Assembly (NCBI GenBank): GCA_017561865.1
Contig: JAFZBH010000030.1
Coordinates: forward strand, 1 to 38,739
DNA length: 38,739 bases
Source of the DNA: Bacteroidales bacterium
GTDB taxonomy: Bacteria; Bacteroidota; Bacteroidia; Bacteroidales; UBA932
Reading direction: 5' to 3'
A program made the position numbers and the translations under genes. Shown in pieces: positions 1-38,739 of the stretch. Numbering within the stretch: position 1 is the first letter of the stretch; every line of letters begins with the position of its first letter. The notes below the pieces were generated by a model. It had not been told where the DNA came from, made no database searches, and saw nothing but the letters and a program-made list of their open reading frames with translations.

Positions 1-234
1 CGGGACCAGGGCGGCGGAGAGTCCGCACAGCAGGCCCAGCAGCCAGAAGAGCAGCAGCAGTTCCACGGTCCGGCCGCCCCGGCGGCACGCGAGCACGAAC
101 AGGGCGGCCACCGCGAGAGAGCACCCCGCCGCGGCCCAAATTGGCACATCGCCCCCGGGCGGCAACAGCGCCGCCGTGATCACTCCTGCTGAAAAAGGGA
201 TTGAAATCGCCACGATATCCTTCCGCACGACCAT
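1..234 (-). CDS. N-terminal part of a membrane protein, possibly ComEC/Rec2-like
   Basis: An open frame of 78 codons starts at the ATG at 234-232 and runs off the left window edge without a stop. The visible protein has a short charged start (MVVRKD), a hydrophobic segment near residues 7-25 (IPFSAGVITAALLPP), a second near 34-50, and a third near 59-78 rich in Leu (ELLLLFWLLGLLCGLSAAL). This pattern resembles the N-terminal transmembrane part of Bacteroidetes ComEC competence channel proteins, but no diagnostic motif is visible, so the family call is inference. It is divergent from ackA; the start codons are about 70 bp apart. The open frame and the hydrophobic pattern are the only direct evidence. 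Confidence 0.6.
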   Translation of the reverse strand, partial: MVVRKDIVAISIPFSAGVITAALLPPGGDVPIWAAAGCSLAVAALFVLACRRGGRTVELLLLFWLLGLLCGLSAALVP

Positions 235-247
235 TTCAATCGATATT

Positions 248-280
248 TTTGACAAAATACGCATAAATTTCGTAACTTTG
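248..280 (+). promoter_or_regulatory. Bacteroidetes-type promoter of ackA-pta
   Basis: TTTG at 248-251 and TAACTTTG at 273-280, 21 bp apart, match the Bacteroidetes primary sigma consensus (TTTG, 19-21 bp, TAnnTTTG). Transcription would start near 286, giving a leader of about 20 nt before the ackA ATG at 305. Confidence 0.75.
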
Positions 281-304
281 CATATTCAGTCAAAAGAAAA
301 CCAT

Positions 305-1522
305 ATGATTATCCTCGTTATCAATTGCGGCAGTTCTTCCGTGAAGTATCAGCTTCTCGATATGAAGAACGACGATGTCTATGACCTGCTGGCCAAGGGC
401 CTGGTCGAAAAGATCGGCCTGCCCGACGGCTGCATCACCCACAAACCTACTGGCAAGGAGCCCTATTCCAAGACGCTTCCGATTCCGGACCATACGGTCG
501 GCATGAAACTCGTGCTGGACGCCCTGGTGGATCCCGAGCACGGCGTGCTCTCCAGTTTCGACGACATCGAGGCCGTCGGCCACCGCATCGTCCAGGGAGC
601 GGACTTCTTCTCCGGGAGCACCCTCGTGGACGAGGACGTGCTCGAGAAGATCCGCATCTGCTGCGACTTCGCCCCGCTGCACAACCCGGCCCACCTGCTG
701 GGCATCGACGCCGTGTCCCACGTGCTGCCGGATGTCCCGCAGGTCGTCACCTTCGACACCGCCTTCCACCAGACGATGGAGCCGTACGCCTATATGTACG
801 CCCTGCCGTATGAATACTACGAGAAATACCGCGTGCGCCGCTACGGCGCCCACGGCACCTCGCACCAGTACGTGTCCCGGCGCGGCGCCCAGCTCGCCGG
901 CCTGGACCTCGCCCATTCCAAGATCATCACCTGCCACCTGGGCAACGGCAGCAGCGTGACGGCCATCAAGGACGGCAAGGTGGTGGACACCTCGATGGGC
1001 TTCACCCCGCTCGAGGGTATGATCATGGGCACCCGCTGCGGCATCATCGACGCCAACATCATCCCCTATCTGATGAAGAAGGAGCACCTGACGCCGGACG
1101 AGATGACGACCATCATGAACAAGAAGAGCGGCTTCCTCGGCCTGTCCGGCCGGAGTTCCGACATGCGCGACCTGGACGCCGCCGCCCGCGAGGGCGACGT
1201 GCGCTCGAAGATTGCGCTCAAGAAGCTCACCTACGACACCATCAAGAACGTCGGCGCCTATATCGCCGAGATGAACGGCGTGGACCTCATCGTCTTCACG
1301 GCGGGCATCGGAGAGAACAACCCGCGCCTGCGCAGGCGTGTCTGCGAGAATCTCGCCTATATGGGCGTGAAGATCGACGCCGAGGTCAACGAGCGCGCCC
1401 GGGGTGCCGAGACCATCCTCTCCACGCCGGAATCCACCGTCAAGGTGGCCCTCATCCCGACCAATGAAGAGCTCGTGATCGCCCGCGACACGATGCACAT
1501 CGTCTCCGAACTCGACAACTAA
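305..1522 (+). CDS. ackA: Acetate kinase
   Basis: Acetate kinase (405 aa) interconverts acetyl phosphate + ADP and acetate + ATP in the cytosol and is the ATP-yielding last step of fermentative acetate formation. The start at 305 gives MIILVINCGSSSVKYQ, the ASKHA-fold N-terminus with the family Asn; in-frame sequence further upstream lies before the promoter and is not coding. Further family motifs: VGHRIVQG, the catalytic-Asp region VTFDTAFHQTM, the HGTSH segment, CHLGNGSSVTAI, MGTRCGIID and, near the C-terminus, FTAGIGENNP. Length is normal. pta follows after 11 bp, so the two form the usual ackA-pta pair from the promoter at 248-280. Confidence 0.97.
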   Translation: MIILVINCGSSSVKYQLLDMKNDDVYDLLAKGLVEKIGLPDGCITHKPTGKEPYSKTLPIPDHTVGMKLVLDALVDPEHGVLSSFDDIEAVGHRIVQGADFFSGSTLVDEDVLEKIRICCDFAPLHNPAHLLGIDAVSHVLPDVPQVVTFDTAFHQTMEPYAYMYALPYEYYEKYRVRRYGAHGTSHQYVSRRGAQLAGLDLAHSKIITCHLGNGSSVTAIKDGKVVDTSMGFTPLEGMIMGTRCGIIDANIIPYLMKKEHLTPDEMTTIMNKKSGFLGLSGRSSDMRDLDAAAREGDVRSKIALKKLTYDTIKNVGAYIAEMNGVDLIVFTAGIGENNPRLRRRVCENLAYMGVKIDAEVNERARGAETILSTPESTVKVALIPTNEELVIARDTMHIVSELDN

Positions 1523-1533
1523 AAATCCGTCAT

Positions 1534-2541
1534 ATGTCCCTTATCGACCAGATTATCGCGCGTGCCAAGTCCAACAGGCAGCGCATCGTGCTCCCGGAAT
1601 CCTTCGAGGAGCGCACCATCACGGCTGCCGACCGCGCCCTTGCCGACGGTCTCGCCGACATCATCCTGATCGGAAACCGCGAGAAAGTCCTCGCCTATGC
1701 CGCCTCCCTGGGCCTCAGGCATATCGACAAGGCCACCATCATCGACCCCGAGACCAGCGAGAAGACCGAGGAGTATGCACAGCTCCTATTCCAGCTCCGC
1801 CAGAAGAAGGGAATGACCATCGAGCTGGCCCGCAAGACGGTCCTCGATCCGCTCTACTTCGGCTGCCTGATCATCAAGAGCGGCGATGCCGACGGGCAGA
1901 TCAGCGGTGCCCTGTCCACCACCGGCGAGACCCTGCGTCCCGCCCTGCAGATCATCAAGTGCGCCCCCGGCATCACCTGCGTGAGCGGCGCGATGCTGAT
2001 GATCACCCAGGCCCCGCAGTACGGCGAGAACGGCGTGCTGGTGGTCGGCGACGTGGCCGTGACCCCGGCTCCCGACGCCTCCCAGCTGGCTCAGATCGCG
2101 GTTTGCACGGCGCAGACCGCCCGCAGCGTGGCCGGATTCGCCGACCCGCGCGTGGCGATGCTTTCCTTCTCCACCAAGGGTTCCGCCAAGCACGAAGTCG
2201 TGGACAAGGTGGTCGAGGCGACGGCCCTGGCCAAGGAGCTGGACCCTGCGCTGAAGATCGACGGCGAACTCCAGGCGGATGCCGCCCTGGTGCCGTCCGT
2301 GGGCAAGAAGAAGGCCCCGGGCTCCGATATCGCCGGCAACGCGAACGTCCTCGTGTTCCCGAACCTCGAGGTCGGCAACATCGCCTACAAGCTGATCCAG
2401 CGGCTGGGCGGCGCCGACGCCATCGGCCCCATCCTGCAGGGCATCGCCCGGCCGGTCAACGATCTGAGCCGCGGCTGCTCGGTGGACGACGTCTACAAGA
2501 TGATCGCCATCACCGCCTGCCAGGCGATGGACGCGAAATAG
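1534..2541 (+). CDS. pta: Phosphate acetyltransferase
   Basis: Phosphotransacetylase (335 aa) converts acetyl-CoA + phosphate to acetyl phosphate + CoA, feeding acetate kinase encoded directly upstream. It is the short form, with only the PTA_PTB catalytic domain and no N-terminal DRTGG/CobB-like domain. Family segments include RIVLPESFEERT at the N-terminus, SGDADGQISGAL, SGAMLMI, GDVAVTPAPDASQLAQIA and the C-terminal FPNLEVGNIAYKLIQRLGG with GPILQGIARPVNDLSRG. Starts at the ATG 11 bp after the ackA stop; ends with TAG. The convergent cytidylate-kinase-like gene ends only 7 bp away and no terminator hairpin is seen between them. Confidence 0.96.
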   Translation: MSLIDQIIARAKSNRQRIVLPESFEERTITAADRALADGLADIILIGNREKVLAYAASLGLRHIDKATIIDPETSEKTEEYAQLLFQLRQKKGMTIELARKTVLDPLYFGCLIIKSGDADGQISGALSTTGETLRPALQIIKCAPGITCVSGAMLMITQAPQYGENGVLVVGDVAVTPAPDASQLAQIAVCTAQTARSVAGFADPRVAMLSFSTKGSAKHEVVDKVVEATALAKELDPALKIDGELQADAALVPSVGKKKAPGSDIAGNANVLVFPNLEVGNIAYKLIQRLGGADAIGPILQGIARPVNDLSRGCSVDDVYKMIAITACQAMDAK

Positions 2542-2548
2542 CGTTTTT

Positions 2549-3163
2549 CTAGATCAATCCGGCGCGGCGGCCGAAGTCGATGACGACTTCGGCGCAGCCT
2601 TCGATGCCCAGCCGGGACGAGTCCAGGCAGAGGTCGTAGTTGGAGGCGACTCCCCAGTTGCCGAACGTGAAGAAATTGTAGTACTCCTTGCGGGCCTTTT
2701 CCTTGCGGAGGATGTATTTCTCGGCCTCGGCGGCATCCATTCCGGTACGCTCGCACACCCGCCGTACGCGGTCCTCCAGGGGAGCGCAGATGAAGACGTC
2801 CAGGCACTCCATATCCCGCAGGACATAGTCCGAGGCGCGCCCCACGAAGACGGCGCTCCCTTTCTGCGCCAGGTCGCGGATGGCCTGGCTCTGGAACTTG
2901 AACAGCTCCGTCCCGTCGATGGCCGAAGGCGCATAGGAGGAGGCGCGGTTCAGGCCGAACAGGCCGCCGAAGCGCCACAGGCGCCGTTTTTCGTCACTTT
3001 TCCGGAAGATGGCCGGGCTGAAGCCGCTTTCTTCCGCGGCCTTCTGCAGCAGCTCGCCGTCGTAGACCGGAATGCCCAGCCGCTCGCCCAGAAGCGCCGC
3101 GACGCCCTTGCCGCCCGCGCCGAACTGGCGTCCGATGTTGATCAGGATATGCTTCTGCTCCAT
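2549..3163 (-). CDS. Cytidylate kinase-like family protein
   Basis: A 204-aa P-loop kinase-like protein. The N-terminus ILINIGRQFGAGGKGVA has the modified Walker A loop (RQFGAGGKG) of the cytidylate-kinase-like family (AAA_26), followed by LLGERLGIPVYDGELLQKAAEESGF, typical of that family. It is distinct from housekeeping Cmk, which has a GPAGSGKS loop. The substrate is unknown; nucleotide phosphorylation is inferred only from the family. It is the last gene of the minus-strand run DHH-FKBP-MATE-this gene, starting 4 bp after the MATE stop. In Bacteroidetes and Firmicutes such proteins are often encoded beside MATE transporters, as here; I cannot derive a functional link from sequence. Confidence 0.85.
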   Translation of the reverse strand: MEQKHILINIGRQFGAGGKGVAALLGERLGIPVYDGELLQKAAEESGFSPAIFRKSDEKRRLWRFGGLFGLNRASSYAPSAIDGTELFKFQSQAIRDLAQKGSAVFVGRASDYVLRDMECLDVFICAPLEDRVRRVCERTGMDAAEAEKYILRKEKARKEYYNFFTFGNWGVASNYDLCLDSSRLGIEGCAEVVIDFGRRAGLI

Positions 3164-3167
3164 ATTG

Positions 3168-4571
3168 CTAGGATTGGATGGTACTGCCCAGGATGTCGGC
3201 CGTCTCGCCGTCTTTCAGGCGGTCGAACTTGCGGAAAAGCCGCAGGATCAGGATGGCCGAGATGATGATGTTGAGGATGTCCGAGATCGGGAAACTGATC
3301 CAGACGCCCGTCTCCTGCAGCCACAGCGGCAGGGTGTAGATCAGCGGCAGCAGGAACAGCAGCTGGCGCGACAGCGACAGGAAGATGGATTTGCGCACCA
3401 TCCCCAGGCACTGGAAGAAATTGCCCGTGACCATCCCGAAGCCGACCAGGGCAAAGCCCGAATTCATGATGCGCAGCCCCCGTGCGGCCAGGTCCACCAG
3501 CTGCGGATCGTTGGTGAACAGGCTCACCGCCGTGCGCGGGATCAGCTCCGCCATCAGGAAGCAGAGCGTCGTCACGAGCACCTCCCATTTCGCCGTCAGG
3601 AGGAAGACCTCCTTGACGCGGGAGTACTGGCGGGCGCCGTAATTATAGCCTGCAATGGGCTGCAGGCCCTGGTTGAAGCCCATGCAGATCATCACGAAGA
3701 GCATCGACAGGCGGTTCACGATGCCGTAGGCCCCGATGGCCAGGTCGCCGCCGTACTTGCCGAGCTGCTGGTTGATGAACAGGGCCACCAGGCAGGCGGC
3801 GACGTTCATCAGGAAAGGCCCCACGCCGATGGCGAGGGACTGCTTGGCCACCCGCCAGTCGAGCTGGAAGAGCGGTCGCGTGAAATGCAGCAGGCGCCGC
3901 TTGTCGGAGAAGAAGCGCCAGGTGTAGACCAGCGCGACGAGCTGGCAGAGGATGGTCGCGATGGCCGCGCCGCGGATGCCCAGGCCCAGGGCGAAAATGA
4001 ATATCGGGTCCAGGATGGCGTTGGTGATCACGGTGAAGAGCGTCAGTCCCATCGCCGTCTTCGGGTGCCCCGACGAACGGATCAGGCCGTTGAAGCCGTG
4101 GTACAGATGCGTGAACACGTTGCCCGCCAGGATGATGAACATATAGTCCCGGGCGAAGGGCAGGGTCACGTCGCTGGCCCCGAAGAAACGCAGGATCGGA
4201 TCCAGGAACGCCAGGGTCACCCCGGAGAAGACCACGCCGATGATGACGTTGAGCGTCAGCACGTTGGCGAGGACTTTCTGCGCCGCCCCGTAGTTCCGCT
4301 GGCCCAGCAGGACGGAGATGAGCGTCATCGCGCCCACGCCGACCAGCGTGCCCATCGCGATGGACAGGTTCATCAGGGGGAAGGTGACGGCCAGGCCGCT
4401 GATGGCGGCGGAACCCACGCCGGGAATATGCCCGATGTAGATGCTGTCCACCATATTGTAAAGCGAAGCCGCCGTCTGGGCGATGATGCCCGGGACGGCG
4501 TACTGCCTCAGGAGCGTGCTGATTTTCCGGGTTCCGAGTTCGGTCGGAGCCGAATGGGCGGCTTCTGCCAT
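3168..4571 (-). CDS. MATE family efflux transporter
   Basis: A 467-aa polytopic inner-membrane protein with about twelve hydrophobic segments, arranged as two similar halves as in MATE (multidrug and toxin extrusion) exporters, which drive efflux with Na+ or H+. Characteristic parts: LRQYAVPGIIAQTAASLYNMVDSIYIGH near residues 20-50, an early segment AISGLAVTFPLMNLSIAMG and the second-half GFNQGLQPIAGYNYGA, a hallmark of the family. Substrate cannot be predicted. The gene starts 3 bp after the FKBP lipoprotein stop and ends 4 bp before the next start, so it is probably co-transcribed with both neighbours. Confidence 0.95.
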   Translation of the reverse strand: MAEAAHSAPTELGTRKISTLLRQYAVPGIIAQTAASLYNMVDSIYIGHIPGVGSAAISGLAVTFPLMNLSIAMGTLVGVGAMTLISVLLGQRNYGAAQKVLANVLTLNVIIGVVFSGVTLAFLDPILRFFGASDVTLPFARDYMFIILAGNVFTHLYHGFNGLIRSSGHPKTAMGLTLFTVITNAILDPIFIFALGLGIRGAAIATILCQLVALVYTWRFFSDKRRLLHFTRPLFQLDWRVAKQSLAIGVGPFLMNVAACLVALFINQQLGKYGGDLAIGAYGIVNRLSMLFVMICMGFNQGLQPIAGYNYGARQYSRVKEVFLLTAKWEVLVTTLCFLMAELIPRTAVSLFTNDPQLVDLAARGLRIMNSGFALVGFGMVTGNFFQCLGMVRKSIFLSLSRQLLFLLPLIYTLPLWLQETGVWISFPISDILNIIISAILILRLFRKFDRLKDGETADILGSTIQS

Positions 4572-4574
4572 CGG

Positions 4575-5615
4575 CTACTCGGGTTTGTCCACGATCTCGA
4601 AGTCGAAACGCAGCGGTGAATAGGCCGGAATCGCGTCGCCGGAGCCGCTCTGGCCGTAGCCCCAGTTATAGGAGAAGACGGCCGTGCCCTTCTCGTGGGG
4701 ACGCATCTGGTCCAGGGCATAGGCGAATCCGTTGATGACCGAACCGGCGCTGGAGGATCCGTAGGCCGTCATCGTGATGTCGGTGTAGGTCCCTTCGCTG
4801 CCGTACCACTTGATGGCCGCGGGGCCGTAGCTTCGCGAGGCGGAATAGAGGCCGTAGAACTTGGCCGTGTCCTTGAGGTTGGTGTCGAAGACGGTCCCGT
4901 CGAGCCGGCGGCCGATATAATTGACGTAGATGGTCGTGTCCGCCTTGAAGGTATCGACCGAGGTCGGGGGGCCGGTCATCACGAAATAGAATCCGTATTT
5001 GAGCGAATCCTGCACGGTTCTGGGAGGGAAATGCCGGGAGACGTAGCGCCCCGCGGAATCCGCCCCCCACTTGACGATGTCGCCGATGACCCCGTCCAGG
5101 TGGATCTCATAAATCTGCGACTGTTTGGCCGTCACATTGTCCAGATAGTCCTGCGCCGTGTCGTAGCGGTCGTAGGATCCCAGCAGCCAGCCGGGGATGG
5201 CGACCGTGCGGGAGCCGCCGCAACGCATTCCGGAAAGCGCGTCCTCGAGGCCGGGCATCAGCGTCTGGGCCGAACGGTTCCAGATGACGGGGCCGTAGTA
5301 GTTCACTTCGGAATACTCGCCCAGCTGCCGGCTCAGCGCCTCGTCCGTGGTGGCGCTGACGCTGCCCTCCAGGTTGCGGACCGTATAGCGGACCTGGACA
5401 TAAGGGTTGTCGTCGGCCGTGCCGACGGCAGCGCCCGTGCCGGGCTCGTCGGCGATAAGAAGCGAGCCGAGCGCCGTGCGGGAGGCGCCGGGATGGTTCA
5501 CCTGGGCCCAGGCGTCGAAATAAAGCTTATTCTTGTCGTTCTGCCCTTCCACGGGGTCCTTTGCACAGGCGCAGAGGACCAGCGCCGCCAGGCTTATATA
5601 GAGGATTCTTTTCAT
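4575..5615 (-). CDS. Lipoprotein with two FKBP-type peptidyl-prolyl isomerase domains
   Basis: 346 aa. I chose the ATG at 5615 because it gives a lipoprotein signal (MKRILYISLAALVLCAC, probable lipidated Cys17); an in-frame start at 5648 would overlap the upstream DHH gene and precede the signal. The mature part has two FKBP-like units. The first, about residues 70-175, has VQVRYTVRNLEG, LMPGLEDALSGMRCGGSRTVAIPGWLLG and a closing IYEIHLDGVI. The second, about 215-343, has TTIYVNYIGRRLDGTVFDTN, VINGFAYALDQMRPHEKGTAVFSYNWGYG and LRFDFEIVD. FKBP enzymes isomerise X-Pro bonds; an outer-membrane or periplasmic folding role is inferred. It lies 29 bp after the DHH gene and 3 bp before MATE. Confidence 0.85.
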   Translation of the reverse strand: MKRILYISLAALVLCACAKDPVEGQNDKNKLYFDAWAQVNHPGASRTALGSLLIADEPGTGAAVGTADDNPYVQVRYTVRNLEGSVSATTDEALSRQLGEYSEVNYYGPVIWNRSAQTLMPGLEDALSGMRCGGSRTVAIPGWLLGSYDRYDTAQDYLDNVTAKQSQIYEIHLDGVIGDIVKWGADSAGRYVSRHFPPRTVQDSLKYGFYFVMTGPPTSVDTFKADTTIYVNYIGRRLDGTVFDTNLKDTAKFYGLYSASRSYGPAAIKWYGSEGTYTDITMTAYGSSSAGSVINGFAYALDQMRPHEKGTAVFSYNWGYGQSGSGDAIPAYSPLRFDFEIVDKPE

Positions 5616-5643
5616 ACTTCTTGTTATTCCGGGCGTCCTTCTT

Positions 5644-5672
5644 GTCATTTCGAGCGCAGCCGAGAAATCTCG
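5644..5672. repeat. Short dispersed palindromic repeat, copy A (ATTTC..GAAAT type)
   Basis: The sequence GTCATTTC-GAGCGCAGCCGA-GAAATCTCG has the inverted ends ATTTC/GAAAT. It belongs to the same family as the repeats at 8863-8889 and 9239-9265, with paired changes in both arms. It covers the last codons and the stop of the DHH phosphoesterase gene. Confidence 0.75.
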
Positions 5673-6700
5673 TTCCGCATAAATCGTGCCGCCACCCGCC
5701 CGACATAGGCGCCCGCCTCCTGTGGGGAAGCGATATCTGCGGGGTAGTACAGTTTCCCTCCGGCGGCGCGTTCGTGGCCGCCGCCGTGGAAGGCGTCCAC
5801 GGCCAGCGTGTTGGCGGACACGCCCGCTTTGGAGCGGATCGACACCCGGAAATGCCCTTCGTCCTCCCGCAGGAAAATGCTCAGGCGTACCGCTTCCATC
5901 CCGAGCGGAATGTTGACGAACCCTTCGGTCTCTCCTTCCAGCAGGCCGTAGCGTCGCTGGAACTCCTTGTCCAGCACGGCCCAGGCGACCCCTTCCGGCG
6001 TGACGACCAGTTTCTCGTGCAGGTAGGCTCCCATCGCGCGGAAGCGGTTCTCACGGTAGTTGTGGTAGATCTTTTCCAGCAGAGCGTCGCGGTCCACGCC
6101 GGCGGCGAGCAGCTCGGATGCCATCTGCAGGGTCGACGGCCAGACCGAGTTGGCGAAATTGTTGGTGTCCGTGGTCATCCCGGCCATCAGGGGCGTGAGC
6201 ACCTGCAGGGGCAGGCGTGCGGCCTGCCCGACGCCCGGCAGGGCCTTCAGCACGCGGAACAGCAGTTCGCTGGCCGAGGAGATCTCCGTCTCGCTGAATA
6301 CCAGGTCGAAGGCCGCCCGGTCGGGATGCAGATGATGGTCGATCAGCACCTTGGGAGCACGGCATTCCCGCAGCGGCTCCTCCAGGGACTCGGCGCGGGC
6401 GAAGCCGTTCATGTCCAGGCAGAAGAGCAGGTCGCATCCGGTGATCCACTCCCGGACTCCGCTCTCTCCGGCGAAGAGGATGTCTTCGCCGCTGAGCAGG
6501 AACTGCAGCGGGGGCGGGACGGGGTCGGGCAGCAGCAGACGGGCCTGCTTGCCGCGGCAGTCCCTCAGATATGCCAGCAGGGCCGACCCGCTGCCGAGGG
6601 CGTCGCCGTCGGGATGCGTGTGCACGACAATGCAGACGCGCTGCGCTTCCGCGATGAACGCCTCCAGGCGCTGGATGCCGGTCTGTACGGATGTTGACAT
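5645..6700 (-). CDS. DHH/DHHA1 phosphoesterase (NrnA-like nanoRNase/pAp phosphatase)
   Basis: 351 aa. The DHH superfamily cleaves phosphodiester or phosphoanhydride bonds with Mn2+; bacterial members of this architecture (NrnA type) degrade short RNA oligomers and dephosphorylate pAp. Metal-binding motifs are visible: VHTHPDGDALGS near residue 31, CLDMNGFAR, the DHH signature VLIDHHLHPD and MTTDTNNF. The C-terminal DHHA1 motif is FHGGGHERAAGG. I chose the ATG at 6700 over the TTG at 6709. The last residues (EISRLRSK and the stop) are encoded by a dispersed repeat (5644-5672), so the native tail may have been replaced. It is first in the minus-strand four-gene run and has its own promoter at 6720-6750. 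Confidence 0.92.
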   Translation of the reverse strand: MSTSVQTGIQRLEAFIAEAQRVCIVVHTHPDGDALGSGSALLAYLRDCRGKQARLLLPDPVPPPLQFLLSGEDILFAGESGVREWITGCDLLFCLDMNGFARAESLEEPLRECRAPKVLIDHHLHPDRAAFDLVFSETEISSASELLFRVLKALPGVGQAARLPLQVLTPLMAGMTTDTNNFANSVWPSTLQMASELLAAGVDRDALLEKIYHNYRENRFRAMGAYLHEKLVVTPEGVAWAVLDKEFQRRYGLLEGETEGFVNIPLGMEAVRLSIFLREDEGHFRVSIRSKAGVSANTLAVDAFHGGGHERAAGGKLYYPADIASPQEAGAYVGRVAARFMRNEISRLRSK

Positions 6701-6719
6701 TTCTTCCAAAAAAACTGCG

Positions 6720-6750
6720 CAAATTTAATAAGAATATTGCATTTGATAAA
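6720..6750 (-). promoter_or_regulatory. Promoter of the DHH-FKBP-MATE-kinase run
   Basis: On the minus strand, TAAATTTG (6727-6720) is preceded 19 bp upstream by TTTA (6750-6747), one mismatch from TTTG. Transcription would start near 6714, 14 nt before the ATG at 6700. Confidence 0.55.
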
Positions 6751-6767
6751 CCATTTTCATATCTTTG
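6737..6767 (+). promoter_or_regulatory. Promoter of the 6804 gene / DUF3822 / rsmD run
   Basis: TTG at 6737-6739 and TATCTTTG at 6760-6767, separated by 20 bp, match the Bacteroidetes consensus. It is divergent from and intermingled with the DHH promoter. Expected leader about 30 nt. Confidence 0.65.
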
Positions 6768-6803
6768 TGGGACTTTGGATATCAAATAAAACTAACCGAT
6801 AAA

Positions 6804-7505
6804 ATGAACAAAGTAGTTAAGATCATCATTGAAGTCGTCCTGCTGGCGGCCATTGCCGGACTGGTTTACCTGCTGTACAGCAACATTATGCAGCCGGTCA
6901 ACTTCAACAAGGAGAAAGCCAACCGTCAGGCGGTCGCCGTGCAGCGCCTCAAGGACATCCGCACCCTGCAGGTCGCCTACAAGTCCGTCACCGGCAAGTT
7001 CAACTCCTCGATCGATTCCCTCAAGCAGTTCTATGAGACCGGCAAGATGGACATCGTGATGCAGATCGGCTCGCTGGACGACTCCGTCGCCGTCGCCAAC
7101 ACCGAAGCGATCAAGAAGGCCAACCGCAAGCTCAAGGCCGACCAGCTGACCGAAAAGCTCGCCGAGGCTTATGCCGCAGGCAAGAATGTCGTGTTCTCGC
7201 ACACCACCCAGATCCCGGTGCGCGACACCCTCTTCAACAACCGTCCGGACTTCAATATCGACTCCCTGAAATACATCCCGTTCTCCGGCAAGGAGCCCAT
7301 CCAGCTGGAGGCGACCACCAAGATGGTTTCCGGCGTGCCCGTGCCCCTCTTCGAGGCCCGCATTCCTTGGAAGTCCCTCCTCAAGGGGATGAACAACCAG
7401 CTCCGCATCAACCTTGACGCCGAGAGCCGCGATATGAACCGCTACGAAGGCCTCCAGGTCGGTTCCATCACCACGCCGAACAACAACGCCGGCAACTGGG
7501 AGTAG
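6804..7505 (+). CDS. Conserved membrane-anchored protein of unknown function
   Basis: 233 aa, not assigned to a named family. The start at 6804 follows the promoter at 6737-6767 and gives MNKVVKIIIEVVLLAAIAGL, a single N-terminal membrane anchor at about residues 5-24. The rest appears periplasmic or extracellular. It begins with a region rich in charged residues (NKEKANRQAVAVQRLKDIR), contains VAYKSVTGKFNSSIDSLKQF, and ends with a hydrophilic tail (DMNRYEGLQVG). The layout (anchor, short linker helix, small globular domain) is pilin/secretin-accessory-like but without a diagnostic motif, so I assign no role. The next start codon (GTG at 7505) overlaps its TAG stop by one base, indicating coupling with the DUF3822 gene and rsmD. 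Confidence 0.8.
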   Translation: MNKVVKIIIEVVLLAAIAGLVYLLYSNIMQPVNFNKEKANRQAVAVQRLKDIRTLQVAYKSVTGKFNSSIDSLKQFYETGKMDIVMQIGSLDDSVAVANTEAIKKANRKLKADQLTEKLAEAYAAGKNVVFSHTTQIPVRDTLFNNRPDFNIDSLKYIPFSGKEPIQLEATTKMVSGVPVPLFEARIPWKSLLKGMNNQLRINLDAESRDMNRYEGLQVGSITTPNNNAGNWE

Positions 7506-7966
7506 TGTTTACCCTCGTCCCCTCCCATTTCTTCGACCCGGCGACGGCGCGACAGGCGCTCTCCGAGGTAGCTGAACTGGGCGAGGCCGACCAGGTGGCG
7601 CATCTGTCGCTTCCGCAATATGACGCTGTCCTCGTCTACACGATAGGCGGGGACAGCGCCGTTGTGGAGGGTACGCCCGAGATATACAAGCTGCTCCGGC
7701 AGCTGCCCTGCTGCCCCGAATACAACAAGATCCTGTGCAGCATCCGCGGCGAGCGGCTCTTCCTCGCCGTGGCCCAGGGAAAGAACCTGCTGCTTGCCAA
7801 CAGTTTCCCGGTCCAGGATTTCACCACGGCCGAATACTACATCTTCCTGTCCCTGAAGTCGCTCCAGCTCAACCCGGAAATCTCCACCATCTGCTGGCGC
7901 ACCCCGCTCGACGCCGAGGACGAGATGTCGCTGTACCGCTATTTCAAAGCCGTCGTCCAGCTATGA
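7505..7966 (+). CDS. DUF3822-like protein, short form
   Basis: 153 aa, GTG start overlapping the previous stop. The content and position (directly before rsmD) match Bacteroidetes DUF3822 proteins, which have an actin/ASKHA-like flavour: FTLVPSHFFDP at the very start, then VYTIGGD, a segment LFLAVAQGKNLLLANSFPVQ and FTTAEYYIFLSLKSLQLNPE. Family members I know are about 250-280 aa and have the TLVP segment near the middle, so this copy appears to lack the N-terminal half. There is no room for it upstream, because the previous gene ends at 7505. Function is unknown. It overlaps rsmD by 4 bp (ATGA). Confidence 0.7.
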   Translation: MFTLVPSHFFDPATARQALSEVAELGEADQVAHLSLPQYDAVLVYTIGGDSAVVEGTPEIYKLLRQLPCCPEYNKILCSIRGERLFLAVAQGKNLLLANSFPVQDFTTAEYYIFLSLKSLQLNPEISTICWRTPLDAEDEMSLYRYFKAVVQL

Positions 7967-8496
7967 GGATCATCGGCGGCCGCCTCAAGGGCAAACCCAT
8001 CCAGCCCCCGATGGGCTACGGAGCCCGGCCCACCACGGATTTCGCCCGGGAGGGCCTTTTCAATATCCTGAACAACGAATACGAATTCGAGGACCTGCAG
8101 GTGCTCGACCTTTTCGGCGGCACCGGCGCCGTCTCGTACGAGTTCGCCTCGCGCGGCGCCCGGCGGGTCTACTGCATCGAGATGAACCGCGACCGGGCGG
8201 CCTTTATCCGCCGCGAAGCTGCGCGCCTGGGGCTGGACGCCGTCACGGCCGTCCACGCCAACGTGTTCGACTTCCTGCCGATCTGCCGGGAGAAGTTCGA
8301 CCTCATCTTCGCCGATCCGCCCTATGCGCTGGAGGGGCTGGAGACGCTCCCCGACAAGGTCCTGTCGCTGGACCTGCTCCACCCCGGCTGCTATTTCATC
8401 CTGGAGCACGGCGACGAACATTCCTTCACCGGCCACCCGCTCTTCAAGAAGGAAAAGACCTACGGCCGCGTGCATTTCAGTTTTTTCGAAAAATAA
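7963..8496 (+). CDS. rsmD: 16S rRNA (guanine966-N2)-methyltransferase
   Basis: 177 aa, normal length for RsmD, which methylates N2 of G966 of 16S rRNA in the small subunit using S-adenosylmethionine. Visible: MRIIGGRLKGKPI at the N-terminus, RPTTDFAREGLFNIL, the SAM-binding loop DLFGGTG (residues 49-55), the acidic residue of CIEMNRD and the catalytic DPPY motif (118-121). The ATG at 7963 overlaps the preceding stop (ATGA), which fixes the start; an upstream in-frame extension would run through the DUF3822 gene. A hairpin right after the stop (8497-8526) may terminate the run. Confidence 0.95.
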   Translation: MRIIGGRLKGKPIQPPMGYGARPTTDFAREGLFNILNNEYEFEDLQVLDLFGGTGAVSYEFASRGARRVYCIEMNRDRAAFIRREAARLGLDAVTAVHANVFDFLPICREKFDLIFADPPYALEGLETLPDKVLSLDLLHPGCYFILEHGDEHSFTGHPLFKKEKTYGRVHFSFFEK

Positions 8497-8526
8497 ACGC
8501 CCGGATTTGCAACAGTCCGGGTGTTT
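8497..8526 (+). terminator. Possible intrinsic terminator after rsmD
   Basis: ACGCCCGGA (8497-8505) pairs with TCCGGGTGT (8516-8524), nine pairs with one G-U, loop of 10 nt, then only a short TT. The weak T run makes it a possible rather than certain terminator. Confidence 0.45.
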
Positions 8527-8556
8527 CTGCGTTATAAAGGCAGAGAACGCGAAAAG

Positions 8557-9081
8557 ATGACACGTCAGGAGATCACGCAATTCTATCAGGAACACCACCG
8601 CCGGCTGTACAACATCAGCCTGCGGATCCTGCGGGATTCCGACGAAGCCGAAGAAGTGATGCAGGACACGATCCTTAAATTCGTCACCGGAGGGAACGAG
8701 GGTTCTTTCGTCTCCGACGCCCAGGTCTCGGCCTGGCTGGCTCGCACCTGCATCCGTTCCTCGATCGACCGGCTCCGTCGCCGTCAGAGGCGTGACGCTT
8801 TCCTGAAAGACTATGCCGCAGACGCCCTTCCGGAAGACGGCCTCATCCCGGACGATCATTCTGTCATTCCGAGCGAAGTCGAGGAATCTTTCTCGGTCGA
8901 ACGGATCCGCTCTGCGATGGACATCCTGGAGGAGCCTTACCGGCTGGTGCTGAACCTCGTGCTCATCGAAGGCCTGGATTATGGCGAAATCGCCGGCCTG
9001 ACCGGCCGCAAGGAGACGACGCTCCGTTCGCTGTATTCCCGTGGCCGCGCCAAACTGATTGAAACGCTGAAACAGATATGA
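8557..9081 (+). CDS. ECF-type RNA polymerase sigma factor
   Basis: 174 aa. The sigma2 region (about residues 8-75) includes YNISLRILRDSDEAEEVMQD, the DxxDAEE-like core-binding helix, and WLARTCIRSSIDRLRRRQR, a DNA-contact segment. The sigma4 region (about 117-170) has MDILEEPYRLVLNLVLIEG, then DYGEIAGLTGRKETTLRSLYSRGRAKL, a clear helix-turn-helix. The linker contains SVIPSEVEES (102-111), which is the translation of a 27-bp dispersed repeat (8863-8889) and not part of the ancestral protein. I chose the ATG at 8557 over upstream codons. The next gene overlaps by 4 bp (ATGA) and encodes a membrane protein, the usual sigma/anti-sigma layout. No TAnnTTTG box is seen upstream, so control may be by its own or another ECF factor (inference). 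Confidence 0.92.
   Translation: MTRQEITQFYQEHHRRLYNISLRILRDSDEAEEVMQDTILKFVTGGNEGSFVSDAQVSAWLARTCIRSSIDRLRRRQRRDAFLKDYAADALPEDGLIPDDHSVIPSEVEESFSVERIRSAMDILEEPYRLVLNLVLIEGLDYGEIAGLTGRKETTLRSLYSRGRAKLIETLKQI
8863..8889. repeat. Short dispersed palindromic repeat, copy B
   Basis: 27 bp reading GTCATTCC-GAGCGAAGTCGA-GGAATCT with inverted ends ATTCC/GGAAT. It is identical over all 27 bp to copy C (9239-9265). It lies in frame in the linker of the sigma factor gene and encodes VIPSEVEES. Confidence 0.85.
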
Positions 9082-9590
9082 ACGAACTCGAATCATACAT
9101 CCGCGCCCACGCGGCGCAGTTCGACGCGGCGGAGCCCGCGGCCGGCCACGAGGAGCGTTTCCTCGCCCGCCTGGATGCCGTGGCCCCAGCCCGTTCCGCA
9201 GCCCGGACGGGACAGCAGCCCTTCCGCTCCCGCATCCTGTCATTCCGAGCGAAGTCGAGGAATCTCCTCTTCACCCGTCCCGTCCGATTCTTCGCCTATG
9301 CCCTTGCCGTATGCGCAGCCGTCCTGCTGATCCTGCGCCCGGGCGATCCCTGGCGGGGCGCCGGCAACGATCCGCAGCAGATATACCTCGCCTATATGGA
9401 CCGTGTGGCCGAGCTCTACCGGGTCCCCAGCGAGGACAGCGAAGCGCGGGACGCCCTTCTGCAGGAAATCACCGAAGAGGAAGATCCCCTGTTCACCCAG
9501 CTTCCCGAAGAACTGTCCCGGCGCGAGCGCGGGCGCATTCTCAAAGATTATTACGGCCGCATGCTTGCTGCCGCCAGTGAAATCAAATAA
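9078..9590 (+). CDS. Putative anti-sigma factor, single-pass membrane protein
   Basis: 170 aa. N-terminal cytosolic region of about 68 residues (MNELESYIRAHAAQFDAAEP), one transmembrane segment near 69-87 (FFAYALAVCAAVLLIL), and an outer domain of about 80 residues with QIYLAYMDRVAELYRV and a charged C-terminus (EELSRRERGRILKDYYGRML). There is no zinc-binding HxxxCxxC motif. The anti-sigma role is inferred from the overlap with the ECF gene (ATGA) and topology only. Residues about 54-63 (LSFRAKSRNL) are the translation of a dispersed repeat identical to that in the sigma gene but read in a different frame. DUF2807 follows after 11 bp. Confidence 0.75.
   Translation: MNELESYIRAHAAQFDAAEPAAGHEERFLARLDAVAPARSAARTGQQPFRSRILSFRAKSRNLLFTRPVRFFAYALAVCAAVLLILRPGDPWRGAGNDPQQIYLAYMDRVAELYRVPSEDSEARDALLQEITEEEDPLFTQLPEELSRRERGRILKDYYGRMLAAASEIK
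9239..9265. repeat. Short dispersed palindromic repeat, copy C
   Basis: Identical over 27 bp to copy B, 376 bp downstream of it in the same orientation. It lies in the cytosolic linker of the putative anti-sigma gene, read in a different frame as SFRAKSRNL. Confidence 0.85.
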
Positions 9591-9601
9591 ACAACACGGA
9601 T

Positions 9602-10516
9602 ATGAAACGCTTTATCACCCTTTTCGCAGCGGCCCTGATGGCCGTCCTGCCCGTCCTTGCAAAGGAACCCGATCCCGCCCTGGCCGGCACCGAGACCAAA
9701 GTGTATCGTCTGAGCGGCTTTGACGGCCTGTCCGTCAGTTCCATCTACCAGGTCGAACTGACGAAATCCTCCCGTTACTATGTGAAAGTGGAGGCTCCTG
9801 ATTTCCTGATGCCCTACCTGCTTGTCGAAGTCGGCGGCGGTACGCTGAGGCTGGGCGTCGAGGAGCTTCCCAGGGATATACGCCGCAAGATGGAGAGCGG
9901 CCGCTACAAGATCCGCGCGACCGTTACGCTTCCCGAGCTCAATTCCCTCAGGATGTCCGGCGCCGCGAGGCTCGATGCGGACGGGGATTTCGTCTCCCGG
10001 AAGAAATTCAGGATGGACCTCAGCGGGGCCTCTGCGGCCGAAGGACTGGTCGTGAAGGCGTCCGAAGCCAATATCGAAGCCAGCGGTGCCGCCCACTTCT
10101 CCCTGACGGGCGAATATGACAGGATGAATCTCCGTATGTCCGGGAGTGCCAAAGGCAATGTCACGGGTCCCTCCGGCGAAGCCTGGGCCGAGCTCTCCGG
10201 GGCTGCCGGACTCTCCGTCAATGGGAAACTCGGCAAGGTGGATGTCCAGGGTTCCGGCGCGGCGAACCTGAATCTGAAAGGCAGCGTTGACGATCTGAAG
10301 ATCGAGGGCTCCGGCGCCGCCAAGTTCGACATCTCCGACGCCCCGTCCCGCACGGCGCACGTCCGGATGTCCGGCGCTGCCGGCGCCAGGATCGACGTGC
10401 GTGACGAGCTGAGCGTGTCCCTGTCCGGCGCCGCCTCCCTGCGTTACCGCGCCGGCGACCGCCTGCACATCGCCTCGCAGACCGTCTCCCGCGGCGCCTC
10501 CCTCAGCGCTTACTAG
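9602..10516 (+). CDS. DUF2807 (head GIN domain) periplasmic protein
   Basis: 304 aa with a cleavable signal peptide (MKRFITLFAAALMAVLPVLA, about 1-20). The mature protein is a beta-solenoid-like DUF2807 domain: FDGLSVSSIYQVELTKSSRYYVKVEAPDFL at the start, then many short strands punctuated by SGAA/SGSA motifs (SGAARLDAD, SGASAAEG, SGAAHFSL, SGSAKGN, SGAAGLSV, SGAANLNL, SGAAKFDI, SGAAGARI, SGAASLRY), each 15-25 residues apart. Bacteroidetes commonly place such proteins in ECF sigma/anti-sigma units; the function is not established and may be cell-envelope stress sensing or adhesion. Here it is the third gene of that unit, 11 bp after the anti-sigma gene. It ends with TAG only 9 bp from the convergent mazG stop. 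Confidence 0.88.
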   Translation: MKRFITLFAAALMAVLPVLAKEPDPALAGTETKVYRLSGFDGLSVSSIYQVELTKSSRYYVKVEAPDFLMPYLLVEVGGGTLRLGVEELPRDIRRKMESGRYKIRATVTLPELNSLRMSGAARLDADGDFVSRKKFRMDLSGASAAEGLVVKASEANIEASGAAHFSLTGEYDRMNLRMSGSAKGNVTGPSGEAWAELSGAAGLSVNGKLGKVDVQGSGAANLNLKGSVDDLKIEGSGAAKFDISDAPSRTAHVRMSGAAGARIDVRDELSVSLSGAASLRYRAGDRLHIASQTVSRGASLSAY

Positions 10517-10525
10517 CCGGCAGGA

Positions 10526-11317
10526 TCACAATCCCTTCGCCTTACCCTCGTCCCAGATGGCGTCCATCTCGGCGAGGGTCATTTCCGTGAGTTTGCGGCC
10601 TCGTTTAAGGGTGTTCTCTTCGAGATAATTGAAACGGCGGCGGAACTTGGAGCAGCTGCCGCTCAGGGCGGCCTCCGGGTCCACCCCGTAGAGCCGGGCG
10701 GCATTGATGACGGCGAAGAGCAGGTCGCCGAATTCCTCTTCCATATGACGCGGATCCGCCTCGAGGCAGGCTTCGTGCGCTTCGCCCAGCTCTTCGCGGA
10801 CCTTGTCCCACACGTCCGCGGGCTGCTCCCAGTCGAAACCGCAGCCGCGCGCCTTCTCCTGCATCGACAGGGCCTTGAGGATGGCGGGCATCGCGTCCGG
10901 GATGCCGCCCAGGACCGTCTTGTTGCCGTCCTTCTCCTTGGCTTTCACGAGCTCCCAGGTGTCGGCGATCTCCTTGGCGGAGGTCGGCTTTCCGGCCTCG
11001 GGCCCGAAGACGTGCGGATGGCGGAAGACCATCTTGTCCACGACCTTGTGCAGGCAGTCGGCGATGTCGAAACTCCCTTCCTCCTGGGCGATCCGGGCAT
11101 AGAACACGAGGTGGTAGAGCAGGTCCCCGATTTCCTTCGCGGTGCCGGGGCGGTCGCCCTTGAGGATGGCGTCGCTGAGTTCATAGACCTCCTCTTCCGT
11201 CATCGGGCGTATGGTCTCCATCGTCTGGGCGGCGTTCCAGGGGCATTTCTCGCGCAGGGCGTCCATCGTGTCCAGCAGCGAGGCGAAGGCCGAGAGCTTT
11301 TCTTCTTTGGTATGCAT
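10526..11317 (-). CDS. mazG: Nucleoside triphosphate pyrophosphohydrolase MazG
   Basis: 263 aa, the two-domain form of MazG that hydrolyses nucleoside triphosphates to monophosphates and pyrophosphate, cleaning nucleotide pools. N-terminal domain: REKCPWNAAQT, the metal-binding EEEVYELSDAI followed by KEIGDLLYHLVFYA (EExxE..ExxD). C-terminal domain: KARGCGFDWEQ, REELGEAHEACLE and EEEFGDLLFAVINAARL, again EExxE..ExxD-like. The ATG at 11317 (MHTKEEKLSAFASLL) is chosen over 11356, which would lie upstream of its promoter. The start region overlaps the promoter of the divergent CoA-transferase gene. Confidence 0.95.
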   Translation of the reverse strand: MHTKEEKLSAFASLLDTMDALREKCPWNAAQTMETIRPMTEEEVYELSDAILKGDRPGTAKEIGDLLYHLVFYARIAQEEGSFDIADCLHKVVDKMVFRHPHVFGPEAGKPTSAKEIADTWELVKAKEKDGNKTVLGGIPDAMPAILKALSMQEKARGCGFDWEQPADVWDKVREELGEAHEACLEADPRHMEEEFGDLLFAVINAARLYGVDPEAALSGSCSKFRRRFNYLEENTLKRGRKLTEMTLAEMDAIWDEGKAKGL

Positions 11318-11337
11318 CGAATAATTTGCTAAATTTG
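11306..11337 (+). promoter_or_regulatory. Promoter of the acetyl-CoA hydrolase/transferase gene
   Basis: TTTG at 11306-11309 and TAAATTTG at 11330-11337, 20 bp apart, a full match. It lies partly inside the 5' coding end of mazG. Start expected near 11344, 20 nt before the ATG at 11365. Confidence 0.75.
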
Positions 11338-11343
11338 CGTTCG

Positions 11344-11351
11344 CAAAAATA
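11344..11351 (-). promoter_or_regulatory. -7 box of the mazG promoter
   Basis: Minus-strand TATTTTTG (11351-11344), leader about 20 nt to the mazG ATG. No good TTTG was found at the right distance. The box faces the -7 box of the opposite promoter at 11330-11337. Confidence 0.5.
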
Positions 11352-11364
11352 ACCATTTTTTCGT

Positions 11365-12666
11365 ATGAAGCCGATACAATTCGTTTCCGCCGACGAGGCG
11401 GTCAGCCACATTCCCTCCCATTGCCACGTCCACCTGAGCAGCGTCGCCAGCGTGCCCCACTGTCTGATCCGGGCCCTGTGCCGCCGTGCCGATGCGGGAG
11501 ATGTGCGCGACCTGCACTTCCACCATTTCCATACGGAAGGCCCCGCCCCCTACAGCGAGCCGCGCTACGAAGGGATTTTCTTCGAGCAGGGCTTCTTCGT
11601 CGGGCCCAACGTCCGCGCGAACGTCAATGCCGGCTATGCCGATTATCTGCCCGTGCACCTGGGCGAGAGCCAGAAACTCTACCGCGAAGGCTTCATTCCC
11701 CTCGGGGCGGCGCTGGTCAACGTGTCGCTGCCGGACGAGCAGGGGCGCGTGAGCCTCGGCACCTCCGTGGACTGTTCCGTCGCCGCGATCGAGAGTGCGA
11801 AGGTGGTCATCGGCGTGGTGAACCCCAACGTGCCCTTCGCCTATGGCGACCTCATCCCGCTGGAGAGTTTCGACTACCTCGTGCAGGACGACGAGCCGCT
11901 GGTGACGGCCGCCTTCGCCGAGCCCACGCCCACGGAAGTGCTCATCGGCAAGAACTGCGCGGCCCTCGTGGAGGACGGCGACTGCATCCAGATGGGCATC
12001 GGCGCCCTGCCGAACGCCCTCGCGGCCCAGCTCGGCGGCCACAAGCATCTCGGCCTGCACACGGAGATGTTCGCCGACGGGTTGCTGCGCCTCATTAAGT
12101 CGGGCGTCATCGACGGCACCAACAAGCGGATCGACACCGGCAAGGTGGTCGCCTCTTTCCTGCTCGGTTCGCAGGAGGTCTATTCTTTCATCGACCACAA
12201 CCCGGACGTGCTGATGCGTGACATCAAATATGTCAACGACCCCTGGGTCATCCGCCAGAACCCGCATATGAAGGCGATCAATTCCGCCACGGAAGTGGAC
12301 CTGACCGGCCAGATCAGCGCCGACTCCATCGGCACGCGCATCTTCAGCGGCACCGGCGGCCAGGTCGAGTTCGTCAAAGGTGCCACGATGTCCGAGGGCG
12401 GCAAGAGCATCACGGCCTTCGCCTCCCGCACGCTCAAGGGCAAGAACAAGATCGTCGCGACGCTGAACACGGGCGCCGGCGTGGTGACGCCCCGCGCGGA
12501 CGCGCACTGGATCGTGACGGAATACGGCGCCGTGGACCTCTACGGCAAGAGCCTGCAGGAGCGCGCCAAGCTCCTGATCGGCATCGCTCATCCGGACGAC
12601 CGGGAGATGCTCGACCGACAGGCCTTCGAGCGTTTCGGTCCGCACTGGCATAATCTCAGTATCTAA
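11365..12666 (+). CDS. Acetyl-CoA hydrolase/CoA-transferase family protein
   Basis: 433 aa, cytosolic, of the family that includes 4-hydroxybutyrate CoA-transferase and acetate:succinate/butyrate CoA-transferases, which move CoA from an acyl-CoA to a carboxylate. Visible family segments: NVSLPDEQGRVSLGTSVDCS, the CoA-site loop QMGIGALPNALAAQL, the segment LHTEMFADGL with the likely catalytic glutamate, and GTGGQVEFVKGATMSEGGKSI. The C-terminus has WIVTEYGAVDLYGKSLQERA, also typical. Because the organism also has ackA-pta, it may recycle CoA between acetate and other acids during fermentation (inference); the exact acceptor cannot be told. Starts after the promoter at 11306-11337. A small lipoprotein gene follows after 1 bp. 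Confidence 0.9.
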   Translation: MKPIQFVSADEAVSHIPSHCHVHLSSVASVPHCLIRALCRRADAGDVRDLHFHHFHTEGPAPYSEPRYEGIFFEQGFFVGPNVRANVNAGYADYLPVHLGESQKLYREGFIPLGAALVNVSLPDEQGRVSLGTSVDCSVAAIESAKVVIGVVNPNVPFAYGDLIPLESFDYLVQDDEPLVTAAFAEPTPTEVLIGKNCAALVEDGDCIQMGIGALPNALAAQLGGHKHLGLHTEMFADGLLRLIKSGVIDGTNKRIDTGKVVASFLLGSQEVYSFIDHNPDVLMRDIKYVNDPWVIRQNPHMKAINSATEVDLTGQISADSIGTRIFSGTGGQVEFVKGATMSEGGKSITAFASRTLKGKNKIVATLNTGAGVVTPRADAHWIVTEYGAVDLYGKSLQERAKLLIGIAHPDDREMLDRQAFERFGPHWHNLSI

Positions 12667-12676
12667 GATGTTGGAA

Positions 12677-13219
12677 ATGAAAAGATTGCTGACGCTCTTA
12701 TCCGGCTTTCTCTGCCTTTGCTGCTGCGCTTCCGGCAGTGTCGGGACGGTGTGTCACGAAGGCGTTTGCTTCTCCTACGATGATTCCCGGTATGAAGTGA
12801 CGGAGCAGGAGGATAACGGCTATGATTTCTCGTTCCGTCTCGTAGAGCGGGACTGCCGGGACAATGCGGCCGCGTTCCACATCATCAGGGACGCCCAGTT
12901 CCCGTATCTGGACAAGGAGGAGCGGGCTTCTTTCGTGGAAGATGAACTGAATGGCCTTTACCCTTACGAGGATGAGGAGTTCCGCTCTTACAGTCCCTGG
13001 CCGGATGCGGCGAAGGAGTGGGCGGATCCCCGCTTCCCGGATGCCGTCGGCGGCAGCCTGTCTTACAGCGGAAAGCGCGGAGACCAGGAAGTGAACGGGC
13101 GGGCGATGATGAGTATTCTCCGTGAATATAAAGTCAGTATGTGGACGGAATGCGCCGGCAAGGCCGCCGCGGATGCATTCGTAGAACTGTTCAAGGAGGT
13201 CCGCTTTGACTGCGACTGA
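12677..13219 (+). CDS. Putative lipoprotein of unknown function
   Basis: 180 aa from the ATG at 12677, which begins a lipoprotein signal (MKRLLTLLSGFLCLCCCASG; Cys in the LCCC/CASG stretch). An alternative ATG at 12668 adds three residues. The mature part is acidic (EVTEQEDNGYDFSFRL, DKEERASFVEDELNG, YPYEDEEFRSYSPWPDAAKEW) with a C-terminal CAGKAAADAFVELFKEVRFDCD. The conserved-looking Cys residues near both ends could form disulphides. No family recognised. It starts one base (12668) or ten bases (12677) after the CoA-transferase stop, so it is probably co-transcribed, but the two products need not be related. Confidence 0.65.
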   Translation: MKRLLTLLSGFLCLCCCASGSVGTVCHEGVCFSYDDSRYEVTEQEDNGYDFSFRLVERDCRDNAAAFHIIRDAQFPYLDKEERASFVEDELNGLYPYEDEEFRSYSPWPDAAKEWADPRFPDAVGGSLSYSGKRGDQEVNGRAMMSILREYKVSMWTECAGKAAADAFVELFKEVRFDCD

Positions 13220-13229
13220 TCCGGAGCAC

Positions 13230-13260
13230 TTGCAAAGAACGGGCTTTTGACGTATATTTG
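13230..13260 (+). promoter_or_regulatory. Promoter of the GNAT-like gene and prfA
   Basis: TTG at 13230-13232 and TATATTTG at 13253-13260, 20 bp apart. Start near 13267, leader about 20 nt to the ATG at 13287. Confidence 0.65.
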
Positions 13261-13286
13261 CAGTCTGTACCAAACTGTAAGCCGCG

Positions 13287-14405
13287 ATGCCCGATTATCA
13301 GATTCACGAAGTGAAGAGCCGCCAGGAGCTCTTGCAGTTCGTCCGTTTCCCGGACGAGCTTTACAAGGATTGCCCTCAGTACGTTCCTGCGCTGCACAGC
13401 GACCAGATCCGTTCCCTGACGAAGGTGGCTCCGCTCAAGTATTGCTCGCACAAACTGTGGCTGGTGAAGGACGGCGAACGGGTCGTCGGGCGCATCAGCG
13501 CGATGGTCAACCCCCGTTACAACGAGCGTTACGGCCGCAAGCGCGCCCGTTTCGGCTGGTTCGACTGCATCCGCGACATCGAAGTGGCGCGGCTGCTGAT
13601 CGGCACGGCCGAAGCCTGGGCCCGGGAGCAGGGGATGGACGAGATCCACGGACCGCTCTACTACAACACTTTCGGCAAGCAGGGTATGCTGATCGAGGGC
13701 TACGACAACATCCCTCCCTTCAACTGCCTGTACAATTTCCCGTATTACAATGACTTCGTCACGGAGCTCGGTTACGAGAAGGAGTGCGACTGGATCCAGT
13801 ACAAGATGGTGGCGAACCACGGTGTTCCCGACAAGGCCCGCCGCGTGTCGAAACTCGTCCAGGAGCGTTACAACCTGCATTTCGGCAGCCTGTCGAAGCT
13901 CAAGAAGGACAAGGAGCTGGTCCGCAAGTTCTTCCGGGTCTACAACGACAGTTTCTCCGAGACCGTGATGAATTTCATCCCCCTGACGGACGAGGAGATC
14001 GACGAGGAGGCCGCTTCCGTGATGCCCTTCATCACCGACAAGGCCAGCTGCCTGCTGCTTGACGAGAAGGACGAGATCGTGGCTTTCGGCATCTCCTTCC
14101 CGACCATTTCGCCGGCTCTGCAGAAGGCCAAGGGCAAGCTTTTCCCCTTCGGCTGGTGGTACCTGCTGCGCGCGATGCGCAACTACGAGACTACGGACCT
14201 GATGGTCAACGGCGCCGCGCCCGAGTGGCAGAACAAGGGCGTCTCGGCGGTCTACTACGAGGCGATGGCCGACAAGGCCCTCAAGATCGGCAACCGCTGG
14301 GCCATCTCCAATCCGCAGATTGAATCCAACAGCGCGGTGAACATCTGGAACAGCTACGAGCACGATCCGTTTATGCGCCGCCGCTGCTACATCAAGAAGA
14401 TTTGA
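13287..14405 (+). CDS. GNAT-like acyltransferase, YghO-like family
   Basis: 372 aa. The N-terminus QIHEVKSRQELLQFVRFPDELYKDCPQYVP and the conserved core GRISAMVNPRYNERY, ARFGWFDCI, then EIHGPLYYNTFGKQGMLIEGYDNIPPFNCLYNFPYYNDFVTELGY match the conserved bacterial YghO-like family of GNAT-fold proteins. The latter half (INGAAP.. as VNGAAPEWQNKGVSAVYYEAM, then SNPQIESNSAVNIWNSYEHD) looks like a second acetyl-CoA-binding GNAT unit. The biochemical substrate is unknown to me. It is followed 4 bp later by prfA, so expression with translation termination is likely, though a functional link is only contextual. Confidence 0.8.
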   Translation: MPDYQIHEVKSRQELLQFVRFPDELYKDCPQYVPALHSDQIRSLTKVAPLKYCSHKLWLVKDGERVVGRISAMVNPRYNERYGRKRARFGWFDCIRDIEVARLLIGTAEAWAREQGMDEIHGPLYYNTFGKQGMLIEGYDNIPPFNCLYNFPYYNDFVTELGYEKECDWIQYKMVANHGVPDKARRVSKLVQERYNLHFGSLSKLKKDKELVRKFFRVYNDSFSETVMNFIPLTDEEIDEEAASVMPFITDKASCLLLDEKDEIVAFGISFPTISPALQKAKGKLFPFGWWYLLRAMRNYETTDLMVNGAAPEWQNKGVSAVYYEAMADKALKIGNRWAISNPQIESNSAVNIWNSYEHDPFMRRRCYIKKI

Positions 14406-14409
14406 CGTT

Positions 14410-15501
14410 ATGGCAGACAACAATAGTTTACTCGACAAGGTCCTCTCGCTCGAAGGGAAGTTCCAGTCGCTCCAGGAGCAGCTTTCCAGCCCCGAGGCGA
14501 TGGCGGATATGAAGAAATACGTCCAGCTCAACAAGGACTACAAGGAGCTGGAGCCCATCATCAAGGCCGGCAAGCAGTATGAGAAGCTGGTCTCCGACCT
14601 GGATGCCGCAAAGGACATCCTGGTCAACGAGAAGGATGAGGAACTGCGCGAGATGGCCCGCCTGGAGATTGCGGAGATCGAGCCGCAGATCCCCGAGATG
14701 GAGCAGCAGATCAAGCTCCTGCTCATCCCGGCCGATCCCGACGACGGCAAGAACGCGATGGTCGAGATCCGCGGCGGCACCGGCGGCGACGAGGCGGCGA
14801 TCTTCGCCGGCGACCTCTTCCGGATGTATCAGCATTTCGCGGAGCGGCGCGGCTGGAAGCTCGAGGTCACCGACCAGGCTCCCGGCACGTCGGGTGGCTT
14901 CAAGCAGATCGTCTTCAAGCTTTCAGGAAGCGACGGCGTCTACGGGGTGATGAAATACGAGTCCGGCGTGCACCGCGTCCAGCGCGTTCCCCAGACCGAG
15001 ACCCAGGGGCGCATCCAGACTTCGGCGGCTTCCGTGGCCGTGTTCCCGGAAGCGGGCGAGTTCGACGTCGACTTGAGCTGGGACGACATCCGCCTCGACT
15101 TGTTCTGCGCCTCCGGCCCGGGCGGCCAGGGCGTCAACACGACCTATTCCGCCGTACGTCTGACCCATATTCCGACGGGTCTGGTGGTCCAGTGCCAGGA
15201 GGAGCGTTCCCAGTTGAAGAACAAGGACCGCGCCTTCGAGGAGCTCCGTACGCGTCTGTATAACCTGGAGCACCAGAAGTACCTGGACGGCATCGCCGCC
15301 AAGCGCAAGACGATGGTCTCCACGGGCGACCGTTCCGCCAAGATCCGCACCTACAATTATCCCCAGGGCCGCGTCACCGACCACCGCATCAACTGGAGTA
15401 TGTACAACCTGCCCGTCTTTATGGACGGGGACATCCAGGAGTGTATCGACCAGCTGCAGATCGCCGAAAACGCCGAGCGCCTCAAGGAAGCGGGGGACTG
15501 A
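14410..15501 (+). CDS. prfA: Peptide chain release factor 1
   Basis: RF1 (363 aa) recognises UAA and UAG in the ribosomal A site and triggers peptide release. Domain signatures: RGGTGGDEAAIF near 121-132, the codon-reading region VQRVPQTETQGRIQTSAASVAVFPE (about 190-214; PxT motif P194-Q195-T196) and the catalytic GGQ at 238-240 followed by GVNTTYSAVRLTHIPTG. Oddity: position 203 (codon CAG at 15016-15018) is Gln where RF1 proteins usually have His (RxHTS). At least 15 genes in this window end in TAG, so RF1 must read UAG well. Length is normal; it has a start 4 bp after the previous gene. Convergent with fabF, with a 255-bp repeat-bearing gap between. Confidence 0.96.
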   Translation: MADNNSLLDKVLSLEGKFQSLQEQLSSPEAMADMKKYVQLNKDYKELEPIIKAGKQYEKLVSDLDAAKDILVNEKDEELREMARLEIAEIEPQIPEMEQQIKLLLIPADPDDGKNAMVEIRGGTGGDEAAIFAGDLFRMYQHFAERRGWKLEVTDQAPGTSGGFKQIVFKLSGSDGVYGVMKYESGVHRVQRVPQTETQGRIQTSAASVAVFPEAGEFDVDLSWDDIRLDLFCASGPGGQGVNTTYSAVRLTHIPTGLVVQCQEERSQLKNKDRAFEELRTRLYNLEHQKYLDGIAAKRKTMVSTGDRSAKIRTYNYPQGRVTDHRINWSMYNLPVFMDGDIQECIDQLQIAENAERLKEAGD

Positions 15502-15756
15502 TTGTCATCCCGAGCTTGTCGAGAGGCTGGATTCCCTGCGGATATAGCGTGATGAGTAACTCGCTGGGTATCAGCCAGAACTGAAAAGCGTGGGGGTCAT
15601 TTTGACCCCCACGCTTCTTGTAAAACATTCTGGTTCAATCAGTTCCCCATCACGCCTCGACGTACTTTTCCTGAAGGCCAGGATCGGAGCGGAGCGACGC
15701 AGGGGGTTTTTGGGGAACGCCCCCCAATGAATCGGGCCCGCCGGGCCAACGCCTGC
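15502..15756. other. Repeat-rich gap between prfA and fabF
   Basis: 255 bp without a gene, the longest gap in the window. It holds a short repeat-like GTCATCCCGAGCTTGTCGAG (15504-15523, degenerate copy of the dispersed repeat family), the 107-bp palindromic element (15548-15654), a GC-rich part with potential stems (TGGGG/CCCCA near 15711-15726, GGCCC/GGGCC near 15735-15747), and the outer arm of an inverted repeat that enters fabF. A TTTTCCTGAAGGC at 15666-15678 resembles the fabF 3' end (15763-15774). Confidence 0.7.
15548..15654 (+). repeat. 107-bp palindromic element, copy 1
   Basis: Starts with CGTGATG and ends with CATCACG (terminal inverted repeat). The centre is a 14-bp perfect stem, AAGCGTGGGGGTCA (15586-15599) and TGACCCCCACGCTT (15603-15616), loop TTT, with 38 bp on each side. 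It aligns without gaps over the full 107 bp to the reverse complement of 37235-37341, about 80% identical by hand alignment. It lies between convergent prfA and fabF. Confidence 0.85.
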
Positions 15757-15786
15757 TTAGATTTTTCTGAAGGCTAAGCAGGCGTT
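15748..15786. repeat. 13-bp inverted repeat spanning the fabF stop codon
   Basis: AACGCCTGCTTAG (15748-15760) and CTAAGCAGGCGTT (15774-15786) are perfect inverted repeats around a 13-nt loop. The right arm is in the fabF coding end (codons for NACL), and the left arm contains the stop and continues beyond it. In the fabF mRNA this would form a strong hairpin at the end of translation, possibly a terminator or 3' end protector; there is no T run after it. Confidence 0.6.
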
Positions 15787-17001
15787 ATGGCCGCCGAAGC
15801 CGAAGGAATCCGACAAACCGAGATTGACATCCGCCTTGACGGCGACGTTGGGCGTATAGTCCAGGTCGCATTCGGGATCGGGGGCGTCCAGGTGCACCGT
15901 CGGCGGGATGATGCCCTCCTGCAGGGCGAGGACCGTGGCGACGGCCTCGATGGCGCCGGTGGCGCCGAACATATGGCCGTGCATCGACTTGGTGCTGCTG
16001 ATGTGGCACTTGTAGGCAAAATCTCCCATCGCAATCTTGTAGGCCTTGGTCTCGGCGACGTCGTTGAGAAGCGTCCCTGTACCGTGGGCGTTGATGTAGA
16101 CGTTGTCCTTGGCCGGATCGAAGCCCGACTGCTCCATCGCGATGCGGATGCACTCGGCCTGGGTCGTGCCGTCGGGGCGCGGTGCCGTGGCGTGGTAGGC
16201 GTCGCAGGTGCTGCCGTAGCCCGTGACTTCGGCATAGATGTGGGCGCCGCGCGCCTTCGCGTGCTCCATTTCCTCCAGGATCAGGATGGCGGAACCGTCG
16301 GCCATCACGAAGCCGCTGCGGTTGGCGTTGAACGGCAGGGAAGCGTACTGCGGGTCCGTGGAGCGGGTGAGCGCCTTGGCATTCGCGAAGCCGGCGATGC
16401 CGATGGGGATGGTGCAGTGGTCCGTGCCGCCCGCGATCACGGCGTCGGCATAGCCGTGCCGGATGGCGCGGTAAGCCTCGCCGATCGAGTGCGTCGAGGT
16501 GGCGCAGGCCGTCACGATGTCGATGCAGGAGGCCTGGGCGCCGAACTTGATGGCGATCTGCCCGCCCGCCATGTCGCTGATCATCGTCGGGACGAAGTTG
16601 GGCGAGACCCACTGCCCGGATGGATCCTCGAAGAACTTCTCCAGCTCGCGCTGGATGGTCGTGAAGCCGCCGATGCCCGATCCCACGTAGGTGGCCAGGC
16701 GGCCCGGCTCGATGTTCTCGCCGGACACGAGGCCGGCGTCCCGCATCGCCTGCCAGGCGGATGCCATCGCGAAAATGGTGAAGGGATCCTGCTTGCGGAT
16801 GAACGGCTTGTCCATCCCGTACTCCTCCGGATTGAAGTTCCGGACCATGCCGCCGATCTTGACGGCCAGGTTCTCCGTCGGGAACTCCGTGATATAATCG
16901 ATGCCGCACACGCCGTGGACGAGATTGTCCCAAAAAGTCTTGACGTCGTTGCCGATGCAGGACAGGACTCCCAGTCCGGTCACAGCCACTCTTTTGTCCA
17001 T
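15757..17001 (-). CDS. fabF: Beta-ketoacyl-ACP synthase II
   Basis: 414 aa, the condensing enzyme that elongates acyl-ACP with malonyl-ACP in type II fatty acid synthesis. N-terminus MDKRVAVTGLGVLSCIGN; the catalytic Cys166 lies in DIVTACATSTHSIGEA; the two active-site His are in INAHGTGTLLND and STKSMHGHMFGATGA; the end has LSDSFGFGGHNACLAFRK. It begins at the ATG at 17001, chosen because the upstream in-frame extension would precede the promoter. Length is that of a typical FabF. The 3' end carries a 13-bp inverted repeat over the stop codon. It is divergent from the LytTR gene. Confidence 0.96.
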   Translation of the reverse strand: MDKRVAVTGLGVLSCIGNDVKTFWDNLVHGVCGIDYITEFPTENLAVKIGGMVRNFNPEEYGMDKPFIRKQDPFTIFAMASAWQAMRDAGLVSGENIEPGRLATYVGSGIGGFTTIQRELEKFFEDPSGQWVSPNFVPTMISDMAGGQIAIKFGAQASCIDIVTACATSTHSIGEAYRAIRHGYADAVIAGGTDHCTIPIGIAGFANAKALTRSTDPQYASLPFNANRSGFVMADGSAILILEEMEHAKARGAHIYAEVTGYGSTCDAYHATAPRPDGTTQAECIRIAMEQSGFDPAKDNVYINAHGTGTLLNDVAETKAYKIAMGDFAYKCHISSTKSMHGHMFGATGAIEAVATVLALQEGIIPPTVHLDAPDPECDLDYTPNVAVKADVNLGLSDSFGFGGHNACLAFRKI

Positions 17002-17022
17002 AAGTTTCAATTTTTGACTGCG

Positions 17023-17030
17023 CAAAGGTA
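17023..17030 (-). promoter_or_regulatory. -7 box of fabF
   Basis: Minus-strand TACCTTTG (17030-17023), about 21 nt before the fabF ATG. No matching TTTG at 19-21 bp upstream. Confidence 0.5.
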
Positions 17031-17042
17031 GTAAATTATTCT

Positions 17043-17050
17043 TATATTTG
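17043..17050 (+). promoter_or_regulatory. -7 box of the LytTR operon
   Basis: TATATTTG at 17043-17050; the start would be near 17057, before the ATG at 17074. This argues against the GTG at 17050 as start codon. A -33 element is not clear. Confidence 0.5.
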
Positions 17051-17073
17051 TGATTCATAGGAAACCTGAGGGA

Positions 17074-17955
17074 ATGATTAAGCTTGGCGACCAGCTGCCC
17101 CGCTACCTGCTCGGAGCGGAGCCGATCCGGACGACCGTGGTGTACACGGCCTTGTTTTCGCTGCTCGTCATCCTGATCGGCATCCCCTTTTCGGCCGACG
17201 CCTGGTTCGCCCTCGGCGCCAGTCCGGCTTTCTCCTTCACCCTCGCGTTCGTCCTCGTCGCCGCGGCCGTCGTCATCGCGAGCCGCTCGCTGATGTACCG
17301 CTGCCGCACGCTCAAGAGTTTCACCCTGCTGGGCTACATCGCCTGGAATGCGGCGGAGGCCGTGGCCGTGGCGCTGCTCTATGTCCTCTTCACCCGCAAG
17401 GGGGCGGAGCTCGGCATCATCGCCGCGGATCCGCGCGAGGACAGCACGGTTTTCCTCAGCGCACTGGTCTATTCCGCCGTGTGCCTGTGCGTCCCGTTCG
17501 CGTTCTGCGCGCTGCGCTTCGCCCTGCAGGACAAGGACAACACCATCCGCCTGATGAACTACGGCAACGTGGTCAGCGACAAGCCCGCCGTCCCGTACAC
17601 CGACAAGCGCATCACCCTGTTCGACAACAACGGCGTGCTCAAGTTCTCCATCAGCTCGGACAGCCTCTATCTCATCGAATCGGACGACAATTACATCGTC
17701 GCGTGGTATCTCGACAGCGCCGGAGAGATGAAACAGTATATGCTACGCTGCCGGCTCAAGACGGTGGAGGACAGTTTCTCGGACAGCGAGCTGGTCCGCT
17801 GCCACCGCAAATACATCGTCAACATCCGCAAGATCTCGATCCTCAAGTCCGAGAAAGAAGGCTACCGGATCGAGTTCGATACCGACTCCCTGGAGTCCAT
17901 CCCCATTTCCAAGACCTACGAGCAGGCCGTGCTGGCCCGCTTCAATTCGCGATAG
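17074..17955 (+). CDS. Membrane-bound LytTR-type transcription regulator
   Basis: 293 aa from the ATG at 17074 (MIKLGDQLPRYLLG), chosen over the GTG at 17050 that overlaps the -7 box. About four transmembrane segments lie in residues 18-155 (TTVVYTALFSLLVILIG, AFSFTLAFVLVAAAVVIA, YIAWNAAEAVAVALLYVLF, VFLSALVYSAVCLCVPFAF). The C-terminal 100 residues are a LytTR DNA-binding domain: ISSDSLYLIESDDNYIVAWYLD, the MLRCRLKTVEDSF segment and the hallmark LVRCHRKYIVNIRKI. No receiver domain is present, so it is presumably a membrane-sensing regulator by itself (inference). The DUF4293 gene follows after 3 bp. Confidence 0.9.
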   Translation: MIKLGDQLPRYLLGAEPIRTTVVYTALFSLLVILIGIPFSADAWFALGASPAFSFTLAFVLVAAAVVIASRSLMYRCRTLKSFTLLGYIAWNAAEAVAVALLYVLFTRKGAELGIIAADPREDSTVFLSALVYSAVCLCVPFAFCALRFALQDKDNTIRLMNYGNVVSDKPAVPYTDKRITLFDNNGVLKFSISSDSLYLIESDDNYIVAWYLDSAGEMKQYMLRCRLKTVEDSFSDSELVRCHRKYIVNIRKISILKSEKEGYRIEFDTDSLESIPISKTYEQAVLARFNSR

Positions 17956-17958
17956 ATT

Positions 17959-18360
17959 ATGTGGCAAAGAATCCAAACCCTGTATCTGCTGCTGGCGACG
18001 GGACTCGTCGCCGCCCTGTTCTTCTGCACCAAGGCCGGTGACGTCACCTATACCGAATACTGGCCCTACCTGGTCCTGCTGCTCATCACCGGTTTCCTCC
18101 AGGTGATGGCCCTGACCACCTACAAGCACCGCATTTTCCAGATGCGCACCTCCACCCTGTCGGCCATCATCCTGATCGCCCTCCAGGGCTGGCTGGTGTA
18201 TGATTTCATCTCCACGCACAATACGCCGGTCTTCCACGTGACGGCGGTCTTCCCGGTTGTTGCGGCCATCCTCGACTTCCTCGCTGCGCGGAGCATCCTC
18301 GCCGACGAACTGCTGGTGCGCAGCGCCGACCGCCTGCGCGCCGCCAAAAGAAAGAAATAA
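17959..18360 (+). CDS. DUF4293 family membrane protein
   Basis: 133 aa with four hydrophobic segments: LYLLLATGLVAALFFC at the N-terminus, YWPYLVLLLITGFLQVMALTTY, STLSAIILIALQGWLVYDF and VFHVTAVFPVVAAILDFLAARSI. It ends with the positively charged tail RLRAAKRKK. The start MWQRIQTLYL is typical of the DUF4293 family, which is restricted to Bacteroidetes and of unknown function. It sits in a run between the LytTR regulator (3 bp upstream) and the uridine phosphorylase (19 bp downstream). Confidence 0.88.
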   Translation: MWQRIQTLYLLLATGLVAALFFCTKAGDVTYTEYWPYLVLLLITGFLQVMALTTYKHRIFQMRTSTLSAIILIALQGWLVYDFISTHNTPVFHVTAVFPVVAAILDFLAARSILADELLVRSADRLRAAKRKK

Positions 18361-18379
18361 CCCGTAAAACCACATTGAT

Positions 18380-19249
18380 ATGAGAATCCCCGAATCCGAA
18401 CTGATCATCAACGGCGACGGCTCCGCGTTCCACCTGCACATCCGTCCCGAGCAGCTGGCCGACAACGTGATCCTCGTGGGCGATCCCGGCCGGGTCGCCA
18501 TGGTCAAATCCTACTTCTCCTCGATCGAGGCGGAAGGCGCCTCGCGCGAATTCGTCTGGGCCACCGGCCTGTACAACGGCAAGCGCCTGACGGTCCTGTC
18601 GACCGGTATCGGCACGGACAACATCGACATCGTGGCGACGGAGCTCGACGCCCTCGCGAACGTGGATTTCAACACCCGTGAAGTTCTGCCCGAGCACCGC
18701 ACGCTGGACATCCTGCGCATCGGCACCTGCGGCGCCATCCAGCCGGAGATTCCGCTCGGCGCCTTCATCTTCTCGCACATCTCCATCGGCTGCGACGGCC
18801 TGCTCAACTGGTATGAGAACCGCGACAGCATCGCCCTGCTCGATTTCGAGGAAGCCTTCAAGAAGCACGTTCACTGGGACAGGCACCTCCCGGATCCGTA
18901 TTTCGTGCGCGCCAGCGACAAGCTGATCGGCAAGTTCGCGGACTGCACCGTCAAGGGTATGACCATCTCCGCCTCCGGCTTCTACGGCCCGCAGGGGCGC
19001 GTGGTGCGCCAGGGCCTGGCGATGCCGAACATGCTCGAGGACTTCGAGTCTTTCGAGTTCAAGGGCTACAAGATCACCAACTTCGAGATGGAGGGCTCGG
19101 CCCTCGCCGGCATGGCCGCCAAACTCGGCCACAATGCCGCCACGGTCTGCTGCGCCATCGCGCACCGCTATCACAAGGGCGCCAACACGGACTACAAGCC
19201 GCGTGTGGCGGAACTCGTCGAACTCGCGCTCAACAAGTTGACGGAATAG
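18380..19249 (+). CDS. Nucleoside phosphorylase (uridine phosphorylase type)
   Basis: 289 aa of the PNP/UDP family, which splits nucleosides with phosphate into base and ribose-1-phosphate. Motifs: NVILVGDPGRVAMV (phosphate-binding N-terminus), STGIGTDNIDIVATEL, LRIGTCGAIQPEIPLGAF (substrate core), and the nucleoside-contact FEMEGSALAGMAAKLG. These fit uridine phosphorylase better than PNP because of the acidic EMEG motif and length. The middle has an inserted segment (NWYENRDSIALLDFEEAF). Preceded by DUF4293, followed 3 bp later by a lipoprotein gene; a pyrimidine-salvage role is inferred from the family. Confidence 0.9.
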   Translation: MRIPESELIINGDGSAFHLHIRPEQLADNVILVGDPGRVAMVKSYFSSIEAEGASREFVWATGLYNGKRLTVLSTGIGTDNIDIVATELDALANVDFNTREVLPEHRTLDILRIGTCGAIQPEIPLGAFIFSHISIGCDGLLNWYENRDSIALLDFEEAFKKHVHWDRHLPDPYFVRASDKLIGKFADCTVKGMTISASGFYGPQGRVVRQGLAMPNMLEDFESFEFKGYKITNFEMEGSALAGMAAKLGHNAATVCCAIAHRYHKGANTDYKPRVAELVELALNKLTE

Positions 19250-19252
19250 GCT

Positions 19253-19783
19253 ATGAGATGCGTGCGCATTGTCGTCCTGATCCTGCTCGCGGCATCCGTG
19301 CTGTCGTGCAAAAGCCCCGGCAAGCCCAAGCGCGAGAAGATCACGGACCCGGAACAGCAGGAAGCCTTGCGGACGCGCAAGGCTGACGTCCCGATCGACT
19401 CCCTGTTCACGGCAGGGGCCCTGAAGGAAGTCCTGTCCCCGTTCGAGAAGATTTCCATCGCCCATTATCTGTCCGACTTCAGAAGCGGGTATGGTGAATC
19501 GGCGGAGCCGGCTGCCCGGAAAAAATACGCCGACCGTCTCCGCAAGAAGGAAAAGATGAAGGAGGAAGAGGCGCTCGAAGCCGCCGCCAAGGCGGATTCC
19601 GCGGCGCTTGCCACGGTCCGCGTCAACACCCTCGACCGGCTGAACGTGACGCGGCAGAACCTGCCGGGCGAGGATTACAACCCGCCCCTGACCCTGTATT
19701 TCATCATCGTCCTGGTCCTGTTCGTGATCATTTTCACGATCCGGGTGATCCTGGCGTTCTTTGTCTCACCCAAACAAGATTAG
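19253..19783 (+). CDS. Lipoprotein with a C-terminal transmembrane segment, unknown function
   Basis: 176 aa. The N-terminus MRCVRIVVLILLAASVLSC carries a lipobox with Cys19. A charged middle, probably helical (RKKYADRLRKKEKMKEEEALEAAAKADS, about 89-116), is followed by a hydrophobic segment close to the C-terminus (LTLYFIIVLVLFVIIFTIRVILAFF, about 147-171). Anchoring at both ends is unusual for a lipoprotein. I do not recognise a family. It is 3 bp after uridine phosphorylase and 4 bp before the zinc-ribbon membrane protein, so a joint function with the latter is plausible (inference). Confidence 0.7.
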   Translation: MRCVRIVVLILLAASVLSCKSPGKPKREKITDPEQQEALRTRKADVPIDSLFTAGALKEVLSPFEKISIAHYLSDFRSGYGESAEPAARKKYADRLRKKEKMKEEEALEAAAKADSAALATVRVNTLDRLNVTRQNLPGEDYNPPLTLYFIIVLVLFVIIFTIRVILAFFVSPKQD

Positions 19784-19787
19784 CCTT

Positions 19788-21548
19788 ATGGACGAGAAAT
19801 TCATCAGAAGGCAGCCCCTTGCCATAGACCAGGAGGCCGAGGCCCGGGTGAAGGAATACATCAACGCCTATGCGGCCTCTTCCGAGGGGCATCCGTTCGC
19901 AGGTTACGGCGACGACATCAAGCTGGAGACCTATGAGCTCTGCCCCATCTACGTGGTGTCGCTGAGGACCCAGTACGACAAAAGGTACGTCAACAGGGGG
20001 CAGTATCCTTTCAAGAATACGACCCTTCCCGTCCGGACGGTCTTCAAGGAGTCCGACGTGGATCCCTGGTCCTTCAAGATGCACACCACGGACCGTTTCG
20101 TCGAGGACAACTGCACCCACGAAGTGGACGGCTCCCAGCACGTGGAGACTTGCGGGACCTGTTCCGGGAAAGGGGAGCTGACCTGCTCCAAGTGTGATGG
20201 ACGGGGGCTTGTGACCTGCTCTTCCTGCGGCGGAGACGGTACCATTCGCTGTACCAGTTGCGGCGGGAAGGGCGGCAGCACTTGCTCCTACTGCCACGGC
20301 ACCGGCGGCGTGCAGCAGTCCTATGAGGAGTCCTATACGATCAGGGACTATACGGGGCGGGAGCAAATCAGATACCGGACGAAATACAAGACGGTCACCT
20401 GCTCGCACTGTCGCGGAAAAGGAACTATTGTCTGCTCCTCCTGCGGCGGCAACGGTAATAAAGTCTGCAGGGAATGCGGAGGCAGCGGGGAGCTTGTCTG
20501 CGGGAATTGCCACGGCACGGGCAAGGTGACCTGCCAGACCTGCAAGGGTTGTGGCCGGCTCGTCCACGCCATCTACGTAGACCAGAAGCTGTATAATACC
20601 CGGAGCAAGGTGTATTTCTTCGATCCCCGGGTCCGCGACGTCGCGGAGATTTATGAAAAGGACAGCTACCGTGGGCAGTGGGTGCTCGACCGGAAGGAAG
20701 AGCGGCTCGAGCGCGGATTCTTCCGCGGCGAGAGCGAGATGGCCGAGCAGCTGGACGGTTTCCTCGATAAACACGCGGAAGACGTTTCGACGGGTTGCCA
20801 CATCCTGTTCCAGCAGGCGGGCATCCTGCGTGTGGACGCCTGGTGGGTAGAGTATACCTACGAGGGGAAGCACTATGACGGCGTCATCTCGGAGGACCAT
20901 TTCTATGCTGGCGTCTCGCCGATCACCGAATTCGGCGACGAAGTCCTGGAGAAGGTGGACAAGGCCCTTGGCGGCACGGGCACGCTCAAGGCCCGCAAGC
21001 TCGTCGAGCAGGCGGAGAGCCTGGACGTGTATGACAACCGTGCCAGGGTCCAGAAGCTGCGGGAACTGGTGGAGAAGCATCTCAACACGTTGTACAGGCT
21101 GGGCACGGACCTGATGTTCTGGCTCATCGCCCTGTTCGTGACGCCTTTCCTGTACAATTTCTACGACAGCCTGAATCCCGTCCTCCGCTACGCGCATTTC
21201 ACCAACGACCCCGCGTGGGCGCCGTACAGCTGGCTGCCGGCCGTCCAGTGCGTCATCTTCCTGATCCTGCTGCTCCTGGCCAGGATCGTGTTGAACGTCA
21301 CCAACCACGGCAAGGACCGCCACGTTTCCGTGTTCGGGTTCATACTGGCCGGAATGGGCGTGTATCTGCTGATTTCGCTCGTGATCCTGGCCGTGCTGCT
21401 GGGCCTGAACTACCTGGGCGTGTCCATCGTGACGACCTGGACGGGTTTTGCCGTGTGGCGCGTGATCCGCTTCTTCCTGTTTGCTGTGGTGCTGATCATC
21501 GCCCTGCTCGTCGAGCTGGTGAAGTGGCTCTGGGGCCTGATCTTCTAG
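19788..21548 (+). CDS. Membrane protein with ten CxxCxGxG zinc-ribbon repeats
   Basis: 586 aa; start ATG 4 bp after the previous stop. Residues 122-255 contain ten CxxC units in two blocks of five: Cys122, 133, 144, 155, 166 and 205, 216, 227, 238, 249, each start exactly 11 residues after the previous within a block, mostly CxxCxGxG as in DnaJ's zinc domain (CSKCDGRG, CSSCGGDG, CTSCGGKG, CSYCHGTG, CSHCRGKG, CRECGGSG). The blocks are joined by about 35 residues (QQSYEESYTIRDYTGREQ). There is no J domain. The C-terminal 150 residues have about four membrane segments (442-458, 483-503, 514-545, 557-580). A membrane-tethered chaperone or RNA-binding role is speculation. The opposite strand is convergent, the esterase stop being 1 bp away. 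Confidence 0.85.
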   Translation: MDEKFIRRQPLAIDQEAEARVKEYINAYAASSEGHPFAGYGDDIKLETYELCPIYVVSLRTQYDKRYVNRGQYPFKNTTLPVRTVFKESDVDPWSFKMHTTDRFVEDNCTHEVDGSQHVETCGTCSGKGELTCSKCDGRGLVTCSSCGGDGTIRCTSCGGKGGSTCSYCHGTGGVQQSYEESYTIRDYTGREQIRYRTKYKTVTCSHCRGKGTIVCSSCGGNGNKVCRECGGSGELVCGNCHGTGKVTCQTCKGCGRLVHAIYVDQKLYNTRSKVYFFDPRVRDVAEIYEKDSYRGQWVLDRKEERLERGFFRGESEMAEQLDGFLDKHAEDVSTGCHILFQQAGILRVDAWWVEYTYEGKHYDGVISEDHFYAGVSPITEFGDEVLEKVDKALGGTGTLKARKLVEQAESLDVYDNRARVQKLRELVEKHLNTLYRLGTDLMFWLIALFVTPFLYNFYDSLNPVLRYAHFTNDPAWAPYSWLPAVQCVIFLILLLLARIVLNVTNHGKDRHVSVFGFILAGMGVYLLISLVILAVLLGLNYLGVSIVTTWTGFAVWRVIRFFLFAVVLIIALLVELVKWLWGLIF

Positions 21549-21549
21549 C

Positions 21550-22491
21550 TTAATACAGATCCCGGGCGGTCGCTTTGGCCCAGTCCGGGACGGGGATTTC
21601 CTCGTCCCGGACGAGGGCGTCGAGCGGGCGGTGTATGCCGCGGATCACGTTCTCTTCCAGGAAGCGGAGCTCCTCGGGGAGGTTGCGCCGCATCGTGGCG
21701 GCGATCTCGTGGCCGGAACCCTCGAAGCGATAGATCTGATAGTTCGCCCCGGCCTTCTTCAGCTTCTTGGACAGGGCGTCGCTGCCGGCGAACTGCTTGC
21801 CCGGCAGGGAGATCTGTCCGTAAGGGACGATCTTGTCGGCGGTGCCGTGCAGCAGCAGGACCGGACAGGGTTTCTGCGGGAAGCGTATCTTCCCTTCCAT
21901 CGAAAAGACGGCGCCCGAAAAGGCCATGATGCCTGCATAGTTGAAACCGGCGGGAAGCCCCTTTGCGCCCTCCATTCCGTTGCAGATCTCCCATTCGGCT
22001 TCGAGGGCCGTGATGGCGCCCGCCGACGAGCCGCTGACGATGATCCGCTCGGGATCGATGCCGAGCGACTCCGCGTTGTCCAGCAGATAAAGGGTGGCGG
22101 CGAACAGGTCATCCACGGCCATCTGGACGGCGCTCCGGAGCACGGGGAGCAGGGACAGGCGGTTTTTGGGATGCACCCCCTTCATCCCCAGCCGGTAGTC
22201 GATGGCGGCCACGTGGTAGCCCGCATCGGCGAGCTCCCGGTACCAGATACAGTCTCCCGGCTGGTTGCGCTGCCCCATCACGAAACCGCCCCCGAAGACG
22301 TGGATGACGAGCGGCTTGCGCTCCGCATCGGCGCAGGGGCCGCTGCCGGGCGCGGCGGCGTAGAAGTCCAGCAGCAGCTCGCACGTGTCGCGCTGCGCAA
22401 AAAGCAGGGTGGCATCCGGGCCGGCAGGGCGCTCCTGGGCGTACAGGGAGGCGCAGGACAGGAGCAGGATCAGGGGCAGGAATCGTTTCAT
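21550..22491 (-). CDS. Secreted alpha/beta hydrolase (esterase)
   Basis: 313 aa with a signal peptide (MKRFLPLILLLSCASLYA). The fold signature HVFGGGFVMGQRNQPGD supplies an oxyanion hole of the GGG type, VAAIDYRLG follows, the nucleophile Ser is in IIVSGSSAGAITALEAE (GxSxG), the Asp is probably in LLLHGTADKIVPYG and the His in FEGSGHEIAATM. This suits BD-FAE/carboxylesterase families. Substrate unknown; carbohydrate esters or acyl esters are typical. Its ATG overlaps the stop of the Clp-N gene by one base, so both are co-translated from one transcript. It converges on the zinc-ribbon gene with only 1 bp between stops. Confidence 0.88.
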   Translation of the reverse strand: MKRFLPLILLLSCASLYAQERPAGPDATLLFAQRDTCELLLDFYAAAPGSGPCADAERKPLVIHVFGGGFVMGQRNQPGDCIWYRELADAGYHVAAIDYRLGMKGVHPKNRLSLLPVLRSAVQMAVDDLFAATLYLLDNAESLGIDPERIIVSGSSAGAITALEAEWEICNGMEGAKGLPAGFNYAGIMAFSGAVFSMEGKIRFPQKPCPVLLLHGTADKIVPYGQISLPGKQFAGSDALSKKLKKAGANYQIYRFEGSGHEIAATMRRNLPEELRFLEENVIRGIHRPLDALVRDEEIPVPDWAKATARDLY

Positions 22492-23045
22492 CAGCTATAC
22501 AGGTTGGTGGGGTCGCCGGCTTCGCTCCACAGGCGGGTGAGCTGTTCGCCCAGCGGGCCCAGCAGGTCTTCGATACGGGGCAGGACCGTCTCCGAGGGCG
22601 GCAGGGCGAAGTTCCGTTCGCGCATCAGTGAATACAGGGAGGCGTAGTCGAGCTGCCGGTCGCGGAGCAGGTCCGCGGCGGTGCTCTCTTCGTGCCGGAC
22701 GAGCGAGAGCAGCAGGTGGGTCGAGAAGATGTCGTGTCCGCCTTGCTTGAGCGCTTCATAGGCGGCTCCGCCCACGAGCGCGGCGGCGCCGCGCGTCGGC
22801 CGTATCCGCCCCTGGTCCTGCCAGGGGACCGCCCGGTCGGCAAAGATACGCTCGTCGATGGCCTGCTTGAGCGCCTCCAGGTCCACCCCGCAGGCGGTCA
22901 GCACGCGACAGGCATCATTGTCCCGGTGGCGCAGCAGGCCGAGCGCGATGTGGTCCGCGCCCAGGCCGTAGCTGCCGGTGCGCATCGCCTCGTCGCGGGC
23001 GTAGCAGAGGATGGTCTGCAGTTCTGCTGAAAACTTGATCTCCAT
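22491..23045 (-). CDS. Stand-alone Clp N-terminal domain protein
   Basis: 184 aa with two Clp repeats of the ClpA/ClpC N-domain type: FSAELQTILCYARDEAMRTGSYGLGADHIALGLLRHRDNDACRVLTACG, then AYEALKQGGHDIFSTHLLLSLVRHEESTAADLL. There is no AAA+ module, so it cannot unfold substrates by itself; lone Clp-N proteins (ClpS-like adaptors or decoys) may hand substrates to ClpC or compete for adaptors (inference). The rest is a C-terminal tail of about 50 residues (VLPRIEDLLGPLGEQLTRLW). Coupled by a one-base overlap to the esterase gene. Promoter -7 box at 23062-23069. Confidence 0.87.
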   Translation of the reverse strand: MEIKFSAELQTILCYARDEAMRTGSYGLGADHIALGLLRHRDNDACRVLTACGVDLEALKQAIDERIFADRAVPWQDQGRIRPTRGAAALVGGAAYEALKQGGHDIFSTHLLLSLVRHEESTAADLLRDRQLDYASLYSLMRERNFALPPSETVLPRIEDLLGPLGEQLTRLWSEAGDPTNLYS

Positions 23046-23061
23046 CGGTCCAAATTATGGA

Positions 23062-23069
23062 CAAAAATA
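23062..23069 (-). promoter_or_regulatory. -7 box of the Clp-N/esterase run
   Basis: Minus-strand TATTTTTG (23069-23062), 16 nt before the ATG at 23045. No clear -33 element. Confidence 0.5.
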
Positions 23070-23092
23070 GCAAATTAATCGGATTTTTTGGT

Positions 23093-23100
23093 TAATTTTG
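23093..23100 (+). promoter_or_regulatory. -7 box of gyrA
   Basis: TAATTTTG at 23093-23100, about 26 bp before the gyrA ATG at 23127. No clear -33 element at the usual distance. Confidence 0.5.
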
Positions 23101-23126
23101 CGTGTTTAGAACTATAGTGTTTTTTT

Positions 23127-25673
23127 ATGGACAGTGAGGAAAAGAATCCTGAAGAAATCCAGGAAGAAGTGAAGGGAATCATAGAGCCGGTCGAGATCGA
23201 CCACGAGATGCGCACGGCCTACATCGACTACTCGATGTCCGTGATCGTGTCCCGTGCCCTGCCGGACGCCCGGGACGGCCTGAAGCCCGTCCAGCGCAGG
23301 GTCCTGTTCGGGATGGACGGTCTGGGCCTGAACTACGGCGGCCAGACCAAGAAGTCCGCCCGCATCGTCGGCGAGGTGCTCGGAAAGTTCCATCCGCACG
23401 GCGACAGCAGCGTCTACGACGCGATGGCGCGCCTGGCGCAGCCCTGGAACCAGCGTTATCCGCTGGTCTACGGCCAGGGGAACTTCGGTTCGATGGACGG
23501 CGACCCGGTGGCCGCCATGCGTTATACGGAAGCCAAACTTGAGAAGATATCGGAGGACGTCCTGGCCGACCTGGACAAGGACACCGTCGATATGATGCTG
23601 AACTTCGACGACTCCCTCCAGGAGCCGACCGTGCTGCCGACCAAGCTCCCGCTCCTGCTGCTGAACGGCTCGGCGGGCATCGCCGTCGGTATGGCGACGA
23701 ACATGGCCCCGCACAACCTGGGCGAGGTCTGCGACGCGATCTGCGCCTATATCGACAATCCCGACATCACCACGGAGGAGCTGATGGAGCATATCCAGGG
23801 CCCCGACTTCCCGACCGGCGGCATCATCATGGGCCGCCAGGGCATCGTCGACGCGTACAACACCGGCCGCGGCCGCGTGGTGATCCGCGCCAAGACCGAG
23901 ATCGAGGAGGGCGACAACGGCCGCGAGACCATCGTGGTGACCGAGGTTCCCTATATGGTCAACAAGGCCGACATGCTCTCCCGCATCAGCGAGATGGTGC
24001 ACGAGAAGAAGCTCGAGGGCATCGCCGACATCCGTGAGCTGACCAGCCGCGAGGGCATACGCATCGAGTTCGTCGTCAAGAAGGACGCGAACGCCAACGT
24101 GGTGCTGAACACCCTCTTCAAATATACGGCCCTGCAGAGCAGCTTCTCCATCAACAACGTGGCCCTGGTGGGCGGCCGTCCCCGGACGCTCTCGCTCAAG
24201 GACATGCTCAAGACCTTCGTGGACTTCCGCCACGAGGTGGTGGTCCGCCGGACCCGCTTCGAGCTGGAGAAGGCGAAGAAGCGCGCCCACATCCTGGAGG
24301 GCCTGCTCAAGGCCATCGACGTGATCGACGAGATCATCGCGATCATCCGCGCCTCGCGCAGCGTCGACGACGCCAAGGCGACCCTGATGGCCACCTTCGG
24401 CTTCGACGACGTGCAGGCCGCCGCCATCGTGGAGATGCGCCTGCGCCAGCTTACCGGCCTGGAGAAAGACCGCCTGCAGGCGGAATATGACGAACTGGAG
24501 ATGTTCATCGCCCACTGCGAGGAAGTGCTCGCCAGCGACGCCCTCCAGCTGGGCATCGTCAAGGACGAGACGCGCGAGCTGAAGGCCCGCTACGGCGATC
24601 CCCGCCGCACCGAGATCACCCTCTCGGACGACGAGTTCAACCCCGAGGACTTCTATGCCGACGAGGACGTCGTCATCACGATTTCCCACCTCGGCTACAT
24701 CAAGCGCACCGCCCTGACCGAGTTCCGCACCCAGGCCCGCGGCGGCGTGGGCAAGAAGGCGAGCGCCACGCGCGACGAGGATTTCATCGAGCACATCTAC
24801 GTGGCCAACATGCACTCCACGATGCTCTTCTTCACGGACAACGGGATGTGCTACCGCCTCAAGGTATACGAGCTCCCGGAGGGCACCCGCACTTCGAAGG
24901 GCCGCGCCGTGCAGAATCTCCTGTCGATCGATCCTTCCGACCGCATCCGCACCTATCTCAACGTCCGTTCCATCGAGAATCCCGACTACACGGACAACCA
25001 TTTCGTGATCCTCGTCACGAAGCGGGGCGTGGTCAAGAAGACGAACCTGACCGAGTACTCCAACCGCCGCAGCCGCAACAAGGGCATCATCGCCATCGGC
25101 ATCCGCGAGGGTGACGAGCTGCTCGACGCCCTGCTGACCGACGGCTCCCACGAGATCATGATCGCCGCCCGGGGCGGCCGCTGCTGCCGCTTCAACGAAG
25201 AGGAAGTCCGCGCCATCGGGCGCAGCGGATCGGGTGTCCGCGGCATCAGCATCGACGGCGACGACGAGGTGATCGGAGCCCTCTCCGCCAACCCCGGCGC
25301 GGAAGATGCCGCAGCCCATACCATCCTGGTAGTCAGCGAGAACGGCTATGGCAAGCGGTCCGATCCGCAGGAGTACCGCCTGACCGCCCGCGGGGCCAAG
25401 GGAGTGAAGACGATCAACATCACCGAAAAAACTGGCCCGCTTGTTGCAATAAAGAGCGTGACCGAGGAAAATGATCTGATGATCATCACCAAGGCCGGAC
25501 TGACGATCCGGATGGCCGTATCGGACATCAAGGTCGCAGGGCGCGCCACACAGGGCGTAAGACTGATCAACATCCGGGAAGGAGATGCAATCGCTGCGGT
25601 GTCACCGGTCGCCAAGGCGGAAGAAGCAATCCCGGAGGAAGTTCCGGAGGCGGACCAACCGCATAATGAATGA
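23127..25673 (+). CDS. gyrA: DNA gyrase subunit A
   Basis: 848 aa. GyrA cuts and rejoins DNA in the gyrase heterotetramer, introducing negative supercoils with GyrB. The winged-helix breakage-reunion domain has [37 protein letters not shown], and the active-site Tyr133 in [10 protein letters not shown]. In the quinolone region residues equal to E. coli Ser83 and Asp87 are Ser94 and Asp98, the susceptible state. The C-terminal beta-pinwheel has repeated blades, and a GyrA-box-like [10 protein letters not shown] with a degenerate first part. No intein. It is not accompanied by gyrB. The TPR gene follows 31 bp later. Confidence 0.97.
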
Positions 25674-25704
25674 AAGTAATTTTAACTTATAAACGTATAA
25701 CCCG

Positions 25705-27024
25705 ATGAAAAAGATTTTAACCATTCTCGCAGTCGCCGCTTCCCTGTTCGCAGTGGACGCGCAGGCGCAGAACAAGTCCTTGGCCGCTGCCAAGGCCGCT
25801 CTCGAGAAGGCGCAGGCCGCCGCCGAGAATCCCAAGCAGAACACGAAGATGGCCACTTGGCTCAAGTATGGCCAGACCCTGATGGACGCCTATAACGCCC
25901 CGGCCGGCAACGCCTGGGTGGGTATGTCCCGTCAGGAGCTCCAGGTCCTCGCCGGCGGCGAGCGTCCGATGTCCGAGAGCCAGGTCGAGATTGGCGGAAA
26001 GCAACTGGTCAAGCAGGTTTTCGCCAACAAGAACTACTACTTCAACGAGGCCGGCCAGCTGGCCGTGATCGAGGTCACCCAGCCGCTGGTGGCGAACGCC
26101 CTCGACAAGGCTGTCGAGGCTTACAAGAAGGCCGCCGAGCTGGATACGAAGGGCCAGAAGACCAAGGACATCTCCGCCGCTCTCGAGAACATCGTCGAGA
26201 AGTATACCGACGACGCCTACAATGCCTATTCCCTCGGCAAGATGGCGGACGCTTCCCAGCTCTTCGAGAAGGCTTACAAGGCTTCCTGCACCGCTCCGCT
26301 GAACCAGGTGGACACGAACTCCCTCTACAACGCCGGTCTGACCGCCTGGGAGGCGCTGGACTGGAACCGTGCGAAGGGTTTCTTCGAGGAAGGCATCAAC
26401 AAGTACCAGTACTACGGCACGGCCGGCGAGTCCTATGCCAAGCTGGCGGACATCGCCGACAGGCTCGGTGACAAGGTTGCCAGCAAGCGGTATCTCGAGG
26501 AGGGTTCCAAGAAGTTCCCGGAGAGCCAGAGCCTGCTGATCGGCCTGATCAACTACTACATCAACAGCGGTGATGACACCGAGCAGCTCTTCAGCCTCTT
26601 CAAGGAGGCCCAGAAGAACGAGCCGGACAACGCTTCCCTGTTCTATGTCGAGGGCAACGCCCGCGCCAAACTGGGACAGAACGAAGAGGCCCTGGCCGCC
26701 TACGACAAGGCCATCGCGATCAATCCCAACTATGAGTGGGGCTACATCGGCAAGGGCATCCAGCTGTACAACATGGCCGTCGACCTGCAGGACAAGGCTT
26801 CCCAGGAAATGAACGACGCCAAGTATATGGCGCTGATGGGTGAGTTCGAGCAGGCCCTCAAGGGCTGCATCGATCCGTTCGAGAAGGCCTTCAACCTCGT
26901 TAACGACGAGACCAAGGCCAACATCGCCGAGTACCTGAAGAACGCCTGCTTCCGCTTCCGCAGCGAGGGTGGCGAGTATCAGGAGAAGTACGAGAAGTAC
27001 AGCGCTGCGGCTGAGAACAAATAA
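25705..27024 (+). CDS. Secreted TPR-repeat protein
   Basis: 439 aa with a signal peptide (MKKILTILAVAASLFAVDAQA, about 1-21). The body is helical and repeat-like: Ala/Lys-rich AAAKAALEKAQAAAENPKQN at the start, then tetratricopeptide units such as AVEAYKKAAELDTKG, NAYSLGKMADASQLFEKAYKAS, AWEALDWNRAKGFFEEGINKY, YVEGNARAKLGQNEEALAAYDKAIAINPNYEWGYIGKG. A gene of this type follows gyrA in other Bacteroidales, so the context fits. Exact function unknown; scaffolding of envelope assembly is a common TPR role (inference). No TAnnTTTG promoter was found in the 31 bp after gyrA, so it may be read from the gyrA promoter. Confidence 0.88.
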   Translation: MKKILTILAVAASLFAVDAQAQNKSLAAAKAALEKAQAAAENPKQNTKMATWLKYGQTLMDAYNAPAGNAWVGMSRQELQVLAGGERPMSESQVEIGGKQLVKQVFANKNYYFNEAGQLAVIEVTQPLVANALDKAVEAYKKAAELDTKGQKTKDISAALENIVEKYTDDAYNAYSLGKMADASQLFEKAYKASCTAPLNQVDTNSLYNAGLTAWEALDWNRAKGFFEEGINKYQYYGTAGESYAKLADIADRLGDKVASKRYLEEGSKKFPESQSLLIGLINYYINSGDDTEQLFSLFKEAQKNEPDNASLFYVEGNARAKLGQNEEALAAYDKAIAINPNYEWGYIGKGIQLYNMAVDLQDKASQEMNDAKYMALMGEFEQALKGCIDPFEKAFNLVNDETKANIAEYLKNACFRFRSEGGEYQEKYEKYSAAAENK

Positions 27025-27030
27025 TCGACT

Positions 27031-28149
27031 CTAGTCTTCGATCCCGCACGTGTCCTTGACGCGTGCCCAGGTCGAAATCATATTATCGAAATCTGAAGGA
27101 GTGAGCCAATCGTCCCGGCGGTTGGCCCACTCTTTTACGAACAGGCTGGCATAACTGTCGGGCAGGAGCCGCTCCGGAAGGGTGCACCACAGGAACCGGA
27201 GTTCCGGCTCCAGCATCCTTTTTTCCTGCGTGAGCGGGTCGTAGACGAAGCGCAGGGTGGCGGCGAGCCCGAGCCGGGAATTGATGATGCTCATATTGGA
27301 AATGGCGTTGCCGAGCGAATAGATGACGGGCACGCCCTTGATGTGCGTGGTGTCCTGGATCACGTGCGGATGGCTGCCCACGATGGCGTCCACGCCCTGC
27401 GAGACCAGCCATTTGGCCCAGGAAACCTCCGACGCGTCCGGATTGAGCTGATATTCCGTGCCCCAGTGCGGAAGGGCAATGACGAAGTCGGCCCCCTGGT
27501 CGCGGGCACTGCGGATGGCCGCCTGGACCTCGTCTTTATGCATCCGGTTGACCTTCGGCCACTCCGTGTCCGGGCCGCTATTGGTGCCGTAGGTGAAATT
27601 GACCAGGGCGACTTTGATTCCGTGGCGCGAAAGGATCAGGGGATAGCTCTCATCCAGTTCCTTCTGGTTGCGGGCCGCTCCCGTCTGCAGGACGCCGAGC
27701 GAGTCGCGTATCTTCGCGTACACGTCGAGGGTGCGCTGCAGGCCGCGGGAGCCGCGGTCGAGCACGTGATTGTTCCCCGTCAGGAAAACGTCGATGCCGC
27801 AGTCATCCGCCGCATACCAGGCATAATAATCCGGCGTGGAGAACGCCGGATAGCCGGCGTAGGGCTCTCCGCCGAGCGGGAACTCCATATTGGCGACGGC
27901 GAAATCCGCCGCGCGCAGCGCCGGCGCGATCCGCTCCATGAAGGGGTGGTGGTCGCGTACCAGCTGCTTGGCGTGCATCATCACGTCGCCGATGACAATC
28001 ACGCTCACGGTATCCGGTGCGTTGAGCATCGATTTCGGGAACGGGATTTGATATTGATCGGAGAAGACCGGATAAGGATGCCGCTGCGCGTGCAGGGAAG
28101 GGGCGCAGCAGAGCAGCAGAAGAAGTGGAATCAGTCGGGTCGCTTTCAT
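27031..28149 (-). CDS. CapA-family secreted phosphoesterase-like protein
   Basis: 372 aa; start ATG at 28149 gives MKATRLIPLLLLLCCAPSLHAQ, a signal peptide. The domain matches the PGA_cap/CapA metallophosphatase-like family: VSVIVIGDVMMHAKQ, VANMEFPLGGEPYAGYP, FLTGNNHVLDRGSRGLQRTLD, LPHWGTEYQL and VGSHPHVIQDTTHIKGVPVIYSLGN. The Asp, Asn and His of these motifs would form the metal site. Members take part in poly-gamma-glutamate or capsule metabolism but many have unknown roles; I give no substrate. Convergent with the TPR gene, 6 bp between stops. Confidence 0.9.
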   Translation of the reverse strand: MKATRLIPLLLLLCCAPSLHAQRHPYPVFSDQYQIPFPKSMLNAPDTVSVIVIGDVMMHAKQLVRDHHPFMERIAPALRAADFAVANMEFPLGGEPYAGYPAFSTPDYYAWYAADDCGIDVFLTGNNHVLDRGSRGLQRTLDVYAKIRDSLGVLQTGAARNQKELDESYPLILSRHGIKVALVNFTYGTNSGPDTEWPKVNRMHKDEVQAAIRSARDQGADFVIALPHWGTEYQLNPDASEVSWAKWLVSQGVDAIVGSHPHVIQDTTHIKGVPVIYSLGNAISNMSIINSRLGLAATLRFVYDPLTQEKRMLEPELRFLWCTLPERLLPDSYASLFVKEWANRRDDWLTPSDFDNMISTWARVKDTCGIED

Positions 28150-28153
28150 AAAA

Positions 28154-28184
28154 TTGTGCAAATATAAGAAAATTGGTAAATTTG
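28154..28184 (+). promoter_or_regulatory. Promoter of the SPOR-M28-leuS-YitT operon
   Basis: TTG (28154-28156) and TAAATTTG (28177-28184), 20 bp apart. The -7 box is only 6 nt from the ATG at 28191, so the mRNA probably begins at or near the start codon. Confidence 0.7.
28159..28166 (-). promoter_or_regulatory. -7 box of the CapA-like gene
   Basis: Minus-strand TATATTTG (28166-28159), 9 nt upstream of the ATG at 28149. The -33 element is not evident. It overlaps the promoter of the divergent SPOR gene. Confidence 0.45.
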
Positions 28185-28190
28185 CGGCTT

Positions 28191-28724
28191 ATGAAGAAAA
28201 TTTTGGCCATAGCCTCGCTCATCGCGTCGGTGTGCCTGCTGGGTGGATGCGACTTCTTCCGCCAGCTGGCGGGCCGTCCGACCTCGCAGGACATCGAGCA
28301 GAAGCGGCTGGTCCTCGAGCAGCGGGCTGCCGTGCTCAGGCAGCAGGAGGATTCCCTGCGCCTGGTCCGGGAGCGTGAGCAGGAGCTGAAGAGGCTCGAA
28401 GCGGATTCGCTTGCGGCGCTGGAGGAACTGCGCACTTCCAAGGTGAAGGTGATTCCTTCTCCGCGCGTGGCTTCCGCCCGGGCGGAACTGGCTTATGAAT
28501 ACTATGTGATGATCGGGGCGTTCAGCGTGCCCGAGTTTGCCCGGAATCAGGCATCCAGGGCGGAGCAGGCCGGCTACACGGCCGTGCAGATCCCGTTCAG
28601 GAACGGCATCACCGCCGTGGGCGCCTGCCCGTCGAACAGTCTGGCCGAAGTCCTCTCCTCGTTGAAGAAACTGCGCGGCGAGAGTTTCTGCCCCGCCGAA
28701 GCCTGGATCCTCCATAAAGAATAG
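28191..28724 (+). CDS. SPOR-domain lipoprotein
   Basis: 177 aa. Lipoprotein signal MKKILAIASLIASVCLLGGC (Cys20). A coiled-coil middle at about 34-85 (QKRLVLEQRAAVLRQQEDSLRLVREREQELKRLEADSL in pieces) is followed by a SPOR domain at about 102-170: YYVMIGAFSVPEFARNQA, AEQAGYTAVQIPFRNG and a closing CPAEAWILH. SPOR domains bind denuded septal peptidoglycan. The ATG at 28191 is chosen; the in-frame codon at 28173 lies before the -7 box. M28-like gene follows 4 bp later, suggesting envelope function in the same transcript as leuS. Confidence 0.9.
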   Translation: MKKILAIASLIASVCLLGGCDFFRQLAGRPTSQDIEQKRLVLEQRAAVLRQQEDSLRLVREREQELKRLEADSLAALEELRTSKVKVIPSPRVASARAELAYEYYVMIGAFSVPEFARNQASRAEQAGYTAVQIPFRNGITAVGACPSNSLAEVLSSLKKLRGESFCPAEAWILHKE

Positions 28725-28728
28725 CGCC

Positions 28729-30051
28729 ATGAGAAGGATCCTGACCTGCCTGGCGCTGCTGTGCGCCGCCCTGTGCGCTTCCGCCCAATATCGTTCGTCC
28801 TACGGCTCGCTCGAAGACAGCGAGGCCGTCGCCGCGATGAAGGAGCACGTCCTGAGCCTGTCGGCCGCCGCCCTGGAGGGCCGCAAGGCCGGCTCGGAAG
28901 GGGAGCGGGACGCCGCCACTTATGTCACGGAGGTGCTCTCCTCCTATGGCCTGGACCTGTTCAGCGGAAAGGAGGGCGACCTGTTCGGCCTCAAGCGGGA
29001 AAACGGCGACACGCTCACTTCCCGCAATGTCCTGGGCTGCATCCCCGGTTACGACCCGGCCCTGCGCGAACACTACATCGTGGTGGGGGCGCGCCTGGAC
29101 AATCTCGGCAAGATGGAATACACCGTGGACGGAGAGCGCCGCGAGCGCATATACTACGGTGCCAACGGCAACGCTTCCGGCCTGTCGCTGCTCCTCGAGC
29201 TCGCCCGGATGCTTTCGCGCAACAGCGTGCTGCTGAGGCGCAGCGTCATTATCGCCGCCTTCGGCTCGTCGCTGGAATCGGGCGCCGGGGCCTGGTATTT
29301 CCTGAACCGTTCGTTCCCGGACGTGGAACGCATCGACGCGATGGTCAACCTCGACATGCTCGGCACGCCCTCCGGCGGCTTCTACGCCTACACGGCGTCC
29401 AATCCCGACCTGAACGTGCTGCTGGACCAGGTGAACGCCACCCTCCAGCCGGTCGTGCCGAAGACGGTCTCGCTCGAGCCCGTCTCCTCCGACCACAGGA
29501 TCTTCTATGACAAGGAGATTCCTTCGGTGTTCTTCACCACCGGGATGTATCCCGAATACAACTCCGACCGCGACACCGCTTCCATCCTGGAATACGACGG
29601 GATGGAGCGCGAACTGGAATACCTGTACAACTTCACCGTAGCCCTGGTCAACGGCCGCAAACCCGAGTTCCGCCGCGACGAATCCGCCCGCAAGCAAAGC
29701 GCGAATGATGTGGTATCCTTCTTCGACTGCGACGTCAGGCCCACCTTCTTCCGCTCCAACGATCCGTCGGAGTTCCTGCGGAAATGGGTGTACACCTATC
29801 TCCGTTATCCGCAGAGCGCGGTCGACGAAGGAGTGCAGGGCCGGGTGCTGGTCGATTTCGTCATCGACGAGAAAGGAAAGGTCCGGGATGTGACCGTCGC
29901 CCGCGGGGTGGATCCGCGCCTGGACGCCGAGGCCGTGCGGGTGATCGCCGCGTCGCCGGACTGGAAGCCGGGCGTGCTCCGCGGCAAGAAAGTGAAGACC
30001 GCCCTGTCGGTATATGTGGAATTCAGATTGGAAAAGAAGAAGAAAAAATAG
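28729..30051 (+). CDS. Inactive-looking M28 peptidase domain fused to TonB C-terminal domain
   Basis: 440 aa with signal peptide ([19 protein letters not shown]). Residues about 30-310 are an M28-type aminopeptidase fold ([72 protein letters not shown]). Compared with Aeromonas aminopeptidase, the metal and catalytic residues are lost: His97 is Arg122, the Asp of GADDNASG is absent (GANGNASG), the Glu pair is Ser181-Leu182, His256 is Asn278; only the Asp of NLDM (209) and the SDH remain. Residues about 355-436 form a TonB_C domain ([42 protein letters not shown]). It is probably a binding scaffold. leuS starts 2 bp later. Confidence 0.85.
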
Positions 30052-30053
30052 AT

Positions 30054-32792
30054 ATGGATTACGATTTCAAATCGATCGAGAGCAAATGGCAGGCCCGCTG
30101 GGCTGCAGAAAAGACCTTCCGGGTGAGTGAAGACCCCGCCAAACCGAAGTATTACGTGCTGGATATGTTCCCGTATCCGTCCGGCGCCGGGCTGCACGTG
30201 GGGCATCCGCTGGGCTACATCGCCAGCGACATCTTCTCGCGCTACAAGCGCCTCAAGGGCTTCAACGTCCTGCACCCGATGGGCTACGACGCTTTCGGCC
30301 TCCCGGCCGAGCAGTATGCCATCCAGACGGGCCAGCACCCGGAGGTGACGACCGAGCGGAACATCGCCCGCTACCGCGAGCAGCTGGACCGGATCGGTTT
30401 CTCCTACGACTGGGACCGCGAGATACGCACCTGCGACCCCGGCTACTACAAGTGGACGCAGTGGGCTTTTCTGCAGATGTTCGACAGCTGGTATGATCCC
30501 GACCTGGACAAGGCCCGCCCGATCTCGGAGCTGGTCAGCCGCTTCGAGACGACCGGCTACGAAGATGTCAGCGCGGAGCGGTGGAAGGCCGCTTCCGAGA
30601 AGGAGAAATCCGACATCCTGATGCGTTACCGCATCGCCTATCAGGGCGAAACCTCGGTCAACTGGTGCGAGGGGCTCGGCACGGTGCTCGCCAACGACGA
30701 AGTCAAGGACGGGCTGAGCGTCCGCGGCGGATTCCCGGTGGAGCAGAAGAAGATGACCCAGTGGCAGCTGCGCGTGTCAGCCTATGCGGGGCGCCTGCTC
30801 GACTCGCTGGAGAAGCTCGACTGGACCGATTCGCTCAAGGAGATGCAGCGCAATTGGATCGGCCGCAGCGAAGGCACCGAAATGGTGTTCAATACGGTCT
30901 GCGACGGACGCGAGCTGCCGATCACCATCTTCACGACCCGCGCCGACACCATCTATGGCGTGACCTTTATGGTCCTCGCCCCCGAGAGCGAACTGGTGGA
31001 GAGCCTGACCGCCGCCGACCGCAAGGCCGAGGTGGAGCAGTATATCCAGGCCGTGAAGAAGAAGACGGAGCGCGAGCGCATCGCCGAGACCCGTACGGTC
31101 ACGGGCGTGTTCGCCGGCTCCTACGGCATCAACCCGGTGACCGGGGAGAAGATCCCGATCTGGATCTCCGAATACGTCCTCGCGGGCTACGGCACCGGCG
31201 CCATCATGGCCGTTCCGGCTCACGACAGCCGCGACTATGCCTTTGCGAAGAAGTTCGGCCTGCCGATCGTCCCGCTGATCGAGGGCTGCGACGTCTCGCA
31301 GGAGTCGTTCGACGCCAAGGACGGCATCATGTGCAACTCCGGCTTCCTGAACGGGATGACGGTCAAGCAGGCCATCGAGGCCGCCAAGGATTACGTGGAG
31401 GCCCACGGCCTGGGCCGCCGCAAGACGAATTACCGCCTGCGCGATGCGATTTTCTCGCGCCAGCGCTATTGGGGAGAGCCTTTCCCGGTCTGCTACAAGC
31501 CGGACGGCACCCCGACGCCGCTCCCGCTGTCGGCCCTGCCGCTCCGCCTGCCGGAGATCGACTCCTTCAAGCCGTCCCCGGACGGGCAGCCGCCCCTGTC
31601 CCGCGCCAAGGACTGGACCTGGGACGGGTATCCGCTGGAAAAGAGCACGATGCCGGGTTTCGCCGGGTCGAGCGCCTACTATCTCCGCTATATGGACCCG
31701 CACAACGACGAGGCACTCGTCAGCCGCGAAGCCGACGAGTACTGGCGTAACGTCGACCTGTACATCGGCGGCACGGAGCACGCCACCGGACACCTGATCT
31801 ATTCCCGCTTCTGGAACAAGTTCCTCTACGACCGCGGCTGGGTGTGCGAGGACGAGCCGTTCCGCAAACTCATCAACCAGGGAATGATCCAGGGCCGCTC
31901 CAACTTCGTCTACCGCCTGGTCGGGACGAATACCTTCGTCTCCCTGGGCCTGAAGGACAAGTACGAGACCACCGAAATCCACGTGGACATCAACCTCGTG
32001 CACAACGACCGGCTCGACCTGGAGGGCTTCCGCCGCTGGCGGCCCGACTTCGCCGATGCCGAGTTTATCCTCGAGGACGGCGAGTACATCTGCGGCTGGG
32101 CCGTCGAGAAGATGAGCAAGTCGATGTACAATGTCGTCAACCCCGACGACATCTGCGACCGCTACGGCGCCGACACCCTCCGCCTCTACGAGATGTTCCT
32201 GGGACCCCTGGAGCAGAGCAAGCCCTGGGACACCAAGGGCATCGACGGCGTGGCCCGCTTCCTGAAAAAGCTCTGGAGGCTCTACACGGACCGCGAGGGC
32301 TTCATCGTGACGGATGACAAGCCGACGCCCGCCGAGCTGAAGGTCCTGCACCGCCTGATCGGCAAGGAGCAGGAAGATATCGAGAGCTTCTCCTACAATA
32401 CGACCATCAGCGCCTTTATGATCGCGGTGGGAGAACTGACGGCGCTGAACTGCCACAAGCGCGAAATCCTCGAGCCGCTCTGCGTGCTCCTGTCGCCATT
32501 CGCCCCGCATATCGCCGAAGAACTGTGGGAGATGCTCGGCCACGCCGAGAGCGTCAGCTTCGCCCGCTTCCCCGAGTATGTCGCCGCCTGGACGGTGGAG
32601 GACAACGTGACCTATCCGGTCCAGTTCAACGGCAAGATGCGTTTCACCGTGGACCTGCCGAAGAGCGCGTCCCCCGCCGAGGTCGAAGCCGCCGTGCGCG
32701 GGATGGAACAGACCGGGCGCTGGGTCGGCGCCGGACAGATCGTCAAGGTCGTCGTGGTGCCCGGAAGAATCATCAACATCGTTGTGAAATGA
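30054..32792 (+). CDS. leuS: Leucyl-tRNA synthetase
   Basis: 912 aa, class I synthetase that charges tRNA-Leu. HIGH motif variant in [13 protein letters not shown] (His51 end), the editing CP1 domain with [20 protein letters not shown] and [19 protein letters not shown], the YWGEPFPV segment and the KMSKS motif near residue 686 ([16 protein letters not shown]). The C-terminal anticodon-binding helices precede [10 protein letters not shown] and [13 protein letters not shown]. The ATG at 30054 was chosen; earlier in-frame sequence belongs to the M28 gene. It overlaps YitT by 4 bp (ATGA), so it lies within a five-gene operon. Confidence 0.97.
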
Positions 32793-33721
32793 CACGCAAA
32801 GCCGTTCTCCGTACCATCTGGGAATACCTGACGCTGACCCTGGCCTGCTTCATCTTCGCGATTGCCTGGGAGTGCTTCATGATTCCCAACGGGATGTCCG
32901 CCGGCGGGATGATGGGTCTGTGTACCGTCCTCCAGTACGCTACGGGCGGACTGATTCCCGCGCAATATACCTATATCGCCATCAATGCGATCCTGATCGT
33001 GGTCGCCGTGATCGCGATGGGGATCGGGTTCGGGTTCAAGACCATCTGGTGCATCGTGATGTCCACCCTCGCGATGGAGATCCTGTCGCGGGTGACGGCG
33101 CTGCACGCCATCCCCGGTTCCTTCTTCTATATGCAGGAGCGCCTGCTGGTCCCGGTCGTGGCCGGCGTGTTCGAGGCCGTCGGACTGGGTCTGGTGCTGC
33201 GCTACGGCGGCAGCACGGGCGGCACCGACATCATCGCCCTGATGATCAACAAGTACTGGCCCGTCTCGCTGAGCACCGTGTTCCTCCTGTCGGACGTGGT
33301 GATCTGCGCCATGCTGCTCCTGCTTCCGGAGAAGACCTTCTCCGATATGTGCTACGGTCTGTCGGAGGTGGTGATCTTCTCGCTGGTGATCGACATCGTC
33401 GTGGGCGGCAAGCGCTCGTCCTATCAGCTGCTGGTCTTCTCCGAGCATTACGACAAGATCGCCGACCATATCATCTACAATATGGACCGGGGCGTGACCG
33501 TGCTCCGGGCCCAGGGCTGGTATACCAAGTCCGACAAGAACGTGCTGCTGATCCTCATCAACCAGACCCAGATGGCGGAGCTGTCCCGGGTCATCAAGGA
33601 TATCGATCCGCGCGCGTTCATGTCCATCTCCCCGACGCGCAGCGTCTATGGCGAAGGGTTCGAGGAGATCAAGACGGGGGTCAAGCTGAAACTCAAGAAA
33701 AAAGACAATGACACTGCTTAA
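32789..33721 (+). CDS. YitT family membrane protein, paralogue 1
   Basis: 310 aa, YitT_membrane with DUF2179 at the C-terminus. About six transmembrane segments lie in residues 12-205 ([96 protein letters not shown]), with the family motif [18 protein letters not shown]. The DUF2179 domain includes [19 protein letters not shown] and the tail [21 protein letters not shown]. The function of the family is unproven; a transport role is often suggested. ATG 32789 overlaps the leuS stop (ATGA). The next gene is a paralogue overlapping by 14 bp. Confidence 0.9.
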
Positions 33722-34646
33722 GAAGTCTTTCTGGACGGGGGTCAAGGAATACACCCTGATCACCCTCGGCGTGCTGATGTACGTGACGGGCTGGATCATC
33801 TTCCTGATTCCGAACAACATGGTCGGCGGCGGCGTGACCGGTCTGGGCTCCATCGTGCAATATGCCACGGGCGGGGCGGTGAAGATCGGCTACACCTATT
33901 TCGTCGTCAACGCCGGGCTGCTGATCGCGGCCCTGTTCACCCTGGGACGCAGTTTCGGCGCCAAGTCGGTCTACGCCATCCTGCTGACGTCGGTCACGCT
34001 CAACATCGGGCAGGACATCTTCCCGCAGGAGATCATCCAGATCCTGGCCCTGGACAACGGCAAGCTGATGTGCACCATCATGGGCGGCATCATGGTGGGC
34101 ATCGGCATCGGGATGTCCATCTCGCAGGGCGGCAGCACGGGCGGCACCGACATCATCGCGCTGATCGTCAACAAGTACCGGAACGTCTCGCCGGGCCGGA
34201 TGATCCTGATCATGGATGCCGTGATCATCCTGTCGTCCCTGTTCGTGCCTTCCTATATGTCGGACGGGACGTTGATGAGCTGGCCGGACAAGATTACGAC
34301 GGTGGTCTATGGTTTCATCCTGATCACCATCGTCAGCACGGTGCTGGACCTGTATCTGTCCGGTTCCCGGCAGTCGGTGCAGATTTTCGTCCTGTCCCCG
34401 AAGTACGCCGAGATCGCGGACGCGATCACCAACGACCTGCACCGCGGCGTGACCGTGCTCAACGGCAAGGGCTGGTACACCCAGCACGACACCCAGGTGG
34501 TGATGGTCATCACCCGCAAGGCGGACCTCAACGTTTTCCTGAAGTACATCAACACCATCGATCCGAACGCGTTCGTATCCGTTTCGTCCGTCACGGGCGT
34601 CTACGGGAAGGGTTTTGACCGATTCAAAACGGGTGGTAAAAAATAA
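33708..34646 (+). CDS. YitT family membrane protein, paralogue 2
   Basis: 312 aa, same architecture as the preceding gene. TM segments include LITLGVLMYVTGWIIFLIP, YTYFVVNAGLLIAALFTLG, and MCTIMGGIMVGIGIGMSIS followed by [18 protein letters not shown], the family motif. The DUF2179 region has LHRGVTVLNGKGWYTQHDTQ and ends IDPNAFVSVSSVTGVYGKGFD. It overlaps paralogue 1 by 14 bp (start ATG at 33708), so the pair is translationally coupled and may form a heteromer. A strong terminator (34679-34722) closes the run. Confidence 0.92.
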   Translation: MTLLKKSFWTGVKEYTLITLGVLMYVTGWIIFLIPNNMVGGGVTGLGSIVQYATGGAVKIGYTYFVVNAGLLIAALFTLGRSFGAKSVYAILLTSVTLNIGQDIFPQEIIQILALDNGKLMCTIMGGIMVGIGIGMSISQGGSTGGTDIIALIVNKYRNVSPGRMILIMDAVIILSSLFVPSYMSDGTLMSWPDKITTVVYGFILITIVSTVLDLYLSGSRQSVQIFVLSPKYAEIADAITNDLHRGVTVLNGKGWYTQHDTQVVMVITRKADLNVFLKYINTIDPNAFVSVSSVTGVYGKGFDRFKTGGKK

Positions 34647-34678
34647 ATCCACATCGAAAATCACAATTTTTGAAATTA

Positions 34679-34722
34679 CCCCCGAACTGACCACCCTCAG
34701 TTCGGGGGCCTTTTTTATTTTT
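34679..34722 (+). terminator. Intrinsic terminator after the leuS-YitT run
   Basis: CCCCCGAACTGA (34679-34690) pairs perfectly with TCAGTTCGGGGG (34697-34708), loop CCACCC, followed by CC and a T-rich run (34711-34722). This is the clearest rho-independent terminator in the window. Confidence 0.9.
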
Positions 34723-34723
34723 G
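34716..34723 (+). promoter_or_regulatory. -7 box of the AraC-type regulator, inside the terminator T run
   Basis: TATTTTTG at 34716-34723 lies in the T run of the upstream terminator. The start would be near 34730; the ATG is at 34747. No TTTG element at the usual distance. Confidence 0.45.
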
Positions 34724-34725
34724 CC

Positions 34726-34747
34726 GTCGCGAATAAGTGAGTCGCGA
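34726..34747. repeat. GTCGCGA direct repeats before the AraC-type gene
   Basis: GTCGCGA at 34726-34732 and again at 34741-34747 (15 bp apart), each containing the palindrome TCGCGA. The second overlaps the A of the ATG. A possible autoregulatory operator, unproven. Confidence 0.35.
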
Positions 34748-35739
34748 TGAAACACAAGTGCGTCATTTCCTTTTTCGGCTGCATATGCGCCGTCTCCGTG
34801 TTCTGCCTGTTGTTCCCGCCGGCCGTGCTGGCCTGGCGCACCGCCGCGTTCCCGCCTCCGGCGGCGCTCGCGGCCGGTCTGCTCTGTGCCGGTGCCGTAC
34901 TGCTCCTGCTGCCGGTCGGGGACGAGTATGTCCGCTCGTCGCTGTATTTCGCCCTGGGGCTCGGTGCCGTCACGGTGGCGGGCGTGGTGCTGGCGCTGCC
35001 GCTGCGCGCCACCCTTCTCGGGGTGCTGTGCGTGCAGGGGCTGTGCCTGCTGCGCCGCGGCCGGGCGCGTTACGCCCAGATCCAGCCGCTGTTCCGGGGG
35101 ATGGCCATCTGGTATAACATCGAGAGCCACGCGCGCCTGTCCTATTCGCTCTTTCTTTATCTGCTGGTGGCGGCATTTCCGTCCGAAGGGGCGGCCGCCT
35201 GGACGGGTTGGGCGCTGCTGGGACCTTCGCTCGCGCTTTACATCGCGCTGGTCGTGCGCGTGAGGACCGGACGGACCTGTTATCTGGGCGCAGCCCGGGA
35301 GATCGAGATCAAGGACCTGATCCGGGGCAATCTCCGGACGGCGCCCCTGCAGGCGGGCGCGAAGACCGAAGAGCTGTCGCGGATGGTGCGCCTGTACGAG
35401 CGCGTGGTTTCGCTGATGGAGCAGAAGCATCCCTTCCTGGACGAGGAGTTCAGCCTGGAAGACCTGGCGAATTCGGTCTACACCAACCGCAGCTACCTTT
35501 CGAAAACGATCAACATCCTGTCGGGGCGCAACTTCAGCCAGTTCGTCAATTATTACCGCGTGCGTTACGGGGCGGAGCTGATGAAGAAGGATCCGAAACT
35601 GCGCCTGACCAGCGTGGCGCAGATGTGCGGCTTCCATTCCGGTCCGACGTTCAACGCGGCATTCAAGATCAATATGGGGGAGACGCCCTCCGCTTTCCTG
35701 GAGCGCCTCCGCGAGGAGAAATATGCCAAAAAAGGCTAG
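34747..35739 (+). CDS. Membrane-anchored AraC-family transcription regulator
   Basis: 330 aa. The N-terminal half is hydrophobic with about six segments (CVISFFGCICAVSVFCLLF, AALAAGLLCAGAVLLLLP, GLGAVTVAGVVLALPL, LSYSLFLYLLVAAFP, LGPSLALYIALVV), as in membrane-embedded AraC regulators of Bacteroidetes. The C-terminal 100 residues are an AraC HTH domain: FSLEDLANSVYTNRSYLSKTINILSGRNFSQFVNYYRVRYGAELMKKDPKLRLTSVAQMCGFHSGPTFNAAFK in pieces, with two helix-turn-helix units. Its stop shares a CTAG with the convergent RluA-type gene (stops overlap at 35736-35739). The signal it senses is unknown. Confidence 0.92.
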   Translation: MKHKCVISFFGCICAVSVFCLLFPPAVLAWRTAAFPPPAALAAGLLCAGAVLLLLPVGDEYVRSSLYFALGLGAVTVAGVVLALPLRATLLGVLCVQGLCLLRRGRARYAQIQPLFRGMAIWYNIESHARLSYSLFLYLLVAAFPSEGAAAWTGWALLGPSLALYIALVVRVRTGRTCYLGAAREIEIKDLIRGNLRTAPLQAGAKTEELSRMVRLYERVVSLMEQKHPFLDEEFSLEDLANSVYTNRSYLSKTINILSGRNFSQFVNYYRVRYGAELMKKDPKLRLTSVAQMCGFHSGPTFNAAFKINMGETPSAFLERLREEKYAKKG

Positions 35740-36461
35740 TCCAGCCCTTTCCAGGATGCGGGAAGGGGGGCGGTGAGGGTCATCTCTTCCTTGCGGACGG
35801 GATGGACGAAGCGGATGCTGCGGGCGTGCAGGCAGATGCCGCCGTCGGGATTGGAGCGCGGCGCGCCGTATTTGAGGTCGCCCTTGACGGGGCAGCCCAG
35901 GTGGGCGAGCTGGCAGCGGATCTGGTGGTGGCGGCCGGTGAGCAGCTCGACTTCCACGAGGTGGTAGCGGTCGGTGCTGCGAAGATAGCGGTAGTTCAGC
36001 CTGGCAAGCTTGGCCTCCGGATAGCGGGCGGGTTTGGGCACGGAGCCGGGAGCGACGATATAGGATTTGTTCTGCTGCTCGTTGCGGTTCAGCCATTCCT
36101 CCAGATGCCCCTCGGGGGGCTCGGGCCGCGCGCAGCAGAGCGCCCAGTAAGTCTTGCGGACGTTCCCGTCGCGCCACGCTTCCGTCAGCCGCTCCAGGGC
36201 CTTGGAGGTCTTGGCGAGCACGCAGACCCCGCTTACGGGCCGGTCCAGGCGGTGGGGCAGCCCCAGGAAGACCTTGCCCGGCTTGGCGTCCCGCTGGGCG
36301 ATGAAGGCCTTGTAGGTCTCCGTCAGGGGCTCGTCGCCCGTCTTGTCGCCCTGCGTGATCTCGCCCACGCGCTTGCACACCACCAGCAGGTGGTTGTCCT
36401 CATAGAGGATACGCCCCGCCAGGTCGTCGAACTCTTCCTTTGTCAGTTGCCGGTACTCCAT
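35736..36461 (-). CDS. RluA-family RNA pseudouridine synthase
   Basis: 241 aa; isomerises uridine to pseudouridine in rRNA or tRNA. The catalytic Asp73 is in LPHRLDRPVSGVCVLAKT, preceded by ILYEDNHLLVVCKRVGEITQ and followed by KTYWALC, and later LTGRHHQIRCQLAHLGCPVKGDLKYG, the RluA signature. There is no S4 domain. Target unknown. The ATG at 36461 is only 4 nt from a -7 box (36466-36473), so its mRNA is likely leaderless. It overlaps the AraC gene at their stops and is divergent from higB. Confidence 0.93.
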   Translation of the reverse strand: MEYRQLTKEEFDDLAGRILYEDNHLLVVCKRVGEITQGDKTGDEPLTETYKAFIAQRDAKPGKVFLGLPHRLDRPVSGVCVLAKTSKALERLTEAWRDGNVRKTYWALCCARPEPPEGHLEEWLNRNEQQNKSYIVAPGSVPKPARYPEAKLARLNYRYLRSTDRYHLVEVELLTGRHHQIRCQLAHLGCPVKGDLKYGAPRSNPDGGICLHARSIRFVHPVRKEEMTLTAPLPASWKGLD

Positions 36462-36465
36462 ACCG

Positions 36466-36496
36466 CAAAGATAACATTTGTTACGTGAAGCCGCAA
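36466..36496 (-). promoter_or_regulatory. Promoter of the RluA-type gene, leaderless layout
   Basis: Minus-strand TTG (36496-36494), 20 bp, TATCTTTG (36473-36466), then CGGT and the ATG at 36461. Transcription should start at or within a few bases of the start codon. Confidence 0.65.
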
Positions 36497-36515
36497 TAAT
36501 TATTATTTCTATAAT

Positions 36516-36546
36516 TTTGTTAATATTTTTATAATTCTTATTTTTG
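36516..36546 (+). promoter_or_regulatory. Promoter of higBA, leaderless layout
   Basis: TTTG (36516-36519), 19 bp, TATTTTTG (36539-36546), then CACT and the ATG at 36551. The region around 36500-36546 is markedly AT-rich compared with the rest of the window. Confidence 0.72.
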
Positions 36547-36550
36547 CACT

Positions 36551-36844
36551 ATGAGAGTGATTTCAATAGCCGCATTGCGGAACTATTGGGAGAAGCACCC
36601 GGACACGAGGCTTCCGCTCAGTGAATGGTACGTCAGGACCTGTAATGCGCATTGGAGGTCATTGGCTGATATGCGAAAAGACTTCAATTCCGTCGATTAT
36701 GTCGGAAACCAACGGTATGTGTTCAACATCAAAGGGAATGGGTATCGCTTGGTGGTGGCTGTGAAATTCACGCCCGAATTGGTCTATATCCGTTTTGTCG
36801 GGACTCATTCGGAATATGATAAGATAGATTGTAAAACGATTTGA
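36551..36844 (+). CDS. higB: HigB-type toxin of a type II toxin-antitoxin pair
   Basis: 97 aa, of the HigB (mRNA interferase) family: MRVISIAALRNYWEKHPD at the start, then PLSEWYVRTCNAHWRS, SVDYVGNQRYVFNIKGNGYRLVVAVKF and YIRFVGTHSEYDKID near the end. HigB toxins cut mRNA at the ribosome. It lies 7 bp before the antitoxin gene, the toxin-first order usual for HigBA. The promoter leaves only 4 nt before the ATG. Base use is less GC-rich than in neighbouring genes, suggesting later arrival (inference). Confidence 0.9.
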   Translation: MRVISIAALRNYWEKHPDTRLPLSEWYVRTCNAHWRSLADMRKDFNSVDYVGNQRYVFNIKGNGYRLVVAVKFTPELVYIRFVGTHSEYDKIDCKTI

Positions 36845-36851
36845 CAGCGAA

Positions 36852-37214
36852 ATGGCGCAGATTAAAAATGAACAGCAGTACAAGGCGATGATGGACAGGA
36901 TCGATGCCTTGTTCTTCGAAACGGACGAGAATACGCCCGGTGATGACCCTCGTCTGTTGGAACTGGATATCCTGTCCGCGCTTGTGGAGGAATACGAAAA
37001 GGAGCACTATCCGATTCTGCCGCCTACGCTTACCGAAACCATGGCAGAACGGATCAACGAAGCCGGGATGACCCAGAAAGAAGCTGCTTCCCTGTTAGGG
37101 ATGTCCGCCCCGAGGCTCTGTGCCATTCTGGGAGGTAAAGTGCAGCCGACATTCGAGCAGGCGCGCACCATTGCATCGCGACTGCATATAGATCCGGCTA
37201 TCATCCTTGCATAA
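36852..37214 (+). CDS. higA: HigA-type antitoxin with XRE helix-turn-helix
   Basis: 120 aa. N-terminal helical part (IKNEQQYKAMMDRIDALFFE) and a C-terminal XRE-type HTH around 73-105: MTQKEAASLLGMSAPRLCAILGGKVQPTFEQARTIASRLHIDP. HigA neutralises HigB and represses the operon; autorepression through the 36516-36546 promoter is inferred. The gene follows higB after 7 bp and is less GC-rich than its surroundings. Convergent with dnaK; the 129-bp gap contains copy 2 of the 107-bp palindromic element. Confidence 0.9.
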   Translation: MAQIKNEQQYKAMMDRIDALFFETDENTPGDDPRLLELDILSALVEEYEKEHYPILPPTLTETMAERINEAGMTQKEAASLLGMSAPRLCAILGGKVQPTFEQARTIASRLHIDPAIILA

Positions 37215-37234
37215 CTTTCCCTGGCATAGGAAAA

Positions 37235-37341
37235 CGTGATGAGGAAATGATTAAGCCAGAGTGCTTTACAAGAAGCGTGGGGGCCTTCTGGACCCCCACG
37301 CTTCTTAGTTCTTGCTGATACTCAGCATTTTATCCATCACG
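37235..37341 (-). repeat. 107-bp palindromic element, copy 2
   Basis: CGTGATG at 37235-37241 and CATCACG at 37335-37341 bracket a central inverted repeat AAGCGTGGGGG...CCCCCACGCTT (37273-37303, short interior loop). The reverse complement aligns without gaps to copy 1, about 80% identical by hand. It lies between convergent higA and dnaK, ending 2 bp before the dnaK stop codon. No target duplication was found. Confidence 0.85.
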
Positions 37342-37343
37342 GC

Positions 37344-38739
37344 TTACTGCTCGTCCGGGCCGTTGTTGCCGTAGTCCGGCTGAGGGCCGGTCGGGCCACC
37401 CTGAGGGCCACCCTGCGGACCGCCCTGGAAACCCTGAGGGCCAGCGCCGCTCTGGCCGCCCTGGGCGGCACGGGCCATCTCCTCGGAGGCGGCGTGCCAG
37501 GCGGCCTCGAGGGCTGCATTGGCGCTGTCGATGCCGGCGATGTCCTTGGCGTCCACCGCCTTCTTCAGGTCGGCGCAGGCCACCTCGATGGCGGAACGCT
37601 TGTCGGCAGGGATCTTGTCACCGTACTCCTTGAGGTTGCGCTCGGTCTGGAAGACCATCGCGTCGCCGTTGTTCAGCTTGTCGGCGCGCTCCTTCTCGGC
37701 GCGGTCGGCGGCCTCGTTGGCCTTGGCCTCGTCGCGCATACGCTGGATCTCGGCGTCGGACAGGCCGCTGGAAGCCTCGATCCGGATGTGCTGCTCCTTG
37801 CCGGTGGACTTGTCCTTCGCGGAAACGCTCAGGATGCCGTTGGTATCGATGTCGAAGGAAACTTCAATCTGCGGGATGCCACGCGGGGCCGGTGCGATGC
37901 CGTCGAGGTGGAAGATGCCGATCTGCTTGTTGTCCTTGGCCATCGGGCGCTCGCCCTGCAGGACGCGGATCTCGACGGAAGGCTGGTTGTCGGCCGCCGT
38001 GGAGAAGACCTGCTCCTTGTGGACCGGGATGGTGGTGTTGGACTCGATGAGCTTGGTCATCACGCCGCCGAGGGTCTCGATGCCGAGCGACAGCGGAGTC
38101 ACGTCCAGCAGGAGGACATCCTTGACGTCGCCGGCGAGCACGCCGCCCTGGATGGCGGCGCCGATGGCGACCACCTCGTCGGGGTTCACGCTCTTGTTCG
38201 GCTCCTTGCCGAAGAAGTCCTTGACCATCTGCTGCACCTTCGGGATACGGGTGGAACCGCCGACGAGCAGGACCTCGTCAATCTCGGAAGCGCGCAGGTG
38301 AGCGTCCTCGAGGGCCTTGCGGCACGGCTCGATCGAGCGGCGGAAGAGGTCGTCGCACAGGGTCTCGAACTTGGCGCGGGTCAGGGTCTTCACCAGGTGC
38401 TTCGGCATGCCGTCCACCGCGGTGATATACGGCAGGTTGATCTCGGCGCTGGTGGCGTTGGAAAGTTCGATCTTCGCCTTTTCGGCCGCCTCCTTGAGGC
38501 GCTGCAAGGCCATCGGGTCCTTCTTCAGGTCGATGCCGCCGTTGTCGGTGGCGAACTCGCGGGCCAGCCACTCGATGATGGCCTGGTCGAAGTCGTCGCC
38601 GCCCAGGTGGGTGTCGCCGTTGGTGGACTTCACCTCGAACACGCCGTCGCCGAGCTCCAGGATGGAGATATCGAAGGTGCCGCCGCCCAGGTCATAGACC
38701 GCGACCTTCATATTCTTGTTCTTCTTGTCGAGGCCGTAG
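37344..38739 (-). CDS. dnaK: Chaperone protein DnaK, 5' end outside window
   Basis: The visible 464 residues cover most of the Hsp70 chaperone from within the ATPase domain onward. The first residues seen ([25 protein letters not shown]) include the phosphate-binding [29 protein letters not shown] and [27 protein letters not shown] follow. The substrate-binding domain includes [25 protein letters not shown], and the tail is Gly/Gln-rich ([16 protein letters not shown]) ending in NGPDEQ. Since the frame continues to the last base of the window, the N-terminus with the start codon is missing. It refolds proteins with DnaJ and GrpE, neither of which is in view. Confidence 0.97.

Follow-up and report, generated by a model that had tools for sequence, protein, structure and literature searches.

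The two palindromic copies in the window (the whole 38,739-nucleotide stretch of Bacteroidales DNA analysed here) are members of a family of small DNA elements that look mobile and occur within one genus of rumen bacteria. The partner of the family is an HUH/Y1 (RAYT-type) transposase of about 305 aa, and elements and transposase together probably make up a variant REPtron/TIRtron system. We consider it probable (about 0.75) that the copies are REPtron/TIRtron-like non-autonomous elements which a RAYT-type HUH/Y1 transposase would recognise and spread to gene 3' ends, where settled copies would serve as bidirectional terminators.

The features of the two copies and their neighbours are collected in the table. 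Aligned without gaps, the copies are identical at 86/107 positions with one of them reverse-complemented and at 61/107 in the same sense; each is identical to its own reverse complement at 60/107 positions, and they are thus imperfect palindromes. The original prediction described two copies of 107 bp, about 80% identical when one is reversed, with CGTGATG/CATCACG ends and a AAGCGTGGGGG/CCCCCACGCTT stem, and all of this is borne out, as is their position between convergent genes: RF-1-type and FabF-type genes for copy 1, and for copy 2 a DnaK-type gene and a HigB-type/helix-turn-helix pair on the + strand, which ends at 37214. The claim that they are the sole features of their gaps holds for copy 2, which fills nearly all of a 129-bp gap, but not for copy 1, whose gap of 255 bp has about 148 bp of other sequence. 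A scan of the window gave no Rfam match at gathering score.

Features of the two elements and the genes that face them (coordinates in the window)
Feature	Coordinates	Strand	Details
Copy 1, whole element, subfamily A	15548..15654	+	107 bp; R2 92.6 bits
Copy 1 outer stem, 5' side CGTGATG	15548..15554	+	helix 1 of covariation analysis; alignment
Copy 1 outer stem, 3' side CATCACG	15648..15654	+	helix 1 of covariation analysis; alignment
Copy 1 left arm: foot GTAA and small hairpin GCTGGGTATCAGC	15556..15575	+	conserved arm positions
Copy 1 central hairpin, AAGCGTGGGGG-loop-CCCCCACGCTT	15586..15616	+	exact pattern match; helix 2
Copy 2, whole element, subfamily A, reverse of copy 1	37235..37341	-	107 bp; R2 86.7 bits
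Copy 2 central hairpin	37273..37303	-	exact pattern match; helix 2
RF-1-type gene, 3' end faces copy 1 at 46 nt	14410..15501	+	Pfam PCRF and RF-1
FabF-type gene, 3' end faces copy 1 at 102 nt	15757..17058	-	Pfam ketoacyl synthase
Helix-turn-helix gene (HigA-like position), 3' end faces copy 2 at 20 nt	36852..37214	+	Pfam HTH_3
DnaK-type gene, cut by window end, stop codon 2 nt from copy 2	37344..38711	-	Pfam HSP70

With copy 1 as the blastn query, three further full-length copies are found in its own genome, namely copy 2 (E 1.8e-22), one on C48 (4.0e-21) and one on C37 (8.8e-14), and the stem pattern, searched there with up to three mismatches allowed, occurs at four places, all of them with no mismatch, against none for a control pattern; judged by these E values and stem matches, the recurrence of the family in the genome is not due to chance. 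In all, the family occupies 19 places in this genome, the assembly of which is 56% complete, and of 41 genomes sampled from the genus, its own included, 33 have element matches; these are the further copies on which the original prediction depended. Searches by DNA similarity alone do not detect the family beyond the species (none of 100 relatives matches); covariance models were required. The exact stem pattern had no hits in collections of genome contigs and of viral contigs, and covariance model R1 found no match at the 23 loci reached through FabF.

The elements have a fixed layout of an outer stem, inverted arms with conserved sequence and a central hairpin, and their length ranges from 103 to 111 bp, being 107 or 108 in 48 of 68 aligned copies. 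Both stems covary, at 22 of 22 pairs and with a score of 0.745 that is reached by none of 500 shuffles; the controls score 0.188 (shuffled) and at most 0.182 (slid). The inner central stem (columns 42-51) is almost purely Watson-Crick, with 16 G-U among 535 paired cells, the outer three pairs (columns 36-38) being richer in G-U (31/152). Among the four copies of subfamily A none of the 22 stem columns varies, as against 33 of 62 arm columns, leaving the centre invariant. The commonest foot tetranucleotides are GTAA or GCAA (37/68 on each side), and the element ends are CGTG-like, the fourth base being G in 75%.

The original prediction saw no transposase-bearing relative of the copies; there is none in the window, but the family does have an associated transposase outside it. 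At all 50 transposase loci examined an R2 match (E <= 0.1) lies within 400 bp of the gene, and at 37 of them there are matches on both sides; 13 of the 50 loci had supplied elements to the R2 model and the remaining loci (37) had not. Control searches at 80 fabF loci (555,518 bases) gave no element matches. The left and right elements of the same transposase gene match each other in ends and centre (permutation 0/10000), and where element pairs were read the gene enclosed encodes a Y1 protein in five of six loci. Across the 41 genomes, the median number of matches is 47 in the 25 with a full-length-type transposase and 2 in the other 16 (p 2.4e-5).

In a 30-member alignment of the transposase with its HxH and Y---NP motifs, H60, H62, Y120 and N124 are invariant (30/30) and P125 is conserved in at least 90%. 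All 30 match the RAYT model NF047646 of NCBIfam at E <= 0.01, the six scores shown being 22.8-49.7 bits and below the curated cut-off of 80 bits. The protein has a C-terminal extension, and its C-terminal part was found in this genus only, at the search threshold used; a search of solved structures gave weak matches only (five Y1 transposases with E of 0.04-0.8, and one unrelated protein), and no viral relative was found. Within the window's own genome, contig C59 has a transposase with elements on both sides, and subfamily B, to which these belong, is also dispersed. A transposase adjoins a CGTGATG element, of the window's subfamily, in the close relative G395, and beside the glyA copy of the window's genome only the first codons of a G395-type transposase gene remain; the available part of this 56%-complete genome has no intact transposase of that subfamily. 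In genome G030, with 91 element matches, no transposase was detected, nor was one found in six stretches examined. G036, where the transposase reading frame contains a stop, has no element matches.

The examined copies lie a median of 10 nt from the stop codons that face them, and the 52 that could be classified comprise 32 between convergent genes, 19 between codirectional genes and 1 between divergent genes, in keeping with the expectation that copies would respect gene orientation. Element sites differ between related species. The glyA site is empty in G008 and G058. Where G395 carries an element at the glyA junction, the corresponding sequence of G137, with homologous flanks on either side, is a hairpin resembling a terminator. 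No element is present at 11 nadD loci of relatives, but nadD is not a clean empty site because the downstream gene differs; in the two closest of the 23 FabF loci the sequence after fabF is unlike that of the window, and prfA/fabF therefore gave no empty-site test. At several gene 3' ends two or three species each have an element and the stems differ, which we judge to be compatible with chance or with hot spots. Reading the flanks by eye revealed no target duplications, and neither a target-site signature nor a near-identical recent copy was established. Placement at 3' ends can also come from the purging of insertions elsewhere.

We suggest a REPtron/TIRtron-like system in which the copies are the non-autonomous members. 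The transposase of this system would recognise a folded single strand by its outer stem, inverted arms and central stem, each recognised arm consisting of a small hairpin and a foot for which GTAA or GCAA is the commonest sequence. From the sequence comparisons we infer that the transposase binds the elements and moves them as single-stranded DNA, and it would have moved or copied them to sites adjoining gene 3' ends. More cautiously, the elements may double as bidirectional intrinsic terminators for the genes that meet there, since a settled copy has at its centre a GC-rich stem whose feet carry A and T tracts, and such termination would allow copies to be tolerated and kept between convergent genes. 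These tracts amount to at least four of eight positions in 54/68 elements on each strand, and by column count 29 and 23 of the 68 reach five T in eight on the two strands. The T tracts at element centres are short, and a terminator scan that calls a stem followed by at least five T in eight left the central hairpins of both copies unflagged, flagging only a side hairpin of copy 2.

The closeness to facing stop codons, the convergent bias, the A/T tracts and the sparing of the central stem from change within subfamily A would also fit host-owned bidirectional terminators with no present mobility, that is, old elements kept for their hairpin alone, whose link to the transposase is historical; the terminator-like hairpin that replaces the element at glyA points the same way. 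We regard this as unlikely, given that the fixed 107-bp layout with its conserved arms and outer stem exceeds by far what a terminator needs, that element pairs surround the transposase at 37 of 50 loci, that sites vary among related species and that 19 of 52 copies separate codirectional genes.

Less probable again is an undetected transposon that has ordinary terminal inverted repeats and of which the copies would be MITEs, the Y1 gene being a passenger between two such MITEs. Inverted ends, fixed length and intergenic copies are what such MITEs would have, but no target duplications were evident by eye in the flanks read, the pairs enclose a Y1 protein in all but one of the six cases, and every transposase gene has its own matching element pair. 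The MITE-like character originally proposed finds support as to mobile-element origin and gene-3'-end setting, and the terminator use is plausible; the link seen is to an HUH/Y1 (RAYT-type) transposase rather than to an ordinary transposon. The strong covariation of two helices would suit a regulatory or 3'-end RNA repeated by happenstance, which we think very improbable: the window has no Rfam match, the copies follow genes (with the single divergent case in 52), the inner stem is poor in G-U pairs, and the link is to a DNA transposase. The stand-alone structured RNA first offered as an option is accordingly not needed. Readings as attC sites, riboswitches or CRISPR were set aside on anatomy.

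A bolder proposal, which we advance only tentatively, is that a genus-specific HUH transposase spreads ready-made bidirectional terminators, with hairpins uniform per subfamily in each genome and with the letters of both stems varying freely between species while pairing is kept. If this were true, DNA-hairpin recognition by a transposase would rewrite termination signals across a whole genome. The family is nearly constant in length, numbers tens of copies per genome, falls into several subfamilies that co-exist, has visibly lost its transposase in places and is tightly tied to 3' ends. It bears on the question of why bacteria retain RAYT/REP systems, allows a test of whether elements of this kind persist as suppliers of terminators, and provides a rule by which intergenic palindromes can be annotated in a genus from the rumen.

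Among known systems, the elements resemble bidirectional intrinsic terminators, which are often located between convergent genes, in the succession of A tract, GC-rich stem and T tract, but differ in the conserved arms and outer stem around the centre, in the short T tracts and in being a repeated family. They are unlike CGTC-tagged REPs, which have a CGTC tag and a short single hairpin, in that the ends are CGTG-like and the element is about 107 bp. REPINs are present in hundreds of copies per genome, the elements described here in tens or fewer. With REPINs or BIMEs and their RAYTs, as far as these are covered by the excerpted source, the present elements share being non-autonomous, palindromic and extragenic, inverted pairs of units and one cognate transposase each; they differ in length (about 107 bp) and in the foot, GT[AG]G not being among the commonest feet listed for the 68 elements (PMC3116915). 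The RAYTs (TnpAY1 class 2) are recognised by HuH and Y---NP motifs, both of which are found in the 30-member alignment. In the part of the TnpAY1 classification drawn on here, subclass 2.1 has a C-terminal helix-turn-helix domain (DnaA_C, HTH_23 or HTH_28), none of which is among the Pfam matches of the 30 members, and the REPtrons of subclass 2.6, from Bacteroidetes, have atypical flanking secondary structures that recur at other places in the genome (PMC6006769). The latter are close in phylum, in the class 2 Y---NP motif and in such structures with genomic copies, likened here by description, but their median protein length is 179, against about 305 aa here (PMC6006769). REPtrons and TIRtrons have in common an HUH/Y1 gene flanked by its repeats, as at 50/50 loci here, and repeat copies elsewhere in the genome, as at the 19 places in the window's own genome. 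TIRtrons (TIRYT), in the extract of the source available, have a RAYT-like HUH/Y1 gene between long inverted repeats; these repeats are distinct from GTAG REPs and form moderately abundant families, some repeats being partly or wholly self-complementary, and the present system is alike in all these respects (PMC3733652). The GGGGWSAS motif, which is described there for many TIRs, along with TIRs that do not have it, occurs in 0/68 elements, and each flank here differs in being by itself a whole palindrome of 107 bp in which two stems covary (PMC3733652).

The two elements in the window (see table) are as the original prediction had them: each is 107 bp long, they agree at 86 of 107 positions when one is reversed, and they have common ends and a common central stem. 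Both are imperfect palindromes, matching their own reverse complements at 60 of 107 positions, and they are the sole matches in the window to R2, a covariance model built from 68 aligned elements. The stop codon of the DnaK-type gene lies 2 nt from copy 2.

Coordinates of the elements, transposase loci and other features
Feature	Location	Strand	Remarks
Copy 1	window 15548-15654	+	Between RF-1-type and FabF-type genes
Copy 2	window 37235-37341	-	Between HigB-type/HTH pair and DnaK-type gene
Toxin-antitoxin-like pair	window 36551-37214		Immediately ahead of copy 2: a HigB-type toxin gene (PF09907, E 1e-30) with an HTH gene
Repeat-related stretch	window 15680-15790		Beside copy 1; one stretch related to the post-fabF tandem repeat of RGIG4901
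Tandem repeat after fabF	L062 4250-4488, RGIG4901 (a relative)		Unit about 100 bp; runs off the contig end
Hairpin	window 34679-34708	+	12 pairs, then CCTTTTTTAT; ordinary-looking terminator
Promoter-like matches	window 19400-38739		15, where shuffling predicts 4.4
Open frames with internal repeats	L061 1513-1885, genome G037		Flanked by two elements
Weak Y1-transposase-like match	G000:C26:2701-3063		E 1e-9; within an 899-aa open frame
Full-length transposase gene	C43:7642-8541, genome G395
Element, transposase, element	L023 1501-2700, genome G125
Single element	L031 1501-1607, genome G139

The anatomy, derived from 56 copies and from the 68 aligned ones, consists of an outer stem starting from CGTG, a foot (most commonly GTAA or GCAA, in 37 of 68 on each side), a small hairpin of approximately YTGATnATCAG, TTA, AAA and a GC-rich, short-looped central stem, followed by the mirror image; the motif of one arm recurs inverted in the other. 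Lengths range from 103 to 111 bp, with 107 or 108 in 48 of 68 elements. In the alignment 88.1 % of cells are paired as against 57.1 % after shuffling, double changes occur at 22 of 22 pairs (18.6 when shuffled), and the covariation score of 0.745 (0.188 when shuffled) was reached by none of 500 shuffles; slid structures score 0.115-0.182. G-U accounts for 31/152 paired cells in columns 36-38 and for only 16/535 in columns 42-51, and by the latter figure the inner-stem pairing is maintained in a form functional on both strands.

The assembly that holds the window as contig C43 (1.58 Mb, 89 contigs, 56 % complete) contains two further full-length copies detectable by blastn, on contigs C48 and C37, and R1, the model built from these and the two window copies, adds one strong match (C66) and one weak match (C59). 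That a genome-wide covariance search should reveal more copies was borne out further by R2, which at E <= 1 marks 19 places (35 matches with both strands counted; one place partial). The 16 of these places inspected fall into three subfamilies and some singles, and both stems differ between subfamilies. Subfamily A, to which the window copies belong, is 107 bp long and has ends of the CGTGATG type and a GCGTGGGGG stem; B measures 108-109 bp and has ends of the CGTGAG type and a stem with ATTATG; C is 104 bp long, its ends mostly CGTTTTT. Among four copies of subfamily A, varying columns number 0 of 22 in the central stem, 33 of 62 in the arms, 7 of 9 in the loop and 3 of 14 in the outer stem.

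Counting this genome, R1 matches 54 of 101 genus genomes at E <= 0.1 and R2 matches 33 of 41 at E <= 0.01, with a maximum of at least 94 matches on both strands, hence at least about 47 places, in one genome, where 94 was also the most candidates scored per genome. With 13 candidates scored per genome in the order sample, two of 294 other genomes gave one weak match each, and the one same-genus genome in it gave none, which sets a soft limit on the range of the family. The closest relatives by FabF, whose best segments are 93 and 96 % identical, come from MAGs of rumen Bacteroidales/Bacteroidia, the former being named as a roe-deer rumen MAG; RUG names denote rumen MAGs, and the genus may be Cryptobacteroides.

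It is likely that these elements belong with a transposase of the HUH/Y1 (RAYT) type. Six inspected loci hold two or more elements, and in five a protein of 302-331 aa lies between them; no such protein lies between those of the sixth, L061. Y1_Tnp matches four of the five proteins (E <= 0.1) and exceeds its curated cut-off in three of them, and REP_Tyr_transpos matches all five below its cut-off; for 30 aligned members the figures are 27 (E <= 0.1) and 30 (E <= 0.01), with HxH, Y120, N123 and N124 invariant. The transposase is matched at E <= 1e-6 in 76 of 101 genus genomes, 58 of them below 1e-45, and at E <= 1e-15 in nine of 394 other genomes of the phylum sample, none of these nine matches extending past position 180 of the 308 in the model.

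An R2 match (E <= 0.1) lies within 400 bp at all 50 transposase loci sampled (both sides at 37, one side at 13), of which 30 came from the search and 20 were hand-picked from genus matches, one of the latter (G136:C31) with its nearby element already known; 13 loci had contributed elements to R2 and 37 had not, and a few flanking matches are weak or partial (e.g. L165, L184 and the right side of L162). At the 37 two-sided loci, left and right elements share 13.35 of 18 end positions, against 7.91 between loci, and 19.49 central positions, against 8.15 (0/10000 permutations). No matches were found in 80 fabF control loci, most from other bacteria. Across the 41 genomes searched with R2 the median is 47 matches where a transposase is matched at E below 1e-45 (n=25) and 2 in the other 16 (p 2.4e-5). 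There are two exceptions: G036 has a transposase gene with a stop and zero elements, and G030 has 91 element matches (both strands), yet neither a genome-wide search nor inspection of six stretches (L249-L251, L253-L255) turned up a transposase of this type.

For the subfamily of the window, the close relative G395 (glyA 90 % identical) is informative. Its full-length transposase gene has a CGTGATG element 70 bp off on one side, and a CGTGATG-type element follows its glyA. After the glyA-associated copy on C48 of our genome, a 94-bp stretch matches the beginning of the G395 gene and the sequence preceding it at 79 % identity (E 4e-17), reading MENRKFFQGAWH where G395 has MKNRRFYPGAWH; this match indicates that a transposase gene was once present there and that all but its start has been lost. 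CGTGAT-type elements likewise flank a transposase of G058, and the G396 transposase is broken into three pieces at a locus that also contains two CGTGACC elements.

Insertion sites were surveyed with a simple purpose-written gene caller for 59 retrieved copies, none of them a known neighbour of a transposase gene. As the original prediction implied, the copies respect gene orientation: 32 are convergent, 19 codirectional and 1 divergent, 5 lie at contig edges and 2 inside called genes. Gene 3' ends face the element at a median of 10 nt (n=89) and 5' ends at 144.5 nt (n=22). The convergent excess holds against 158 junctions of other loci (35 convergent; p = 3e-7) and 57 gaps of at least 60 bp (16 convergent; p = 5e-4), comparison sets whose loci overlap in part and some of which contain elements. 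At the glyA site, G008 and G058 retain the following gene but lack an element before it; G395 and G137 share glyA and a convergent neighbour (their two flanks are 89 and 79 % identical), and the junction holds an element in G395 and a hairpin followed by TTTTATTTTT in G137. At a syntenic site with homologous flanks, G125 carries a transposase between two elements and G139 a single element.

Bordered by A and T tracts, the central stem resembles an intrinsic terminator acting in both directions, and such a role is plausible. Against it, the T tracts are short (on each strand 54 of 68 elements have 4 or more T in 8 positions, and 29 and 23 of 68 on the two strands have 5 or more), and a terminator pattern scan flagged a side hairpin of copy 2 and neither central hairpin of the window copies.

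Searches of a collection of open-licence papers returned none whose title or retrieved passages describe this element family. In passages of the TnpAY1 classification (PMC6006769), class 2 has the signature Y---NP; its subclass 2.6 is mostly from Bacteroidetes, with a median of 179 aa, and has atypical structures on the flanks of its genes with copies elsewhere, and subclass 2.1, whose members carry HTH domains at the C terminus, includes 20 of 26 TIRYTs (PMC6006769). The TIRtron, as a passage of another report describes it, is a RAYT-like gene between long inverted repeats (PMC3733652).
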